A stretch of DNA of 64,000 nt from a virus: positions 1-64,000 of the IMG/VR virus record IMGVR_UViG_3300008259_004750. One strand, written 5' to 3'. Position 1 is the stretch's first letter. Every line of letters begins with the position of its first letter. The notes beneath the pieces were generated by a model. The model did no database searches and was not told the DNA's origin. It saw nothing but the letters and a program-made list of their open reading frames with translations. The position numbers and the translations under genes are program-made. Shown one piece after another: positions 1 to 64,000 of the stretch.

Positions 1-68
1 ATGGCAACGATGTGCTCTTCAGGGTCGTTTCCTTCTAGAAACGCTTTGATTTCTTCTTGACTTGTCAT
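1..68 (-). CDS. N-terminal fragment of an unidentified protein, runs off the left edge
   Basis: Only the first 22 codons are inside the window. They begin MTSQEEIKAFLEGNDPEE, an acidic helical start. The ATG at 66-68 is preceded by a leader of about 54 bases, and then by a TATTTATA element at 123-130 of the kind found before other genes here. The opening loosely recalls N termini of phage replication proteins, but 22 residues are too few to name it. Confidence 0.5.
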   Translation of the reverse strand, partial: MTSQEEIKAFLEGNDPEEHIVA

Positions 69-152
69 AATTGATTGGTTTATTGGCTGCCGCGAAATTA
101 CGACATTTACCTTTCTATCAATTATAAATATTAAAGATTATGGAGTCAAATA

Positions 153-620
153 TTAAGTTATAACAAAATTTGGGTCAGTGTATGTGAAACTACCTCCACT
201 ATATGTTAAAGCTAATGTTAAAGTATCAAGGTTTCCATTAGTTATACTATAACACCATATTTGAAAATCCGTAGACCCAGTATTCAGTAATTTTGTACTA
301 CAATTAAACAAATATTGTCTATAAAAATTTGTAAAACTTTGGCCAACTGGTGTACAAGTTTGTGCCGATAAAGAATAAAGTGGACTTGTTGATGATGAAA
401 ATGGTAACGTATTATTACTCCACGTAATATAATTAAAAAATCCGGAATTTGTTGACCCTGAAACTGACTCACAGTCCATGTATTTTATTGTTCTTTGGTT
501 CCACGGATTAGTATAATAACTTCCAGTATTTGTTATTGCTGAAAAATTAGTAGAGGTTCCTGTTGAATTGTTATTTACTGTATTTACCGCGAATTGAAAT
601 CCTCCGGTGGCGGAGGTATC
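153..620 (-). pseudogene. C-terminal segment of a frameshifted tail-surface protein
   Basis: This is the third segment of a gene that starts at 2044. From 620 to the TAA at 153 the frame encodes a Ser/Thr/Asn-rich, beta-type sequence (DTSATGGFQFAVNTV near its start) with scattered Cys, ending TYTDPNFVIT. It has no start codon of its own at the junction. The open frame extending to 851 is out of frame with the coding sequence there and looks non-biological. The join to the preceding segment is beside a perfect 6-bp inverted repeat with a 4-base loop at 601-616. Likely part of a virion adhesin; exact function unknown. Confidence 0.6.
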
Positions 621-621
621 C

Positions 622-1155
622 TGTAAATGTTTCTCCAGTTGTGGTTCCACTAAGTGGACCTTCACTAACTGTGGTACAAGCACTATAATACCATGAAGAA
701 CTAGATTGTAACGCAGTTTCGTATGTTGTAATATAGTGAGACATATCATCGTACTGGTTAAACTCCATGTACACAACACCGACACAAGAAGGACAAGTTC
801 CACTAATATATTTTTGATAAAAAATAGTACTTGTATTATCAGAAACTGCACATGTTTGACTAATTATCGCAGGACTAAATACTCCGCTACGGGCACAATT
901 AGACCCATTAAAGAATAGTTTTTCATTTAATCCACTTCCGAATCTTGCACCTTGTGTCGGTATTAAATATGGTTCTGAATTTCCAGAACCAAATGCGTTA
1001 CTGTATGTATTAGTGATTCCTGGCACAATATCTTGAGTGTATATATAATAATCTGTATTACTGTAACTTTGGAAGGTGCATCCACTTAAACTATATAGAA
1101 CCCTTGTGTAACAAGATGCACTAAAATCAGATACTTGTTGGTCTTGATTATTATA
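622..1155 (-). pseudogene. middle segment of the same frameshifted tail-surface protein
   Basis: The frame is open and protein-like from about 1155 (NNQDQQVSDFSASCYTR) down to about 622 (TTTGETFTG), about 178 codons. A GTG at 1024-1026 is the first usable start, but the 40-odd residues before it have the same composition and Cys spacing, so the coding sequence begins earlier and is joined to the preceding gene by a frameshift. Past 620 this frame turns into Arg-rich noise (LRHRRISIRGKYSK). Secreted or surface-type beta protein with many Cys, Ser and Tyr; no family recognised. Confidence 0.6.
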
Positions 1156-2044
1156 TTGATGTATCCGCAGACTTTGTAAAATTAGTCCATGTCATATTTG
1201 AATTTGGTAAATTATCACCTATGATAACTCTATCAAGAACTAGAGGTACAGGATAATTGGTGCCCGAATAACTAAAAGTAAACGTATCAGGTACAGAGAA
1301 TCCTCTAATTTTCCACGCGAAATAATTTGTTCCTGCGGATAATTGGAAGGTCGCTTGCAATGGAGGGGATTCGACTCCCTGACTCGCACCCGAAAAACTG
1401 TAAAAATGTGTATATGCACTTGTGGGTTGATTACCATTATCACAAGTAAGTGGGTTTACCGTTACCGCGCTAAAACAATCTAAATTAGCCATATAATAAC
1501 CAGTACCTCCTGTTTGTGAAAAAGTCACACCATTCGAAATTATTTTGTCAATGACAGGTGTATAAGTTCCGGCTTGTGCAAAAATTGCGGAAGTCCCTGT
1601 TAAAGGGTGTTCAAATTGGTAATCAAACTCATCACCATATCCACTTATATACCCCACGTTTGTAGAACTATTTGGGCCGTACCAATAAACTACATAATCC
1701 GAAACTTGGTCTTCACACGTTGTTAACAAATCACCGGCAACTATTTGACTTACCGTTGTTGCTGAAAGTAAATTAAATTCTAAATTACATACAAGACATA
1801 AGTCACTAGATTGTATTGGTATGTCTACACAACATCCACTACTATAATCTTTTAATCTTATTATAGTGGTGCCATCGGGTATTCCAGTTATAATATATGG
1901 ACAATTACCTCCAATAATAAGATTGGTGGCGACCGAACCAAAAGGGGGTTCAGAATACCCATCAAAATCGGTATAAAAATATAATGTAGCTCCTAGAGGT
2001 GTGTTACCGGTGTAAGTTAAACAAGTTGATGCTGAAAATGACAT
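1151..2044 (-). CDS. tail-surface/adhesin protein, N-terminal 297 residues before a frameshift
   Basis: This is the 5' part of a gene that would encode about 630 residues if two single-base frame changes were corrected. The start ATG (2042-2044) lies 11 bases after a TATTTATA element at 2056-2063. The product is rich in Thr, Ser, Gly and aromatic residues with several Cys (for example CCVDIPIQ and CLVCNLEF), typical of beta-structured phage fibre or adhesin domains. It ends FTKSADTSI followed by two TAA codons, while coding character continues at once in the +1 frame. Neighbouring genes are Thr/Pro adhesins, so a host-recognition role is likely but inferred. Confidence 0.7.
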   Translation of the reverse strand: MSFSASTCLTYTGNTPLGATLYFYTDFDGYSEPPFGSVATNLIIGGNCPYIITGIPDGTTIIRLKDYSSGCCVDIPIQSSDLCLVCNLEFNLLSATTVSQIVAGDLLTTCEDQVSDYVVYWYGPNSSTNVGYISGYGDEFDYQFEHPLTGTSAIFAQAGTYTPVIDKIISNGVTFSQTGGTGYYMANLDCFSAVTVNPLTCDNGNQPTSAYTHFYSFSGASQGVESPPLQATFQLSAGTNYFAWKIRGFSVPDTFTFSYSGTNYPVPLVLDRVIIGDNLPNSNMTWTNFTKSADTSI

Positions 2045-2055
2045 AATATATTTTT

Positions 2056-2063
2056 TATAAATA
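2056..2063 (-). promoter_or_regulatory. TATTTATA element upstream of the 2044 gene
   Basis: The sense-strand sequence is AATATTTATAAAAAATATATT followed by ATG. The octamer ends 11 bases before the start. It belongs to a set of about fourteen intergenic copies in front of structural genes, interpreted as a phage late promoter -10 element. Confidence 0.45.
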
Positions 2064-2070
2064 TTGTTAT

Positions 2071-4152
2071 TTATTGATAATCATATGAAATACCTTCCAT
2101 ATCACAGTTATTACATTGGTTTGACGAAGGTGTTTGAGTTTTAGTTGATGTTACTGTAGTGGTATTTGTAGGAGTTACCGTTGGTGTTTTGGTATTTGTA
2201 GGGGTAAATGTTGGTGTTGGGGTATATGTAGGAGTTTGTGATTTAGTTGGGGCTAAAGTTTTTGTTGGGGTATATGTAGGAGTTTGAGTTGGTGTTTCCG
2301 TAACAGGAATTTTTTGGGTTTTTGATGGTGCGGGTGTTTTAGTTGGAGTTTCAGTTGGTTTTGGAGATATGTTATTTGTACTTGTAATAGTTTGAGTTGG
2401 GGTACTTGTTGGGTCAAAAGTTTTTGTTGGAGTTTTTGTCACTGAAATTGATGGTGTTACTGAAATTGTAACGGTATTTGTTAGTGTTGGGGTTTTTGTT
2501 GGTTCTAAAGATTTTGTTGGTGTATAAGTTGGTGTAGGTGTTTGACTTAATGGGATACATACAGGTCCAGCACAACTACCTACTAACACTCCATAAGCAC
2601 TTGTGGTATTATATACCTCACCATCAATAGCACAAATTGTGGTAGTAGTATCCCCCGAGGCAACCACTATTTCTGCAAAATCTAATGTTAAACAACTAAG
2701 GTAAATTAATCTACCAAACTCATATGGAGGAATTGTTACCACCCTATAACACATACAATTATATATTGGAGTAAAAGATGGTGTTGGAGTTTGAGTTGTT
2801 GTAGGTGTTAGTGTTGGAGTTTGAGTTGTTGTAGGTGTTAGTGTTTTAGTTTGAGTTACGGTTGATGTTATTGTTACTGTTGGAGTATTAGTTGGTTCTA
2901 TAGTTTTAGTAGGAGTTTTTGTTTGAGTATTAGTTGGTGTTACTGAAATATTTAATGTTGGAGTTGGAGTTAGAGTTGTTGTTTTTGTTGGGGGAGGAGT
3001 CCTCTCAGGTTCAGGGCAATCTATCGCAAAACTCCAAGCAGTACCTGGAAGTGGGGCTAAAATGTAAACAAATACACTAGTTGGAGATATTGTTGTTTTA
3101 TAAAACGGAACTGAGCCAATCCCAGGCCCTGAAACATTTGGATATCCTAAATCATTTAATTGTGAATTATATAATGAACTACCTCTAAATCCAGTGTTAA
3201 TTACTTCATTACCATCCCAAACAACAATAAACCTATCAGGAACTGAATACGCACTGAAATTTAGTGTTACTTGACCAACTAATGAACCAATTGATACTTC
3301 ATATACATATTCTCCACTACCACCATTTCTTAAATTTACAGTATCATTACAACTTGCAATTCCTTGAGGTGTTAAAGTTGGTTTAGGTGTATTTGTTGGT
3401 GTTTCTGTTAGTCTTGGCAGTCTTGTTTGAGTGTGGGTTGGAGTTGGTGTATTGGTAGTTATTGGTGTTGACGTTAATGTTTTTGTTGGGGTTTTTGTTG
3501 GTTCTAATGTTTTTGTGGGTGTGGGGGTTACTCTTTGAGTTTTTGTAGGTGTGTTTGTTGGCGTTTGACTTAATATTATGGGTTGTCTTTCGGGAGGTAT
3601 GGTTTGAGTTGGAGTTGGAGTTTGGGTTGGAGTGTTTGTTAATGTTGGAGTTGGAGTTTGGGTTGGAGTTTGGGTTCTAGTTGGTGCATTTGTTTTAGTT
3701 ACATTTGGTGTTGGTGGAATAGTCGGTGTTGGTGTGGGGGAACAAGGTATTCTTGACTTTGTTGGAGTTGGGGTTCTTGTTGGATTAATAGTTTTTGTAA
3801 GTGTGGGTTCTATTGTTAAAGTTGGGGTCGGTGATATTATACACGGATTAAAAGTTGGGGTCGGTGAACTGGTTATTGAAGGTGTAGATGTTTGAGTTTT
3901 AGTTAATGATATTGTAGGTGTATTAGTTGGTGTTGGTAATGGTGGATTAATATAATAAGGACAATTTGGTTCTGACTCTGTTAAAATAGTGTACGTACCG
4001 TAAATGTTTAACGGTGGAGTTGGCTCATAGGTGTACGGTAAAATTACGGTTCCTAAATTAATTACCTGGTCTGAATTAATAGGTTGGAATATAATCTGAG
4101 CAGATTCTCCATCGTAATGTATACTTTCTATTATTATTATTTCAGACGACAT
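2071..4152 (-). CDS. Thr/Pro-rich modular adhesin, 693 residues
   Basis: The N terminus (about residues 1-75) is a small folded domain. It is followed by long Thr/Pro/Lys/Gln linkers of the TPTPTKTPT type (about 75-260, 380-460 and 540-680). Two folded modules lie between linkers: a beta-sandwich-like module with SVPDRFIVVWDG (about 265-380), and a Cys module starting CMC and ending SCAGPVC (about 465-535) that recurs in other adhesins here. The linkers resemble mucin or extracellular Thr/Pro spacers and are good O-glycosylation substrates. Strand-asymmetric repeats give Val/Gly-rich shadow frames on the plus strand. Likely displayed on the virion for host attachment. Confidence 0.85.
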   Translation of the reverse strand: MSSEIIIIESIHYDGESAQIIFQPINSDQVINLGTVILPYTYEPTPPLNIYGTYTILTESEPNCPYYINPPLPTPTNTPTISLTKTQTSTPSITSSPTPTFNPCIISPTPTLTIEPTLTKTINPTRTPTPTKSRIPCSPTPTPTIPPTPNVTKTNAPTRTQTPTQTPTPTLTNTPTQTPTPTQTIPPERQPIILSQTPTNTPTKTQRVTPTPTKTLEPTKTPTKTLTSTPITTNTPTPTHTQTRLPRLTETPTNTPKPTLTPQGIASCNDTVNLRNGGSGEYVYEVSIGSLVGQVTLNFSAYSVPDRFIVVWDGNEVINTGFRGSSLYNSQLNDLGYPNVSGPGIGSVPFYKTTISPTSVFVYILAPLPGTAWSFAIDCPEPERTPPPTKTTTLTPTPTLNISVTPTNTQTKTPTKTIEPTNTPTVTITSTVTQTKTLTPTTTQTPTLTPTTTQTPTPSFTPIYNCMCYRVVTIPPYEFGRLIYLSCLTLDFAEIVVASGDTTTTICAIDGEVYNTTSAYGVLVGSCAGPVCIPLSQTPTPTYTPTKSLEPTKTPTLTNTVTISVTPSISVTKTPTKTFDPTSTPTQTITSTNNISPKPTETPTKTPAPSKTQKIPVTETPTQTPTYTPTKTLAPTKSQTPTYTPTPTFTPTNTKTPTVTPTNTTTVTSTKTQTPSSNQCNNCDMEGISYDYQ
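2120..3960. repeat. degenerate Thr/Pro-encoding repeats
   Basis: Short degenerate units of the form GTTGGAGTTTGA / GTTGGTGTTTTA recur dozens of times in three blocks, interrupted by two unique folded modules. Similar arrays occur at 4400-4670, 5600-5770, 6000-6090, 8380-8465, 31930-33650, 35870-36410 and 36930-37030. They would provide homology for recombination or slippage between adhesin genes. Confidence 0.8.
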
Positions 4153-4172
4153 CCTTTAATATTAATTGAATT

Positions 4173-4229
4173 TTAAATTTTATCCACATGATGATTCAAA
4201 TGTCGCTTTAATTTAATAAAAAATTCCAT
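4173..4229 (-). pseudogene. 18-codon remnant of an MEF-type adhesin gene, or leader ORF
   Basis: The ORF begins MEFFIK, identical to the first six residues of the 4491-6854 adhesin, but then runs LKRHLNHHVDKI to a TAA. Its upstream DNA is also similar to that in front of 6854, including a TATTTATA element at 4245-4252, 15 bases before the ATG. It ends 20 bases before the start of the 693-residue adhesin. It could be a truncated third copy whose promoter now drives the next gene, or a translated leader. Confidence 0.4.
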
Positions 4230-4244
4230 CCAAAGATTTTATTT

Positions 4245-4252
4245 TATAAATA
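4245..4252 (-). promoter_or_regulatory. TATTTATA element driving the 4229 remnant and the 4152 adhesin
   Basis: The sense sequence AAGTATTTATAAAATAAAATC closely matches the equivalent region before 6854 (TAATATTTATAAAATAAAG), with the same 15-base spacing to ATG. It is the only such element between the two adhesin genes. Confidence 0.45.
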
Positions 4253-4271
4253 CTTTGGTTATGGGAATTGG

Positions 4272-4490
4272 TTACCAAGTTTTTGTTGACGCAACTAATG
4301 AAATAAATGCAATAGGTCTACTTGTAAGTGAACTATATGGTGGCGTAAATCCGCTTGAATAGTACATCAATCTTGTTGATACGTCAACTGTGTTTGTTTT
4401 AGTTATTGATGGTGTTAAAGTATTTGTTCTTGTTAATGTTGGGGTAACTGATGTTGAAGTATTTGAAGGTGTAATTGAATTTGTCGGAGT
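4272..4490 (-). pseudogene. in-frame continuation of the adhesin after a TAA
   Basis: After the TAA at 4491-4493 the same reading frame stays open for 72 more codons to a TAA at 4272-4274. It first continues the Thr/Pro/Ser repeat (TPTNSITPSNTSTSVTPT) and then gives a short non-repetitive tail ending VASTKTW. The interrupting codon occupies a place where the repeats usually have CAA (Gln), one transition away. So this is either the lost C terminus of the adhesin or a readthrough extension. Confidence 0.6.
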
Positions 4491-6854
4491 TTACGTTTTC
4501 GTAATTGAAGGTGTTAGGGTTGGGGTCCTTGTTACTGTTGGAGTTGGGGGGGTGTTAGTTGAAGTTTTGGTTGGTGTATTGCTAGGTGTTTCGGTTACAG
4601 ACATTGTTGGGGTATTATTCGGGCTTTCAGTTATTGTTGGCGTGGTTGAATTAGTTGGTGTTGGGCTTGGTGGAGGGAATCCTTCAGTACACAATATATA
4701 TGAATAATTTTTAGTTCCGTCAGAAACAAATAGTTGATTATCCCCTAAGTTTGAGTAATGTATTTTTATATTATTTGGGGATGAGGATTGAACTCCTGGA
4801 GTTGGTTTATAAGTATATAAAATTGTGTTACTTGAGCAGTCATATTTTGTAATGTATAAAATAGATTCAAAATTAGAAGCTATATAAATTACATTATTTA
4901 CCTCATCTAATGTCATACTTACAGCCTCACCATAACTAGCCGAACTAAACTCTGAATAATTAACTATACTACCCGAAGAATAACTGGTAATTCTATTTTG
5001 TGTTGTTAAAACATAAATGTAGGTGTCAATTGGGTTATATAAAATTTGTTTGAATCCTGCAATACCTGAGTTAACAGAATCAACATAAGTATAATTGGCA
5101 TTAGTATCATACCTATCCATAGTAGTTCCGCTATTGACAATATACAAATAATTGTCATCTATCGAAACTGCCATGTCATAGTAACTAGAACCTGTTAATA
5201 AAATTGTCTTTGTTACAGACATTGTAGATGGGTCAACTATTTTTAATTCGTTACCTCCATAACCCAATACCAAAAAAATGCCAAAACTATCAAATACAAT
5301 TGGACCACCATCTACATTAGTAATTGTACTTACAGTATCTGTTGCCCAATCATAACCTAAAAGAGAAGTTTTGGATGCTTTTTGTATTGAAAACACATAA
5401 GATTGATTTGAAGCAACATAAGCAGTGTCTGTTGTAATTGTAAAATTAATAATATCCTGTATAAAATTTAATCCGCTATCAAAAACACTAGTTCTAATGG
5501 TGTTGACTTGATAAAGGTAGCTTCCGTCAGTGGTTACTGTGTAGGCACTTACACCGGTATATGCCGTTAAATATCCGGTTACAGACGGACAAATACCAAA
5601 TCCTGAAGTTATTGTTGGGGTTGGGGTAACCGAAGTATTAGTTGGTGTAGGAGTTACCGATGTTTCAGTTATTGTTGGTGTAATTGTAGGTGTTATCGTA
5701 TTGGTAAGTGTTGGGGTTAGGGTTATTGAAGTGGATGTATTGGTAGGTGTTGGGTTTGGTGTTCTGGTCGGTCTTGGGGGTTCAGGACATCCTGAATTGG
5801 TAATACATGTACCCCCTGTTATAATAGTCACCTGATATGCAAATTCGCCATATGCCAAAAATGTACCTTTTTTAAGACAAAGTGACACACTACTATCTGA
5901 AGGATAAATTACATCGGCGAATGAACTACCCGCGCAAGTTATACCGCTAATAGTAATAAAATAATCGTAAGTAAAGAATGATATACATTCGCAATTTGAT
6001 TCATTAGTCGTTGTAATTGTTGGAGTTTGAGTTGGAGTTTCAGTATTTGTTGGAGTTTGAGTTGGGGTTTGAGTTGGAGTATTAGTAATAAAAACAATAT
6101 CCGAATTAACAGTAATGTTACCTATTGTACCAAACCCTGGTGAGTTAATACCTCTAAATAATGATTCTTTAGTGAGTGAATAATAATCTTCATCTAATAT
6201 TACTTGACTAACTCCGCTTAAAGTATTTTGGTTTAGTGTTACTCCGCTTTGAATTATGATTACACCTCCAGAATTAGTTACCAACGCATTAGTGAATACA
6301 AATGATAAGTCATCTATAAAATATCTGTTTGATGTGATTATATAATCTATGATAATTGAACCTGGACTATATATTGCTCCTAAAACTAATTCATAGGGTA
6401 CCGGTGTTTGTGTTGGACTCGGTGTCGGTGTAGGAAAATTAACTAAAGTTGGTTTTTTGTTATTACAACAAGCAAAGTCAGAAACATAACAAGATGAATA
6501 CCCTAAATCTTCAGTAATAAAAGAATCAACTACGTTTACATATATTTTTTCATTTGTTGGTAACACATAAGTCCCATCATAATTTGATATAGTAAATTCA
6601 GACTCAAATCTACCTTCTTTTAATGTATCATTGTTTTGAAATTGATAGTATATGTAATAATTAGGTTTACTTCCACCAACACCTGCTGGTTTGTTGATTA
6701 TCTTTGGAATTCCCGTATCGACATTAGTCATAGAAAAAAACAAAGACGACAACTCTAAAGTGTTTAGAAAATTATCATAATCATTTCTTCCATTATCAAC
6801 TATGTTTAATTTTAAAAGGGGTAATGTCGCTCCTTTTTTTATGAAAAATTCCAT
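4491..6854 (-). CDS. Thr/Pro-rich adhesin with propeller-like domain, 787 residues
   Basis: Residues 1-140 form an N-terminal domain (MEFFIKKGATLPLLKL) shared with the 8530-8766 gene, probably the virion-attachment part. There follow a beta domain, a Thr/Gln/Pro linker, a Cys module beginning CECISFF and ending GCPEPP, another linker, and a ~280-residue repeat domain (SYYDMAVSIDDNYLYIVNSG, DEVNNVIYIAS) of beta-propeller type. A last Thr/Pro tail ends at a premature-looking TAA. The start is fixed by homology of the MEF opening and a TATTTATA element 15 bases upstream. Role in host binding is inferred from architecture and neighbours. Confidence 0.85.
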   Translation of the reverse strand: MEFFIKKGATLPLLKLNIVDNGRNDYDNFLNTLELSSLFFSMTNVDTGIPKIINKPAGVGGSKPNYYIYYQFQNNDTLKEGRFESEFTISNYDGTYVLPTNEKIYVNVVDSFITEDLGYSSCYVSDFACCNNKKPTLVNFPTPTPSPTQTPVPYELVLGAIYSPGSIIIDYIITSNRYFIDDLSFVFTNALVTNSGGVIIIQSGVTLNQNTLSGVSQVILDEDYYSLTKESLFRGINSPGFGTIGNITVNSDIVFITNTPTQTPTQTPTNTETPTQTPTITTTNESNCECISFFTYDYFITISGITCAGSSFADVIYPSDSSVSLCLKKGTFLAYGEFAYQVTIITGGTCITNSGCPEPPRPTRTPNPTPTNTSTSITLTPTLTNTITPTITPTITETSVTPTPTNTSVTPTPTITSGFGICPSVTGYLTAYTGVSAYTVTTDGSYLYQVNTIRTSVFDSGLNFIQDIINFTITTDTAYVASNQSYVFSIQKASKTSLLGYDWATDTVSTITNVDGGPIVFDSFGIFLVLGYGGNELKIVDPSTMSVTKTILLTGSSYYDMAVSIDDNYLYIVNSGTTMDRYDTNANYTYVDSVNSGIAGFKQILYNPIDTYIYVLTTQNRITSYSSGSIVNYSEFSSASYGEAVSMTLDEVNNVIYIASNFESILYITKYDCSSNTILYTYKPTPGVQSSSPNNIKIHYSNLGDNQLFVSDGTKNYSYILCTEGFPPPSPTPTNSTTPTITESPNNTPTMSVTETPSNTPTKTSTNTPPTPTVTRTPTLTPSITKT

Positions 6855-6869
6855 CCAGTAACTTTATTT

Positions 6870-6877
6870 TATAAATA
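6870..6877 (-). promoter_or_regulatory. TATTTATA element upstream of the 6854 adhesin
   Basis: Sense sequence TTTAATATTTATAAAATAAAG; the octamer ends 15 bases before the ATG. Same spacing and flank as the copy at 4245-4252. Confidence 0.45.
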
Positions 6878-6987
6878 TTAAAGTTGTTGAAATACTTTTG
6901 TATTCTTTGACTTAATATAATTCTTTGGTCATTTTCATTATGTCTTTAGTAACCTAAGAGTGTCTTACTTTATAATTTTATATTAAT

Positions 6988-7236
6988 TCACATATTATTA
7001 GTTTTTAATAAATTGCGAAGTTCCTTTTTCTCCTCTTTTGTTATTGGTTTACTTTTAGTCATTATCACAATCTCTTTCAACTGCTCTTGGAAAAAAATAT
7101 CGTTTAGTGAGGTTTTTGCCTCTTCGCATTCCCTATATGTCATTTCATATGCATCTTTTATATCATCAACCCATGTTTCAGTTTCAATTGACTTTAAGTA
7201 TTTGTTATCTGTTGTTCTTTTTAATATTTTTACCAT
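6988..7236 (-). CDS. small hypothetical protein, 82 residues
   Basis: A charged, Lys/Glu-rich, probably all-helical protein (MVKILKRTTDNKYLKSIETE at the start, EEKKELRNLLKTNNM at the end). The start ATG follows an A-rich leader only 12 bases after the stop of the 7249-8235 gene, so the two are probably co-transcribed. The plus-strand frame over the same DNA is a shadow. No family recognised. The 133 bases downstream, before the adhesin start at 6854, hold only the promoter element of that adhesin. Confidence 0.7.
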   Translation of the reverse strand: MVKILKRTTDNKYLKSIETETWVDDIKDAYEMTYRECEEAKTSLNDIFFQEQLKEIVIMTKSKPITKEEKKELRNLLKTNNM

Positions 7237-7248
7237 TTTTTTATTTTT

Positions 7249-8235
7249 TTAATCTGAATAAACTTCAAAAGTTAATGTTCCTGTAGAACAAAATTGATTT
7301 GCTTTGTTGGTGTTAATTGTTAAGAGAACACCACTACTACCATCATCCGAATAGGAACCCAAAAATCCCGTTACTTCATTAACATTTAATTGTGTTACCA
7401 ACTCTGATAAATCATTTACGGTGGTACCATCCCCAATAAAATTCTCAATGTAGGTTCCGTCACATAATAAATCTACACTAACGTTGTTAAAAGGATAAAT
7501 TGACCCAACAGTTCCATTTACCACAATAGGAGTTGTGTCAGTATTTTGTTTAATTTTTATTTCTACAGGAGTATAGTAAAGTAAATTACCAACAGTCTCT
7601 CCCGTGTTTAAATCCCAAACAGAAATATAAACAATATCATCTTTTGATGTGAGAGAACTAGTTTGAGCATAAAATTGAACTGATGCGGGAACTGGAACAG
7701 GGTAAGTTGTTAATTGGGTTAATACAGATGTTTTATCTCTTTCAAACGTGTTATAAATAGGGCCGGTAATATCATTAAAGGCGAAGTAAATACCCTCAAC
7801 AGGTCCAAAATTCATATCCCACGACAAGTCAAAACCAAAATTGTTTTCCATTACATCAACAACTAAATTACCGCTTGATACTAATTCAGAACCATTAATC
7901 CAAACCAAAGGAGTGTTACCAGTGGCGACAAATACACAATTTGTTTCATTTGTGTTTCCACTTATAACTTCAGCGATATTACTAAAATCATCACCTGGTT
8001 GATAGCTTGTAATAGTATATTCTTCACCAATTATTAGATAATAATTAAAACTATCTATACTAGTACCTGTTATTTGATTTGTTTGAGTCAATAAGGCTTT
8101 GTAATTTAATATATTACCATTTGATGTTATTGCCGAAATTGCTCCTTGATATGTTGTCCCACTGTCAACAAATGGGAATGTGCTTGTTGAGGTAGGGATA
8201 CCTAAAGGTAATTCTGAGATTTTTACGTTAGCCAT
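7249..8235 (-). CDS. virion tail protein with N-terminal KISELP motif, 328 residues
   Basis: The protein opens MANVKISELPLGIPTSTSTF. A short Lys-Ile-Ser-Glu-Leu-Pro segment close to the N terminus is common in phage tail-fibre and baseplate-attached proteins. The rest is beta-rich and Thr/Ser/Asn-rich without Thr/Pro repeats, with one conspicuous acidic and aromatic stretch (NNFGFDLSWDMNFGPVEG). It heads a two-gene unit with the 82-residue protein. The start is supported by a TATTTATA element at 8250-8257, 14 bases upstream. Tail or adhesin component is likely; exact role unknown. Confidence 0.75.
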   Translation of the reverse strand: MANVKISELPLGIPTSTSTFPFVDSGTTYQGAISAITSNGNILNYKALLTQTNQITGTSIDSFNYYLIIGEEYTITSYQPGDDFSNIAEVISGNTNETNCVFVATGNTPLVWINGSELVSSGNLVVDVMENNFGFDLSWDMNFGPVEGIYFAFNDITGPIYNTFERDKTSVLTQLTTYPVPVPASVQFYAQTSSLTSKDDIVYISVWDLNTGETVGNLLYYTPVEIKIKQNTDTTPIVVNGTVGSIYPFNNVSVDLLCDGTYIENFIGDGTTVNDLSELVTQLNVNEVTGFLGSYSDDGSSGVLLTINTNKANQFCSTGTLTFEVYSD

Positions 8236-8249
8236 TTTTTAATTTTATT

Positions 8250-8257
8250 TATAAATA
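8250..8257 (-). promoter_or_regulatory. TATTTATA element upstream of the 8235 tail gene
   Basis: Sense sequence AATATTTATAAATAAAATTA; ends 14 bases before the ATG. Member of the intergenic set before structural genes. Confidence 0.45.
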
Positions 8258-8288
8258 TTTTTTATATAATATACGTGGGGTTTATTTA

Positions 8289-8576
8289 TTAAATACAAGG
8301 ATTATTATCCGATATAATATAATCCCCTTCTTCTGTTAAAATGTAATTACCAGTTTCATCTGTTAAGTATTCTATACAAGGGTTTGTTGGTGTTGGCGAA
8401 GGAGTATAACTTGGCGTTGGTGTTGGCGAAGGAGTATAACTTGGCGTTGGTGTTGGCGTTGGTGTTGCCTCAGGAGGAGCAATTATACAGCATTGATATT
8501 TTCCGACCCAGCATGACTCATAATCCAAATCATCTATAATAAAGATAATATTCTGAAGGTGTATTAGGGTCATCAA
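8289..8576 (-). pseudogene. C-terminal part of a collapsed MEF-type Thr/Pro adhesin
   Basis: From about FIIDDLDYESCWVGKYQCC onward this frame matches the segment FITEDLGYSSCYVSDFACC of the 787-residue adhesin. It then gives a compact Thr/Pro linker (TPTPTPTPSYTPSPTPTP, partly an exact tandem repeat) and an acidic tail ending ISDNNPCI. Its apparent start, MMTLIHLQN, is the out-of-frame reading of the upstream gene, so it is more likely the 3' half of one gene than an independent gene. Reinitiation at the ATGATG is possible. Confidence 0.6.
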
Positions 8577-8766
8577 ATTCTTTCTCTACGAATCCAGCAA
8601 ACGCGGAATTAATTTTTAATATACCCGTAGATATATTTTGCATAGAAAAATAGATAGTCGAGGTTTCAATAAATCGCATGAAATCTTCATACGACCCTCT
8701 ACCATCTTTTACAACTTGCATTTTTAATAACGGCAAAGTCGCATTTTTCCTAATAACAAACTCCAT
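8530..8766 (-). CDS. N-terminal part of a collapsed MEF-type adhesin, 78 residues
   Basis: MEFVIRKNATLPLLKM aligns with the start of the 4491-6854 adhesin (MEFFIKKGATLPLLKL), and similarity runs to SEYYLYYR versus NYYIYYQF. The next ~55 residues of the longer paralogue are missing, and the frame ends at TGA. The remaining homologous sequence follows in the frame of 8289-8576. This looks like a deletion that removed about 150 bases and shifted the frame. A TATTTATA element lies 15 bases upstream at 8782-8789, so the gene is probably still transcribed. Confidence 0.65.
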   Translation of the reverse strand: MEFVIRKNATLPLLKMQVVKDGRGSYEDFMRFIETSTIYFSMQNISTGILKINSAFAGFVEKEFDDPNTPSEYYLYYR

Positions 8767-8781
8767 TTGAACAGTTTGTTA

Positions 8782-8789
8782 TATAAATA
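8782..8789 (-). promoter_or_regulatory. TATTTATA element upstream of the 8766 gene
   Basis: Sense sequence AAACTATTTATATAACAAAC; ends 15 bases before the ATG. Just beyond it, 8794-8811 is a 6-bp inverted repeat (AGGATA/TATCCT) downstream of the carbohydrate operon. It has no T-run, so it is a weak terminator candidate at best. Confidence 0.4.
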
Positions 8790-8813
8790 GTTTAGGATAT
8801 AAATTTATCCTAA

Positions 8814-11189
8814 TTAACTTTCTTTTCTTATACCAGACTCGTAATGTTCAAACCTATTATGTTCAGTCGGACTAGCAAGTAATAGACCAAAATTAAGATT
8901 ACCCTTTTTAAGCTCTTGGAACATGTAACTCATCCAAGTTTGTTCATATGGATGAGCCCATTTAGTATCCAAAAACATTTTCTTACTACCTTCTTTTGAA
9001 ACCACTTGAGGCCAATTACAATAATAAATCTCTCCTGTCGCATAGGCTAAACCTTCATAAGATTTAATATTTTTATAGTTGACTTTTGGAGCATTAGGGT
9101 CAGTACCGATTTGAGGTAATTTAGAATAATTTGGCCAAAATTCTTCTCTTACTGATTGTGGTACATTATACCAAGACCATTGTGTTGAATTGTCCCCAAA
9201 AAATTCACTGAAATTAAATTTCAAGTAGTCAAAATTTTCATCACTGGCAATTTTTAGTGTTTTATCATATAATGATTTGATATATCTAGTGAACCCATTT
9301 CTACATGTACTATCCTGTCCTCCATAAAAAAACATATCATCCTCAAAGAAGAAATAATAATTTAATCCCGTCTCTTCAAAATGTTCCGCAATAAATTGTC
9401 TTCCTCCACATATTCCTAAATTTTCTTTTTTAATATGTTCAAAACCATATCTTTCACAAAGTTCTTTATATCTTGGTGTGGTTGATAAGTCAGTGGAATT
9501 ATCTAAAAGATATTTTGCTGGTTTATTTATAAAATCCGCATCATATAACAACATAGAATCAATTAGTGTTTCAAATTGTTTTGGACTATTAAAACCAATC
9601 ACATACAATGCTGTCTTTTTTATGTCCTTTATAGGCTCTCCATTAGGACGAGTATGTTTACTTTTAACTTCTAAGGTTTCATTCTTTAAACCCTCAAAGA
9701 ATTTCCCCATTAAACCATTATCGTCAATTTCAAAATAGTTAATTAAACTAGCGTATTTGTATAATATTATGGAAAACACGGATTCTTCGGTACCCATAAA
9801 TCCATCATTTAACGTATTGATTAATGTGGAGTAATAAATTGAGTTAATTTCTGATATAGTATTTTTAGGACCACCAAAAAAACCACCTCTTGCAACTAAA
9901 TCAACATTTGAATTTGCATAATCATTAATCTTTGGATATGAGAATCCGTGAATTTCACTTGTGGCTTTGTATGGAAAACATACGAATGAAAATTTATCAA
10001 AATATTTTCTTAATTTATTTTGAACTTTGTCGTGAGTAAAATAACCAGGATGTATTGTATTTGTTATACCCGCGTCAATCCAATACATTTCATCTGAATT
10101 AAACTTATCTAAAATTTTCGCATCATGTAATAAAAACATTTTAGACATAACCAAAGGATTATACAACTCTAGTTTGGCTTGAGTCGATTCAGACAACCAT
10201 CCTGATTGATTTAACCAATTTGGATTTTTTCTAATTTCTTGTATTTTTTCAAATGGGACCGCAGATTTTAACCATTCGGTACCTCTTCTAATAAACTGAG
10301 TGTTTTTGTCGTCCCTTCTTTCTTTTACAAACTTTTCTAGTGATTCGTCACCATATATAATTAAATTAACATCCGCCTTTAACAATTCAGAAAATTTTGT
10401 TAAATAATGGTCATAACTTCTAGACCAACCATCAGCTAATGAATCTCTTTTTATATCCCAAAGACCAGTGACTAAAGTAACCACAGATTTAATTGATTCA
10501 TCATCACTTGAATCTGCGCTTTTAACAACATCATCATCAGTTTTTACAACTAATTCGGGAGCGACTTTCATCTTACAAACCCAAACTATTGATTGAAAAA
10601 TATCATTTCTATAATCAACTAAATTATTTCTCTTACAAGGTTCTAATATATCATTTTCAGTTAGTTCACACCAATTCCAAATTTTACCATTTATATTTTG
10701 TTCAAAATATTCTTGATTGATTGAGTAATCATGACCTAAAATAAAATCATTTTCTTTTATATAATTTGATAACAAATTGAATTCACCTTTTTTATCACCG
10801 CCATCACATAAGACAACGGTCGTACCATCTGATTGAATAAAATCTATAATATATTGGGACACAGAATCATAACTTTGGGAGAAAACATTTTCAATTCTAA
10901 TGTCAATCCCATTATTTTTCATTTCTTCATACCAAGGATATTCGTTGATATCCAATGTTAGAATTTCACAATCAATGCCTAAATCTTTACATGATTGATT
11001 TAAGAATGATGTAAACCCACCTATAGAAGTTCCAATTTCTAAAATTCTTTTTGGTCTTATTTCTTTGAGAAAATAGAAAAAAACCTCGAACGCTTTATAG
11101 TTTTGTTGGGCACCCCAGTTACCATATGATGATACACTATCCCCACTTTCTAAATCACTTTTTTTTGTTATTTTGTCTATGTAAATCAT
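8814..11189 (-). CDS. three-domain methyltransferase / HtrL-like / glycosyltransferase fusion, 791 residues
   Basis: Residues ~30-210 are a class I SAM methyltransferase-like domain: glycine motif ILEIGTSIGGFTSFLNQ, then EILTLDINEYPW and VVLCDGGDKKGEF. Residues ~235-520 (VTLVTGLWDIKRDSL, then YWIDAGITNTIHPGYF) resemble the HtrL/WlaTC family of putative bacterial glycosyltransferases. Residues ~530-790 are a GT-A-like domain with an acidic FFFEDDMFFYGG metal-binding motif. It is the last gene of the minus-strand carbohydrate operon and shares its middle domain type with the next gene upstream. Probably adds and modifies sugars on virion proteins or a host glycan; substrate unknown. Confidence 0.75.
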   Translation of the reverse strand: MIYIDKITKKSDLESGDSVSSYGNWGAQQNYKAFEVFFYFLKEIRPKRILEIGTSIGGFTSFLNQSCKDLGIDCEILTLDINEYPWYEEMKNNGIDIRIENVFSQSYDSVSQYIIDFIQSDGTTVVLCDGGDKKGEFNLLSNYIKENDFILGHDYSINQEYFEQNINGKIWNWCELTENDILEPCKRNNLVDYRNDIFQSIVWVCKMKVAPELVVKTDDDVVKSADSSDDESIKSVVTLVTGLWDIKRDSLADGWSRSYDHYLTKFSELLKADVNLIIYGDESLEKFVKERRDDKNTQFIRRGTEWLKSAVPFEKIQEIRKNPNWLNQSGWLSESTQAKLELYNPLVMSKMFLLHDAKILDKFNSDEMYWIDAGITNTIHPGYFTHDKVQNKLRKYFDKFSFVCFPYKATSEIHGFSYPKINDYANSNVDLVARGGFFGGPKNTISEINSIYYSTLINTLNDGFMGTEESVFSIILYKYASLINYFEIDDNGLMGKFFEGLKNETLEVKSKHTRPNGEPIKDIKKTALYVIGFNSPKQFETLIDSMLLYDADFINKPAKYLLDNSTDLSTTPRYKELCERYGFEHIKKENLGICGGRQFIAEHFEETGLNYYFFFEDDMFFYGGQDSTCRNGFTRYIKSLYDKTLKIASDENFDYLKFNFSEFFGDNSTQWSWYNVPQSVREEFWPNYSKLPQIGTDPNAPKVNYKNIKSYEGLAYATGEIYYCNWPQVVSKEGSKKMFLDTKWAHPYEQTWMSYMFQELKKGNLNFGLLLASPTEHNRFEHYESGIRKES

Positions 11190-11213
11190 AATTAGATAAA
11201 ATTAATTAAATGT

Positions 11214-12161
11214 TTAAATGCTATTTTTTGAATAATTTATTAAATCATTCCACGCGGTGTAGAATGGTTTTGGTTCACCCCAAGATTCTTCCCAATCCTC
11301 AAAATGAAATTTATCATGTTCACAACAATAAAAGGATGTGAATGTGAATAATTTAACCTCACTTTTGTCCATCATGTCCAAAATAGGTTTCATAATCGAC
11401 TCTTCTGTACATAATATTTTTGAATCCAATACTTTTTTAGCAAACTCCCAAAATAAATTAACATATTTTTTTAACTGTATAACATCACCACCAATCAATG
11501 CACCAACGGGATATGGAGTTTCAAATGGTGTGTTAGTTAAACCTAACGAATAAAATGGATAACTTATTTGTGGCCCATACGAAGTTATCAACGTAATTTT
11601 ACCATTAATCGCATTTGATAAATTTGTTAAGGTTTCAGTGTTAAAAAAATGTTTATAATTATAAACATCTAAATTAGCCCACCAACTACCTAAAGCTCTG
11701 GAATCTTTGTGGTCCTCAACCTTGTTAAACACTTTAGAGTATCTCCAAGTAAAAATACCAGGATGTTGTAGTCCCACATCCAACCAAAATAATTTATCAC
11801 AACTATCTAATTCTCTTTCTATCACATCAAATTTGCCCCACATAATTTCTGCCCCCCTACCATCTAAATCTCTTTGGTATCGGTCAACATCACTATTAAC
11901 AATTTCTTGTATTTCTTTGTGATATTTTACATCAGATAATTCAAGTAATTTAATCTCTAAATTATCTAAATTATATTTTTCTTTTATATTCTGTAGTTCG
12001 GGTAAGCTTTTGTTGTGTGTATAACAGATTATTGGTAAGTTAATATTTTGACAATATGCAATTAATGAGCCTAAATATCTTTCTTTTCTTCCTGAATTTG
12101 AACCTAAAAATGGTAGTCCGTTAGCGTCCATCCAGTAGGCTGTAACTATTTTTGTTTTCAT
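11214..12161 (-). CDS. HtrL/WlaTC-like putative glycosyltransferase, 315 residues
   Basis: The protein has VTAYWMDANGLPF near the N terminus and LFWLDVGLQHPGIF near residue 135, matching in order the VTLVTGLWD and YWIDAGITNTIHPG motifs of the middle domain of the 791-residue neighbour. The acidic W-L-D segment probably binds the sugar nucleotide and metal. It starts 3 bases before the stop of the upstream gene, so translation is coupled. Family assignment rests on motif order only. Confidence 0.65.
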   Translation of the reverse strand: MKTKIVTAYWMDANGLPFLGSNSGRKERYLGSLIAYCQNINLPIICYTHNKSLPELQNIKEKYNLDNLEIKLLELSDVKYHKEIQEIVNSDVDRYQRDLDGRGAEIMWGKFDVIERELDSCDKLFWLDVGLQHPGIFTWRYSKVFNKVEDHKDSRALGSWWANLDVYNYKHFFNTETLTNLSNAINGKITLITSYGPQISYPFYSLGLTNTPFETPYPVGALIGGDVIQLKKYVNLFWEFAKKVLDSKILCTEESIMKPILDMMDKSEVKLFTFTSFYCCEHDKFHFEDWEESWGEPKPFYTAWNDLINYSKNSI

Positions 12162-12164
12162 TGT

Positions 12165-12884
12165 TTAAATAATACCTCGTTTATGTTTATCAATGTTATA
12201 TTTGTTTAATAAATTTTCTAATATATTACCATACTGACTTAAATTCCATTTACCCCCGACTAAAGCCGTTGCGGTATATGGGTATATTTTAGAATTAAAA
12301 TGACCTCCAATTTTTTCAGATTTTAAATTAGTACAAAGACCTATTCCGCTTAAATTCGCAAGATATATTGAATTTTTAGGTTCATCAGTTATGTATTTAG
12401 TCTTTGAGGATTTAAACATTTCAACAAGTGAGTTTTTTTTCCATATTGTTATTTGTGTACTAAAAAAATATTCAGAATTTTTATCTAATATTATAAAACT
12501 ATCGTTATAATTTTTTTCTTCACCTAACAAACCCGAACAAATTAATCTAATGAAATTAACATCTTTATCATTATCCAAAACATTGATACATTCATTTAAT
12601 AAATTAAAATCAACATAATCGTATAAAATATAATCTTCTTGGGAGTAAATTAAATATTCGGTTTCAATTTTAGATAACCCTAATAACATTTGTTCATAGT
12701 AGTTAGTTTTATCATCGTAAATTATTTGATTTACTTTTTCTTTTTTAAATGACTCATTGGTAAGTACGTAATGATTGACCCCGACAAAAAATTTTTTTAT
12801 TGAATCAAAATATATGTCATGAATATCAAAACAATTAGAGTGAGTATACGTCAACAAACTAATTTTTCCAAAATTAAGACTCAT
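12165..12884 (-). CDS. putative GT-A glycosyltransferase, 239 residues
   Basis: The N-terminal strand KISLLTYTHSNCFDIHDIY and the segment TEYLIYSQEDYILYD (around residues 95-110) have the shape of a GT-A nucleotide-binding region, with the acidic Q-E-D-Y motif in place of a classical DXD. It overlaps the upstream gene by 11 bases (12874-12884), typical of this tightly packed operon. Length is right for a single GT-A domain. The acceptor cannot be predicted. Confidence 0.6.
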   Translation of the reverse strand: MSLNFGKISLLTYTHSNCFDIHDIYFDSIKKFFVGVNHYVLTNESFKKEKVNQIIYDDKTNYYEQMLLGLSKIETEYLIYSQEDYILYDYVDFNLLNECINVLDNDKDVNFIRLICSGLLGEEKNYNDSFIILDKNSEYFFSTQITIWKKNSLVEMFKSSKTKYITDEPKNSIYLANLSGIGLCTNLKSEKIGGHFNSKIYPYTATALVGGKWNLSQYGNILENLLNKYNIDKHKRGII

Positions 12885-13749
12885 GATTAAATAATTCTGA
12901 ATAATCTTTTTTATGTGTATTGTTTAATACACCGTAAGTTACAAAATTTGAAAGAAACGGGCTTATGGATAATATTTTTTCTGAGTACTTTATCATAACC
13001 ATTTCCGCCAAAATCTCCTGTGAATGTCTTATAAAAATATCTTCAGAGAATTTTGGTTTTGTGTATATGTCATAACATGGATATAATTCCAACTCATTAT
13101 AAGTAAAATTAAACGTGATAACATTTGAATGTTTATTCTTTAGTAAATCTCTAATTAATTTTCCATTTGAGCAAACCAAAATATTTTTGTCTTTATGTTC
13201 GTTAATAAAATTTTCAAATCTACCTATTCTACCGTTAACATATTCTTCGGAATTTCCAAGACCGTCCATTGCTCTATAATGTAGTGTAACTATATTACTA
13301 AAGTTCCCTATAAAACTATCCGCAATATTTTTTACATCTAAACTAATAATATCCATATTACATGTTGGTCTTTTTGATAACTTATTAATCTCAGTGTGAC
13401 CAAAAATATAACTTTGGTATTCATATAGTTCCGGAATAATCGAATCTACGTATATTGAATAAGAATTTTGGTCTTGTTTTAATTTATTTAATTTTAAATT
13501 TTGGATTACAGGATTACCTTCATTATCTAAAGGAATATTATAAATAACTTTATTTTTAAACCCACTAAAATCAAACAAACAATCAAGTTCTAAATGTTCG
13601 GGTAAATAATTATTTCTAGTCGTGTTTATAATTAAAAAGGTATTGTACCCAAAATTCTCAAGTTCTATTGACGATTGTAAGGCCGACATAATAGTCGTAT
13701 AAGTGTCACCTAAACCTGAAACAAAATTAATATATAAGTAAGCGTTCAT
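12874..13749 (-). CDS. putative GT-B (fucosyltransferase-like) glycosyltransferase, 291 residues
   Basis: The N terminus YLYINFVSGLGDTYTTIMSA carries the Gly-Leu-Gly-Asp loop seen at the start of several GT-B folds. Around residue 180, NIVTLHYRAMDGLGNSEE resembles the His-x-Arg-x-x-Asp donor-binding motif of alpha-1,6- and protein O-fucosyltransferases. Part of the minus carbohydrate operon, overlapping its downstream neighbour and 3 bases after the upstream stop. The GT-B assignment is moderate and the fucosyl specificity is speculative. Confidence 0.5.
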   Translation of the reverse strand: MNAYLYINFVSGLGDTYTTIMSALQSSIELENFGYNTFLIINTTRNNYLPEHLELDCLFDFSGFKNKVIYNIPLDNEGNPVIQNLKLNKLKQDQNSYSIYVDSIIPELYEYQSYIFGHTEINKLSKRPTCNMDIISLDVKNIADSFIGNFSNIVTLHYRAMDGLGNSEEYVNGRIGRFENFINEHKDKNILVCSNGKLIRDLLKNKHSNVITFNFTYNELELYPCYDIYTKPKFSEDIFIRHSQEILAEMVMIKYSEKILSISPFLSNFVTYGVLNNTHKKDYSELFNHES

Positions 13750-13752
13750 TTT

Positions 13753-14451
13753 TTAAAAATCCCCCCATTTACAAACTAATTGACTATAAGGACCACCAAA
13801 CATATAATATCTTTGAAAACTTTTTGCATTTGTCCAAAAATTAATTGTTGAGCCAATATCAATATAAGTGTTATTTTTATTATTTTCCCATAATTGATGA
13901 GATAACATATTACCAAACGGACCACAGGAAAATAAAAATAGTTTATTTTTTAAATTTTTACTTTTTATTTTTTCAATTAAATCGTAGTTTTTTTTCCAAG
14001 CCGAATCATTTACCGGATAAAACTCTTCGACTTTGAATGGTAGGTTATCTATATTTGATGTTTCATGAGCCACTAAATGTACATCCCATTCATTAAATTC
14101 AGGTATGAAGTATTCCTTGAAAAATTTATAATTACTATTAACAAATAAATTTGCAAAAGTAATGTTCTCATTTTTTTGATTTGAAAACTCGTACATTCTA
14201 TAATGTTCGTCTCCTTGGCAACAGGGGCAACTAATTCCAACATAATAATTGTCATCTTTAAAAGTAAAAGACTCAATCAATTTTTGCCTATAAAATTCGT
14301 CCTCATTTGGCAAATATTCAAACTCACTATTATTTATTTGCCTCCCCTTAATCATCTCCCATTCCCCATCGGCGAACTTACTAAAAGAAAAAAAATCTTT
14401 ATTTTTTAACTTACTATAAATTTTTTTTATTTCTTCTTCAAAATATTTCAT
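13753..14451 (-). CDS. GT-D-type glycosyltransferase, 232 residues
   Basis: The segment FFSFSKFADGEWEMIKG (around residues 20-36) matches the Arg/Lys-Phe-Gly/Ala-Asp-Gly-Glu signature of the GT-D fold family (DUF1792-related), whose Asp and Glu bind the metal and sugar nucleotide. Later Cys-containing segments (ISCPCCQGDE, FLFSCGPFGNML) and YIDIGSTINFW also fit. The gene overlaps the FkbM-type gene upstream by 14 bases. In bacteria this family extends O-linked glycans on Ser-rich adhesins, which is suggestive given the Thr/Pro adhesins nearby. Confidence 0.65.
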   Translation of the reverse strand: MKYFEEEIKKIYSKLKNKDFFSFSKFADGEWEMIKGRQINNSEFEYLPNEDEFYRQKLIESFTFKDDNYYVGISCPCCQGDEHYRMYEFSNQKNENITFANLFVNSNYKFFKEYFIPEFNEWDVHLVAHETSNIDNLPFKVEEFYPVNDSAWKKNYDLIEKIKSKNLKNKLFLFSCGPFGNMLSHQLWENNKNNTYIDIGSTINFWTNAKSFQRYYMFGGPYSQLVCKWGDF

Positions 14452-15055
14452 ACTCAGGATTAAACAATTTTATAGTGTGTTTTGACGTTCCGCTGTTTTC
14501 AACAACTTCAAAAAAATTAATATTTTTCACTTCATTATAAAATGACTCATGAACATAAACATCATCCTGTCCGTGTAAATTACCGAGAAAAATATAATTT
14601 TTTGATTTTAAATAATCTCTGGTTATTTTTTTTCTATCTTCACCACCTTCCCTACCTTCATCAATTTCAAAACATATGAAATTAAATTTATAATCATCAA
14701 ATGGTATTTTATACAAACATTCAAAAGTTATTTGTGGTGGTTCCAAATCCATAGTAAGAAAATCAACAGTGCCATTGATTGATAATTTACTTAATATATC
14801 ATTATAATTTAAAGTTAAAGCGTCCGATAGAATTCGTTCAGTCTTTCTACAATCCTCCCACTTAGTACCGTCATCCTCGATATAATTTTCTAAATCAATA
14901 GAAATACCATTCCAATTAAGATTATTTTCCAATAGATACGTATTATTTATTTTTTTGGGGTATCCGCAACCTATATCTAAAAAAGTACCATTTAATTTGT
15001 GATTAAAATACGTACTAACAATTATGTCTTGACCTATTTGTGAAAATTTTTCCAT
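14438..15055 (-). CDS. FkbM-type SAM-dependent methyltransferase, 205 residues
   Basis: The N terminus FSQIGQDIIVSTYF is the Ser-Gln-x-Gly-Gln-Asp opening of FkbM-family methyltransferases. It is followed by the SAM-binding strand GTFLDIGCGYPKK, the acidic NGISIDLENY and the catalytic-region FLTMDLEPPQ. These enzymes O-methylate sugars, and here the product would cap or decorate the glycan made by the operon. ATG of this gene and the stop of the epimerase gene overlap by one base. Confidence 0.75.
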   Translation of the reverse strand: MEKFSQIGQDIIVSTYFNHKLNGTFLDIGCGYPKKINNTYLLENNLNWNGISIDLENYIEDDGTKWEDCRKTERILSDALTLNYNDILSKLSINGTVDFLTMDLEPPQITFECLYKIPFDDYKFNFICFEIDEGREGGEDRKKITRDYLKSKNYIFLGNLHGQDDVYVHESFYNEVKNINFFEVVENSGTSKHTIKLFNPEYEIF

Positions 15056-16056
15056 TATAAATATTTTTTTATAACATTAATAATTTTATCCGAACTATAT
15101 CCGTCTCCGTATGGTGAAATATAATTTATTTTACAATTTTTTATATGGTAATTGAATTCTTTTGTCAAATCTTTTGGTGTTGGTATTAAAAAAGAACTAA
15201 AATTTAAACTCTCTTGTCTTTCAGTTGTTTTTCTACAGACCAAACATTTTTTATTTAAAAATGAACATTCTTCTTGTAATCCTCCGCTATCAGTAATTAC
15301 CAAACTCGCCTCAAGTAATAATTTAATCATTTCCGAATGTTCCATTGGCTCAACAACTATAACCTTGTTAAAAATTTTTTTATGTTTTATAACATTAGGA
15401 TTTGGGTGTATCGGTAATATAAATTCATAATTCGGATATAGATTTGCCAAATTTTCTATTTCATAGAACCACTCGTCAATTATTTCATGATTTTCTCTTC
15501 TATGTAAAGTTATTAATATTTTTTTATTGTATACAGACTCGCTTTTTAAATTAACTAAATTATCTAATGCGGTGTTACCGACGACAAAAACATTCTCACT
15601 TATGTTTTCTTTAATCAAATTATTTTCATTTTCTTTTGTGGGACATAAATGAATATCAGCAATTTGAGATATTAATTTTCTATTGTACTCTTCAGGATAT
15701 GGATTTTTTATATCGTATGACCTAAGTCCCGCTTCCAAATGAATTACTTTTATACCCCTATGCATACAAGATAAGGAAATCCCAAGAGCTGAGGTTGTAT
15801 CTCCTTGTACGATTGCCATTTTTACGTTATTGAACACCTCCTCATCAATTGACAAACATGAGTTAAGAATATTGTCTAACCTATTTTCTGTGATTTTTTT
15901 AACTGTTAGTTTAAAATCCCAGTTATTATTATTTATTAGGTTTTCATGTTGTCCTGTAAAAAGTATTCTGTAAAGTATATTTTTTTCAGATAATTTTTTT
16001 ATTATCGGCTCTATTTTAATATACTCGGGTCTAGTTCCGTATGAGAGCAAAATCAT
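15055..16056 (-). CDS. wecB: UDP-N-acetylglucosamine 2-epimerase (non-hydrolysing)
   Basis: It interconverts UDP-GlcNAc and UDP-ManNAc. All family signatures are present: GTRPE at 7-11, QGDTTS at 84-89, HLEAGLRS at 107-114, LHRRENH at 184-190, TDSGGLQEE at 255-263. Length (333) is slightly below the usual ~370, the loss being mainly in surface segments. It overlaps neighbours on both sides (stop/start overlaps of 1-4 bases), so it is produced with the transferases. It implies that ManNAc or a derivative such as ManNAcA is a building block of the glycan this operon makes. No dehydrogenase to ManNAcA is seen here; the host may supply it. Confidence 0.93.
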   Translation of the reverse strand: MILLSYGTRPEYIKIEPIIKKLSEKNILYRILFTGQHENLINNNNWDFKLTVKKITENRLDNILNSCLSIDEEVFNNVKMAIVQGDTTSALGISLSCMHRGIKVIHLEAGLRSYDIKNPYPEEYNRKLISQIADIHLCPTKENENNLIKENISENVFVVGNTALDNLVNLKSESVYNKKILITLHRRENHEIIDEWFYEIENLANLYPNYEFILPIHPNPNVIKHKKIFNKVIVVEPMEHSEMIKLLLEASLVITDSGGLQEECSFLNKKCLVCRKTTERQESLNFSSFLIPTPKDLTKEFNYHIKNCKINYISPYGDGYSSDKIINVIKKYL

Positions 16057-17420
16057 TTTAATTTGTATAGTAAAATTTGATGAGCATTGTCAAAAAATTC
16101 TTCTTTACCATTAATAAGCGAATGAGTTTTTTTTATATATTCACATAGTGAGTAAAACTTGTCCGAACCCATTTGATTATGTAATTCCATACCGATGTAT
16201 TTTATTCTACTTAAATCTTTACCGTATAAAAATTCGTATTCTGAATTCTCACAATCAATTTTCATGTAGTCAATAACGCCTTCAATTTTTTCGTATAAAC
16301 TTTCTAAAGAAATAGAAGTTACAAAATTTACTATCTCATCCGTCCAATCTTGATTAATACTACCTCCCTTTACCCCAACTGACCCTGAATCTTTATTAGA
16401 ATGATTAACTAAGGTCAATTCTTCATCATCTTTATTCCAAACCGCGTAATTAAAACCAACTATATGGTCATAATCTTTAAATTTATTGGCAACATTTTCA
16501 TACAAACTTTTTTGTGGTTCTATGAAATATATTTTACTAAAATATTCTTTATAAACTTCAGTAAACGAGCCGCAATTAGCTCCGATATCGACACAGACCC
16601 CTCCTTTAACATCTTCCGGAACTGTATATTGATGTATAAAATTAATGTGTTGATTGTTTACAAAAGATTGCGGATATGTTAAAATCGGTTTTACGTAATT
16701 TCCTGACCTTAAAATTTTCCATCCTGATAAAATTAATTTACTGTAAAAATGTTGCATTTCTCCAATACTTAATTCAGAACTCGCCTTTATTGTCCCATAT
16801 TGCCAACCTTTCAGGCTACCCCATAATTCTCTCTGATTTATTGGATGAGGGGGTACATAAGTATTAATATCTAAATATTTTTTTAAGGTATAAGAAAAAA
16901 ACATGTCTTCTCCCACTCTATGAAAATTATGTCCTTGTGGTGGTAGTTCTCTAAACATTACCCATAACCATTCTCGTTTAAAAAACCAAGCGTGTCCTAC
17001 AATATCAACTTGTACTGTTTCTGTATTAGGATTATCCCATCCATATACATCATGATAATGATAAGAAGTATCATCTCTATACACCAACCCTTTAGTACCT
17101 AATAAACCTTCGTGAGTTTTCATTGTCTCAACACAATTCTCTAACCATTTTACTCCAGGTATGGTATCATCATCAAATATACAAATATATTCTGTATTAG
17201 CATTTAAAGCAAATGCAAATCTAGCCCAAACACCAAAATTTTTATTACTCGTTACTGTTGTAATTTTATCTGTTAAATTTTTATCAAAACCCTCACTATT
17301 GTTTAACCATAACAATATTTCTTTAGGTTTTATTGTTTGATTGTTTATGGCATCTATTTGCTCTGATAAATTTTCGGGTCTATTAAAACCATTTAATATT
17401 ACTGTAACTTCTCCTTTCAT
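16053..17420 (-). CDS. GT2 glycosyltransferase fused to FkbM methyltransferase, 455 residues
   Basis: Residues 1-230 are a GT2 GT-A domain: VTVILNGFNRPENLSEQI start, CIFDDDTIPG metal motif near residue 100, and HNFHRVGEDMFFSY near 170. Residues ~270-450 are an FkbM methyltransferase: GGVCVDIGANCGSFTEV SAM motif, YFIEPQKSL, SLESL and DYMKIDCENSEYE. The fusion suggests that one sugar is transferred and then O-methylated by the same protein. It overlaps wecB by four bases. Confidence 0.85.
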   Translation of the reverse strand: MKGEVTVILNGFNRPENLSEQIDAINNQTIKPKEILLWLNNSEGFDKNLTDKITTVTSNKNFGVWARFAFALNANTEYICIFDDDTIPGVKWLENCVETMKTHEGLLGTKGLVYRDDTSYHYHDVYGWDNPNTETVQVDIVGHAWFFKREWLWVMFRELPPQGHNFHRVGEDMFFSYTLKKYLDINTYVPPHPINQRELWGSLKGWQYGTIKASSELSIGEMQHFYSKLILSGWKILRSGNYVKPILTYPQSFVNNQHINFIHQYTVPEDVKGGVCVDIGANCGSFTEVYKEYFSKIYFIEPQKSLYENVANKFKDYDHIVGFNYAVWNKDDEELTLVNHSNKDSGSVGVKGGSINQDWTDEIVNFVTSISLESLYEKIEGVIDYMKIDCENSEYEFLYGKDLSRIKYIGMELHNQMGSDKFYSLCEYIKKTHSLINGKEEFFDNAHQILLYKLK

Positions 17421-17423
17421 TTT

Positions 17424-19655
17424 TTAAAATCTAATATATTTAATATCGTTGTATTTAGGGTAAAAATAAAAACAATTACTGAGTATTGGGAATAAGTTAT
17501 AATTCCATTTCATTCCCGCCTCTAACGCCGACACCCCAATCTCAAATCCATCTGGATAATTCCTAATATTATTTGCAATTGTATACCATAACATTTGTTC
17601 CCATTTTTGTTCAAACAAAATTAATTTCCAGTTATTTTTGAATACTAAAAATTGTTCATTAGTTACGTGAGCATTGTCCCAAAGTGGATTATCTAAACAT
17701 TCGTAGTCATAGAACTTATCGGCATAAAATGTTTGACTAGGGTTCACTCTACCGTCACCTATTCTGGCAGGCCTCTCAAAAGCAAAATCAATATCACTAG
17801 CCTCCATATTTTCAAACAACCTAAAGAATTTTTCCTCATCAAATCCATCGTGAATACCCCAATCACCATCAATATAAATTAAGTAATCAAAATTCTGTTT
17901 TAATTTCAAACAAGATTTTATTGATATTACTTTTAAATTTAAATTAAAAATAAATCCAGTTCCGTCCATTTCTAATGGAAAATCAATTCTAAAATTAAAA
18001 TCTTCTAAAGTATTTAAATTTATTTTAGGATATCTTTCTTTAAACTCATCATAAGTTAAACCAGTATGTTCTTCTAATCTACTTAAGTCGTTTCTTGTTG
18101 CTGTAATATTTAAAGTACAATTTTTAGTTCTATCATGTAATTGTGTATAAAAATCCAAACTCTTTTCAAAATAAGGTTCGTTTATTGCCAATGTTGTGAT
18201 AAAATATTTATAAGTTTTTTTAAAATTATTTGGTAAATTTAACTCAGATATAAATTCTAAACATTTAACTCCACTTGGTACGGTTGGTTTATCAAATTCA
18301 TCAAGTTGCATACCAATAAAAAAATCTTTATCATCTCTTGGGATATACGTCTCAAGTTTATCAAATCCAAAATATAAAATATGGTCAGGATTTTTATCTA
18401 ACATATACTTTTCTAAAATATCTTGGTCAGTACCCCAAACCAAATTATTTAAAGAGATATATTCATTAAAATGATTTTCAAAAGATTCTAATTTTCTTCT
18501 TATACCAAACAATCCGCTTGGGTATGGAGAATGCCAAGGATGGTCTCTAATTACAAAATAATCTTTGTCACTGTTTTCCCATTTTCTAATGTAATCAACC
18601 TCTCGTTTTGATAAACGACTATCTAAATCCCTTGAAAGAGAAATTGAATTTTTTAGAAAAGATAAAAATCTCCAAAAGAATGGAAAATCTAATGATGGTC
18701 TACCTCCAATTGTGATATCAGAAACGTCGACCATTATCGCTCCAAGTTCTGATAATTTTTTTAGGTACCCCTCCCTAAAATTTTTAGGATGATAATATAT
18801 AACAGTGTCCCAATCGGGTAGTAACTTATTATTAATTATTATATTTTTTTCGGCGCCTACGTAATATTTTAAATCAGTTCCGAATAAACTATAAGAAATG
18901 TATTTACCATTATCAGTTACTTTTTTGTTAATTACAACTTCATTAATTCCTTCATCGATATTTGGCACATAATTTAAATTCCAAGCCAACAATCTATCTT
19001 TTTCGGTCTCGTATAAACACTTATAACCTAAATTTTGTAGTAATGATATAAGTTCTTCCCTAGTCGTAAATTTTATATCTTTTGGAGTTTCAGTTAACTT
19101 AGAATTTATAATATGATTTATTTGATTCATATCCCAGCACTCTGCAAAAAATATTTTAGGTTTATGAATATTAAGAATTTCTTTTATAATATCATTATCA
19201 TATCCTTGAGTGCTTATAAAGTATACATCAGGAGATTCTATATCATTTAGTTCTATAAACTTAGATATGGATACCGATTCAATTTTTGAGGGAACCCAAT
19301 TTTTTGTTTCGGGTTTATCATCATAATAAATACCCTTTAAAAAACTACTTTGGCAACCTACGGTATGAATATGAAAATATTCTGAATAGAATTTATCGGT
19401 AGGTATAATTGCAAAATTATGTAATTTACAATTTTTATATTTAACTCTATTAATCTGTAATTTTTTAAATACGTCAGTTACTGGCTCAATATAATGTCCG
19501 TAATCGTTTATATTAATAAATTTACTTGGTAAATCTTCAAATGATTCACAATCGTGAGAACCTATTTGAACAAAATTTAAATTATTTTTTTCATCTCTGA
19601 TTTTTTGAATCAAAGAAGACATTGTTAAAATTACAGTCTCAAAATTTGATTTCAT
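17424..19655 (-). CDS. FkbM-like domain fused to two glycosyltransferase-like domains, 743 residues
   Basis: Residues ~20-210 resemble FkbM methyltransferases (NFVQIGSHDCESF, GHYIEPVTDVF), but the usual D-x-G-A-N SAM motif is altered and the later VYFISTQGYDND replaces the typical K-I-D-x-E-G, so activity is doubtful. Residues ~250-470 (YISYSLFGTDLKYYVGA, FVIRDHPWHSPYP, WGTDQDILEKY) are homologous to the plus-strand gene at 46978. Residues ~480-743 hold another GT-A-like domain with YLIYIDGDWGIHDGF. A multi-domain glycan-assembly enzyme is likely. Confidence 0.7.
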   Translation of the reverse strand: MKSNFETVILTMSSLIQKIRDEKNNLNFVQIGSHDCESFEDLPSKFININDYGHYIEPVTDVFKKLQINRVKYKNCKLHNFAIIPTDKFYSEYFHIHTVGCQSSFLKGIYYDDKPETKNWVPSKIESVSISKFIELNDIESPDVYFISTQGYDNDIIKEILNIHKPKIFFAECWDMNQINHIINSKLTETPKDIKFTTREELISLLQNLGYKCLYETEKDRLLAWNLNYVPNIDEGINEVVINKKVTDNGKYISYSLFGTDLKYYVGAEKNIIINNKLLPDWDTVIYYHPKNFREGYLKKLSELGAIMVDVSDITIGGRPSLDFPFFWRFLSFLKNSISLSRDLDSRLSKREVDYIRKWENSDKDYFVIRDHPWHSPYPSGLFGIRRKLESFENHFNEYISLNNLVWGTDQDILEKYMLDKNPDHILYFGFDKLETYIPRDDKDFFIGMQLDEFDKPTVPSGVKCLEFISELNLPNNFKKTYKYFITTLAINEPYFEKSLDFYTQLHDRTKNCTLNITATRNDLSRLEEHTGLTYDEFKERYPKINLNTLEDFNFRIDFPLEMDGTGFIFNLNLKVISIKSCLKLKQNFDYLIYIDGDWGIHDGFDEEKFFRLFENMEASDIDFAFERPARIGDGRVNPSQTFYADKFYDYECLDNPLWDNAHVTNEQFLVFKNNWKLILFEQKWEQMLWYTIANNIRNYPDGFEIGVSALEAGMKWNYNLFPILSNCFYFYPKYNDIKYIRF

Positions 19656-19667
19656 AAAAGTTATATT

Positions 19668-20318
19668 TTACTGCCAAGAACAAGTGTGGAAATGTATACT
19701 GTATGTATTATCTTTTTTAAAACTTCTGATATGTTCAATATCATTTTCAGTAAAGTTTCTAACCATAAATCTATCCTCCAGTGCAAACGGATAAAATTCA
19801 GAACCTATAAAAATTTTATACTCACAATCCCAAGTATTACCATATATGATATTTGTTAAATAATATGGACCTGTTTCCGACATAACCCTATCAATCTGAT
19901 GTTTATAGATTGGAGATTGTATATTTAAATTTTCTAAATACTTTTTGCAAATAGGATGGTTTGGGATTGCCCCAACGACCCCAAACCAAATTTCTTTTGG
20001 GGCTAAATCATGAGCTCCGGCAAAAAATTCGTATTCTAACAGGTCATCAAATTTTTTTATTTGTAAGTTATCATAGTCCATGTATATACCCCCATATCTA
20101 TACAAAATTTCCATTTTAAGTATATCAGATTTGGCACCCATACTAAAACAATTATCATATGACTCTTTACTTTGAACTTCAAAATCTAAATTATCTTCCG
20201 TCCATTCGATAACTTCATAATCGTGGTTAATTTTTTTAACCTCATTAACAAATATTTCGGTCCACTTAGGTTTGTTACCACCCACCCATATAAAGTGTAT
20301 TTTTTTTGGTATACTCAT
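19668..20318 (-). CDS. GT32-type (DXD sugar-binding) glycosyltransferase, 216 residues
   Basis: The start IPKKIHFIWVGGNKP and the core SDILKMEILYRYGGIYMDYD are hallmarks of the DXD-containing Gly_transf_sug/GT32 family, where the Asp-x-Asp after the Arg-Tyr-Gly-Gly-Ile-Tyr binds UDP-sugar and metal. Members include capsular and OCH1-type transferases and toxin glycosyltransferases. The protein is compact and complete. It is the second gene of the operon, 10 bases downstream of the 20329-21576 gene. Confidence 0.85.
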   Translation of the reverse strand: MSIPKKIHFIWVGGNKPKWTEIFVNEVKKINHDYEVIEWTEDNLDFEVQSKESYDNCFSMGAKSDILKMEILYRYGGIYMDYDNLQIKKFDDLLEYEFFAGAHDLAPKEIWFGVVGAIPNHPICKKYLENLNIQSPIYKHQIDRVMSETGPYYLTNIIYGNTWDCEYKIFIGSEFYPFALEDRFMVRNFTENDIEHIRSFKKDNTYSIHFHTCSWQ

Positions 20319-20328
20319 TAGTTATATT

Positions 20329-21576
20329 TTAAAATAAATTTCCTGTTATTCTTTCGCACCAACCTTTTGATGTTGAGTGAGGCCATACAACCCAATACTT
20401 TGGTTTTGTTACGGTTTGGAATTGTCTCCATACTTTACAATAACCATCGGGGTCATTTTTCATTCTGCTAATTTCACTTGGGTCTGCGTCTTGTCTGAAT
20501 AATGTTTCATCATTTTCTCCGTGGAACGCAACCACCCAAAAATCATAATCTGTTTCAGGGACTTGAGAATAACCAACATCAATACAATGTTTGAAGATTG
20601 CTGAGAATGATTCCATATATTCTTCTTCATTTGCGAAATTTTGTGGATTTGGAGGATACAACTTATCCAATGTGTATTGCTGAACTCCTCTCTTTTTAAA
20701 ATTGATACCTGCATATTTTTCATAATCAGATAATGTTCTTTCAGTACCAAAACCATACTTACCCATGTCAACCATTTCTTCACCGTCCATACCAAACAAT
20801 TGTCTGTTTTTCTTATGAGCGTGATTGTTTTTTAAATGCCATTCTCTATCATCATCCCACTGTTTTGTTCTACCTTTACGGGTGTATTCATGCCATACAA
20901 GAACCTTATGAGGATGAAATAAATCATAACCCCAAGTATGAGCTCTTGCCGCAATTGAAATCTCTTCTCCGTGGAAATAATATTCGGGGTCGTGTTGTAC
21001 TTCATTACTAAACTCGCCGACAGTGAACGCGAAGTGAGCCGAATAAAAACGAGCGGTTACTGGTTTATCCATATTCTGCCAACCTGGTAAAGTTTCAGGT
21101 AAAAAGAACACCGCACCTTCAGGAATAAATCTATCAAATACCATTCTCCATGGCTCACGTACTCTTGCGGCCGGGTCATTATCAGGGTCAAATGATGAAA
21201 CATAACCTGTTAATAATGGTTTCTTATGACCATCTTTTTGAAGTTGTTTAATCATTTTGATAAACTCATCGTCCCAATCCTTTTCAAATCTCATGTGAGA
21301 GTCAATCTGCATCGTATAAGTTTCATCTTTATATAATTGTTGTACTTGATTTCTCGCCCAACATACTCCTTTAGATTCGGTATAAGGGATATCTAAAATT
21401 CTAAATCTTTTATCTTTTCTGTATTTATCAAGATTGTCAAAACCATCTTCAGGATGGAATTGTCTTGCAATACCGAATACTAAATTTTTAGGTTTTTTTG
21501 CATTCTCTAATGCACTTTCTATTGTAGGGACAAGTTGTGGGTCCCTATAAGATGCGATTTGAATAAAAATTTTCAT
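20329..21576 (-). CDS. GlcNAc-transferase-like (GT60-related) glycosyltransferase, 415 residues
   Basis: The N terminus IFIQIASYRDPQLVPTIESA and the segments SKGVCWARNQVQQLYKDE and YTMQIDSHMRF match the family typified by Skp1/protein polypeptide GlcNAc-transferases, which transfer GlcNAc to hydroxy-amino acids. The D-S-H replaces the D-x-H/D metal motif. The C-terminal FHGEEISIAARAHTWGYDLF fits the acceptor-side Glu-Glu. It is the first gene of the minus carbohydrate operon, preceded by ~60 bases without a TATTTATA element. A peptide-acting GlcNAc transferase would be a natural initiating enzyme for glycosylation of the Thr/Pro adhesins; that step is inferred. Confidence 0.8.
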   Translation of the reverse strand: MKIFIQIASYRDPQLVPTIESALENAKKPKNLVFGIARQFHPEDGFDNLDKYRKDKRFRILDIPYTESKGVCWARNQVQQLYKDETYTMQIDSHMRFEKDWDDEFIKMIKQLQKDGHKKPLLTGYVSSFDPDNDPAARVREPWRMVFDRFIPEGAVFFLPETLPGWQNMDKPVTARFYSAHFAFTVGEFSNEVQHDPEYYFHGEEISIAARAHTWGYDLFHPHKVLVWHEYTRKGRTKQWDDDREWHLKNNHAHKKNRQLFGMDGEEMVDMGKYGFGTERTLSDYEKYAGINFKKRGVQQYTLDKLYPPNPQNFANEEEYMESFSAIFKHCIDVGYSQVPETDYDFWVVAFHGENDETLFRQDADPSEISRMKNDPDGYCKVWRQFQTVTKPKYWVVWPHSTSKGWCERITGNLF

Positions 21577-21616
21577 TACAATTGTTTTTATAGAAAAAAT
21601 ATTAATTTATGTTAGA

Positions 21617-21642
21617 TGGTAAATAGTATTTTAAATTTACCA
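21617..21642 (-). terminator. possible hairpin at the end of the Gly-rich gene
   Basis: An 8-bp perfect inverted repeat (TGGTAAAT/ATTTACCA, loop of 10) overlaps the stop of the 21637-22518 gene and precedes the carbohydrate operon. It lacks an immediate T-run, so it may be an attenuator or processing site, not a strong terminator. Confidence 0.3.
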
Positions 21643-22518
21643 ACAAGTTATTATTACAAGTCCGTTTCCTCCATTTCCTCCTCTTCCTCCTGTGGTTCCG
21701 GCACCACCTCCTCCACCTCCTGAACCAGGCCCTCCAACTCCTCCATTTCCACCAGGTGAAGCGTCAATACCAACACCACCGCCTCCACCAATACTATAAA
21801 ATCCTTTTACTCTATAATATCCACCAACACCGTTTGGGGAGGAAATAGAACTACCTCCGGCTATTGTTGGGTAATTATCGGAACCAAGTACCGGAGTTAC
21901 TGAACCTCCCGCGCCTGAACGACCTCCACCACCAGCACCTCCTGAAACTACCGTAAATGGTGTTAGTAACCCATATGTAATTTGCGCACCAGGTGAGTTA
22001 AGAGCCGTTAAACCTCCTAATCCTCCGGCGATTCCTACAACAAAGTTTTGATGTCCTAAATTAGAAAATAAGGCCGCCGCCGCGGTTGATATTGCCGCGG
22101 CAGTACCTGCGGTTCCTCTTGCCGCACCAGTACCGGCACCACCTCCACCTCCACCATTTGCGATAAGAAAATATGTTTGGGATGCGTTTGTTGAATTTGT
22201 AACATCGATGATGGTTTGTCCTCCACTAGTTCCGGCAATGGTTGCCGCTCCACCTGTACCTCCTAAACCAATAGTTATTGATAATATATCAGGAACTACA
22301 ATTGCCGGTAGATATAATCTTGATATACCTCCTGACGCTCCTCCTCCTCCTCCACCTTTTGCAGAACCAGCCGCGGCACTAAATCCGCCGCCTCCTCCAC
22401 CACCGGCACCTATTGCGGTTATTAAAATATTACTAACCCCTCTAGGTTTATACCATATTGCCGAGGAATAATAAAATTGAGTATTATTTCTTTGTGAAGA
22501 ATTATATAAATCTAACAT
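21637..22518 (-). CDS. Gly-rich tail protein, copy 1, 293 residues
   Basis: N-terminal segment YYSSAIWYKPRGVSNILITA is the Trp-x-x-Pro opening of a Gly-rich fold found at tips of many phage tail fibres; what follows is dominated by Gly runs, with a C-terminal GGNGLVIITCW. The Gly-rich pattern is compatible with a polyglycine-II helix sandwich like that in T-even adhesin tips. It is one of three adjacent paralogues (with 22526-23374 and 23376-24275) of nearly equal length. Base composition is locally GC-richer because of Gly and Ala codons. Confidence 0.8.
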   Translation of the reverse strand: MLDLYNSSQRNNTQFYYSSAIWYKPRGVSNILITAIGAGGGGGGGFSAAAGSAKGGGGGGASGGISRLYLPAIVVPDILSITIGLGGTGGAATIAGTSGGQTIIDVTNSTNASQTYFLIANGGGGGGAGTGAARGTAGTAAAISTAAAALFSNLGHQNFVVGIAGGLGGLTALNSPGAQITYGLLTPFTVVSGGAGGGGRSGAGGSVTPVLGSDNYPTIAGGSSISSPNGVGGYYRVKGFYSIGGGGGVGIDASPGGNGGVGGPGSGGGGGGAGTTGGRGGNGGNGLVIITCW

Positions 22519-22525
22519 ATTATTT

Positions 22526-23374
22526 TTACCAACAATTTATTATTACAAGTCCGTCTCCACCTCTACCTCCTCTTCCTCCTGTAATACCAGCACCACCTCC
22601 TCCACCTCCACAACCAATACCACCATCACCTCCATTTCCACCTGTACCTGTACCATTACCTCCACCACCAGTACCTCCTAAAAATATTAGTGGGGATAAG
22701 GAATTTATTTGAGAACTAATTCCGTCAGTTCCTCCTGATGTTCCACCTGAAAAGTTAGGTACGACACCAGCACCAATTATACTTCCTCCATTTGTACTAG
22801 TGTTTGAAACAGTTTTAGTTCCTCCTCCACAACCGGGGGTTATTGATAATGGCCCCGCGGCCGGTAATGACCCATATGTTATATTGGGGAGTCCTGAAGA
22901 ACCTCCCGCTCCACCTGCGTTACTTATAAAAATTCCCATAGATGCTAAATTCGCAGTTTGCAAGGTAGTGGATTGACCTCCACTACCTCCTCCTCCTGAT
23001 GAAAGTCCTTGGGTAGATGAGCCTCCCGCTATCATTATCGTTGATAAAAACGTAGTAATCCCTTCAACCCTACTTTCACTACCAACCACCCCATCTCCAT
23101 TTGGTACTCCTCCGGCACCACCCCTTCCTACTGTCACTCTAAGTCTATCTTCTAACAAATCAGCACTAATCATCGCTCTTGATATCGCACCCGTACCACC
23201 TCCTCCACCACCATTACCAGCAACACCTGATGCGGTTGACTGACCTCCGCCACCACCTCCACCACCGCCTATCAAAGTAACATAAACCATACTTATACCT
23301 TGTGGTTTTATCCAATTTCCACTTTGATAAAATACTTGGGTTCTAAATGATGTGTCAGGTAAATTATGTGTCAT
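22526..23374 (-). CDS. Gly-rich tail protein, copy 2, 282 residues
   Basis: Same architecture as its neighbours: a Trp-Ile-Lys-Pro opening (YQSGNWIKPQGISMVYVTLI), poly-Gly segments, then GGDGLVIINCW. The inner part differs strongly from copies 1 and 3 while the ends are conserved, the expected pattern for a host-range tip under diversifying selection. It starts 1 base before the stop of copy 3 upstream and ends 7 bases before copy 1, so all three are co-translated. Confidence 0.8.
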   Translation of the reverse strand: MTHNLPDTSFRTQVFYQSGNWIKPQGISMVYVTLIGGGGGGGGGQSTASGVAGNGGGGGGTGAISRAMISADLLEDRLRVTVGRGGAGGVPNGDGVVGSESRVEGITTFLSTIMIAGGSSTQGLSSGGGGSGGQSTTLQTANLASMGIFISNAGGAGGSSGLPNITYGSLPAAGPLSITPGCGGGTKTVSNTSTNGGSIIGAGVVPNFSGGTSGGTDGISSQINSLSPLIFLGGTGGGGNGTGTGGNGGDGGIGCGGGGGGAGITGGRGGRGGDGLVIINCW

Positions 23375-23375
23375 A

Positions 23376-24275
23376 TTAATTGCATGTTATAATAATTAAT
23401 CCATGTCCTCCATTTCCACCACGACCTCCAACAAATCCTGTATTATTTCCTCCTCCACCACCTCCACCTGAACCAATTGCACCGTGACCCCCATTACCAC
23501 CAGGAACAGTTCCATTTCTAGCCCCCCAACCTCCGACCCCTCCTGTAGTTTGAAATGGTTTCCATGAAATTTGTCCTCCGGGTCCGTCTAAAATTATTGT
23601 CCCATCAGAAGCAAATGTGTCTGATAAAGTAGTACCGTTTGCATCTATACCTCCAGGAGTTCCCCTAACAAACGTAGGTTGAGCACTTCTTGCCGCTCCC
23701 CCACTTCCACCACTTGTTAATGTTGCTAAAGCCGATACAGGTGTGGCGGTTGATGACGCACCATAACCGGCAGTACCGTTACCTCCGGCAATTGCAGAAA
23801 ATATACCAAGGTTATGGTAAACTGATGTTGTTGCGGCGGCAACTCCACCACCTCCACCAGCAAGTCCGCCACTTGCGCCGCCAGCACCACCACCCGCACC
23901 TCCGTTTGTAAAAATAATTCTAGTTGATACTACATTACTTCCACCGGGTATATCAATATATGACGAACCTCCCGCAGTTCCGGCAACGGCATTACCACCA
24001 CCAGCTCCCCCGACTCCAACATTTAATATTAAAGTTTCGGGTATAAAAATTGCAGGAATGGTTAATTTTGTAACACCTCCTCCGCCGCCTCCACCACCTC
24101 CTTGCGAACCTATCGATGGGGAAGTGGCGTTACCCCCTCCTCCACCACCTCCGGCCGCAACCACAAAAAAATTTATCATGGTTATGTTTTGTGGTTTACT
24201 CCAAAAACTTTGACCAGGTTGAGTGAATATTTGATTATAAGGGTCTTGTGGTAAATTAAATAAATCGTAAGCCAT
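23376..24275 (-). CDS. Gly-rich tail protein, copy 3, 299 residues
   Basis: The opening FTQPGQSFWSKPQNITMINFF and ending GGNGGHGLIIITCN align with copies 1 and 2, with long Gly/Ala-rich stretches between. This copy ends in Asn where the others end in Trp. Its ATG overlaps the TAA of the 59-residue upstream gene by one base. Probably a tail-fibre tip or adhesin. Confidence 0.8.
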   Translation of the reverse strand: MAYDLFNLPQDPYNQIFTQPGQSFWSKPQNITMINFFVVAAGGGGGGGNATSPSIGSQGGGGGGGGGVTKLTIPAIFIPETLILNVGVGGAGGGNAVAGTAGGSSYIDIPGGSNVVSTRIIFTNGGAGGGAGGASGGLAGGGGGVAAATTSVYHNLGIFSAIAGGNGTAGYGASSTATPVSALATLTSGGSGGAARSAQPTFVRGTPGGIDANGTTLSDTFASDGTIILDGPGGQISWKPFQTTGGVGGWGARNGTVPGGNGGHGAIGSGGGGGGGNNTGFVGGRGGNGGHGLIIITCN

Positions 24276-24454
24276 TATTCAGCCCAATCAGGTAATTCAT
24301 TTGGGATTGTACAAGCATATCCACACGCACCCAAAGATAATGTGTTTCCACTTAAATCAGTGATTCTGTTTTCTTGGATACCCATCTCATCAATTATTAG
24401 ATATCCGTATTCAACTGGAGAACCGTATTCGAATTTTATCTTGTAGTAATACAT
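24275..24454 (-). CDS. small protein upstream of the Gly-rich trio, 59 residues
   Basis: A 59-codon gene starting MYYYKIKFEYGSPVEYGYLI and ending PNELPDWAE. Both ends overlap neighbours by one base in the TAATG style (stop of 24454-24882 with its start; its stop with the start of the Gly-rich gene). This strongly supports translation. It contains a short Cys pair (GACGYACTIP). No family recognised; probably a small tail-associated protein or chaperone for the neighbouring fibres. Confidence 0.7.
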   Translation of the reverse strand: MYYYKIKFEYGSPVEYGYLIIDEMGIQENRITDLSGNTLSLGACGYACTIPNELPDWAE

Positions 24455-24882
24455 TAGTAGTCCCCTCCTATAACTGTTGCTTGAATATTAGCCCCCGTTG
24501 TTGGTGCGGTTCCTAGTGTGACATATATCCTATAATTTGCAGGTAATGCGAAATTAAATGGTATCTCATAAAATGGTGTTGAGGCCACTTGTGAAAATGT
24601 GGTGTTGGATGCGATTGTAATTTCATCAAATAGTGTACTATTTGATGCAACTGTAACATCTTGTCCATTGTTTATCCAAACACGAGCAACTGTTGCTGCG
24701 GTATTACCTGATGGTGGTACATGTCTAAATCTTATTTTTTGTACAAAACTTCCGTTTGTTCCTGCGGTAAACACAAGATAAGATGTACTACCTGTGACAT
24801 TACCTGTATTTGCCGCATTCATCAGAGTTGACCATTGTGTCTCTCCTTGAATTGAAAAAATTGGTTGTGTATTTGCTGCCAT
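24454..24882 (-). CDS. probable virion protein, 142 residues
   Basis: A beta-rich Thr/Ala/Asn-rich protein beginning MAANTQPIFSIQGETQWST and containing YLVFTAGTNGSFVQKIRFRH and PANYRIYVTLGT. This pattern is widespread among uncharacterised structural proteins of large phages. It follows the long tail fibre by 5 bases and precedes a chain of overlapping tail genes. Decoration or fibre-connector role possible; not established. Confidence 0.7.
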   Translation of the reverse strand: MAANTQPIFSIQGETQWSTLMNAANTGNVTGSTSYLVFTAGTNGSFVQKIRFRHVPPSGNTAATVARVWINNGQDVTVASNSTLFDEITIASNTTFSQVASTPFYEIPFNFALPANYRIYVTLGTAPTTGANIQATVIGGDY

Positions 24883-25403
24883 ATTGATTATATATAATTT
24901 AAGTTATTTCCTGTGGTGTAGGCTTTTCCGTAATCAAATTGTTGTATTATTACTACATTACCTGTCGATGTACTTGCCGATATTCCGTATCCCGCAGTAA
25001 TTCCTGTTACTCCTAAATTAGTAATTGTTACATTATTGTCACTAGTTGTTGCGGTAATACCATCACCACTTGTAATACCAGTAATACCTTGTGTTATTTG
25101 ATTTGTAAATACTAACGTGTTTGTTGCCGCGGATGTTATGGTTATACCAATACCACTAAAATTAAGGTCAGAGTTATTTGAGTTGGCACTGAATTGAGTA
25201 ATACCCCCAATTTGAATATTTTTAAATATATTCTGTGAGGAGCCCTTATCAATGTTTATTATTGTGGTTAGGAAACTTGTGGTATCTCCTGACAATCCGT
25301 CTGTTGCGGTTATACCTGTAATTCCTTGTTGTTGTGTATTTGTTATAGTTATAAGACCATTGTTATTTGACGATACCGATATTCCGTTTCCATTGGTTAT
25401 CGC

Positions 25404-26850
25404 ACTAACAGGTAGATTTTGATATGTTGTTGCAGATATTGTATTTGCGGTTAAACCATCTGTAAAAATGGTCGCCCCTGATACAGTACCACCTGTAAAA
25501 TTAGAACCTGTTGTGCCTGTAAATGATATTGTAAAATTACCATTACTACCTGTGACTGATATGTTATCACCGCCAGTAAGACCACTAACAGGTAAATTTT
25601 GATATGTTGTTGCAGATATTGTTGTTGCGGTAATGCCATCATTAAATAATTGACCTACTGAAAAAATATTATTTACATTCTTATACGCAACATTTGCATA
25701 TTCCGAGCTTGTTAAATGGTAATATTGACCGGCCGAACCACCTTGTATTCCTGTTAAATCATTGTGGGATTGTACTGTTGTTGGTTGGAATACTTGTACG
25801 AATGCGCTTTCCACAATACCCGTTGTTGCACTAACTTGTACGATAATTCTTCCTGTTAAAAACGCATGTGATGTTATTAATTCAGGTAAATTAGGTTCGG
25901 TTGATAATTGGGCTTCGGACACCGTATCGTACTCATCGGTACTCCAAACTTCATATAAATGGTCGTTAACTTCTTGTCCTCTAAAATACCAATTGACAAG
26001 ATATTTTCCTGCAGTTGCTAGTACTTTATCAGTACTTGTATCATAATATAAATTATTTAAAGTATTCGAAGTTGTAGTATAAACCCAAGTACTTCCACTA
26101 TGATAGCTTTGGAAAAATACGTCATCTTGACTATTAACGGCAACTAATGATTGTCTGTTTGTCGCATTCCAAGCAATACCTCCCGATAAAGTTACAACAC
26201 CTGTTGACCCACTTAGTGCCAATGAAAATCCACTTTCCCTTGCAAATCTGTCAGTTGCGATAATCCTATCATTTAATTTATTTGGTAAACCGGCACCTTC
26301 ATTACCAAAATCTAAAACATGAACAAAATTGTTTGCTCTATAAACAATTAAATATAGAACAATATTACTATCATTAATTGTTGAGTTATCGGTCAATACA
26401 TCATAAACGGGAGAACCACCGTTATAATTTATTACAATATAATTTGTATCGTTATTGGACAACGCTGGTAATCCTCCACTTCCGGTTGTTGCGGATGTTA
26501 CTACATAAACCTCAACACTTCCCGTAAATACAGCATTATTATATAATGCAACTTGTGTGGTTGGGAAAGTCATTGTCCCATCATTATTGTTAATCCATAA
26601 ATCTGAATTCACAATAACCCCCGCATTATAATTAGGAACATTATAATAAGTTGTTGCCGATATTGTATTGGCGCTTAAACCACCTGTAAAAATGGTTGCA
26701 CCTGATACAGTTCCTCCTGTAAAATTAGAACCTGTGGTTCCTGTAAATGATATTGTAAAATTACCGTTGGCTCCCGTTATAGAAATGTTATTCCCTTCCG
26801 TTAAACCGCTAACAGGTAAATTCTGATATGTTGTTGCTGATATTGTATTG
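25404..26850. repeat. fibre-internal repeat units
   Basis: A unit of about 190 bases encoding NLPVSGL...GNNIS...TGTTGSNFTGGTVSGATIFT..LTANTISATTY is present at about 25430-25620 and 26640-26850, with partial copies at 25370-25435 and 26850-26900. Divergence is mostly at third positions, so these are established protein repeats and not recent duplications. Confidence 0.7.
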
Positions 26851-26908
26851 GCGGTTAAAACTCCTGTAAATTGAGTTCCACCTGTTACAGTACCTCCACT
26901 TAATGGTA

Positions 26909-27030
26909 GGTAATCTCCCGATAAAGAACTACCAGTATAGGCAGATAAACTAATTGTAAATGCGGAGTATTGGTCTTTTCTATTTTGAGATAATGTTATC
27001 ACATCATTATTCAATGAAAAACCTGTAACA
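26909..27030. repeat. ~120-bp direct repeat, copy A (copy B at 29307-29433)
   Basis: Both copies encode LSGDYLPLSGGTV preceded by QNR(K/T)DQYSAFTISLSAYTG. They are about 90% identical by eye over ~120 bases and lie 2.4 kb apart in the same fibre gene, offering a site for internal recombination. Confidence 0.65.
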
Positions 27031-27934
27031 AATGTGTCTCCACTTCCACCAATAGATGTTGATAAACCAACTTGTTTTGCGACAATAATTACCGAAGGAG
27101 AATCAGGTCTTGTCGGTGTTGTTAAACCACTTAATGCGGTTAATTGAACATATTGACTGTCAGATGAAAAATAAAATTCAACATAATCACCAGCATTTAA
27201 CTCAAGTATATAAGAAACAAATGGTAATTGATATACACTGTTAGCAACTAATCCAAGAGTTGATGAACTCCGCTCAACATCTTGTCCATTTATTTTGGCC
27301 CAAATTGTTACATCGGCCTCCGTCCCTTGTGTTTTTTCTATTTGGGCGGAATATCCAATTTCATAAACACCCGTATTTTGTACTGTGATTTTAGTATTAT
27401 CAACAACACTAATACCATTAGATATTTCAGTTGTATTATATTTCCAAACTGTCGCAATATTCGCACCACTTACAGGTTGGTTTGTTGAGTCAGAAAAACT
27501 TCCGTAATAATTTGCAGAAAAACCGGTTGCGGTTAAACCTGTTACGGTAAATGTTCCTCCTGAATTATTCGTAAATAATATTTCACTTCCGTTATAAGTA
27601 CCTCCTGTTACATATACATCAAATCCTGAAGAACCTGATGACCCACCAGTTCCTGCTGAAAATATTAATGTATTATTTGCACCTGAAATAATGTTAAGAT
27701 TGATTCCACTAAAATTAATAAATGTATTTGTGTTGGCGGAGAATTGTGGTGTTCCGTTAATATTAACAGAATGGAATACATGAGATAAATTACCACCATT
27801 TCCAAGAAATGTTGTACCTGATATTGCTCCGTCAGCTCTTATAAATGAAGTTATAGTTCCTCCTGAACTAATTCCTTGTATTAGTTGAGCAACAGTATCG
27901 GCACTGGTTGTTCCATTTTTAATAGATATTCCAT

Positions 27935-30037
27935 CTAATGTAGAATTAATTGTGATTTCAGGTTCAGATGAATTAAGATACGCTTGTTGTAGAGTAGTTG
28001 TTGTAGAGTAGTTGTTCCAATACCTCCAGCGGCTCCAACTGTTTCACCAAATTTAGAAACTAAAAAGATTTGAGCTCTTGAGGTATCTGATAAATTATCA
28101 CAGGTACTTGTAATACTTAAAATACCTATTAATATTGCGTTATTTGTAAAATTTGGAAAAACCGTAAATGTTTCTGTTTGAATTCCTGCAATTGCGGCGG
28201 ATAATTGATTATATTCTTCTTGCCCATATTGAATCCTAAATTGTCCGTTTTGAAGTAAATAAATTCTTTGGTTGGTTGATTTAACTCCTGATACTGGAGT
28301 CACTACCCCACCATCGTCCCATTTAGTTGGGTCTATTTGAGTTACATTTGTAACACTACCTCCTGTTTGGGTTCTGTATTGAAATGTACATGGGGATTGA
28401 CCCGGAATAGTTACCGCATTTGGTTGCAAAGTATTAACTGAGAAATTAATACCTAAACCATATATAAAACCCGCACTTGTATTAAATGTAAGTCCAGTAT
28501 TTACCGATGGATAAACTCCACCATTTATAAGATTTATTGGTGCAAAAACATCACGAAGCTGTGCAAGTGGAGATAATACAAAATCAGGTTGACTAAAAAC
28601 AAGATTGATTGATGTTTTTTCAGGGTGACCGATTTTACCTAAAAATATATTTTGTCTTCTTTGTTGTTCTGTTAGTGGAGTTGCCTGTTGACCGATTGTT
28701 GCCCCACTTGTTAAATAAACGAATGTCTCAAAGGCAGTGTTTACATAAATGTCAGTATGAGTTCCACCACTATAATCAACATAATAAATTTGAGGTGATA
28801 ATGGGTTTGATGTGTCATCAACTATCCATCCTTTAACTCTTGCTACTGAGAATTGTGTTGATGAAACTTTTGATAATCCCGAGAATTCAAAAACACCAGT
28901 TGAGTTGTTAACTGTACTTCTGTCCTGTCCCAAAATCACCCATTGAGCCCCATTACTAACAAGTTGAGCAGCGTTGGTTTCACTTAAAATTAATAAATTT
29001 TTATCATCAATTTTTTCACTTCCAAAAGGTAAGATTGTTACCGCCCCACCACCATTATTTTTAATCGCAAGTAATCTTCCCTGAACTCCTACAGCAGTTG
29101 GTAATTGGACATTAAATGTTCCACCAGTAACATCAACCATATAATCAAAATCGGTTACAGTGTATGTACTACTAACTGTTTTTTGAGGAAATGTTATTCC
29201 TCCCGTTGATGTAAGTCCGCTAGTCCTTGTTAGACCTGAAACAAATAAAGTATTTGCACTTAATCCACTTGTAAAATATGTGTTACCTGAGACTGTACCT
29301 CCACTTAATGGAAGATAATCACCTGATAAAGAACTACCGGTGTATGCCGATAAACTAATTGTAAACGCGGAGTATTGGTCAGTTCTATTTTGAGATAATG
29401 TGATTATATTATTATTTAAACTAAAACCTGTAACATAAGAATCAGGATAATTTAAATAAGTTGTTGCAGATATTGTAGTTGCGTAGATATTTCCCTCCAC
29501 CGATAAATCGGCATAAATTGAAACATCGTCATTAAATATTGAAGTTGAGGTTACTTGTAATGTGGTTAAATCGGTTTGCCCAAGAACCGATATGTTTTGA
29601 AAATTAGCGGTATAGGCGGTTAGTGAATTGATATCAACACCTGAATTAAATGATGTAAACCCGCTTACTGTACCACCACTTAATGATAGGAAATAATTAG
29701 CCAAATCTGATGTTCCTGTAAAACTAACAACAACATTACCAGTTGTAGGAGATACGGCAATTCCATCAGTACCTGTCACACTTGTAACTCCTGATGATGG
29801 TGTTGCGGCAGTTACAGGAGCCCAAATGGCATTACCAAACGAATCACAAGTTAAAACATAACCAAGTTGTTCCGTACCGTTTGAATATGTAAAACTATCA
29901 TTAACCGTTAACCCTGATTGAAAAACGGGATTAACAGGGACCGCACCACCAATTCTATAAACTATACCATCACCAAAATTACATTGTAGGACATAATTAT
30001 ATGAATCTTTAATTAATTGGTCTTTAATATCTGCCAT
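27935..30037 (-). CDS. long tail fibre, 5' portion (frame lost at a 14-bp duplication)
   Basis: The N terminus (MADIKDQLIKDSYNYVLQ, then FGDGIVYRIGGAVPVNP) is the likely virion-attachment end. It is followed by beta-repeat fibre sequence with GDYLPLSGGTVSG, a sequence typical of phage fibres, and a folded region near residues 290-620. The last ~23 residues (LLYNKRILIHLNLKSQLILH) are frameshift product; the true frame continues LQQAYLNSSEPEITINSTL. A TATTTATT element (30066-30073) lies 28 bases upstream of the ATG. Confidence 0.85.
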   Translation of the reverse strand: MADIKDQLIKDSYNYVLQCNFGDGIVYRIGGAVPVNPVFQSGLTVNDSFTYSNGTEQLGYVLTCDSFGNAIWAPVTAATPSSGVTSVTGTDGIAVSPTTGNVVVSFTGTSDLANYFLSLSGGTVSGFTSFNSGVDINSLTAYTANFQNISVLGQTDLTTLQVTSTSIFNDDVSIYADLSVEGNIYATTISATTYLNYPDSYVTGFSLNNNIITLSQNRTDQYSAFTISLSAYTGSSLSGDYLPLSGGTVSGNTYFTSGLSANTLFVSGLTRTSGLTSTGGITFPQKTVSSTYTVTDFDYMVDVTGGTFNVQLPTAVGVQGRLLAIKNNGGGAVTILPFGSEKIDDKNLLILSETNAAQLVSNGAQWVILGQDRSTVNNSTGVFEFSGLSKVSSTQFSVARVKGWIVDDTSNPLSPQIYYVDYSGGTHTDIYVNTAFETFVYLTSGATIGQQATPLTEQQRRQNIFLGKIGHPEKTSINLVFSQPDFVLSPLAQLRDVFAPINLINGGVYPSVNTGLTFNTSAGFIYGLGINFSVNTLQPNAVTIPGQSPCTFQYRTQTGGSVTNVTQIDPTKWDDGGVVTPVSGVKSTNQRIYLLQNGQFRIQYGQEEYNQLSAAIAGIQTETFTVFPNFTNNAILIGILSITSTCDNLSDTSRAQIFLVSKFGETVGAAGGIGTTTLQQLLYNKRILIHLNLKSQLILH
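27984..28011. repeat. perfect 14-bp tandem duplication that breaks the tail fibre frame
   Basis: TTGTTGTAGAGTAG occurs twice in direct succession (27984-27997, 27998-28011), followed by a partial third TTGTT. Fourteen is not a multiple of three. The two flanking open frames differ by exactly the phase that removing one copy corrects. Confidence 0.9.
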
Positions 30038-30065
30038 TATTTAATTTTACAAATTTTGTAGTACT

Positions 30066-30073
30066 AATAAATA
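30066..30073 (-). promoter_or_regulatory. TATTTATT element upstream of the long tail fibre
   Basis: Sense sequence CACTATTTATTAGTACT, ending 28 bases before the ATG at 30037. Variant of the octamer seen before other structural genes. Confidence 0.4.
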
Positions 30074-30081
30074 GTGATAAA

Positions 30082-30579
30082 TTAGATTCCAGGAGGACAA
30101 ACTCCATTAACACAATTACCCAAAATTGTAATAGTCAAAATTGGGTCATCTGTGGTCGGGGTATTACCACATCTTTCTAATATATTACCAGCAGTAACTG
30201 AACGAGCAATTAGTATACCGTCACATCTAATATAAGTAATATCTATATCACTACCTGACGCAGTATTATCAAACTGAATACAGAAACAATTTTGGTTTGC
30301 TTCAGGTGTTGGGGTTGGGGTTGGTGTATACGAAGGTGTTATAGTCACACTTGGTGTTGGTAACAAACATCCAATATTATAAAATAATTCACACCCGTTT
30401 GCATCTATTAGTTTAACTATAACTGACGGAGCTCCGGTTAAACCAATCGGTAAATCAATATATAATGGAAAAACTGAAACTCCAGTTGCCGCCGAATAAC
30501 AATAAGTTATTGTCGTATCACAAACATAAACATCATAAGGCGCGACTCCTGTTACATTATTTATTTCTATAACTTGCAT
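30082..30579 (-). CDS. small Thr/Pro-linker adhesin with Cys module, 165 residues
   Basis: Residues 1-75 form a beta domain with paired Cys (VYVCDTTITYCYS). Residues ~76-92 are a short Pro/Thr linker (PSYTPTPTPTPE), and ~93-165 are a Cys module (NCFCIQFDNTASGSDID...GNCVNGVCPPGI) of the same pattern as in the three larger adhesins. It is a miniature of the family architecture. A TATTTATA element at 30608-30615 lies 28 bases upstream. Confidence 0.8.
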   Translation of the reverse strand: MQVIEINNVTGVAPYDVYVCDTTITYCYSAATGVSVFPLYIDLPIGLTGAPSVIVKLIDANGCELFYNIGCLLPTPSVTITPSYTPTPTPTPEANQNCFCIQFDNTASGSDIDITYIRCDGILIARSVTAGNILERCGNTPTTDDPILTITILGNCVNGVCPPGI

Positions 30580-30607
30580 TACTATAAAATAATTCTTTTG
30601 TTTTCAG

Positions 30608-30615
30608 TATAAATA
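30608..30615 (-). promoter_or_regulatory. TATTTATA element upstream of the 30579 gene
   Basis: Sense sequence TTTCTATTTATACTGAAAAC, 28 bases before the ATG. Together with the plus-strand copy at 30645-30652 it forms a divergent pair at a strand switch. Confidence 0.4.
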
Positions 30616-30644
30616 GAAAAACTTTAACTTTATTCTTTTTGGCT

Positions 30645-30652
30645 TATTTATA
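30645..30652 (+). promoter_or_regulatory. TATTTATA element before the 30657 gene
   Basis: GGCTTATTTATATTAAATG: the octamer ends only 4 bases before the ATG. If it is a -10 element, transcription would begin at or just inside the start codon, giving a leaderless message; otherwise this copy is incidental. Confidence 0.3.
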
Positions 30653-30656
30653 TTAA

Positions 30657-31004
30657 ATGGCAACAATATGTTACTCGTGGGACGACGCTCCTTTTAAATG
30701 GTTAGAAACTCCTTTCACTTGGGCTGAAGGTTGTGTAATTGAAAAACTTATTGTTGGAGGTGCTGGTGGTATGCAATCCATCAGACGATTTAGAGAAAGA
30801 GTAAAACAACTATCGGACGAGGATAAAAAAGTTCTTATAAATCTTTTTATAAGATTAGAGGTTGACGAAATTGTTTTTGAAAGAAGAGTTAATAAAAATA
30901 AAAACACTAAAGTTAAATTAAGATTAAAAGATATTGAAGTAACCAAAGGGATTCAAAAAAATATCAAAGTCAATGTAAATTTAAAAGATAAAGATATTTA
31001 TTAA
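30657..31004 (+). CDS. probable virion protein, 115 residues
   Basis: The N terminus is aromatic (MATICYSWDDAPFKWLETPF) and the remainder is basic and helical, then beta (RFRERVKQLSDEDKKVLINL). Short proteins opening with Trp-x-x-Ala-Pro-Phe are seen among uncharacterised structural proteins of T4-like phages. It forms a two-gene plus-strand unit with 31006-31470 (1 base between stop and start), closed by a terminator. No specific function assigned. Confidence 0.7.
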   Translation: MATICYSWDDAPFKWLETPFTWAEGCVIEKLIVGGAGGMQSIRRFRERVKQLSDEDKKVLINLFIRLEVDEIVFERRVNKNKNTKVKLRLKDIEVTKGIQKNIKVNVNLKDKDIY

Positions 31005-31005
31005 T

Positions 31006-31470
31006 ATGATTTACAATTTATACACAGATAAACCTAATAAGTTCAATTGTAATATTGAAATTGAAGGAACTTCTTTATCTAAATCTAGAGTTAGATTAGT
31101 TGTTGAAACTGAAGATATGTCGTATATGTTTAACGGCAGAATAGAAAATAATGGTCTTTGTGAGGTTAATATTCCAAAAACCAAACATTTTTTACCTGAG
31201 GGTTCTCAAGGTCTAATGAGGCTTGAGGTTATTGCCGACGATGTATATTTTGAACCTTGGTCATCACAATTCAACGTTAAAACAAATAAAAAAGTAAATG
31301 TGGTAGTTTCTGAACAAGTGGAAGAAAAACCAAAGTTAAGAGTTCAAGTAATGGAACAACCACAAGAAGAACCAAAACCAAGAATTGTAGAGACCAAAAA
31401 ATCTCAACCAAATCCCCCAAAAAAGGTTGAGATTACAAAAGAACAATTACTCAGAAGATTGAGTCGATAA
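31006..31470 (+). CDS. probable virion or scaffold-associated protein, 154 residues
   Basis: Residues 1-100 form a beta-sandwich-like domain (YNLYTDKPNKFNCNIEIEG, RLEVIADDVYFEPW). Residues ~100-154 are a flexible Pro/Glu/Lys/Gln-rich tail (QPQEEPKPRIVETKKSQPNP) ending in a short basic helix, EQLLRRLSR. The layout of a folded head plus charged tail suits a protein that docks on another virion component. Function unknown. Followed directly by a strong hairpin. Confidence 0.7.
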   Translation: MIYNLYTDKPNKFNCNIEIEGTSLSKSRVRLVVETEDMSYMFNGRIENNGLCEVNIPKTKHFLPEGSQGLMRLEVIADDVYFEPWSSQFNVKTNKKVNVVVSEQVEEKPKLRVQVMEQPQEEPKPRIVETKKSQPNPPKKVEITKEQLLRRLSR

Positions 31471-31473
31471 ATA

Positions 31474-31502
31474 AAAAACCCTCAAATGTGAGGGTTTTTT
31501 TT
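31474..31502. terminator. bidirectional intrinsic terminator
   Basis: Stem CCCTCA/TGAGGG with loop AATG, preceded by five A and followed by eight T, lies between the convergent genes ending at 31470 and 31518. A-run and T-run on opposite sides make it usable in both directions. Confidence 0.85.
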
Positions 31503-31517
31503 ATGCTAATATTTTTA

Positions 31518-34500
31518 TTAGATACCTGGACCGGTGGAACAATCTGATGGGAATAACGGACCAAAAGAATTACTCGGCTTTAACTCACATGTTGTCGTAC
31601 ATGAGAAATATATTCCAGTACCAGCTAATAAATCGTAATCTGTCACAAACAGTAACTGCGGATTATTGAATGGATACGCGCAAACACAGTTTGGTTGAGC
31701 GTAAACTCTAGTTGATGGGGTTTGATATAAATCAATTATACCCGTAGGATATCCTGTGGCATACTGTACTTGAGCTTGGTTAGCACCAGCACACCACCAA
31801 GCCTCCCAACATGGAAGTAATAATGCTGCCCCTGGGAATGATTTACAGGCGAATGTGGTACCATTAATTGGATTTATAATACTAATACCTGTAAATCCAC
31901 TAATATATTGAGCGGGAGATAAATTACATTCAGGGGTTTTTGTTGGGGTATTTGTTGGAGTCTTAGTAATAGTTTTAGTCGGTGTTTGAGTTCTTGTTAC
32001 GGTTGGTGTTTTAGTATTTGTTGGTGTTACGGTTGGTGTTTTAGTATTTGTTAATGTTACGGTTGGTGTTTTAGTATTTGTAGGTGTAATTGTTTTAGTA
32101 GGTGTTATTGTTTTAGTTACTGTGTTGGTTGGGGTGTTAGTTTGTGTTGGTGTTTGTGTTGGGGTAGAGCTTGAACATATACAACCCGGGTTACTTGTTA
32201 TAGTACCCGAAACACCAGTTGTTCTAACCACACTACTTGCACAACTAACAGTGTATGATTCAGTTCCTGTTAAAGACACAGAACCAGTACTACTATCACA
32301 ATATACAATTTCAAAAGTTTGTGGTTGAGATGAGCCTCCAGCGTATAGATACCAAGTTGTACAACAAACGCTTGTCTTAGTAGGTGTTGGGGTTTTAGTC
32401 TTAGTAGGCGTGATAGTAGGTGTTTTAGTTATTGTGTTTGAAGGTGTAATACTTACACTTATTGATGGTGTTTGTGTTTTAGTTGGAGTTTGTGTTTTAG
32501 TAATAGTAACACTTGGTGTTATTGAGTTTGTAGGGGTATATGTTGGTGTTGGGGTTTTGGTCGCCGCTATAGATTTTGTTAAAGTCTGAGTGATTGTATT
32601 AGTTGGAGTTAAAGTTTTTGTAGGCTCAATAGTCTTAGTTGGAGTTTTTGTCACCATTGGAGTTGAGGTCGTTGTTTTTGTTGGTGTTATAGTATTTGTT
32701 GGAGTTTTTGTCACCTCAACACTATTTGTTGGAGTTTTAGTCACAGTTGGGGTTGATGCCATTGATTTTGTAGGGGTTATGGTGTTTGTTGGAGTGTTTG
32801 TTGGTTCAATAGTCTTAGTTGGAGTTTTTGTTGGCGTTGGGGTTTTAGTACCTGTATTGGTTGGTGTTGGACTTTCCGGTGCTCTTTCTGGAATATTTGT
32901 TTTAGTTACAGTTGGGGTTATGGTATTTGTTGGGGTTAAAGTTGGGGTTTTGGTTGGAGTTTTAGTTTGAGTTTTTGTTGGTTCAGGAGTATTTGTTTGT
33001 GTTTTAGTTTGAGTTAATGTTACAGTATTTGTTGGGGTTTTAGTAATTGTTGGCGTTGGTGTGTTAGTTAATCCAATTGTTAATGTTGGTGTGTGACTAG
33101 ATGTATTTGTAACTGTAGTTGTGGGAGAAGGTAATGGTGTTTTGTCCGGCGTTTTTGTGGGGTCCAGTGTTCTTGTTACTGTTTTAGTTATCGTTACTGT
33201 TTGAGTTAAAGTTGGTGTTGAAGCCGGTGTTTTAGCAGGTGTCTTGGTTGGTGCAGGTGAGATTGCAATTGGTTCATAAGGAATGTAAGTAGGTGTTGGT
33301 GTGTTTGTTTGTGTTGGTGTTTTTGTTTGTGTTTTAGTTGGCTCAACTGTAGTTGTTTGAGTTGTCGTAGCCGTTGGTGTCTTGGTATTTGTTGGAGTAA
33401 CTGTCGGTGTTTTTGTTTGAGTATTTGTAGGTTCCGCGGTACTTGTTTGAGTTTTAGTAACTGTTGGTGTTTTAGTAACTGTTGGTGTGACTGTTGGTGT
33501 TATATCATTTGTTCTTGTTATAGTGTTAGTAATAGTTTGAGTTGGGGTTTGATTTGGGGTTTTAGTGTTAGTAGGAGTTTGAGTATTAGTCTGAGTATTA
33601 GTTTGAGTTACGGTAGATGTTATTGTCATTGTTGGGGTAGGGGTTGGAGTCGTAGGTATTACTACAAATTCAAAGTCGCTTGGTGTACAAGCAGATACCT
33701 TACAATCAGGACAATCAGGATTAAACATCCTAAACTGAGTTGACCTTAACTGAAAATTGTGTTTTACTTCCGGTGCTGATAGTGGCTCAACGTAAAATCT
33801 AAACTGTGATATACCACCCTCAAAGGTACCTGCAAAATTTTGTTCAAGTAATATATTTGTCGTTAACCCACTTAAAGTTGTACCTGTTAAATCTACAGTA
33901 GGTAAACATTCGGGGTCTTGTTGGTAGGGGCCTGTTTTTCCACTACAACTAATAAATGTTAGGTTTTCTCTCAGACCTTGTGTACCTCCACCCCACGACA
34001 TGTTAAAAGGAACGCCAATTTGTTTTTCTTTATCGGTATTTAAGGCTCTTGGAATTATCTCTTCAAAATCCTCAATCGTGTAGAATATTCTACCGTTTAT
34101 ATAAATTTTTAATCTACCTTTTCTATAATGTTCATCAATTAACCACTTTTCATTAAGTTGTACAATTTCAACTTCTAAATCTTCAGTTCCTCTTGTATAT
34201 GGTGGGGAAATTAACGCCACTGAATTATTTGCAAGTGACTGTAAAAGTTGTTTTTCAGTAATATCACCTAAACCGCCTCTATAATATAAATCACACACAT
34301 CTAACCAAGTGTATCTTTCCCAAACAAAGTCAACTTGGAACCAATGTTCTTCATCAAGATACGCCGGATTAATCGATTCACAATATGGATAAATTGGTGG
34401 TGAACAGTAATCGATAACCGTGTATCCTGTTGTGTATGAAACACCAGAATTAGAACAAGTTCCAGTTGTTTCACAACCACCGGTAAATCTTAAAACACGA

Positions 34501-37500
34501 ACCCCGATTTGAGGATTATTAGGTTCACCACATAATCTAAATGCTATATTATTTGATAACGCATCCCATTTTGGGTCGGACTCACATGTATTTTCAATAG
34601 AATACTCAACCTCAACGGTTTTTTCAAATTCAAACTCAGTAGATATTGAATACGAAAATACTTCCTCAGAATAAATAACAATATTAGTAAATTCACTAAC
34701 CCCGACATAATCTGAATATTCATCGTCAATAACAACTTTAGTTGACCCTGATATAGTACCCGCAGATATCGTTATACTCGAATTTATTGTGGTTATTTCA
34801 CCATTAAGTTTTGGTAAAAGATTTGTAAAAGTTATTATAGTGTTTGTTTGTTGGATAGAATCTGAGACTATTTTGAATTCGGCAATAAATGAACCTGAAG
34901 AATAATCGGCTAATAGATTAAAAGAAGAAGAATTTAATAATCCTAAATTTATACAACTTTGTATTTGTGAAAACCCTTCAGATACTATTGGTCCATTTGA
35001 ATATACTTGGGTTATGGTATTAGGGAAAGTTATTCTAAATGTACTTGGTGGAGTACTTTTTCTTTGTAGATATAATTCGTTATTATATACAAATAAATTA
35101 CCTGAATTAATTGTTGAATTTATTGAGGTTATATCTATTTCAGCTTCGGAACCTCCTGAAAAATTGTATTGAGTTAAATAAGTTTTTGACAAAACATTAT
35201 TTCTACTCAAAATTAAATATTTACCTCCCGTGGTGTATAACAAACTTCCGTTAGGTATTCTACCAGTTGGTAAACTAAATAAAATAGTTGTGGATGTTAT
35301 TGTGGATGAAGTTAAAGTAACTCTGATTAATTGATTAGAGTTATTAAAGGTTACAATTGTTTCATCGTCAATAGCAAAAATTGGACTAGTTGCCGCATTA
35401 CTAATACCCGAACTATAGGTGTAATTTGCAACATTAGTACCACTAAAAGTTGGAGAGTTTGAATAAGAGAATTTCCTTATAACACCTGAACCTCTTACAA
35501 ATATAAAGTTATTAGTTATTGCAATTGATTGTGATGAAGACAGTCTTGTTCCAATATTTAAATAAGTTATAGTATTACTTGAATAGTTGTACGTATATAT
35601 AAGCCCTGTTTGAGTATCTACCGCAACAATTGCACAAGAATCTATAGTGGTGTTAGGACATCCATTTACATCACAAGAACCTACAGAAACCGCAAACGAT
35701 GTTGATGCGGTATATAGATTACTAGAGACACAAGCCTGTAAAACACCACCAGCAACAATTGATTGTTGTATTGGTGGACTTATTAATTGACATGGCTGGT
35801 AGGTAACTGTAACTGAATTTGTACTTCCAGTATTAAAAAATCTAACACAATTACAATCTAAAAGTGACGGTATACTTGGTGTATTAGTTGGAGTTAAAGT
35901 TGTGGTTGGTGTTATAGTTTTGGTTATAGTAGTAGTCGGAGTTAAAGTCGTGGTTGGAGTATTAGTTAAGGTTATATTTGTTGTTGGTGTTTGAGATGGG
36001 GTAGTTATAGGTGTTGATGTCTTTGTGTTAGTTATTGTTGGGGTTATTGTTGTTGTAGGAGTTTGAGATAAACTTAAATTAGTTGTATTGGTTATTGTTG
36101 TTGTAGGAGTTGGCGTAACTTTTGTTAATGTTGGAGTTTTTGTTAATGTTCTAGTAGGAGTTGGGGTTTGTGTTGATGTTCTAGTAGGAGTTGGCGTAAC
36201 TTTTGTTAATGTTGGAGTTTTTGTTTGTGTTCTAGTAGGAGTTGGGGTAACTTTTGTTAATGTTGGAGTTTTTGTTAATGTTGGAGTTTTTGTTTGTGTT
36301 CTAGTAGGAGTTGGTGTAGGTGTTGGTGTTGTTAGAGTGCTAGTCGGTGTTGGAGTTACTGAAGTTTGTGTTTGTGTTATAGTTTGAGTTGGTGTAATTG
36401 ATATTGACGGGATAGAAAAATTATTTATTCTGAATACCTTAACCCATCCGTTGTTGCCGGGGGTTTGTATAGACAAATTAATTTGGTCAAACGGTATTGA
36501 GGATGTAACTAAGATTCTAACTTGTCCTCCATCTCCATTTGGAATACTGGCACACTGTAACCCACCTGAAATTTGATTTTGGGAATACTGTAACCCGCAA
36601 CATCCTCCACACAATGATGCCGTAGTTGTTCCGCTATTAGCACTAAACGTCAATATGTCAGCGTTTTGTAAATTACTGAATTCGAACGTAATACTTGATA
36701 GTTGAGTTGAGGAGCTCATCGTATAATTACCATACAACCCACCATTAGGTATTATTGAAGGTTGGGCGGCAACTGTAGTAATTGACGTGCAGTTAAATGA
36801 AACAAATGAAAATTGAGCACTTGGTGAATAGGTATTAGTTGATGTTCTAACAAAACTAACGTTATTTATAACCGTAGTAGACGTAAACGGAAGGGCAACG
36901 TCATAAATTTTAAGACATGGTGAGTTAGATGTTTGGGTTGGGGTTGGAGTTGGTTTTGTTGGTGTTGGTGTAGTATATGTAGGTGTAATAGTTTTAGTAG
37001 GAGTGTTTGTTGGTGTGGGTGTCTGTGTCACTATTGAACCTAAACAACTTAGTCCGTTAATATAATCAACCATTCTTCTCTGTGGTTGAGGTCCCAATAT
37101 AAACTGCATTGTATTCCCATACGACATAATGGTTGCACCTGATGAAATACATCCTTGTCCGGCGGGGTTCAATATACTAGTGGTACAATCACAGTTACTT
37201 CCAGTGCCTCCATCACAACAATCTAAACAACAATTACCATAAGTTGTAGTACTGGCACTTGTAAATGAACAATTCCAATTCGAAGCAAAAGTATGGTACG
37301 ATGTAAAATTATGTCCTATCTCATGAACCGCAGCTGCGACATTCCAACAATTATTGGAGTTATAATACGGGTTACTACCAAAATTGGTTACATAACCCTC
37401 AGGAGGTGGAGTTCCAGGAGTGGTACTTGTTAAACGCAATTGATGCGCCGCAAATGTCTTATTAGGGTTACACACACCACCAACGTACGCAATACTTTTT

Positions 37501-39464
37501 CTAGAACTACCGGTACTGGGCCAATTACCTGTTAATAACATTGCAATATCTCCATTAAAGGTGATATTATTATTAAGATAATAATCTCTATAGTTACTTA
37601 GAAAACAATTATTTGATGTTGTTGCAGTACATCCGCAACAATAACGGTACGGAGAAGCTCCACTTGTCCAAATCTTAAGCTCATTTAAAGTAACACTTAT
37701 TCCATCGGCCGCAAATACTGATGCGACTGAGTTAAACATTGATGTAACCCAACTAACTGTAGTACTTTCTGTACCGTAATATAAAAAAATATCATAGTCA
37801 CATTCCCAAAAACACTTAACATTTTTTGTAGCAACTGTGGTTACATATGAATTTAAATTATTAGGGTCTATATTTTCTAAAATTATGTTATCTAAATTAT
37901 TTGAAACTAAATCCCCAGCAGGAGAAAAATAACTTAGTACATCTTCTTGATTATCAACTACGGAACAGTCAAAGTTTATTGGTTCATAATTTTCTAAACA
38001 ATGGTGAGTATCTCCGCTAATATTGTTTACATCAATTTTCATAGTACCATCGGCAATCAAACCGCTAATACCATCTTTAGTAAAAATTATTGAGGCATTT
38101 GAATCCTGTTTACCCTCGATAATACCGTCATAGTATTCTCCTAACTCAACATCTAAAATTTCTCCAAATTCATTGGTAACTCTAAAAGAATCCGATAATA
38201 TCTTCTTTCTAACTAAATTTAATTTAACACTATAATCTTTAACGGGTAACTCGACACTCAATTTTTTAGGTTTATCCGTTAATACGGATTCTAAAAATTT
38301 TTTATTAGTTTCAAAAACAGAGTTACCGTGAATTTTACTAATTAATTGTACTTCCTCTAAAATAACTAAATCAGTTGTATTACCAGTACTACAAGTGTGT
38401 TTCTTACATTCCCAACCACATGTTTGACAAGTATCTACGCAAGTATCACATATTGATGTTGGTTGACAACCACAATTAATTTGTTTTGATAATACACCAC
38501 CGCAAATATCACAACCATAATTAACATGAGGGTCATGAATATCGTTTTCTGACCTTGGAGGATAAACATATATACATCTTCCATTTGTAAAATTATTTCC
38601 ACAACAAGAACAAGTTTCAATACATGTTAACTCAGAAGTCACCCTTGAGTATCCGGTGAATGTTGTTGGGCTTCCGTCCGCATGGTGATAAAATTTATTT
38701 TCAGCTCTAGCACCCAAATAAAAAAATATGTTTTTATTATTAGGGTATATTTGATTTAAAGTAGTCTCTCCTGAATTGGGTGAATATTCATCAAACAATC
38801 TAGGTTTTAAAATCATCTCAACAGTCCAACCTTTATTTACTCTTTCAGGTAAAATGTCGTAATCATATCCAAATAATTTATAAAATCCTTGATAGAATCC
38901 ACCATATAGTTCATGATAATAACCCGCGTAATCATCCCTTTTAGTTACTACTTCATATAGAACTTTCTCATTAAATCCTGAAAATCTAAAGTTTGGTAAA
39001 TCAGTATTTGATTTAACCTGAAACATTTTAAATCTTCTATCAAAATGATTTCTACTAAATTTAATACTTGAATTAAAAATACCATTGGTAAAATAAATTG
39101 TTTGGTCGGTCATACCGGTCACCAAACCGTTATCAATACCCGTCAAACCAATATCACAGGTTGAACCTGATAATATACAATTTAAATCCTCATCTTCAGG
39201 ATTATAATAATTTTGAGAAACAAAAATATTATATGGGTTATATACTCCATAATATAAGGTAATATCTTGTACAGTATTGGTATCATTTATATCAATATAA
39301 ATTGGTAACTTATTACCATAAGTTTGAGCAATTAGATAAGGAGAGAATACTACCTCTTGATTAAACCCCGTTTCATCGGAAGTTAAAGAGATATCTGTAA
39401 AATCCAAAGTGAATTTAGGGTACAGATTTGGATATACGTATTGATTAATATTCTGCCTCGCCAT
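31518..39464 (-). CDS. giant metalloprotease-bearing Thr/Pro adhesin, 2,648 residues
   Basis: Order of parts: a LamG-like N-terminal region (~1-270, FFYLGARAENKFYH); a Cys-rich zinc-ribbon-like insert (~275-350); a reprolysin-like M12 metzincin domain (~560-800) with zinc site HEIGHNFTSYH (H714, E715, H718, H724) and Met-turn TIMSYG (M780); then Thr/Pro linkers separating a jelly-roll-like module, a Cys module, a propeller-like domain and a second LamG-like domain (~1650-1900), a ~440-residue Thr/Pro stretch, another Cys module and a C-terminal Cys-rich domain. The whole frame is intact. Probably a virion fibre that binds and cleaves a surface protein; the protease could instead mature virion proteins. 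Transcribed alone. Confidence 0.9.
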   Translation of the reverse strand: MARQNINQYVYPNLYPKFTLDFTDISLTSDETGFNQEVVFSPYLIAQTYGNKLPIYIDINDTNTVQDITLYYGVYNPYNIFVSQNYYNPEDEDLNCILSGSTCDIGLTGIDNGLVTGMTDQTIYFTNGIFNSSIKFSRNHFDRRFKMFQVKSNTDLPNFRFSGFNEKVLYEVVTKRDDYAGYYHELYGGFYQGFYKLFGYDYDILPERVNKGWTVEMILKPRLFDEYSPNSGETTLNQIYPNNKNIFFYLGARAENKFYHHADGSPTTFTGYSRVTSELTCIETCSCCGNNFTNGRCIYVYPPRSENDIHDPHVNYGCDICGGVLSKQINCGCQPTSICDTCVDTCQTCGWECKKHTCSTGNTTDLVILEEVQLISKIHGNSVFETNKKFLESVLTDKPKKLSVELPVKDYSVKLNLVRKKILSDSFRVTNEFGEILDVELGEYYDGIIEGKQDSNASIIFTKDGISGLIADGTMKIDVNNISGDTHHCLENYEPINFDCSVVDNQEDVLSYFSPAGDLVSNNLDNIILENIDPNNLNSYVTTVATKNVKCFWECDYDIFLYYGTESTTVSWVTSMFNSVASVFAADGISVTLNELKIWTSGASPYRYCCGCTATTSNNCFLSNYRDYYLNNNITFNGDIAMLLTGNWPSTGSSRKSIAYVGGVCNPNKTFAAHQLRLTSTTPGTPPPEGYVTNFGSNPYYNSNNCWNVAAAVHEIGHNFTSYHTFASNWNCSFTSASTTTYGNCCLDCCDGGTGSNCDCTTSILNPAGQGCISSGATIMSYGNTMQFILGPQPQRRMVDYINGLSCLGSIVTQTPTPTNTPTKTITPTYTTPTPTKPTPTPTQTSNSPCLKIYDVALPFTSTTVINNVSFVRTSTNTYSPSAQFSFVSFNCTSITTVAAQPSIIPNGGLYGNYTMSSSTQLSSITFEFSNLQNADILTFSANSGTTTASLCGGCCGLQYSQNQISGGLQCASIPNGDGGQVRILVTSSIPFDQINLSIQTPGNNGWVKVFRINNFSIPSISITPTQTITQTQTSVTPTPTSTLTTPTPTPTPTRTQTKTPTLTKTPTLTKVTPTPTRTQTKTPTLTKVTPTPTRTSTQTPTPTRTLTKTPTLTKVTPTPTTTITNTTNLSLSQTPTTTITPTITNTKTSTPITTPSQTPTTNITLTNTPTTTLTPTTTITKTITPTTTLTPTNTPSIPSLLDCNCVRFFNTGSTNSVTVTYQPCQLISPPIQQSIVAGGVLQACVSSNLYTASTSFAVSVGSCDVNGCPNTTIDSCAIVAVDTQTGLIYTYNYSSNTITYLNIGTRLSSSQSIAITNNFIFVRGSGVIRKFSYSNSPTFSGTNVANYTYSSGISNAATSPIFAIDDETIVTFNNSNQLIRVTLTSSTITSTTILFSLPTGRIPNGSLLYTTGGKYLILSRNNVLSKTYLTQYNFSGGSEAEIDITSINSTINSGNLFVYNNELYLQRKSTPPSTFRITFPNTITQVYSNGPIVSEGFSQIQSCINLGLLNSSSFNLLADYSSGSFIAEFKIVSDSIQQTNTIITFTNLLPKLNGEITTINSSITISAGTISGSTKVVIDDEYSDYVGVSEFTNIVIYSEEVFSYSISTEFEFEKTVEVEYSIENTCESDPKWDALSNNIAFRLCGEPNNPQIGVRVLRFTGGCETTGTCSNSGVSYTTGYTVIDYCSPPIYPYCESINPAYLDEEHWFQVDFVWERYTWLDVCDLYYRGGLGDITEKQLLQSLANNSVALISPPYTRGTEDLEVEIVQLNEKWLIDEHYRKGRLKIYINGRIFYTIEDFEEIIPRALNTDKEKQIGVPFNMSWGGGTQGLRENLTFISCSGKTGPYQQDPECLPTVDLTGTTLSGLTTNILLEQNFAGTFEGGISQFRFYVEPLSAPEVKHNFQLRSTQFRMFNPDCPDCKVSACTPSDFEFVVIPTTPTPTPTMTITSTVTQTNTQTNTQTPTNTKTPNQTPTQTITNTITRTNDITPTVTPTVTKTPTVTKTQTSTAEPTNTQTKTPTVTPTNTKTPTATTTQTTTVEPTKTQTKTPTQTNTPTPTYIPYEPIAISPAPTKTPAKTPASTPTLTQTVTITKTVTRTLDPTKTPDKTPLPSPTTTVTNTSSHTPTLTIGLTNTPTPTITKTPTNTVTLTQTKTQTNTPEPTKTQTKTPTKTPTLTPTNTITPTVTKTNIPERAPESPTPTNTGTKTPTPTKTPTKTIEPTNTPTNTITPTKSMASTPTVTKTPTNSVEVTKTPTNTITPTKTTTSTPMVTKTPTKTIEPTKTLTPTNTITQTLTKSIAATKTPTPTYTPTNSITPSVTITKTQTPTKTQTPSISVSITPSNTITKTPTITPTKTKTPTPTKTSVCCTTWYLYAGGSSQPQTFEIVYCDSSTGSVSLTGTESYTVSCASSVVRTTGVSGTITSNPGCICSSSTPTQTPTQTNTPTNTVTKTITPTKTITPTNTKTPTVTLTNTKTPTVTPTNTKTPTVTRTQTPTKTITKTPTNTPTKTPECNLSPAQYISGFTGISIINPINGTTFACKSFPGAALLLPCWEAWWCAGANQAQVQYATGYPTGIIDLYQTPSTRVYAQPNCVCAYPFNNPQLLFVTDYDLLAGTGIYFSCTTTCELKPSNSFGPLFPSDCSTGPGI
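31930..33650. repeat. long Thr/Pro-encoding repeat tract of the giant adhesin
   Basis: Degenerate GTTGGTGTTTTAGTATTTGT-type units, with short near-exact local duplications (for example 32000-32080), cover most of 1.7 kb and encode ~440 residues of T-P-T-x-T-x-T, broken only by one Cys module near 32165-32380. A second tract at 36100-36320 holds near-identical units containing CTAGTAGGAGTTGG at 36151, 36181 and 36301. Confidence 0.8.
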
Positions 39465-39513
39465 ACTTTTTCAAATAAATACCTTGTTTCAAAGTATTTA
39501 TTTAATAAAAACT
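39465..39513. promoter_or_regulatory. divergent promoter pair with 10-bp inverted repeat
   Basis: The 49-base gap between the giant adhesin and the plus-strand gene holds AAATAAATAC (39473-39482) and its exact reverse complement GTATTTATTT (39494-39503), 11 bases apart. Each arm presents a TATTTATT element facing outward, ending 9 and 11 bases before the two ATGs. This is the clearest case for the octamer being a promoter, since nothing else can drive either gene. Confidence 0.6.
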
Positions 39514-40359
39514 ATGATAAGTTATAACAAAGAATACTTTAAGAACAATATGTATTTCTTCTTGAAAGATAGGGGAGATAAAATTTCTTTGTACTATTCA
39601 ATTGCAGATAATTTAGTGGAATCTAGAAAAAAAGATGAAAAAAAAGATTTCAATAAAAAAGACGAAAAAAAATTAAAATCAATTATCCATAAATTTTTAA
39701 ATTCACCTAAAAAAGTATCTAAAAAAGAAATAGATAAAGAACTTAATGATGTTGAAAACGATGGAGAAATGAATGAACTTATCGATATTGATGGTACGTT
39801 CCTGAATTCAAAAGTACCTTTTTTAGATATGAAACAACACCCTAGAAAAACTATGGACCAAACAGTTTCTATGTCAAGAGTAACTAATGACCCAGTAACT
39901 AGAGGTTATCGTGTTTATTGGGGTGAGGGTGAGGAAAAGGATGATAACGTTGTTAGTGAGGTTGACTACTCAGACGCATTTGGATATGAAGAAACAAAGG
40001 ATAAAGATTATAAGGACACTGTTAAAATATTGAAAAAAATGGGTTCTGATAATGCCGAGGAAAGAGCAGTTGAGATGGGTAAGAGCCCTAAACTAGATAA
40101 GAAGAGAAAGAAAGGCGCTTTTGTTAGACAAAGATTATCAGAAAAAGATACAATTGAAGAAGAACAGAAAAAAGCTATGATGAAGATGGTTGAGGATATA
40201 TTGGCCAAAAAATCAAAGGACTCTTCCGATGTCGTTAGTAAAAACGAAACACCTATTAGTAAAATCTTAATGAAAAATTTACAGTCAATTAAAAAATTGG
40301 CGGAGCGTGAAGGAATTAATATAAATCAACTTATTAAAGCTCTTAAATCAAGTGAATAA
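39514..40359 (+). CDS. charged helical hypothetical protein, 281 residues
   Basis: I start it at the ATG at 39514 (MISYNKEYFKNNMYFFLKDR), not at the TTG 30 bases earlier, because that TTG lies upstream of the promoter element. The protein is rich in Lys, Asp and Glu with poly-Lys helices (~45-85), a conserved-looking core VSMSRVTNDPVTRGYRVYWG (~120-140), and a C-terminal helix. It may be a scaffold or internal head component, by composition and position before small head-like genes; no family recognised. Confidence 0.65.
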   Translation: MISYNKEYFKNNMYFFLKDRGDKISLYYSIADNLVESRKKDEKKDFNKKDEKKLKSIIHKFLNSPKKVSKKEIDKELNDVENDGEMNELIDIDGTFLNSKVPFLDMKQHPRKTMDQTVSMSRVTNDPVTRGYRVYWGEGEEKDDNVVSEVDYSDAFGYEETKDKDYKDTVKILKKMGSDNAEERAVEMGKSPKLDKKRKKGAFVRQRLSEKDTIEEEQKKAMMKMVEDILAKKSKDSSDVVSKNETPISKILMKNLQSIKKLAEREGININQLIKALKSSE

Positions 40360-40822
40360 AGACCTATACGGAAAAAAAGTACCATTACCAGAGGATGTCC
40401 TAATTTATCTAGGTCAATGTCACGACGCTGCGGTTGGGGCTGACGACTCAACCGAAGGGTATAAAAGAAATAAGGAATTAAGAGATAGTGGAGAAGTAAC
40501 CTACCAACAATTAAAAAGAATGAAAAATTTCTTCGATAGTTTTAATGGTCATGAGAACGATTTACCATTTATTTTAAATGGTGGTCACTATGTTAAAGGT
40601 TGGGTCGATAAAACACTGGGTTCGATGAGAGACGGAGTTGATTTGGGTAAAGAAGTAAAATCTGAAGTTTTACCTAATCAATACATTGCTCCTCACGAAA
40701 AAGAAGGTCTAAAAAATATAAATAGGCCAAGTAAAAGTCATAGTACGAACGCAGACCAATATAATTTGGAAATAACCGAGAATTTAAAAAGAATAAATGA
40801 TTTAATTAAAAAAATAATATAA
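40352..40822 (+). CDS. hypothetical protein, 156 residues
   Basis: Starts at GTG (40352-40354), overlapping the previous gene by 8 bases (GTGAATAA), which makes the GTG credible. Soluble, charged; contains SFNGHENDLPFILNGGHYVK and ends in the amphipathic helix ENLKRINDLIKKII. That terminal Leu/Ile/Lys pattern recurs in several small proteins of this window. Function unknown. Confidence 0.65.
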   Translation: MNKDLYGKKVPLPEDVLIYLGQCHDAAVGADDSTEGYKRNKELRDSGEVTYQQLKRMKNFFDSFNGHENDLPFILNGGHYVKGWVDKTLGSMRDGVDLGKEVKSEVLPNQYIAPHEKEGLKNINRPSKSHSTNADQYNLEITENLKRINDLIKKII

Positions 40823-40823
40823 C

Positions 40824-41120
40824 ATGGCACAGAGAGAACCTTTAAATTTTGAGCAACCGAATAATGAGTTGTCACAAATTGCCGAAATGGAAAGAAGAAA
40901 ACTTCTACCTAAAAACGATTTTATTAAAGACGCTAATGAATATTCATCAGTTAATAAAGATGCAATTGCCGATGGTGACTCCTATGGTAAAGGAACTGGA
41001 ATATTTTTAGATGTCTATAATCAACAAGCGGGGGCTATTCAAGATATCTTAGAAAGAAAGGCTGAGATAGTTATTAACGAATATAAAGCCAATAATCCTT
41101 ACACAACACCTAGTGCATAA
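40824..41120 (+). CDS. hypothetical protein, 98 residues
   Basis: Begins MAQREPLNFEQPNNELSQIA, one base after the preceding stop; its TAA overlaps the ATG of the next gene by one base. Mostly polar and helical, with AGAIQDILERKAEIVINEY near the C terminus. No family recognised; translation is supported by the tight packing. Confidence 0.6.
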   Translation: MAQREPLNFEQPNNELSQIAEMERRKLLPKNDFIKDANEYSSVNKDAIADGDSYGKGTGIFLDVYNQQAGAIQDILERKAEIVINEYKANNPYTTPSA

Positions 41121-41515
41121 TGAAACTTACGGAAACCGTAAAATCATTAATATTAGAAGTCGCATCAATCGATTCGATTGTTGATGCAATTAAGAAAAAA
41201 AATAAAGTAATTATTTACTACGATGGGGATGAGCCAGGTGGTCGTGGTTTGAGACAAATAGAACCTGTTTGTTTTGGTTATAGTAAAGCGGATAATCCTG
41301 TTTTAAGAGCATGGGATGAGGAAGGAGCTTCTCATACGGGATATAAGGGCGAACAACCTTTACCAGGTTGGAGATTATTCAGGGTTGATAAAATATTATC
41401 ATTCAAACAAACAGGAGAAAAATTTAATACCGCGAGACCTGGTTATAATAATTCGGGAGATAAAAGTATGTTAAAAGTTATAATTAACGCTTCATTTGGC
41501 CCGGAACAACCTTAA
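41120..41515 (+). CDS. WYL-like domain protein with N-terminal tag, 131 residues
   Basis: Residues ~18-105 follow the WYL-domain pattern: KNKVIIYYDGDEPGGRGLRQ, IEPVCFGYS, PVLRAWDE, GWRLFRVDKILSF. WYL domains bind nucleotides or nucleic acid and are found in CRISPR and phage regulators; here it is a stand-alone domain. The N terminus MKLTETVKSLILEVAS is a short amphipathic segment ending in L-E, shared in style with other small genes here and possibly a cleavable capsid-targeting tag. If so, the WYL protein could be packaged and injected. Confidence 0.6.
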   Translation: MKLTETVKSLILEVASIDSIVDAIKKKNKVIIYYDGDEPGGRGLRQIEPVCFGYSKADNPVLRAWDEEGASHTGYKGEQPLPGWRLFRVDKILSFKQTGEKFNTARPGYNNSGDKSMLKVIINASFGPEQP

Positions 41516-41526
41516 ATTTTATTATT

Positions 41527-42120
41527 ATGACAAACGAAAATGATTTAATGAGAAAACTTATGATATCCAAACAGATAATGGATAAACATAGAGAATTACC
41601 TAGAAATACTAACGGAGATATTGGTTCAATATCCGAACAAAGAATTATGGCACCTGATTTACAAAATTTTGAATCGCCAAACGCCTCTTATAATATCCCA
41701 CAAGAATTTATGCAGGAAAACGCCGCAACAAAAATCCCAAAGTATGTTAATTCAAGTGACCGAATTATGTCGTCAAAATTACCTGACGCAATCAAACAAC
41801 TGATGATTGAACATCCAATTAACCAACCAAATTCAATGTCAGGACCTACTTTGTCTGATGAGTTAGTTGAAAAAGCAGCAAGATTGATGGGAACTAGTGG
41901 CCAACAGACTCAAGAAAATACAATTCAAAGACCAATACAAAAACAAACTGTTTCTGACAATAAAGAATTTAGACAAATGTTAAAGGAAGTTGTTAAAGAA
42001 GTACTATCTGAAAATGGTGTTATTGTCGAATCTACTTCGAAATCAAATGATGTTTTTTCTTTTAAAGTAGGAAAACATATATTTGAAGGTAAAGTCACGA
42101 AAGTAAAAAAACTACAGTAA
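41527..42120 (+). CDS. hypothetical protein, 197 residues
   Basis: N-terminal half is disordered and Asn/Gln/Pro-rich (ASYNIPQEFMQENAATKIPK); the middle has a helical EKAARLMGTSG. The C-terminal ~55 residues contain FRQMLKEVVKEVLSENGVIV followed by a small beta unit (FSFKVGKHIFEGKVTKVK). It ends the plus-strand set 39514-42120 just before a terminator. Function unknown. Confidence 0.65.
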   Translation: MTNENDLMRKLMISKQIMDKHRELPRNTNGDIGSISEQRIMAPDLQNFESPNASYNIPQEFMQENAATKIPKYVNSSDRIMSSKLPDAIKQLMIEHPINQPNSMSGPTLSDELVEKAARLMGTSGQQTQENTIQRPIQKQTVSDNKEFRQMLKEVVKEVLSENGVIVESTSKSNDVFSFKVGKHIFEGKVTKVKKLQ

Positions 42121-42126
42121 AATTAA

Positions 42127-42148
42127 CCCCTCAAATGAGGGGTTTTTT
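42127..42148 (+). terminator. intrinsic terminator
   Basis: Stem CCCCTC/GAGGGG, loop AAAT, followed by TTTTTT, six bases after the stop of the 41527 gene. It separates the small-protein set from the second carbohydrate array. Confidence 0.85.
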
Positions 42149-42208
42149 GTTTTACATGGTTGATATTCTTTGTTTTTTGGTTTATAATTTTCACATATTA
42201 TTTTAATT

Positions 42209-43429
42209 ATGAGTCAAAACATTAATGTTTTAGTTCTTCCATCGGATAAAACCGGTGTTGGTAAGTTTAGGTCAACTGACCCACATGTTATGCTACAAAA
42301 CATGTACCCCGATGATTTCCATGTTGATATCGATTATGAACCAAAAATAAATGATGTTAGTTACTGGAAAAAATATCAAATAGTCCATGTCCATAGAAAT
42401 ATAGGTAATGATTACTCAGGTAATCCAGCAATAATTAATTTTATAAAATCATTAGGAATTCAAGTCGTTGTAGATTTAGATGATTATTGGTTACCTACTA
42501 TTGAACACCCTATCCATCATTTAATTCTACAAAATAAAATACATGAGAGGATTATGGATAATTTAAAAGTTGCAAGTTATGTAACAACAACGACTACTGT
42601 TTTTGCCGATGAAATAAAAAAATTAAACAAAAATGTGGTTGTTTTTCCGAATGCAATTGACCCTAATGAACCACAATTTAAACAAAAAACTGAAGAGTCA
42701 GATAGAATCAGAATTGGGTGGCTCGGTGGGTCATCCCACTTACATGATTTAATGTTACTTGATGGATTTGTTCAAAAAAACGGTAAAGAAATTAACGATA
42801 AAATTCAGTATGTTCTTTGCGGGTTCGACACTAGAGGAACAATGACTGAGATTAACAAAGAAACAGGAGAACAAAAACAAAGGCCCATTTTACCACACGA
42901 AACCGTTTGGGCGAGATATGAAGAAATTTTTACAGACAAGTATTCTATTATAGATGAAGACTATAAAAAGTTCCTTTTAAATTTTGAGGAGTTATCCTTT
43001 CCTTCCGAAAAAGAATTACCTTATCGACGAGTATGGACAAAACCTGTTACATCATATGCTATGAACTATTCTAAACTTGATGTTTCACTAGCACCGATTA
43101 AAAATCATGTATTCAATAGAATGAAATCTCAACTAAAGGTTATTGAGGCGGGATTTTATAAAAAGGCTTTAATCGCATCAGATATTGGTCCTTATAGTAT
43201 TGATTTAAAACATTGTTTGAAAAATGGTGAATTTGTTGATGGGAACGCTTTATTAGTTGATGAACATAGAAATCATAGTGACTGGTCCAAGTTCATTAAG
43301 AAATTAGTTAATAACCCTAACTTGATAACCGATATGGGTGAAAGATTGTATGAAACAGTAAAAGACACGTATGATTTGAGAAATGTTACTAAAGCAAGAG
43401 CGGAGTGGTATAAAACAATTGTAAAATGA
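42209..43429 (+). CDS. GT4-like (GT-B) glycosyltransferase, 406 residues
   Basis: A two-domain GT-B layout: an N-terminal domain with INVLVLPSDKTGVGKFR and VVVDLDDYW, and a C-terminal domain with RIRIGWLGGSSHLHDLM, LKVIEAGFYKKALIAS and a terminal helix after LLVDEH. The E-A-G-F-Y-K-K-A segment stands where GT4 enzymes have E-x7-E donor-binding residues. First gene of the second carbohydrate array; its stop overlaps the next start by four bases. The 60-base leader is T-rich without the TATTTATA octamer. Confidence 0.8.
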   Translation: MSQNINVLVLPSDKTGVGKFRSTDPHVMLQNMYPDDFHVDIDYEPKINDVSYWKKYQIVHVHRNIGNDYSGNPAIINFIKSLGIQVVVDLDDYWLPTIEHPIHHLILQNKIHERIMDNLKVASYVTTTTTVFADEIKKLNKNVVVFPNAIDPNEPQFKQKTEESDRIRIGWLGGSSHLHDLMLLDGFVQKNGKEINDKIQYVLCGFDTRGTMTEINKETGEQKQRPILPHETVWARYEEIFTDKYSIIDEDYKKFLLNFEELSFPSEKELPYRRVWTKPVTSYAMNYSKLDVSLAPIKNHVFNRMKSQLKVIEAGFYKKALIASDIGPYSIDLKHCLKNGEFVDGNALLVDEHRNHSDWSKFIKKLVNNPNLITDMGERLYETVKDTYDLRNVTKARAEWYKTIVK

Positions 43430-44154
43430 TAAAAATACCTTTAACCAAAATTTTATTTATTGATGTTGAAACTGTAGGGTGCTGTCCTGACTTCGCTAGT
43501 TGTCAGGCTCTTAATCCTACTTTGGCAACTCAATTTATTAATTACTATGATTGGTTTTTAAAAAGATTTCCTGAGGACGACACCGCGGTAAGTAATAGAG
43601 AACTGGCCGAAAAAAAACGAGACAGAATATTTGAGAAGAGGGCAACTTTAGTTCCTGAATTTGCAAAAATTGTTTGTGTAAGTGTGGCATTTGTTACGGA
43701 TAATGGTGAAGTTAAGAAACAAACTTTCTCGGGAAAAGATGAACTTGAGGTGTTAAAAGGAGTTCAAAAACTTCTTGATAGATGTGGTAAATTGGATTTC
43801 TATTTGTGTGGTCACAATCTTAAAAATTTTGATATCCCGATGATTGCTAAAAGAATGATAATCAATGGATTGATGCCACCTTCTATTTTACCTTCTTATG
43901 ATACTAAACCGTGGGAGATTAAAGCTATTGACACAAAAGAAATTTGGCAATATGGTTCGTATAGTTCAATAAGCTCTTTAGATTTACTTTGTTCTTGTAT
44001 GGATATACCAACATCTAAAGATGGTGAAATAAGTGGTGATAAAGTTCACAACGCATATTGGTTTGAAGATAAACTTGATTTAATAACAGAATATTGTGAA
44101 AAGGATGTTTTGGTATTGATTGATATTATAAAAAAATTAAAGGAGTTACAATGA
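43426..44154 (+). CDS. DEDDy 3'-5' exonuclease, PolB-exonuclease related, 242 residues
   Basis: Exo I motif LFIDVET (D13, E15), Exo II GHNLKNFD (D136) and Exo III YCEKD (Y223, D227) give the full DEDDy set with a Y-x3-D spacing. It matches the stand-alone predicted exonuclease family related to the proofreading domain of family B polymerases. There is no polymerase domain. Likely acts in phage DNA repair, replication or host DNA turnover. Overlaps the GT4 gene and the dUTPase gene by four bases each. Confidence 0.85.
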   Translation: MIKIPLTKILFIDVETVGCCPDFASCQALNPTLATQFINYYDWFLKRFPEDDTAVSNRELAEKKRDRIFEKRATLVPEFAKIVCVSVAFVTDNGEVKKQTFSGKDELEVLKGVQKLLDRCGKLDFYLCGHNLKNFDIPMIAKRMIINGLMPPSILPSYDTKPWEIKAIDTKEIWQYGSYSSISSLDLLCSCMDIPTSKDGEISGDKVHNAYWFEDKLDLITEYCEKDVLVLIDIIKKLKELQ

Positions 44155-44753
44155 TTGATTTAAATACAAACTTAAATTACTTAAAAGAAAATTCTGACAA
44201 GATTCGTGAGATGTTAGACGAAAACTTTGATGATGATATGTTTGAAACAATTTTAAATGAAACGGGGATTGATATTAGGGAGTTTGATAAACAATTTGAA
44301 AACTATACTCCTAAAATTGAACTGAAATACAAGAAATTAAACCCTGACGCAAAACCCCCTTTTTATAATTACCCGTCCGATTCGGGTTTTGATTTATATG
44401 CAACTCAGACAGTTTATATTACAAAATTTGGAAGAGCGTTAGTTCCAACAGGATTGTCGTTTGACATCAAAGATGGATATGAAATTCAAGTAAGGTCAAA
44501 AAGTGGTCTTGCGATTAATCAAGGTCTTATGGTTTTAAATTCACCAGGGACTGTTGATAATGGTTATACAGGAGAAGTCCAAGTAATCATTTTTAACACT
44601 AATGATTTTATGGTTACAATTGAAAAGGGGACAAAGATTGGTCAAGCGGTTCTTTGTCCTGTGGCGAATGGAAAGTGGGTTGATTTACAAGAAACCACAG
44701 AAGAAATTAATAAAGATAGAAATGCCAATGGTTTTGGCTCAACAGGAATATGA
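44151..44753 (+). CDS. dut: dUTP diphosphatase with N-terminal extension, 200 residues
   Basis: It hydrolyses dUTP to dUMP and PPi. All five trimeric-dUTPase motifs are present: SDSGFDLYA (76-84), RSKSGLA (115-121), GTVDNGYTGE (133-142, catalytic Asp136), GTKIGQAV (160-167) and RNANGFGSTG (190-199). The ~55-residue acidic helical N-terminal extension is unusual for the family, whose members are about 140-150 residues. Sits between the exonuclease and a glycosyltransferase in the same overlapping transcription unit. Confidence 0.95.
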   Translation: MIDLNTNLNYLKENSDKIREMLDENFDDDMFETILNETGIDIREFDKQFENYTPKIELKYKKLNPDAKPPFYNYPSDSGFDLYATQTVYITKFGRALVPTGLSFDIKDGYEIQVRSKSGLAINQGLMVLNSPGTVDNGYTGEVQVIIFNTNDFMVTIEKGTKIGQAVLCPVANGKWVDLQETTEEINKDRNANGFGSTGI

Positions 44754-46168
44754 TTACAATAGGATATAGCACAAGAAAAACAAATCCCCAATACCAAGAA
44801 GTATTAAAAAAATCTTGCGGATTAAAAAATGTAGAAGTTATCGAGATTGTAAATGATGGTGTAATGTCGTTACCCGAGGCTTACAATAAAATACTTAAAG
44901 AGTCGTCGAATGATATCGTTGTTTTGTGTCACGATGATTTGGAATTTGATACAAATAATTGGGGAAGTAAATTACTAAAACATTATACTAAACATTCTGA
45001 ATATGGTATTATTGGTATGGCGGGTTCTAAGTACTTACCTGAGAGTTCAAAGTGGTGGGAAATACCTCAAACAATGTATGGTATTGTAAATCATAAAAAT
45101 GAAGGTAAAAAATGGACTAGCACTTATTCAAAACACATCAATAATAACATTGAAGAAGTTGTATTGATTGACGGTCTTTTTATGTCGTTGAATAAGAAAA
45201 AAATTAAACACAGCTTTGATGAGGAATTTAAAGGATTTCATTTTTACGATTTATCTTTTTGTATTCCAAACCATTTAGATGGAGTTAAGATTGGGGTTGT
45301 TACCGACATCAGAATAACTCATCTTTCAATAGGTATGACCAACGATAGTTGGGAAAATAATAGGGTATTCTTTTCTGAAAAGTTTAAGGAGAGTTTACCG
45401 TTAGACATTACAAATGATGGTGTTTGTGAAACATTCATATTTTGTCACGACCAAGACATTATTTTAGATTATGAATCTTCAGGTAAATTTAATAATTTAA
45501 AAAAATACAGATATGTTTTTTTAGGTAATAGACCAACAGATAAGATTGATAATAATGACAACATTATAATCGCAAGGAATCTTGAGCATAACTTGGAGGA
45601 ATATCCTAATATAAATGCATACACAGGATGGTATGCGTTATGGAAAAACAATTTGATTACCACACCTTATGTTAATTTATTTGAATACGATGTTATTCTA
45701 AATAAAAATATTGAACAAGTAATGAGTAAATTAATGTACGATGGTCAAAAAATGATTGGGTATATTCCTTTCCCATGTACAAATTACCATTTTATAGACA
45801 ACAAGGATTGGGTTGCTGAGTTGTTTGACGCAATTAAACAAGTTCATAAAATTGATTTAGAAAAAACTATTCGTCTTTACATGAAACAAAATCCTAATAT
45901 GATTTGGTCTACGACTAGTAATTGTACTATGGAAGTATCATTTTTTAATGATTATATGAAATGGTTTGAGCCACTAGCTCAATTAATTAAAGGTTCAAAA
46001 ACTGCGGGTCACGGACACGAAAGGTCAATGACTTTTTACTGTTTGATGTATAAACATACTCCATTTATAACACAAGGATTTATCAAACACTATCAAATGA
46101 ATTCACATGGAACCCAAGACCACCATGTTGATTATGAAAAAAACATAAAAGAATTAATAACAAATTAA
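44750..46168 (+). CDS. GT2-type glycosyltransferase with C-terminal extra domain, 472 residues
   Basis: Residues 1-230 are GT-A: ITIGYSTRKTNPQYQEVL, IVVLCHDDLEFD (metal motif near residue 60), and GIIGMAGSKYLPES, resembling the StrF-type GT2 branch. Residues ~240-472 form a second domain (YRYVFLGNRPTDKIDN, YTGWYALWKNNLITTPY) that I do not recognise; it may be an acceptor-binding or second transferase domain. Overlaps the dUTPase stop by four bases. Confidence 0.75.
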   Translation: MITIGYSTRKTNPQYQEVLKKSCGLKNVEVIEIVNDGVMSLPEAYNKILKESSNDIVVLCHDDLEFDTNNWGSKLLKHYTKHSEYGIIGMAGSKYLPESSKWWEIPQTMYGIVNHKNEGKKWTSTYSKHINNNIEEVVLIDGLFMSLNKKKIKHSFDEEFKGFHFYDLSFCIPNHLDGVKIGVVTDIRITHLSIGMTNDSWENNRVFFSEKFKESLPLDITNDGVCETFIFCHDQDIILDYESSGKFNNLKKYRYVFLGNRPTDKIDNNDNIIIARNLEHNLEEYPNINAYTGWYALWKNNLITTPYVNLFEYDVILNKNIEQVMSKLMYDGQKMIGYIPFPCTNYHFIDNKDWVAELFDAIKQVHKIDLEKTIRLYMKQNPNMIWSTTSNCTMEVSFFNDYMKWFEPLAQLIKGSKTAGHGHERSMTFYCLMYKHTPFITQGFIKHYQMNSHGTQDHHVDYEKNIKELITN

Positions 46169-46169
46169 A

Positions 46170-46997
46170 ATGGAAAAAAAATTAAAATGGTTTAGTTATC
46201 TAAATGATAACCCAAAAATGTTAAATGAGTATTTGGAATACTATAAAGTGGCAATTTATAGCCAAACTATAAATTGTCCGTCTTTAGAACCATATCTAAT
46301 ATATGATGGTGATAATGAAGAAGTAATTTCATTTTGCGAAAGAAAAAACATTAAATTAATAAAATACACGCCAAGGATTAAAGAGGAGGTAATTAAACAT
46401 TATAGTGTACATCAACCAACTCAAGTTTTTGACGCGTTAGCTTGTTTTTTAAAACCTTACGTACCTCTAATTGTAAAAGAAATTTTAAAATCTGATGACG
46501 AATATGTTATTTTAACAGATACTGATGTATTGTTTTTGAATGAACCTAACTATACCGAATCAAATAAAATAAATTTCATAGGTGTTTCATCTGAGTTTGA
46601 TATCAATTTATCCGACTTTAATGCCGGTATTATGTATTTTAACGTTGAGAATATGTATAATGACTTAGAAAATTTTGAAAAATTTATAGTTAAAAATTTT
46701 GATAAGTTTAAGGTTTTTGACCAAGACGCGTTTAAAATTTATTATAGTGACCGAACTAAAAAATTACCTGTTGGATACAATTACAAATGTTACTGGAACT
46801 ATTCCAAACCTATCGATGAAATAAAAATTATACATTTTCACGGTTTAAAACCATATCAATATATGGATGTGTTAACCGGTAAAAATACAAACCCAGTTTT
46901 AAAACCTATGTTAACTCCATTTTACATTGAAATGGTTGGATACTATAAGGGATTAAGAGATATTGAGAAGAAAAGTTATGAAGTACTTGAGTTTTAG
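46170..46997 (+). CDS. GT8-like glycosyltransferase, 275 residues
   Basis: Key segments are YVILTDTDVLFLN (Asp-Thr-Asp metal motif near residue 115), LSDFNAGIMYFN, FKVFDQDAFKIYY and IKIIHFHGLKPYQ. Together they are the DXD, N-A-G, D-Q-D and H-x-x-G-x-x-K-P signatures of GT8 retaining transferases. Start is the ATG one base after the previous stop. The next gene's likely ATG lies inside this gene's end. Confidence 0.8.
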   Translation: MEKKLKWFSYLNDNPKMLNEYLEYYKVAIYSQTINCPSLEPYLIYDGDNEEVISFCERKNIKLIKYTPRIKEEVIKHYSVHQPTQVFDALACFLKPYVPLIVKEILKSDDEYVILTDTDVLFLNEPNYTESNKINFIGVSSEFDINLSDFNAGIMYFNVENMYNDLENFEKFIVKNFDKFKVFDQDAFKIYYSDRTKKLPVGYNYKCYWNYSKPIDEIKIIHFHGLKPYQYMDVLTGKNTNPVLKPMLTPFYIEMVGYYKGLRDIEKKSYEVLEF

Positions 46998-47634
46998 TTT
47001 GTGGGGTGACGACCCATTATACAACGTAGGGGCGATAAAAAATGCCGAATTATCTAAAATGATTTATCATGATTGGAAGGTTGTTCTGTATTATGATAAA
47101 ACAGTACCTGAAGAAACTATAAGTAAAATAAAAAATTTAGATGTTGATGTTATTGACATGAGTGAAAGTAATATTTATGGTTGTTTTTGGAGATTTTTAA
47201 TATCAGATAAAGAGGATTGTGAATATGCTATCTTTAGAGACTGTGATTCTAGAGTAACCCTAAGGGAAAGATTAGCGGTAGATGAATGGATTAATAGTAG
47301 GAAAACTTTGCACGTAATGAGGGACCATCCATATCATAGAATTCCGTTCGGAAATGATAGTTTGGGTATCTTAGCAGGAATGTGGGGTATTAAAGGTAAA
47401 GTTATAAATTTTAATGAATCAATTACAAATTTTATTACTGGTAAATCAAACTATTATGGTATTGACCAAACATTTTTAAAAACAATATATAGTATGTTTG
47501 AAAAAGATAGAATTATTCATGATGAGTTTTTTGATGGTCGTCCGTTCCCAATAAAAAGAGAACCAGGAATTTTTGTTGGGGGTCGAATCGGTATAAATGA
47601 AAAACCATTAGGTGAAGAACATAAATTAGTATGA
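46978..47634 (+). CDS. glycosyltransferase-like protein, 218 residues
   Basis: I choose ATG 46978 (MKYLSFSLWGDDPLYNVGAI); a TTG 15 bases earlier is less likely. It is homologous to the middle domain of the 743-residue minus-strand protein: SFSLWGDD versus SYSLFGTD, VMRDHPYHRIP versus VIRDHPWHSPY, and YGIDQTFL versus WGTDQDIL. It has AIFRDCDSRV as a probable acidic metal site. Its presence on both arms shows the two carbohydrate arrays share ancestry. Confidence 0.7.
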   Translation: MKYLSFSLWGDDPLYNVGAIKNAELSKMIYHDWKVVLYYDKTVPEETISKIKNLDVDVIDMSESNIYGCFWRFLISDKEDCEYAIFRDCDSRVTLRERLAVDEWINSRKTLHVMRDHPYHRIPFGNDSLGILAGMWGIKGKVINFNESITNFITGKSNYYGIDQTFLKTIYSMFEKDRIIHDEFFDGRPFPIKREPGIFVGGRIGINEKPLGEEHKLV

Positions 47635-47640
47635 TAAAAT

Positions 47641-48354
47641 ATGAAAATAGATTATTGTTTAATGGGGTCCACTAATGACCCGCTTTATTTAGATTTTTGG
47701 CCAGTAGTATCTAAAGTATGGAAGGAAGTTTTTAATGTTACCCCTGTTTTAGGACTAATATGTGATGAAGATTCTGAATTATTAGAAGATGATTATGGGT
47801 TAATTAAAAAATTTAAAAAGTCCACAATCTGTGATGAATCCACACAATCACAACTCATTAGATTATACCTAAGTAGATTTTTAAACGGAAATTGTCTAAT
47901 CTCGGATATTGATATGATTCCTGTCTCTAAAAAATATTTTATAGATGATTTAGTAGAATATGAAGAGAATGATATTTTAGTGATGTCATCACATCATCCA
48001 CAAACTATACACACAAATCAATATCCGATGTGTTATGTTTTAGGTAAATCAAACAATTTAAATAAATTATTCAAAACCGAATTATCTTGGGATGATTTTT
48101 TAATATCAACAAATCCTAATAGTTGGTTTTCGGACCAACTATTTATTTACAAATCAGTTCAAGAGTTTGGAACTGAAAATATTAAATTCCCATATCGTAG
48201 TTTTGAAAACGATAGAATTGATAGAGCTAATTGGATTTATGATAAAAATCTAGTTACAAGTGGAACTTATATTGATTCTCACCTATTAAGACCTCTTAAA
48301 TATTATAGAGGTCAAATCGAGGTATTAATTAATTTATTATATCGCCAAAATTGA
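47641..48354 (+). CDS. putative GT-A glycosyltransferase, 237 residues
   Basis: A single GT-A-like domain. MKIDYCLMGSTNDPLYLDFW starts the nucleotide-binding half, LISDIDMIPVSKKYF gives an Asp-x-Asp (near residue 88), and the C-terminal half has WFSDQLFIYKSV and DSHLLRPLKYY. The start is 6 bases after the preceding stop. Substrate unknown. Confidence 0.65.
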   Translation: MKIDYCLMGSTNDPLYLDFWPVVSKVWKEVFNVTPVLGLICDEDSELLEDDYGLIKKFKKSTICDESTQSQLIRLYLSRFLNGNCLISDIDMIPVSKKYFIDDLVEYEENDILVMSSHHPQTIHTNQYPMCYVLGKSNNLNKLFKTELSWDDFLISTNPNSWFSDQLFIYKSVQEFGTENIKFPYRSFENDRIDRANWIYDKNLVTSGTYIDSHLLRPLKYYRGQIEVLINLLYRQN

Positions 48355-48356
48355 GA

Positions 48357-49112
48357 ATGGATTTTATACTTGGTGAAAAATTTAAAACAATCGTAACAGA
48401 CAAAGTTTTTTATGTAAAAACTGAACATGTTAATAATTTTTTAATGAATCCCCCCAAACATGAGTTTATTTTAGTTTCACATAATAGTGACGGTAAGATT
48501 ATCGATTATGACTACCTACATTGTGCGAATGTGAAATACATACCTAAAAATTTAATAAGGTGGTTTGGTCAAAATGTGTGTGTTAAAAATGAAAAAGTGG
48601 AATCAATTCCAATAGGTTTGGAAAATACTGAATGGTTTGTTGAGGAGAAAAAAATAGAGAATATTGAGTATTATAGAAACTTAAATATTGAATTTGAAAA
48701 TTTGCTTTATATAAATCATAACATTAATACTAACCCTATGGAAAGAATGGAACCATATAGATTATTCAAAGACTCTAAATGGGCGACTTTGGTAATGGGT
48801 AGTAACGGGTCTAATTTTAAAAATTATATTGAAAATGTGAAAAAACATAAATTCGTATTGTGTCCTGAGGGTAATGGTACCGACACTCATAGAACTTGGG
48901 AGACATTATATGTTGGCTCAATTCCTATAGAAAAAAGAAATATAAATAATTCTTTTTATCAGGACTTGCCAATTTGTTTTGTTGATTCTTGGTCTGAAAT
49001 AAATGAAGACTTTTTAAATTATGAGTTTGACAGAATTAAAAATACAAAATGGAATTTAGATAAATTAAATTTTAGTTATTGGAAAGATAAAATTATAAAC
49101 TATAGTAAATGA
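48357..49112 (+). CDS. exostosin-like (GT47-related) glycosyltransferase, 251 residues
   Basis: The C-terminal region FVLCPEGNGTDTHRTWETLY, then GSIPIEKRNINNSFYQDLPI and CFVDSWSEI, is the Pro-x-Gly-x-G-x-D-x-x-R-x-x-E pattern of exostosin-type GT-B enzymes, with Arg and Glu for the nucleotide-sugar. I start it at ATG 48357; a TTG two codons earlier overlaps the previous gene. A short 45-base gap with an A-tract follows before the next gene. Confidence 0.7.
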   Translation: MDFILGEKFKTIVTDKVFYVKTEHVNNFLMNPPKHEFILVSHNSDGKIIDYDYLHCANVKYIPKNLIRWFGQNVCVKNEKVESIPIGLENTEWFVEEKKIENIEYYRNLNIEFENLLYINHNINTNPMERMEPYRLFKDSKWATLVMGSNGSNFKNYIENVKKHKFVLCPEGNGTDTHRTWETLYVGSIPIEKRNINNSFYQDLPICFVDSWSEINEDFLNYEFDRIKNTKWNLDKLNFSYWKDKIINYSK

Positions 49113-49157
49113 CTATAACTTTTTACTTAAAAAAAAAAATTATTATACTATAACAAC

Positions 49158-49805
49158 ATGAATGTAGTAATTTCAGTACTGTCGGTAGACACTCCCCCAT
49201 TTACTGAACTTGAGAAATCAATTAGAGAAACTTGGTGCAATTTAAATAGACCTAATTTTAAAATATTTTTTTATTATGGCAATCATAATAAAAATGAAAT
49301 AATTGGTGACAAAATTTTTACTAACTCAGGCGAAGGGTTATACAATGTGGGATACAAAACTTTAAGAATGTTTGAAGTTATCTACAAAAACTATAATTTT
49401 GACTACATATTCAGAACTAACTCCTCATCTTATGTTGATATTGATAATATGTGTAACTTTTTAGTGGACAAACCTTTAGAATCTTTTTACTGTGGAGTTT
49501 TTGGTAAAAGTGGTAACATTGATTTTTGTTCTGGTAGTGGTTACTTTTTGAGTAGAGATTTGGTAAAAAGGGTTATAGATAACCAACGTTTATGGAATCA
49601 CAATTACATAGATGATGTTTCACTAGGATTATTAATGTCTCAATTAGGAATTAATAGGACTTTGGGTAAAAGATATGATTTTGATAGTGGTTTACCTATT
49701 AATTTAAATAATTACCACTATAGATGTAAAATATCTGATAATAGATTAGACGACATTAAAAATATGAATTTAATATACAATTTAAAAAAACAAAAATATG
49801 AATAA
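49158..49805 (+). CDS. GT31-like (beta-1,3-galactosyltransferase/Fringe type) glycosyltransferase, 215 residues
   Basis: SIRETWCNLNRP near the N terminus, YIFRTNSSSYVDIDNM in place of the usual D-D-D metal strand, FCSGSGYFLSRDLV and the late YIDDVSLGLLM reproduce in order the R-x-T-W, D-x-D, G-x-G-Y-x-L-S and E-D-V motifs of GT31. The metal motif is degenerate (Asn-Ser-Ser), so activity is uncertain. It overlaps the next gene by 8 bases. The 45 bases before it are AT-only with a 10-base A-run. Confidence 0.65.
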   Translation: MNVVISVLSVDTPPFTELEKSIRETWCNLNRPNFKIFFYYGNHNKNEIIGDKIFTNSGEGLYNVGYKTLRMFEVIYKNYNFDYIFRTNSSSYVDIDNMCNFLVDKPLESFYCGVFGKSGNIDFCSGSGYFLSRDLVKRVIDNQRLWNHNYIDDVSLGLLMSQLGINRTLGKRYDFDSGLPINLNNYHYRCKISDNRLDDIKNMNLIYNLKKQKYE

Positions 49806-50382
49806 AATTAAAGAAAAGTACGATTACGAACAAAAAAACATTTCTGATATCAATGAACATATTTCTACGTTATATGAATATGGTCTAAAATGTAGTCATA
49901 TAACTGAAATGGGTGTTAGATGGGTATCATCTACATGGGCGTTTTTATATTCTAACCCTAATAAACTTATTAGTTATGATATAGTTAAAGATGCAAATGT
50001 TAATGAAGTCATCTCTTTATCTAAAGAATATGGTATTAATTATGAATTTATTGAGTCTGATGTATTAAACATTAATATAGAACAAACTGATTTATTATTT
50101 ATTGATACTTTACACACTTATAATCAATTGTTATCTGAATTAAAATTACATTCAACTAAGGTTAATAAATACATAATATTACATGATACAGTTAGTTATG
50201 GTCAAATAGATGAACAAGTTTACAATCATGCAAGTCCAATTGTAAAAAATATGGAAAATAATAAAACAGGTCTTACTAACGCAATTAATGACTTTTTATT
50301 ATTAGATGTTGGTAAAACATGGTTTGTCTCTAAAGAATTTAAAAATAATAATGGTTTGACTGTTTTAGAAAAAAAAATATAA
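49798..50382 (+). CDS. putative class I SAM methyltransferase, 194 residues
   Basis: HITEMGVRWVSSTWAFLYS resembles the SAM-binding Glu-x-Gly-x-x-x-G-x-S loop; LLFIDTLHTYNQLLSELKLH and KYIILHDTVSYG match the Asp-x-x-His-x-Y and His-Asp-Thr segments of CmcI/Methyltransf_24-type sugar methyltransferases. Last enzyme of the glycan set before phoH. Probably O-methylates a transferred sugar; inferred. Confidence 0.65.
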   Translation: MNKIKEKYDYEQKNISDINEHISTLYEYGLKCSHITEMGVRWVSSTWAFLYSNPNKLISYDIVKDANVNEVISLSKEYGINYEFIESDVLNINIEQTDLLFIDTLHTYNQLLSELKLHSTKVNKYIILHDTVSYGQIDEQVYNHASPIVKNMENNKTGLTNAINDFLLLDVGKTWFVSKEFKNNNGLTVLEKKI

Positions 50383-50389
50383 TATAATA

Positions 50390-51109
50390 ATGACAAGAAA
50401 AAAACCTATTTCAGTTCAAGAAGAACCTAAGAAAAATGTGAGTAGGAAAGACCAAATCACTGAAATAATAAAGAAAAAATCAAAAGAAAAATTTTTATCT
50501 GAAAATCAAAAAAAATACTACGATTTATTAGTTGGTAATCAAATTACCATTTGTTCGGGGCCGGCAGGTGTTGGTAAAAGTTATATCGCCATGAAAGCCG
50601 CTTTAGATTTATTATCCGACCCAACCACTCCATACGAAAAAATTATAATTGTAAGACCGGCGGTTGAGGCTGAAGAGAAACTTGGGTCGCTACCGGGTAA
50701 TGTCGAAGAAAAATTAGACCCTTATATTTTTCCATCATATTACCTAATGAATAAAATTATCGGTAAGGAGGCCAGAGAAAAATTAAAGCAGATTGATGTT
50801 ATTGAAGTTTTTGCTCTAGCTTATATGAGAGGTATGAACATTGATAATTCAATTCTTATTTTCGAAGAAGCTCAGAATTCTACTCCAAATCAAATGAAAC
50901 TTTTGTTGACAAGGATTGGGTTTAATAGTAAATTTTTTATTTCGGGGGATTTAGAACAAACTGATAGATATAAAGACAAAAAACACTCAGGTCTTTGGGA
51001 TGCAATTGAAAAATTCAAGGATTTATCTGACGTTGGTGTTTTTGAATTTGATAATCAAGATGTTGTTAGAAATCCTTTAATAAGTAAAATACTTAAAAGA
51101 TACGAATAA
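50390..51109 (+). CDS. phoH: PhoH-like ATPase
   Basis: Walker A GPAGVGKS at 57-64, LGSLPGNVEEKLDP near 98-111, Walker B ILIFEEAQN at 155-163 and SGDLEQTD at 185-192 are the full PhoH/PhoL set; the ~50-residue N-terminal extension is basic. PhoH-like proteins are common in large phages; proposed roles include RNA or phosphate metabolism, with no settled function. Seven bases after the methyltransferase stop; its TAA overlaps the next ATG by one base. Confidence 0.92.
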   Translation: MTRKKPISVQEEPKKNVSRKDQITEIIKKKSKEKFLSENQKKYYDLLVGNQITICSGPAGVGKSYIAMKAALDLLSDPTTPYEKIIIVRPAVEAEEKLGSLPGNVEEKLDPYIFPSYYLMNKIIGKEAREKLKQIDVIEVFALAYMRGMNIDNSILIFEEAQNSTPNQMKLLLTRIGFNSKFFISGDLEQTDRYKDKKHSGLWDAIEKFKDLSDVGVFEFDNQDVVRNPLISKILKRYE

Positions 51110-51789
51110 TGAGAATCGGTATTGAAATCAACGGTGTGCTTAGAGATACTATTAGTAAATTTACACAAATATACGAGAAAGAGTATTTAGGGGCCGAGGT
51201 AATTGAAACTCCATCACAAACATATACCTTAGATTTATCAGGTAATACTGAAGAAATATTACCATTAAAACCATTTAAATATGAAATTATATCTGAGGTA
51301 AATTCCTTGGAGCTTGAAAACCATTTTTCGTTTCAGTCTAAGGAAGAATTATATTCATTTATGTTTGAGGAATATGTTATGGAGTTGTTCGGTCACGCCC
51401 CATCAACAGAGTACACCACCTTTAATGATTTAAATGATTTATATATTAAAATCAGAGATAACCATGAATTAATTATAATTTCTGATGAGATTGGTAAATC
51501 AAAACCGGCATCTTTATTTTTCTTATCAAAATTTGGATGTTTAATTGAAAAAATTGTGTTCTACAGTAATTCCACAATTAATTCAATGTGGAATGAAATA
51601 GACCTTTTACTTACCTCCAATCCTAACTTATTATTAAATCATCCGTCAGAAAAACAAGTAATAAAGTTTGAGACGGTTTATAATAAAAACGTAAATTCCG
51701 AACATAGTATTTTATCTATTAAGGAATTTGAAAACAAAATAAATGAAATCACAAATGTTGAAAATTCTGAACGAACATTACTATCTTGA
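51109..51789 (+). CDS. HAD-like protein with altered active site, 226 residues
   Basis: The opening MRIGIEINGVLRDTISKFT looks like HAD motif I (D-x-D-G), but both aspartates are replaced (Glu6, Asn8). ELIIISDEIGKSKPASLFFL resembles motif II plus the Lys region. If HAD-related, it is probably catalytically inactive and serves a binding or structural role. It overlaps the next gene by 47 bases. Confidence 0.5.
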   Translation: MRIGIEINGVLRDTISKFTQIYEKEYLGAEVIETPSQTYTLDLSGNTEEILPLKPFKYEIISEVNSLELENHFSFQSKEELYSFMFEEYVMELFGHAPSTEYTTFNDLNDLYIKIRDNHELIIISDEIGKSKPASLFFLSKFGCLIEKIVFYSNSTINSMWNEIDLLLTSNPNLLLNHPSEKQVIKFETVYNKNVNSEHSILSIKEFENKINEITNVENSERTLLS

Positions 51790-52024
51790 TTTAGATGAGA
51801 TAGATAATTACATCAATATTGAACCTCCCGCAAATTTTACTGGGAGTGGTGAAAATCATATTAGTGTTGTAAAATACGAAATGGTTAAAACTCTCATTGA
51901 AATTTTAATGACTGAAAACGAAGGCGTCGACGAGACACTAGGTCCTAAAAATTCAGATTTATCAATCCCGTTTAAAATAGCGTTTAATACACTTTTAAAT
52001 AAAAAACTTTTAAATAAATACTAA
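51743..52024 (+). CDS. small hypothetical protein, 93 residues
   Basis: Begins MKSQMLKILNEHYYLDLDEI; a second ATG 12 bases in (51755) is also possible. Acidic, helical, with FTGSGENHISVVKYEMVKTL. The 47-base overlap with the upstream gene in another frame is longer than usual here, favouring the later ATG. No family recognised. Confidence 0.6.
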   Translation: MKSQMLKILNEHYYLDLDEIDNYINIEPPANFTGSGENHISVVKYEMVKTLIEILMTENEGVDETLGPKNSDLSIPFKIAFNTLLNKKLLNKY

Positions 52025-52027
52025 TCT

Positions 52028-53095
52028 ATGAATCAAGAACAAATTTCAAAGTTAGAGAAATCAATCTCTAACATGAAAGAAAAAAAGTCCAAAATTTATT
52101 TTATTGTACAGGACACAAAAGGAAATGCAAAAGCTTCGGTGGCTTACATTTACCATATGGCAATGTCTCTGATGGAGAAAGGATATAATTCCATAATACT
52201 TCACGAAAAACCTGACTACACAAATGTAGGTTCATGGATGGGTGTTGATTTTTTAAAAATCCCTCATAAATCGATTGAAGGTCAACAACTTGAAATCGCG
52301 CCTGAGGATTTAATTGTAATACCAGAACTATACGGGTTTGTCATGTCTCAAATTACAAACTTACCATGTGGTAAAATCGTATTGTGTCAGGCGTATGACC
52401 ATATGTTAGAAACACTACAGCCAGGTCAAAATTGGCAACAATTAGGGTTCTTAAAGTGTATTACAACCTCCGAGTTTCAAAAAGAATTCATCTCAAATGT
52501 AATGAGAAACGTTTCATTTGACATTGTAGAACCTTTCATATCCGAACATTTCAAAAAGCAAAGTTTACCGCCAAAACCAGTAATCGCAATCCACTCAAGA
52601 GATGCTAGAGATACTGCAAATATAATTAAATCATTTTATCTAAAATTCCCACAATATCGATGGGTATCATTCAGAGATATGAGAGGTCAAACAACTAAAG
52701 AGTTTGCAAAAAACCTACAAGATTGTTTCCTTTCAGTATGGGTAGACGAAACAAGTGGGTTTGGAACATTCCCATTAGAATCTATGAAATCTGGAGTACC
52801 TGTACTTGGATTAGTACCTAATTTAACTCCAACGTGGATGAGTGAAACAAATGGTTTTTGGATAAATAACAAAAATCAAATTGTTGATTTTATTGCTGAT
52901 TTTTTACAAAATTGGTTGGAAGATAACATCAAAGAAGAACTTTATACAGAAATGCAAGTAACTGTAGATTACTTATCTAGTAAAGAAGAATTTTATAACA
53001 AAACAGTCGACTTATTTTTAAGTTATATTGATACTAGAGTAAATTCTTTCGAGGAACAATTAAATAAACTAACTGAAATTGAAACCGCTCAATAA
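52028..53095 (+). CDS. GT-B glycosyltransferase-like protein, 355 residues
   Basis: The N-terminal half has KIYFIVQDTKGNAKASVAYI and the C-terminal half KPVIAIHSRDARDTANIIKS, then SVWVDETSGFGTFPLESMKS and GVPVLGLVP. The E-T-S-G-F-G-T-F-P-L-E-S-M-x-S-G pattern is the donor-binding E-x7-E region of GT4-like enzymes. Its C terminus is a coiled helix. It sits with a GT2 gene between phoH and the sigma-like gene. Confidence 0.75.
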   Translation: MNQEQISKLEKSISNMKEKKSKIYFIVQDTKGNAKASVAYIYHMAMSLMEKGYNSIILHEKPDYTNVGSWMGVDFLKIPHKSIEGQQLEIAPEDLIVIPELYGFVMSQITNLPCGKIVLCQAYDHMLETLQPGQNWQQLGFLKCITTSEFQKEFISNVMRNVSFDIVEPFISEHFKKQSLPPKPVIAIHSRDARDTANIIKSFYLKFPQYRWVSFRDMRGQTTKEFAKNLQDCFLSVWVDETSGFGTFPLESMKSGVPVLGLVPNLTPTWMSETNGFWINNKNQIVDFIADFLQNWLEDNIKEELYTEMQVTVDYLSSKEEFYNKTVDLFLSYIDTRVNSFEEQLNKLTEIETAQ

Positions 53096-53096
53096 T

Positions 53097-53912
53097 ATGG
53101 AAACAAATAATAACTCTTTTAATGTTTCGGTTATATTACCGATAAAATCCGCAATAGTTCAAGGATTTGATGACTATTTTAAAAAATGTATAGATTCTAT
53201 TAAAAATCAAAAAGTAGGTATTAATGAATTAGTAATTGTACACACAGATGAAACTCAGTTGATTGAATTTTTAGATTCATATGATTTTGGGGAAATTAAT
53301 GTAAAAAAATATTCCTGGGGTGGAGAAGCTAACTACGCGATGCAAATTAATTATGGTGTTAGTGTTGCCGAATCTGAGTGGGTGTCACTTTTTGAAATTG
53401 ACGATGAATATTCGAATATTTGGTTTAAAAATGTTAAAAAATATACGGAATCATACCCTGAAGTAAACGGATTTTTACCTCTTGTTATTGATGTTGATGA
53501 AAAAGGTGTATTTGCGGGGTTCACAAACGAAGCGACATTCGCACTTAACATTTCGGCTGAAATGGGTTATTTAATGAACGAAACCTTACACACATATCAA
53601 AATTTTCAAATTTCAGGAATGGTTTTGAAAAAAGATGTTTTCTTAGAATATGGTAAAATAAAACCATCATTTAAATTAACATTTGGATATGAATTCTTTT
53701 TAAGGTTAACATATAATTCTGTTAAAATTATGACAATACCAAAAATTGGTTATAAACACACCAATATGAGAACCGGAAGTATTTTTTGGAACTATAAAAA
53801 TGGTGGAGATGTTTTGACAGAAAATGAAGTAAAGTTTTGGATTGAGTCCGCGAAAAAAGAATATTTTTTCACAGGTGAGAGAGGCATAAAATACGAACCA
53901 CAAGAAGTTTAA
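53097..53912 (+). CDS. GT2-like glycosyltransferase, 271 residues
   Basis: ATG 53097 is chosen over an upstream TTG inside the previous gene. FNVSVILPIKSAIVQGFDDY, then WVSLFEIDDEYSN (acidic metal site near residue 100) and a later GYEFFLRLTY fit a GT-A GT2 fold. The GMVLKKDVFLEYG segment is typical of the acceptor-side helix. Its TAA overlaps the next ATG by one base. Confidence 0.75.
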   Translation: METNNNSFNVSVILPIKSAIVQGFDDYFKKCIDSIKNQKVGINELVIVHTDETQLIEFLDSYDFGEINVKKYSWGGEANYAMQINYGVSVAESEWVSLFEIDDEYSNIWFKNVKKYTESYPEVNGFLPLVIDVDEKGVFAGFTNEATFALNISAEMGYLMNETLHTYQNFQISGMVLKKDVFLEYGKIKPSFKLTFGYEFFLRLTYNSVKIMTIPKIGYKHTNMRTGSIFWNYKNGGDVLTENEVKFWIESAKKEYFFTGERGIKYEPQEV

Positions 53913-54661
53913 TGACTGAAATCAGCAGTTTGTCCGGAGAAACAAACGTTGAGCTGAAGAAGAAGGGTAGGAAACCAAAACAGGCAAATTATTTTGACGT
54001 AAGAGAGGAGCAAGCGGTAATTAGATTTTTACAAGCAGAAACTTTTGACGAAAAAAATAAAATATACAATGAGTTTCTAAGAAAGCCCTTAGATAAAATG
54101 ATATCTTCAATAATAAGAAGATATAAATTATACAGAAAAGATATGGACTTCTATGAAATCCATATAGATACTCACTCGTTTTTGATGACTAAAATAGATA
54201 AGTTTAAACCTTCTAAAGAAAAGAAGGCTTATTCTTACTTTGGTACTATTTGTAAGAATTATCTGATGGGTCAAATTATAAAAGACCAAAAAGATATGAA
54301 TCGTAAAATATCTTATGAAGATATATCTAGTAATTTAGAAAACAACGCGGATTTTTCTTACAGTATTGAGAGGGATACAATAGATACTGAAGATATTATT
54401 ACAAATTTTTTGAAAGAAATTGATTATTTTTTACATCAAAGTGATTTATCTGAAAATGAGATAAAGTTGGGGCACGCTCTATATGAATTGTTTGACAACT
54501 ATAATGACATTTTTATTGGTAACGACAATAACAAGTTTAATAAAAATATTATTTTACTTTCTTTAAGAGAAATGACAAATTTGAATACAAAAGAAATAAG
54601 AAGTTCTATGAAAAAATTTAAAACTATATATTTCAATCTGGTTCAAAAAATGATTAAATAG
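53912..54661 (+). CDS. sigma-factor-like protein (T4 gp55-type late sigma)
   Basis: Residues ~60-135 (LDKMISSIIRRYKLYRKDMD, HSFLMTKIDKFKPS, AYSYFGTICKNYLMGQIIKD) follow sigma-70 region 2: helices with the Phe-x-x-Tyr/Phe-x-x-x-x-x-x-N-x-x-x-x-x-x-x-D/K pattern that binds the -10 element and the beta-prime coiled coil. A basic N terminus (KKKGRKPK) and an acidic C-terminal half follow. T4 gp55 has a similar size (185 residues) and reads a -10 only, TATAAATA. It may direct late transcription from the TATTTATA octamers of this window. Confidence 0.65.
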   Translation: MTEISSLSGETNVELKKKGRKPKQANYFDVREEQAVIRFLQAETFDEKNKIYNEFLRKPLDKMISSIIRRYKLYRKDMDFYEIHIDTHSFLMTKIDKFKPSKEKKAYSYFGTICKNYLMGQIIKDQKDMNRKISYEDISSNLENNADFSYSIERDTIDTEDIITNFLKEIDYFLHQSDLSENEIKLGHALYELFDNYNDIFIGNDNNKFNKNIILLSLREMTNLNTKEIRSSMKKFKTIYFNLVQKMIK

Positions 54662-54669
54662 TATTTATT
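54662..54669 (+). promoter_or_regulatory. TATTTATT element before the structural gene set
   Basis: AGTATTTATTGTTATG; ends 3 bases before the ATG at 54673 and overlaps the end of the sigma-like gene. Too close for a leader, so possibly leaderless or incidental. Confidence 0.3.
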
Positions 54670-54672
54670 GTT

Positions 54673-55044
54673 ATGCCAAGACCACAAAAAAAAGAAATAA
54701 ATCTAACCAAAGATTCAATGTTGTCATTGATGCAAGAGATTTACAACGAACTTGTAGAACAGAGAAATACCGCGATTAGAATACAAAACAAAATGTTGTC
54801 AATGATGAAAGAGACCGAAGACATGACAGTACTTGGTCCAATCATCAAAGAACAACAAAAAATAATTAATGACTGTGTTGAGAAAAAATTAACTCTATCA
54901 AAGTTACAATCTTCATTATGGGAAAAATCAAACTCAAATCAGGAAAGTTTTTCTATTAATGATTTAGATGTTGATGATGAGATGTTACAAAATTTGATTG
55001 AAAAAGATATTTCAAAAAATGACGGGTCATATAAAATGAAATAA
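54673..55044 (+). CDS. coiled-coil hypothetical protein, 123 residues
   Basis: Polar helical protein (MPRPQKKEINLTKDSMLSLM, then IKEQQKIINDCVEKKLTLSK) with probable coiled coil at ~25-85 and an acidic tail. Located 11 bases before the 640-residue virion gene. Possible assembly chaperone or structural linker; no family recognised. Confidence 0.65.
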   Translation: MPRPQKKEINLTKDSMLSLMQEIYNELVEQRNTAIRIQNKMLSMMKETEDMTVLGPIIKEQQKIINDCVEKKLTLSKLQSSLWEKSNSNQESFSINDLDVDDEMLQNLIEKDISKNDGSYKMK

Positions 55045-55055
55045 TAACTCAAATA

Positions 55056-56978
55056 ATGTCATTAGACCTTAAATCAGATTATAATAAAGCTAAGAGTAAA
55101 ATCCAAGCTACCAAATCATACAAAGATTTAAAGGGTCAGTATGATAAAGCTCAAAAAAAAGTTGGTGATTCTTTAGAAAAAGGAAAGGACACGCTTAGTG
55201 ACTCTAAAGAAAAATTTGAGGAACAATTAGATGTAATAAAAAATCAGGCAAAAAGATATCAAACTGAGAAAAAGAACCAATTAGAAGAACTTTTAGATAT
55301 CAATAAAGTCACAGGTAATAATTCGGTTAGATATATTAAACAAAAAATGATTAAGGCGTTACAGAATATTCGCCCCAAAATTGATGAAATTTTAATAGAA
55401 GAAGCTATAAAGGCTGTTGGATGTGACCAACAACAAACATATGACCCTGTAACTATTTATGTTAAAGTAAAATCAGTAGACCCTGCCGGACTTCTTAAAA
55501 AAAATCCAACATCTAAAGTTGCCAAAATTTTATATGAAAAGGACGATGTTGTAATACAGAATTTTCCTTTTTCTTTTAATAAAGAATTATATAATAGAGT
55601 TCAAAATCCAGGTCAATTGTATAGTACCGCAAATGGACAAAATTATTTTGGTAATTCGGGTAATGAGTTATTGGATATAAGTTTTGTAGAATTCAACAAT
55701 TTTGGCGAATCAGGACCTTGGTTTCAAGTTGATTTGAAACAAAGAGTTGCCAGTTCACCTAATGTTGTCGGGGAATTTTTAGTAGACTATTTTAAAACGA
55801 TTAATATTTTTGAATTTACCAATGTAATGGCAAATATTATGAACTCACTTAGTGGGGCCATTTCAATTAAAGCCAATGTGGGAGTAAATGAAGTCACCGA
55901 CTCAACAAAATTTGAAAGATATATTGCAAGAATTTTAGGTTTATGTTTTGATAATAGAAAACAAATAGATGTTAGTGGGGTGGCAAAAGTTGCTGAACTC
56001 GATGGGATTGATGAATCTTTTTACGAACTAACACAAATTGAGTTAAGAAATGTTGAAAATAAAGTCAGTAACATCCAAAATGGTGTAGTTGAATTTGAAG
56101 ATTGTGATACGGAGAAGCTTCCTGTTAATGCTGACCAAATAGTTGACGCTCTTAATCAGTTAAACTTTGTTGAGGGTAGAGACCTTGACAAAGCTGCGGA
56201 CTCATTATCGGATATTTTAGCACAAAATCCAGCATGGAAAGGATTAGCAATTAACGGAAATATAAAGGCGGCAATTGATTTAAATTTTATAAAATTAATT
56301 ACTCAGGGGTTAGTTTTTGCATTACTTGGACCAAAAGTTCTACTTCCTATTTTCACTATGTTAAAAGCGATAGGTAAAGAATTATGTGGTAATATTAATG
56401 GATTTGTTGATTTGCTTATTTGTTTTAAAGAATTCATGAAAGAGTTAATCTCTAAGATTGGTTCTTTGTTCATAAAAGAACTATTCAAATTAATCAAACG
56501 AGACATACTAAATCTAATCCAAGCGGTAATTAAAGATTTGTCTAAAGAGTTAAAAGACAAAAGAATTATTATGATTTTAAAATTGGTACAATTAATTTTA
56601 GTTGTGGCTCAATTTGTTAGGGATTGGAGAGAATGTAAAAGTGTCGTAGACGAAATTTTGTGGTTACTTAATATTGCATTATCGGGTTGGGGGTCTCAAA
56701 TTCCTCTTCCTCTATTGTACGCATCTCAATTATTAGACGGATTTTCTGCAACCAGAGCTTACATAGGGACAATAGAGGAACTACAAAAAATTGGGGTACC
56801 TACCGGTCCTATGCCTGATGGAAGTCCTAATTTAACGGTTTTATCAATGTTGAGTCAGTTAAAGGCTCAAGTTACGGAAGAAGCTGAAAATGGTAAAGTT
56901 CAAATAGCGTTACCACCTTTAACCATAACTCCTGCGGGATTAACAGTACCACAAAGCGCATTCGGTAAAAAATTCTAA
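55056..56978 (+). CDS. large virion/baseplate-region structural protein, 640 residues
   Basis: The N-terminal ~75 residues are a Lys/Gln-rich coiled coil (LKGQYDKAQKKVGDSLEKGK). The middle (PGQLYSTANGQNYFGNSG, FNNFGESGPWFQVDLKQRV) is a beta domain. Residues ~420-560 are strongly hydrophobic with possible membrane-interacting helices (ITQGLVFALLGPKVLLPIF and LVQLILVVAQFVRDW), then a Pro-rich C terminus. It precedes the gp5-like spike protein, so a baseplate hub, tape-like or membrane-penetration component is plausible. Not assigned to a named family. Confidence 0.65.
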   Translation: MSLDLKSDYNKAKSKIQATKSYKDLKGQYDKAQKKVGDSLEKGKDTLSDSKEKFEEQLDVIKNQAKRYQTEKKNQLEELLDINKVTGNNSVRYIKQKMIKALQNIRPKIDEILIEEAIKAVGCDQQQTYDPVTIYVKVKSVDPAGLLKKNPTSKVAKILYEKDDVVIQNFPFSFNKELYNRVQNPGQLYSTANGQNYFGNSGNELLDISFVEFNNFGESGPWFQVDLKQRVASSPNVVGEFLVDYFKTINIFEFTNVMANIMNSLSGAISIKANVGVNEVTDSTKFERYIARILGLCFDNRKQIDVSGVAKVAELDGIDESFYELTQIELRNVENKVSNIQNGVVEFEDCDTEKLPVNADQIVDALNQLNFVEGRDLDKAADSLSDILAQNPAWKGLAINGNIKAAIDLNFIKLITQGLVFALLGPKVLLPIFTMLKAIGKELCGNINGFVDLLICFKEFMKELISKIGSLFIKELFKLIKRDILNLIQAVIKDLSKELKDKRIIMILKLVQLILVVAQFVRDWRECKSVVDEILWLLNIALSGWGSQIPLPLLYASQLLDGFSATRAYIGTIEELQKIGVPTGPMPDGSPNLTVLSMLSQLKAQVTEEAENGKVQIALPPLTITPAGLTVPQSAFGKKF

Positions 56979-56981
56979 ACT

Positions 56982-57197
56982 ATGGAAAATAAACAACACG
57001 CAGAAAAAGTAGTTCAAATAATAAAAGAGTATAAATCCAGACCTAATAAAGATTTAACAATAGCTATGGATTTTTTAAAAGAAGATTTTGAAAAAACTAA
57101 GGACAGTCTCTTAAAACTAACTAATCATTTAGATAAAGTTGAAAATTCTTATAATTTATTATTAAAAGAATACCAAAGTAGGAATCAATCAATATGA
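56982..57197 (+). CDS. small coiled-coil protein, 71 residues
   Basis: All-helical heptad-type sequence (FEKTKDSLLKLTNHLDKVEN). Starts 3 bases after the preceding stop; overlaps the next ATG by four bases, so it is co-translated with the spike gene. Possibly a baseplate assembly factor. Confidence 0.65.
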   Translation: MENKQHAEKVVQIIKEYKSRPNKDLTIAMDFLKEDFEKTKDSLLKLTNHLDKVENSYNLLLKEYQSRNQSI

Positions 57198-58792
57198 GAA
57201 TAACCGAACAAAATAAACATCAAATAATATTTCCAGGTATCGTTTACGATGACAATGACCCTATGATGTTAGGTCGTATTAGAGTTATACCTGAAACTGA
57301 AAATTATTCAGATATAATTGCATCAGTACCAAATTGGAATGAAAAAAAGGATATATGGACAAGTCGAGACCCTTTAATTTTTTTACCGTTACTTCCAGTT
57401 TTTTATAATCAGTCACCTAAAAAAGGAGAGTATGTTCATATATTTTATCAAAACAAAGAATTCCCATTTAAGAATCAATTTTACATACAAGGACCATTCT
57501 CAAGTCCGTTATTATTAAATTATGAAAATTACCAAGGGGCTAAAAAATTCTTAGCAACTGGAGATAGGATAAAACAAGGGTTGAGTATTAAAAATCAAGA
57601 CGGTACTTATAAAGAAAAAAATAGTAAGGGAGTTTTTGCAGAACCTGAAGATGTTGCAATTTACGGTAGGGGGACTTCTGACTTAGTAATTAAAGATGAA
57701 GAACTATTATTAAGAGCCGGAAAAGTAAGAGGGTTCAAAACTAAAGAATTACCTACGGCAAACATTAACAGAGCTTTTTTACAACTTTCAAATTTTTCAC
57801 AAACTAAAGAAAAATTACCAAAAGAAATAAAATTAAGTTTTATTGAAAATGTAAAAAATGTAAAAAAAATTATCATTTGGGATATTTCCAACTTAGAGAA
57901 TGATGCTGACTCGTTCAATGGTTCTGTTGGTTTATATGCTGCAATTCCACAACCAACTGGTGAAAATAACCCAATAACTACAAAAAATTTCAAAGCTAAT
58001 ACTATAACAAAATTATCGATTGGTACTGAATATCAAGGTCCTATTGAAGAAATAACATTTAACTCTAAATCCTACACTGAAATAGTTAATATTGTAAATT
58101 CATTTATAAGTGGTGTTTTTGGTGGTTTTTTAAATGTTTCTGGTTATACAACAAACAGTCAACAAAATGTTACTCCTGAAAATGTATTTCCTCTAATAAT
58201 TACTCCGTCAAAGGATGCTTACAAAACAGGGTCCAGAGTCAGTCCTAGTATTGACCCTTCACAATTAGTGGAATCTAGAAATTTTATGAAATTTTTTAAG
58301 GGTATTAACATTGACCCCGCTAAACCTAACAAATCAGGTTTCTTCTTAATTTCTGATAATAGAATCGGTACTCCTGTATTCGGACCGCAGCAAGATGTTA
58401 AGATAAATAGAATAACCCCAACAATATTTACACCTGACCAAATAAGTTACGGTGTAATGGGTGCTCAAAAAATTTATCTATTATCCCATAACTCAACACA
58501 TCCTAGTGGAGGTAAGATAAATTTACAAGATACAATTTACGGAATACCTCAGGATAAATTTATTGGTGATAACAGAAGTATTGAATCTCTGAGTTTCTCA
58601 AGCATAAGAGGTGAAAAAATGTTAGAATTGATTAGAAAGATATTCTCTTTTGTGAAGGGTCATGTTCATGCAATTGCAACAACTCCACCAATACCAGTAA
58701 CTGAAGGTAATGGTATTACTACCGCTGAAATTGACCAGATACTTGCCGACGCTGAAAATACCATCCTTAATCAAAATATCCGTATTAATTGA
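57194..58792 (+). CDS. baseplate central spike/hub protein, gp5-like OB-fold, 532 residues
   Basis: The N terminus FPGIVYDDNDPMMLGRIRVI followed by LPLLPVFYNQSPKKGEYVHI is the OB-fold opening of T4 gp5-type baseplate spikes (G-x-V-x-D-x-x-D-P-x-x-x-G-R-I-x-V ... P-x-x-G-x-x-V). The C-terminal part has a FVKGHVHAIATTPPIPV segment typical of the end of such hub proteins. There is no lysozyme domain, unlike T4 gp5. The middle holds beta repeats. Function: cell-puncturing hub of a contractile tail. Confidence 0.75.
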   Translation: MRITEQNKHQIIFPGIVYDDNDPMMLGRIRVIPETENYSDIIASVPNWNEKKDIWTSRDPLIFLPLLPVFYNQSPKKGEYVHIFYQNKEFPFKNQFYIQGPFSSPLLLNYENYQGAKKFLATGDRIKQGLSIKNQDGTYKEKNSKGVFAEPEDVAIYGRGTSDLVIKDEELLLRAGKVRGFKTKELPTANINRAFLQLSNFSQTKEKLPKEIKLSFIENVKNVKKIIIWDISNLENDADSFNGSVGLYAAIPQPTGENNPITTKNFKANTITKLSIGTEYQGPIEEITFNSKSYTEIVNIVNSFISGVFGGFLNVSGYTTNSQQNVTPENVFPLIITPSKDAYKTGSRVSPSIDPSQLVESRNFMKFFKGINIDPAKPNKSGFFLISDNRIGTPVFGPQQDVKINRITPTIFTPDQISYGVMGAQKIYLLSHNSTHPSGGKINLQDTIYGIPQDKFIGDNRSIESLSFSSIRGEKMLELIRKIFSFVKGHVHAIATTPPIPVTEGNGITTAEIDQILADAENTILNQNIRIN

Positions 58793-58800
58793 TATTTATA
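58793..58800 (+). promoter_or_regulatory. TATTTATA element upstream of the 58815 gene
   Basis: TTGATATTTATAATTAAAAG; ends 14 bases before ATG 58815. Canonical member of the set, in a 22-base intergenic gap. Confidence 0.5.
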
Positions 58801-58814
58801 ATTAAAAGTTATAA

Positions 58815-60281
58815 ATGTCTATAAACAATTCTTATTTCAGTAAGAACAACACAATACTATCAAATAGTTTTACTAATACAGGAAGAAATCCTGTAACAGA
58901 ATTATTTTTTGGTAATTTTGTTTATTCTGAATTCCCAAATGGATATAGTAGATTCATATTTGATTTAGATTTAACACTACTTAGGTCAAAAATTGCCGAT
59001 GGAACAATATCAACAACTTGTTCAAGTGCAATGACTCACACTCTTAGAATGGTTAATACATCGTTCTTTGAAGAGGAATTAAAAAATACTCCGACTTCAA
59101 ATGGAAGAATGAGAGCAACCTCGTTTGACCTTATATTATTTAGAATACCTTACGCAAATTCAGAATTACAAACTCCTCAAAATTGGGACGAAGGTGTTGG
59201 TTATGATTTTGCGGATTTAATTTATGAATTTAAGGACGCGGATAAAAACTTTTCAGATAGACCATCAAACTGGTTTCAAACTACAACAATTGATAACTGG
59301 ACTCAAGAAGGTATATACAACAATAAAAACACAGGTACGGTAAACTATTCGGCACTAACCATTGTTGACACTCAGCATTTTGAATTTGGGGACGAGAATA
59401 TCTCCTTTGATATGACTGACGAGATTAATAATATTCTTAACGGTAGTTTAGTTAATACAACGGGGTGGGGTATAGCATATTTACCTCAGGTTGAAAATTT
59501 AACAGGGTTAACTCAACCATACGAAGTTCAATTTTTTACTCGTCATACCCAAACATTTTATGAACCTTACTTAGAAACTAATTATAATGATTTAATACAA
59601 GATGATAGGAACTTATTTACATTAGGTAAAAGTAATAAGTTATATCTGTATTTATTCGATGATGGTAACCCAATTAATTTGGATGTATTACCTACGGTGA
59701 ATTTAACCGATGGGTCGGGTGATTTAATACCGGGAGCGTCAGGCTTAACCGCTTGTAGAAGAACTAAAGGAGTATATGAGGTTACAATACCACCACTAAT
59801 CGGGTATAAAACACCTTGTACATTTAGTGATGAATGGTCAGGATTAATTTTAAATGGATTAACACTTTCAGACATTACAAATGAATTTGTAGTTTACCCA
59901 TTAAAGAAATCTTTATCTATTGGTTTAGATTCTGTAGAACCAAAACTATATGGGTTTGATTATTATGGTATTAAACAAGATGAAAAGATTTTTAATACTG
60001 ATATTAGAAAAGTTGGTGTAATAATTAAACAAGCTTACTCGACCGCTAAACTTCTACCAAAGGTTGATGCCTCATATAGAATTTATGTTAGAGAAGGTCA
60101 AACTGAAGTTCAGGTACAAGACTGGACTAAGGTTAATAGAACACCGAACGAATATTATTTTATTTTTGATACAAGAGATAAAATACCTAATGAATATTAC
60201 ATCGACATACAAGTTGTTAGTTCTGGAGAAGTTAATACATATAAGAGACAAATTAAATTCCAAATAGTTAATTACAAATAA
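58815..60281 (+). CDS. virion structural protein, 488 residues
   Basis: Beta-rich throughout (FSNGYSRF-like N terminus, FIFDLDLTLLRSKIADG, SFDMTDEINNILNGS, PYLETNYNDLI). The DNRLRE-like arrangement of long beta domains with a paired Tyr/Glu-rich C-terminal part (ASYRIYVREGQTEVQVQ) suits a baseplate or tail-fibre connector. It has its own TATTTATA element, so it is likely expressed late. Specific role unknown. Confidence 0.7.
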   Translation: MSINNSYFSKNNTILSNSFTNTGRNPVTELFFGNFVYSEFPNGYSRFIFDLDLTLLRSKIADGTISTTCSSAMTHTLRMVNTSFFEEELKNTPTSNGRMRATSFDLILFRIPYANSELQTPQNWDEGVGYDFADLIYEFKDADKNFSDRPSNWFQTTTIDNWTQEGIYNNKNTGTVNYSALTIVDTQHFEFGDENISFDMTDEINNILNGSLVNTTGWGIAYLPQVENLTGLTQPYEVQFFTRHTQTFYEPYLETNYNDLIQDDRNLFTLGKSNKLYLYLFDDGNPINLDVLPTVNLTDGSGDLIPGASGLTACRRTKGVYEVTIPPLIGYKTPCTFSDEWSGLILNGLTLSDITNEFVVYPLKKSLSIGLDSVEPKLYGFDYYGIKQDEKIFNTDIRKVGVIIKQAYSTAKLLPKVDASYRIYVREGQTEVQVQDWTKVNRTPNEYYFIFDTRDKIPNEYYIDIQVVSSGEVNTYKRQIKFQIVNYK

Positions 60282-60292
60282 ATAAAATTAGA

Positions 60293-60300
60293 TATTTATA
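60293..60300 (+). promoter_or_regulatory. TATTTATA element upstream of the 60314 gene
   Basis: TTAGATATTTATAATAAAAAA; ends 13 bases before ATG 60314, in a 32-base gap. Very close to the 58793 copy in flank and spacing. Confidence 0.5.
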
Positions 60301-60313
60301 ATAAAAAACCACA

Positions 60314-60700
60314 ATGGCATATAGAAATATGACGGGTACTACCTGTGGAAATGGGGAAGTACTTACATTTATAGCGGATGACTCTGGAGTATCAGCCAGT
60401 ACTTTTTACCAATTAAGTACAGGTTTATGTATACAAATTACTGCGGTTAATACCGCATATACCGAAACTAATAACACGGTTTCTTTAGTTAAACAATACG
60501 CAAATTGTGCGGCTTGTTTAGCTCCTATTTCGGCAAATACCGAACAAGTAATTGGATTCTATTTAAATAGCGATATTAATAATGGTGACGACACTGGAAA
60601 AACTTTTGTACCACCTCATCCTGTTTGGACTAATGGTCAAAATCACGCAGTTGTCCAACTTAATATGATTACTCTTGGTGGTAATGGTTTAAATTCTTAA
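60314..60700 (+). CDS. small virion protein, 128 residues
   Basis: Starts MAYRNMTGTTCGNGEVLTFI; Thr/Asn-rich beta protein with Cys in CGNGE and NCAACLAPI, plus FVPPHPVWTNGQNHAVVQLN near the end. Directly after a TATTTATA element. Tail or fibre-associated component is likely; no family recognised. Confidence 0.65.
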   Translation: MAYRNMTGTTCGNGEVLTFIADDSGVSASTFYQLSTGLCIQITAVNTAYTETNNTVSLVKQYANCAACLAPISANTEQVIGFYLNSDINNGDDTGKTFVPPHPVWTNGQNHAVVQLNMITLGGNGLNS

Positions 60701-60704
60701 TACT

Positions 60705-61181
60705 ATGAAAAAAATTAAATTGTCTGAAAACGAATTAAACAAAATCATTAAAAGAGTAATTGAGGAACAAGGTTCCGATAGATATATGTTCTTTTCAAAC
60801 TTAGAACAAATGAGAAGACAATGTGATATATTGTTAAGTAAAAATAGAGATGAAATTGATTCTATTTTAGACAATGGTCACGATTGGGCTCAAGACCATA
60901 TTGCCGAAGCAAAAAATAATATGGACCAAGTGTTTGATTTCTTAATGAATGAAACAACCGATGAAGGCGATTTAGATGACCAATCGGACGAAGAGGAAAT
61001 GGTTATGATGGAAGGTCGTAAAAAGTCAGGTACAAAATTGTGTGCTAGAGGAAAAGCGGCGGCTAAGGCAAAATTTAAAGTTTGGCCCTCAGCTTATGGG
61101 AACGGTTTTGCGGTTCAGGTTTGCCAAGGTCGAATGAAAGGGCTTGACGGTAAAAAAAGATGTTCTCCACCTTATTGTTAA
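60705..61181 (+). CDS. small Cys-containing protein with N-terminal helical tag, 158 residues
   Basis: The N terminus MKKIKLSENELNKIIKRVIE is an amphipathic helix. The acidic middle is followed by a compact C-terminal domain with KLCARGKAAAKAKFKVWPSA, VQVCQGRMKG and KKRCSPPYC. Domains of this Cys-Ala-Arg-Gly-Lys type also occur in giant eukaryotic viruses and cyanophages with no known function. The partner-like Cys domain in the 62426-63148 gene has a similar style. It may be a packaged internal protein. Confidence 0.6.
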   Translation: MKKIKLSENELNKIIKRVIEEQGSDRYMFFSNLEQMRRQCDILLSKNRDEIDSILDNGHDWAQDHIAEAKNNMDQVFDFLMNETTDEGDLDDQSDEEEMVMMEGRKKSGTKLCARGKAAAKAKFKVWPSAYGNGFAVQVCQGRMKGLDGKKRCSPPYC

Positions 61182-61184
61182 TGT

Positions 61185-61553
61185 ATGGAATTTATAAAAA
61201 AATATTGGTATTACTCAGTTATATTGGGGTTAGTTCTTTACATAATAACAACTCCAAAAAAAGTTTACAGAGTTGTCCCAAAAGAGAACGACAAATATGT
61301 TAAAGTTATAGATAAGTTAAAAGATAGTATCAATAACTTGAACTTAGAAAAAAATACCTTACTTTTGAATAAACCAACTTCCCAAGTTGAGACCGTTACG
61401 GTAACCATTAAATCACCACCAAAAGAAAAAATAATTTATCAAAATGAAGTCATTGTTCAAGAATCTGATTGTATTGATTTTTATTCTGACCGCAAGCTTG
61501 ACAGTTTGTGGACAGGAAGTAGAACTACCAAAAAGAATAATCTTAAAAGGTGA
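61185..61553 (+). CDS. single-pass membrane protein, spanin-like inner partner, 122 residues
   Basis: Residues ~8-24 (YYSVILGLVLYIITTPK) are one N-terminal membrane segment. They are followed by a periplasmic-type coiled region (KVIDKLKDSINNLNLEKNTL) and a beta/extended part. The next gene starts inside it in the +1 frame (61444, 110-base overlap), reminiscent of overlapping Rz/Rz1 lysis genes. Spanin function is inferred from layout only. Confidence 0.55.
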   Translation: MEFIKKYWYYSVILGLVLYIITTPKKVYRVVPKENDKYVKVIDKLKDSINNLNLEKNTLLLNKPTSQVETVTVTIKSPPKEKIIYQNEVIVQESDCIDFYSDRKLDSLWTGSRTTKKNNLKR

Positions 61554-61947
61554 TTCGGGTGTTTTCTTCACAAAAAAACAAGAAAAAGTATTAATATACA
61601 AGTTGAATTATATCAAAACCCTTGAAAGACAGATTGATTCGTTAGAAAACGAAAACCAAAAATGTTCGGTTAATTTAAAAGCATCTGAAATAACTAATGA
61701 AGTTATTTCAAAAAGAAAAGAAGATTTATATCAAATTGTAAGTATACAAGATTCGTTAATAAAAGGTCAAGAAAGTATAATCAATACTAAAGACGAAAAA
61801 TTACGTAAATGGAAAAAAACAACTCTTTGCACTGGAGTTGTTGCGGTTGGTTGTGTTTTTGCCGGAGTCACAGGTGCTTGGTTACCCGCAGTCGCGGTAA
61901 TTGCCGTTACCGAAGCCGCAATTATTTTTACAAAAAAAACAAAATAA
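61444..61947 (+). CDS. secreted coiled-coil protein with C-terminal hydrophobic end, 167 residues
   Basis: An N-terminal signal peptide (NLIVLIFILTASLTVCGQEV) is followed by a coiled coil (KTLERQIDSLENENQKCSVN) and a C-terminal hydrophobic stretch (VAVGCVFAGVTGAWLPAVAV, then basic KKTK). T-V-C is not a proper lipobox, so lipidation is doubtful. Starts inside the 61185 gene. Together they look like a lysis or envelope-disrupting pair, but the C-terminal membrane segment differs from ordinary outer-membrane spanins. Confidence 0.55.
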   Translation: MKSLFKNLIVLIFILTASLTVCGQEVELPKRIILKGDSGVFFTKKQEKVLIYKLNYIKTLERQIDSLENENQKCSVNLKASEITNEVISKRKEDLYQIVSIQDSLIKGQESIINTKDEKLRKWKKTTLCTGVVAVGCVFAGVTGAWLPAVAVIAVTEAAIIFTKKTK

Positions 61948-61948
61948 G

Positions 61949-61981
61949 TTTGTCAGTTATCTAATTTTTTTTTTATCTTTG
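61949..61981 (+). promoter_or_regulatory. Bacteroidota-type promoter
   Basis: TTTG at 61949-61952, 21-base spacer, TATCTTTG at 61974-61981: a full match to the -33 TTTG / -7 TAnnTTTG consensus used by the Bacteroidota housekeeping sigma factor. It lies 26 bases upstream of the 62008 ATG, implying that this small gene is read by host polymerase, perhaps early. Confidence 0.7.
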
Positions 61982-62007
61982 TAGTCATAAATAAAAGAAC
62001 TATAAAA

Positions 62008-62433
62008 ATGAACATTATTAAGACAAAACTGAAAAAACTTTACTCAAAATTTATTATTTGGTCTCAGAAAAAAATTAAAGCAAATCAAAGGAGTAAAGAA
62101 GAGAATATTAAAACTTGTGTTTCAATATGTCGCAAATTAATAAAACACGAAAGTTCTAAGTTTGTTATCGCACCTATATCGGGTAAAAAATATATTAAAA
62201 ATAAAGAGCTAGGTCTTTTTGTAATTCTAGATGGTGGTAAAGTTAGTATCACAAACCACGTTTACCATTATGATATATTTTTAGATTTGAAAGAGTGGGA
62301 TAGTGTTGTACGAATGTATGATGCGAGAACCGAAAAAGAAGTACAAGTATATGAAAATGAAATAAAATCTCAGATTGAGGTCTCCCTATCAACGATACTT
62401 ACAAAAGTTAGTGAAAATAATTTAGTTATTTAA
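62008..62433 (+). CDS. small hypothetical protein, 141 residues, probably early-expressed
   Basis: Basic N-terminal helix (MNIIKTKLKKLYSKFIIWSQ) then a small mixed fold with KFVIAPISGKKYIKNKELGL and HYDIFLDLKEWDSVVRMYD. Driven by the clearest host-type promoter of the window and convergent (8-base overlap) with the next gene. Early host-takeover proteins of phages are often of this size, so such a role is plausible but unproven. Confidence 0.65.
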   Translation: MNIIKTKLKKLYSKFIIWSQKKIKANQRSKEENIKTCVSICRKLIKHESSKFVIAPISGKKYIKNKELGLFVILDGGKVSITNHVYHYDIFLDLKEWDSVVRMYDARTEKEVQVYENEIKSQIEVSLSTILTKVSENNLVI

Positions 62434-63148
62434 TCTCTTTTATAATCTTATCAATTAACCTATCAAGAGATTCGTTTTGATTTTTTCTTGGTTTGTATGA
62501 TGTCATTTTTGGTGAATTTCCTGTTCCTGATTTATTATGGGTTTTTTCCGCTCTCCTTTTTTGAGCACAAGCGGCCTTTTTCTGAGAATCCGACATTTTT
62601 GAGGCAACTCCTGCCGCTCTACATTTAGGGTATCCTTTATCAGAAGCTTCAGGTCTACCACATGGAGGGTGACCACCACCTTCTTTTGTTCTACATATAT
62701 TAACCCAAGGACCCTTAGGTTGACTACTACCCTTTGGTTTTTTCTTAGTTCCAAACCATACTGCTAAATCTTCTGAGATAGTACTCTCATTTATTTCAAC
62801 CCACTCTTTAATTGGTACAAAATTTAATCCTTTACCAGGGGTTTGATTTATATTATTTCCATCATCATCACTAAATGTCATGTACGGATTTTTTTTCATT
62901 TTATTAGTAATTTTTCGTGCAACCTTTTCAATTTTTTTTATTTGGTCTAATCTTTCATTCATTTTACCATCATAACTATCGTACTGTAATAACGGACTAT
63001 CATATTCTGATACAGGTATATTAAATGGTTGTAATTGTGTTTTATCAAAAGGTCTTATGCCTGGTTGTAGTGCGGTAATATAAGAACCGGCACCACCTGA
63101 ATCTGACGCAGCTTCCAATAAAACTTTTTTTATTATGTCACTTAACAT
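62426..63148 (-). CDS. hypothetical protein with Cys-rich basic domain, 240 residues
   Basis: Residues ~135-225 contain LAVWFGTKKKPKGSSQPKGP, WVNICRTKEGGGHPPCGRPE, YPKCRAAG and KKAACAQKRRAEKTH, a Cys/Lys-rich unit resembling an uncharacterised domain (DUF5872-like) seen in giant viruses and large phages. N-terminal tag MLSDIIKKVLLEAASDSGGA contains L-L-E followed by A, as in T4-type capsid-targeting peptides cleaved by prohead protease. C terminus has LDRLIDKIIKEIK. TATTTATA element at 63171-63178, 22 bases upstream. Confidence 0.6.
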   Translation of the reverse strand: MLSDIIKKVLLEAASDSGGAGSYITALQPGIRPFDKTQLQPFNIPVSEYDSPLLQYDSYDGKMNERLDQIKKIEKVARKITNKMKKNPYMTFSDDDGNNINQTPGKGLNFVPIKEWVEINESTISEDLAVWFGTKKKPKGSSQPKGPWVNICRTKEGGGHPPCGRPEASDKGYPKCRAAGVASKMSDSQKKAACAQKRRAEKTHNKSGTGNSPKMTSYKPRKNQNESLDRLIDKIIKEIK

Positions 63149-63170
63149 TTTAAAATAAAATTCTTATTAT

Positions 63171-63178
63171 TATAAATA
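63171..63178 (-). promoter_or_regulatory. TATTTATA element upstream of the 63148 gene
   Basis: Sense sequence GATATATTTATAATAATAAG; ends 22 bases before ATG 63148 in a 39-base divergent gap shared with the 63188 gene. Confidence 0.4.
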
Positions 63179-63187
63179 TATCATTTT

Positions 63188-63427
63188 ATGGAAAACCAAG
63201 AAGAAGAATTATACGGAAAAATATTTGATGAAATTCCTTTAATTAGTGAAGAACATTTAGAATTGATTTTGTCAAATATGTCTTATGATGAGTCAATTTA
63301 TTTTTTAACTCAAGCATGTAAATCCGCTTACCACAGAGGAGCATTCTCTATAGGAGAAAGTGAAATAATCTCTAAAGCCATTAGAATTATATCTAAAACA
63401 AAAAATAAAACAACTACTGAGGATTAA
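63188..63427 (+). CDS. small hypothetical protein, 79 residues
   Basis: Acidic, helical (MENQEEELYGKIFDEIPLIS, CKSAYHRGAFSIGESEII). Convergent with the 63424 gene by a four-base overlap of stop codons. No family recognised. Confidence 0.6.
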   Translation: MENQEEELYGKIFDEIPLISEEHLELILSNMSYDESIYFLTQACKSAYHRGAFSIGESEIISKAIRIISKTKNKTTTED

Positions 63428-63828
63428 TCTCCTGAAGACGGGTCTTCTTTTCCTGTTGTGGATGTATTAGACCCTGTCGATGTTACAGTACCTGTTCCTG
63501 TGGTATTAGTTCCTGTAGTTGATGTGTTAGTTTGAGTAGTTGCGGTATTACTTCCTGTAGTTTCTGTACTAGCGGTACTTGGTGCTGATGTAACTCCACC
63601 TGTTTTAATAGTATCTAAAGCCTTTACTATTGCTGCTGATGTTTTTGGTCCAAATCTGTTATCCGCGACTAAACCCGCATTAAAAGGTGCTTGATTTAAT
63701 TTGTTTTGAATATCTTGAATTGTATAATTGGTAGTTTGCTCAAACAAAAACGTGTTATACCCAACTTTAAGATGCTTAGATAAAATTTGTCTTCTTTCTA
63801 CTTCTGAAATTAATATTCTTTTTTTCAT
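63424..63828 (-). CDS. peptidoglycan-binding-like protein with Ser/Thr tail, 134 residues
   Basis: Residues ~35-75 (YTIQDIQNKLNQAPFNAGLV, DNRFGPKTSAAIVKALD) match the three-helix peptidoglycan-binding type 1 pattern (V-x-x-L-Q-x-x-L ... G-x-x-D-G-x-F-G-P-x-T-x-x-A-V). The last ~55 residues are Ser/Thr/Gly repeats (TGTNTTGTGTVTSTGSN) ending DPSSGD. N-terminal charged segment MKKRILISEVERRQILSKHL precedes. Probably an attached or packaged cell-wall-targeting factor. Confidence 0.65.
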   Translation of the reverse strand: MKKRILISEVERRQILSKHLKVGYNTFLFEQTTNYTIQDIQNKLNQAPFNAGLVADNRFGPKTSAAIVKALDTIKTGGVTSAPSTASTETTGSNTATTQTNTSTTGTNTTGTGTVTSTGSNTSTTGKEDPSSGD

Positions 63829-63847
63829 GTAAATATTTTTTAATTAA

Positions 63848-64000
63848 TTAATCACCGCTTGATGCACTGCTTGTTGTTGATTGTACTTCGTAAGGTGTTG
63901 GTGTCGGCGTTGGTGGTTTAACTCCATTTGTTAGTAAATCCATTATTTTGTTTATAGTTGTTTGGTCCATAGAACCTGTTGGTTTATAGGTTGAATCCAA
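63848..64000 (-). CDS. C-terminal fragment of a protein with Pro/Thr linker
   Basis: Fifty codons in frame to the right edge: LDSTYKPTGSMDQTTINKIM, then a PPTPTPTPYE linker and a TTSSASSGD end. The -SSGD terminus resembles that of the neighbour ending at 63424. The gene starts beyond the window. Function unknown. Confidence 0.6.
   Translation of the reverse strand: MDSTYKPTGSMDQTTINKIMDLLTNGVKPPTPTPTPYEVQSTTSSASSGD

Follow-up and report, generated by a model that had tools for sequence, protein, structure and literature searches.

Genes carried by a giant phage likely constitute a cytoplasmic, mucin-type O-glycosylation cassette that acts on the phage's own tail adhesins. Such phages probably coat their adhesins with sugars, because the cassette travels with Thr/Pro stretches of adhesins in phages and in some bacteria. 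A wider reading, toward which we lean with less assurance, is that of a mobile prokaryotic system of mucin-type O-glycosylation in which, in several giant-phage groups and in bacteria, interchangeable enzymes are bracketed by GT60 as the initiator and by two-domain HtrL as the extender, with the bacterial two-enzyme core acting on exported Thr/Pro surface proteins. Since the bracketed enzymes are interchangeable, the sugar coat on the mucin-like Thr/Pro adhesins would be phage-specific, in the manner of a phage serotype.

Results

The window analyzed here (64,000 nucleotides; positions 1 to 64,000 of IMG/VR record IMGVR_UViG_3300008259_004750) belongs to a phage fragment of 73 kb, with relatives of up to 322 kb. 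The group concerned comprises giant freshwater phages, and the cassette sits among tail-adhesin genes. A preliminary description had reported adhesins encoded with about 21 sugar-transfer genes; the co-location held, whereas the gene count was loose. All 11 genes at 8814-21576 and all 10 at 42209-53912 are present (Table 1), but approximately 10 of the 21 reach a curated family cut-off and five are without family support, and 21 is an overcount because one gene encodes an epimerase and several encode methyltransferases. Among the families that had been named, GT2, GT8, GT31-type, GT32-type, GT47-like, GT60, FkbM and wecB scored over cut-off, and GT-D was marginal.

Table 1 Adhesin and sugar-related genes of the window
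Feature	Coordinates	Strand	Remarks
Adhesin	2071..4152	-	449 aa Thr/Pro linker in three tracts
Adhesin	4491..6854	-	195 aa Thr/Pro linker
Short Thr/Pro adhesin gene, broken here into ORFs 8530 and 8289	8289..8766	-	Intact in L650
Conserved distal bookend: N-terminal methyltransferase-like, HtrL_YibB and second glycosyltransferase-like domains	8814..11189	-	PF09612 3e-15
Cassette gene, family common to other cassettes and XacN1 ORF332	11214..12161	-	BLASTP 3e-16; no Pfam match
Weak glycosyltransferase, variable cassette gene	12165..12884	-	TIGR04440 1e-4, under cut-off
Variable cassette gene	12874..13749	-	No significant Pfam/NCBIfam match
GT-D-like variable cassette gene	13753..14451	-	PF08759 27.2 bits vs. 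cut-off of 27.0 (marginal)
Variable cassette gene, first described as methyltransferase	14438..15055	-	No Pfam/NCBIfam match
wecB-type UDP-GlcNAc 2-epimerase (Epimerase_2; nucleotide-sugar supply)	15055..16056	-	PF02350 6e-69; TIGR00236 over cut-off
GT2 and FkbM methyltransferase fusion, variable gene	16053..17420	-	PF00535 1.5e-10; PF05050 4e-10
FkbM-like methyltransferase with further domains, variable gene	17424..19655	-	PF05050 just under cut-off
GT32-type (DXD) glycosyltransferase, variable cassette gene	19668..20318	-	PF04488 3e-12
GT60-like polypeptide glycosyltransferase, proposed chain initiator	20329..21576	-	PF11397 4e-68; phrog_24687 2e-169
Small adhesin, short PTPTPTP stretch	30082..30579	-	
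Giant virion adhesin, 2648 aa	31518..39464	-	801 aa Thr/Pro linker
GT4-like glycosyltransferase, lineage-wide, independent of cassette	42209..43429	+	phrog_7162 2e-43; also in G001, G005
Second gene set (44750, 46170, 46963, 47641, 48351, 49158, 49798, 52028, 53079)	44750..53912	+	

Three of the four adhesins described as bearing long Thr/Pro linkers do so. The fourth has only 37 linker residues, in ORF 8289, which is the tail of the interrupted gene; relative to the near-identical contig L650, where a single 202-aa ORF is found, the break is a gap of approximately 128 bp. Together the linkers hold 570 Thr and 267 Pro among 1482 residues, under a rule that one in 200,000 composition-matched random 30-mers passes. 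In the giant adhesin they occupy residues 804-857, 1013-1206, 1924-2373 and 2415-2517, and an M12 metallopeptidase domain spans approximately residues 500-830. The N-terminal family of adhesin 4491 lies at most two genes after HtrL in 71 of 74 related loci, and in several relatives GT60 is preceded by a long-linker homolog of the small adhesin 30082. When ten structural ORFs were searched against PHROGs, the sole match was to a tail-fibre family, for 27935; the baseplate-like protein 57194 had no relative in the cultured-phage collection.

The array at 8814-21576 is the core of the system and is located between adhesin genes, on the same strand as these. No strongly hydrophobic 19-residue segment was found in any of the 21 listed proteins, as expected for predicted cytoplasmic enzymes; hence no integral-membrane flippase, polymerase or chain-initiating phosphotransferase is among them. 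Both the position within the adhesin module and the lack of such segments speak against a cassette that alters host lipopolysaccharide or capsule, whether as a superinfection block or a change of host serotype. That reading draws on wecB, the FkbM methyltransferases and HtrL-family genes, all known from surface-polysaccharide loci (HtrL-family genes are reported from Acinetobacter outer-core loci), and on the fact that most bacterial GT60 loci are without a Thr/Pro neighbor. It is confronted by the reciprocal association of GT60, HtrL and Thr/Pro proteins, found also in bacterial mini-loci, and we regard it as unlikely.

The genes at 42-54 kb are less tied to the adhesins and linkers than the cassette is. 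They are interspersed with exonuclease, dUTPase and PhoH genes, and the set at 44750..53912 is partly lineage-conserved and partly variable; its conserved part may have another role. Curated cut-offs were exceeded by 44750 (GT2), 46170 (GT8), 48351 (RXYLT1/GT47-like) and 49158 (GT31-type), with weaker family support for 42209 (a phrog_7162 glycosyltransferase), 49798 (methyltransferase), 52028 and 53079, and none for 46963 and 47641 in family profile searches.

The assignment of 20329 to GT60 was borne out, with a PF11397 profile score of 230.8 bits against a curated cut-off of 21. Residues D92 S93 H94 (DSH), G203 E204 E205 (GEE) and H229 are invariant among 27 sequences including that of phage XacN1, and most bacterial homologs have the same DSH/GEE/His order. 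Structure prediction, which had been suggested for the transferases, was carried out for 20329 and 8814. The best PDB matches of the GT60 model were mucin-type ppGalNAc-transferases, the top one being ppGalNAc-T2 with peptide (E 3.7e-9), although the superposition was partial, with a TM of only 0.45 and 11% identity; sequence and profile searches against the PDB found no relative, and the match comes from the fold search alone. The GT60 enzyme of T. cruzi modifies mucin threonines and uses UDP-GlcNAc and Mn2+ to act on KPPTTTTTTTTKPP (PMC3769586). Skp1 Gnt1 is also a GT60 enzyme, and both acts on and requires hydroxyproline of Skp1 (PMC6939170). By analogy, the phage enzyme could act on linker prolines modified by a prolyl hydroxylase, and one related record (G015) has a prolyl-hydroxylase-like gene (PF13640) approximately 4 kb from GT60. 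The other 14 of 15 large GT60 records, including XacN1 and RAS14, had no PF13640, the sole hydroxylase family searched, and this route, which might instead draw on a hydroxylase of a different family or of the host, seems very improbable.

Residues 232-791 of the 8814 model resemble the tandem two-domain glycosyltransferases K4CP, LARGE1 and LH3. The C-terminus of 8814 is weakly similar to beta-glucosyl-HMC-alpha-glucosyltransferase (phrog_842, 0.003) and TAGT (0.055), which could suggest that the cassette glycosylates hypermodified bases of phage DNA. DNA glucosylation is the usual role assigned to phage glycosyltransferases (PMC12619734), and a thymidylate-synthase family was present in 11 of 15 records, although it is not specific for DNA modification because it is common in phages. 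TAGT exceeded its cut-off in none of the 15 records, GT60 is a polypeptide-transferase family and the same cassette occurs on bacterial chromosomes, so that we give DNA bases very little credence as acceptors. We found nothing direct in the literature on HtrL function, nor on Thr/Pro linkers of phages.

The search for the same gene association in related genomes, also suggested at the outset, found GT60, HtrL and Thr/Pro linkers together. Sequence comparison reveals enzymes (given their family assignments), conserved bookends around a variable middle and an association with Thr/Pro proteins. In 74 bracketed loci, a recurrent one-strand order was seen of GT60 (PF11397), zero to ten variable genes, HtrL_YibB and an adhesin, the middle comprising 38 combinations of 54 families. 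A Thr/Pro-rich protein lay within 10 kb of GT60 in 65 of 80 GT60 loci (32 of 39 clusters at 90% GT60 identity), an association to be read with the caveat that linkers and cassette share one common adhesin module in the main lineage. Among loci with full flanks the count was 35 of 40, and four of the remaining five have linkers elsewhere in the record. In the reciprocal test, HtrL-selected loci with 6 kb upstream had GT60 in 55/56 and Thr/Pro linkers in 54/56. The 56th HtrL-selected locus is the present phage itself. Lineage records of 190 kb or longer chosen without regard to GT60 numbered six (G001-G004, G006, G007), and each contained PF11397. It was also found in 12 of 50 records with a Thr-Pro DNA pattern vs. 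one of 44 with a collagen-like pattern (Fisher p=0.002); linkers do not need PF11397, because 38 of the 50, fragments included, were without it. Conversely, G015 (219 kb, locus L068) contains the cassette, and no Thr-Pro repeat was found in that record.

Three Gly-rich tail proteins directly adjoin GT60 in the window, and the virion acceptor could lie in such proteins or in globular domains, with the Thr/Pro linkers as bare spacers. Gly-rich proteins were near GT60 in four loci, against 62 for Thr/Pro, and the only feature common to the bacterial GT60 neighbors is a Thr/Pro tract; we therefore rejected Gly-rich proteins as a general acceptor and consider an acceptor outside the linkers quite unlikely.

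Close GT60 homologs occurred in only three of 50,697 cultured-phage records. In XacN1 and RAS14, GT60 heads the cassette, HtrL ends it and a giant tail/baseplate-region protein contains a PTPTPT linker. The XacN1 genes are ORF334 (GT60), ORF332 (25% identical to 11214), ORF330 (HtrL, with a single close relative among viral contigs) and ORF325 (linker). Homologs of ORF325 were limited to XacN1, CM1 and RAS14 in this collection, and all three carry GT60. At least two glycoproteins were reported in the XacN1 virion, which the main text leaves unnamed, and the glycosyltransferases given there are ORF328 and ORF334 only (PMC5852040). In bacteria, a Thr/Pro protein was found at 9/39 GT60 loci vs. 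1/40 control windows (p=0.007), the other 30 including Burkholderia. It adjoins GT60 and HtrL in Jiulongibacter, Saprospiraceae and Gemmatimonas. A twin-arginine-like (Tat-like) N-terminus is present in four of the bacterial Thr/Pro proteins.

Discussion

The proposal that virion linkers are the acceptors gains comparative support for the GT60-to-HtrL cassette, although none that extends to all 21 genes. This support consists of the gene association, seen reciprocally in two phage lineages and also in bacteria, the partial fold match to mucin-type transferases and the virion glycoproteins reported for a cultured phage that carries this cassette. The acceptor is putatively assigned by guilt by association, and we infer the sugar, order of action and purpose as well. 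GT60 would transfer the first sugar from a UDP-sugar onto Thr of the linkers in freshly synthesized adhesins. Two-domain HtrL and the exchangeable enzymes of the middle would extend and methylate the chain, and the decorated adhesins would then be assembled into the virion. The purpose may be to make the linkers stiff and resistant to proteases, and to provide a sugar coat that can change.

Glycans of mycobacteriophage virions are reportedly attributed to phage-encoded glycosyltransferases. These virion proteins, like those proposed here, bear glycans, at the C-termini of capsid and tail-tube subunits (Freeman et al. 2023, as cited in PMC12619734), whereas GT60, HtrL and Thr/Pro adhesin linkers are not known to be described for them. 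The polypeptide alpha-GlcNAc transferases of T. cruzi and Dictyostelium belong to the same PF11397/GT60 family as 20329, but are eukaryotic Golgi enzymes for cell-surface mucins, whereas the phage-borne enzyme is predicted to be cytoplasmic and has an interchangeable extension cassette. Animal ppGalNAc-transferases (GT27), the best structural match of the model, have the DSH motif in common with it. Mimivirus and chlorovirus are likewise large DNA viruses and encode glycosyltransferases that serve their own capsid or fibres, and mimivirus glucosylates its own collagen-like proteins; they differ in infecting eukaryotes and in their acceptors, hydroxylysine-collagen or capsid protein (PMC4691112). 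XacN1, with the same bookends, an 11214-like gene, a Thr/Pro linker and reported virion glycoproteins (PMC5852040), differs in having one short linker region only. Moraphages, large freshwater phages of Bacteroidota, have four core glycosyltransferase families, read mainly as DNA- or virion-modifying with no acceptor given (PMC12619734).

Conclusions

Few phages have documented glycosylation of the virion, and it is rare for the initiating enzymes and the acceptor sites to be known. The present system supplies an enzyme family, a recognizable putative acceptor and a cassette order that are searchable in any genome, and offers a possible explanation for the unassigned glycoproteins of a published cultured phage. 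It suggests that prokaryotes and viruses have a counterpart of mucin-type O-glycosylation, which is familiar mainly in eukaryotes. With middle genes that can be exchanged, the sugar coat would evolve quickly, and this bears on adsorption, on the stability of the virion and on its recognition by hosts or grazers.

Conserved organization of the cassette

The 80 viral GT60 loci share a near-constant gene order, in which adhesin genes are followed by GT60 (PF11397, the proposed chain initiator), variable genes, an HtrL_YibB enzyme and an adhesin of the type encoded by ORF 4491 (window ORFs are named by start coordinate). Both bookends lie on the same strand with 0-10 genes in the middle at 74 loci, and in 71 of these 74 the 4491-type adhesin is no more than two genes away from HtrL. 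The 220 middle proteins comprise 54 families in 38 combinations; at three loci nothing separates GT60 from HtrL. The middle families that were sampled include glycosyltransferases of GT2, GT10 and PLOD type as well as methyltransferases.

DSH, GEE and His are kept in GT60 across 27 sequences. The predicted GT60 structure (pLDDT 84.5) best matches mucin-type ppGalNAc-transferases, several of them solved with mucin peptides; the superposition is partial (TM 0.45). Characterized members of the GT60 family modify Thr of T. cruzi mucin (PMC3769586) or hydroxyproline of Skp1 (PMC6939170). A PF13640 prolyl hydroxylase was absent from 14 of the 15 large records searched, which would make threonine the likelier sugar site. 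Structure prediction casts the HtrL_YibB enzyme of the window as a glycosyltransferase of two domains, similar to K4 chondroitin polymerase, LARGE1 and LH3 (pTM 0.55; TM is low since domain packing is uncertain).

Adhesins and sugar-transfer genes of the window

Long Thr/Pro linkers occur in adhesins 2071, 4491 and 31518, and the window linkers sum to 1482 aa (570 Thr, 267 Pro), well beyond what chance would give. The preliminary description had counted four such adhesins; the fourth has a short linker and a gene broken in this record, where the near-identical contig L650 carries a single 202-aa ORF including the Thr/Pro linker. The gap is either a true deletion or repeat-induced assembly collapse. 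About 21 sugar-transfer genes had also been proposed; about 10 of the 21 hold at the curated family cut-off, and the 21 include one epimerase, several methyltransferases and five genes without support. Distant relatives G001 and G005 retain 42209, 44750, 52028 and 53079, and 46170-49798 is absent from G001 and present in part in G005. This second gene set (42-54 kb) is weakly tied to the linkers and is kept out of our main claim.

The adhesin-borne M12 protease of ORF 31518 possibly targets host surface proteins. The Gly-rich trio upstream of GT60 is rare among other cassettes.

Features of the window and of related loci
Feature	Sequence	Position	Strand	Remarks
Split adhesin gene	Window	8289-8766	-	Two ORFs; ~128 bp gap relative to L650
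HtrL_YibB enzyme	Window	8814-11189	-	Bookend
GT60	Window	20329-21576	-	Bookend
Three consecutive Gly-rich tail-type proteins	Window	21637-24275	-	Directly upstream of GT60; the single one scanned matches PF21722
M12 (reprolysin-like) zinc metallopeptidase domain	Window	36975-37967	-	HEIGHNFTSYH; inside giant adhesin ORF 31518
ORF330	XacN1 (L472)	36552-38192		Annotated "hypothetical protein"; actually an HtrL_YibB-family enzyme
Compact chromosomal locus	Jiulongibacter sediminis (L478)	8941-15145		Encodes a Thr/Pro protein (twin-arginine-like start), two GT60 copies, a carbamoyltransferase and HtrL; small, harmless candidate model

The window covers bases 1-64,000 of a 73,072-bp virus record. 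A second contig of 82 kb is 99.7-100% identical to it along most of its length, which makes an assembly chimera an unlikely source of the array. Relatives among viral contigs reach 322 kb, so the record is probably a piece of a giant phage. A tRNA scan of the window found none.

Association with Thr/Pro linkers

A search for the same gene association in relatives had been suggested, and GT60, HtrL and linkers do recur together. Linkers occur at 65 of the 80 GT60-selected loci, at 35 of the 40 with at least 9 kb on either side, and in 32 of 39 clusters when GT60 is collapsed at 90% identity. Selection by HtrL only, with 6 kb upstream required, recovered linkers at 54 and GT60 at 55 of 56 loci; the remaining locus is the window phage itself, whose GT60 lies outside the flank. 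Selection by the adhesin stem domain only gave linkers at 80/80 loci. Each of the six records of 190 kb or more that were picked without GT60 (via the stem domain or the baseplate-like protein 57194) encodes PF11397, and lineage records without PF11397 are fragments, all of 176 kb or less.

Four of the five full-flank exceptions hold Thr/Pro repeats elsewhere in the record; none were found across the fifth, G015 (219 kb). Its locus has a GT60...HtrL cassette, with a 2OG-Fe oxygenase (prolyl-hydroxylase-like) gene ~4 kb from GT60. It is the one clear exception, possibly a hydroxyproline variant of the cassette.

Because linkers and cassette here belong to one lineage, independent lineages weigh more. 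PF11397 was found in 12 of 50 records picked by a Thr-Pro DNA pattern versus 1 of 44 picked by a collagen-like pattern (p=0.002), a comparison weakened by the unequal size distributions of the panels; 11 of 80 Thr-Pro pattern loci were out of the Thr-Pro frame.

Cultured phages and bacterial loci

Among 50,697 cultured-phage records, a close GT60 occurs only in XacN1, CM1 and RAS14; no relative of 57194 was found among cultured phages. XacN1 has a bookended cassette of ORF334 (GT60), ORF333 (carbamoyltransferase), ORF332 (like cassette gene 11214), ORF331 and ORF330 (HtrL_YibB, 2.5e-21). Homologues of four of these (ORFs 334, 333, 332 and 330) occur in RAS14. In both phages, a giant protein adjoining baseplate genes carries PTPTPT linkers close to its C-terminus. 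According to the main text of PMC5852040, XacN1 has at least two virion glycoproteins, for which its authors propose phage enzymes (ORF328 and ORF334), and ORF330 is left out of the glycosyltransferase count. These glycoproteins are the sole experimental evidence, and the acceptor is not identified in that text.

GT60 also occurs at 39 loci of bacterial genomes, some of them possibly on phage contigs that were assigned to bacterial bins. A Thr/Pro protein lies within 10 kb at nine of the 39, versus 1 of 40 control windows drawn from four of the GT60-bearing genomes (p=0.007). In Jiulongibacter sediminis a Thr/Pro protein is followed by GT60, carbamoyltransferase and HtrL, and one Saprospiraceae and one Gemmatimonas MAG show this order minus the carbamoyltransferase. 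Twin-arginine-like starts on four of the bacterial Thr/Pro proteins and a type IX secretion tail on that of the Saprospiraceae MAG would be compatible with cytoplasmic glycosylation ahead of export. Proteins of ~2000 aa occur at two loci (L505 and L509) of Alphaproteobacteria/Rickettsiales MAGs, and L509 has a single ORF with four tandem GT60 domains.

Conclusions

The cassette is most likely a phage-encoded mucin-type O-glycosylation system that acts on the phage's own adhesins, with interchangeable extension enzymes. It would belong to phage virion glycosylation, a kind known in a few phages, to which it adds an initiator family, a bookended cassette, a candidate Thr/Pro acceptor and a bacterial counterpart.
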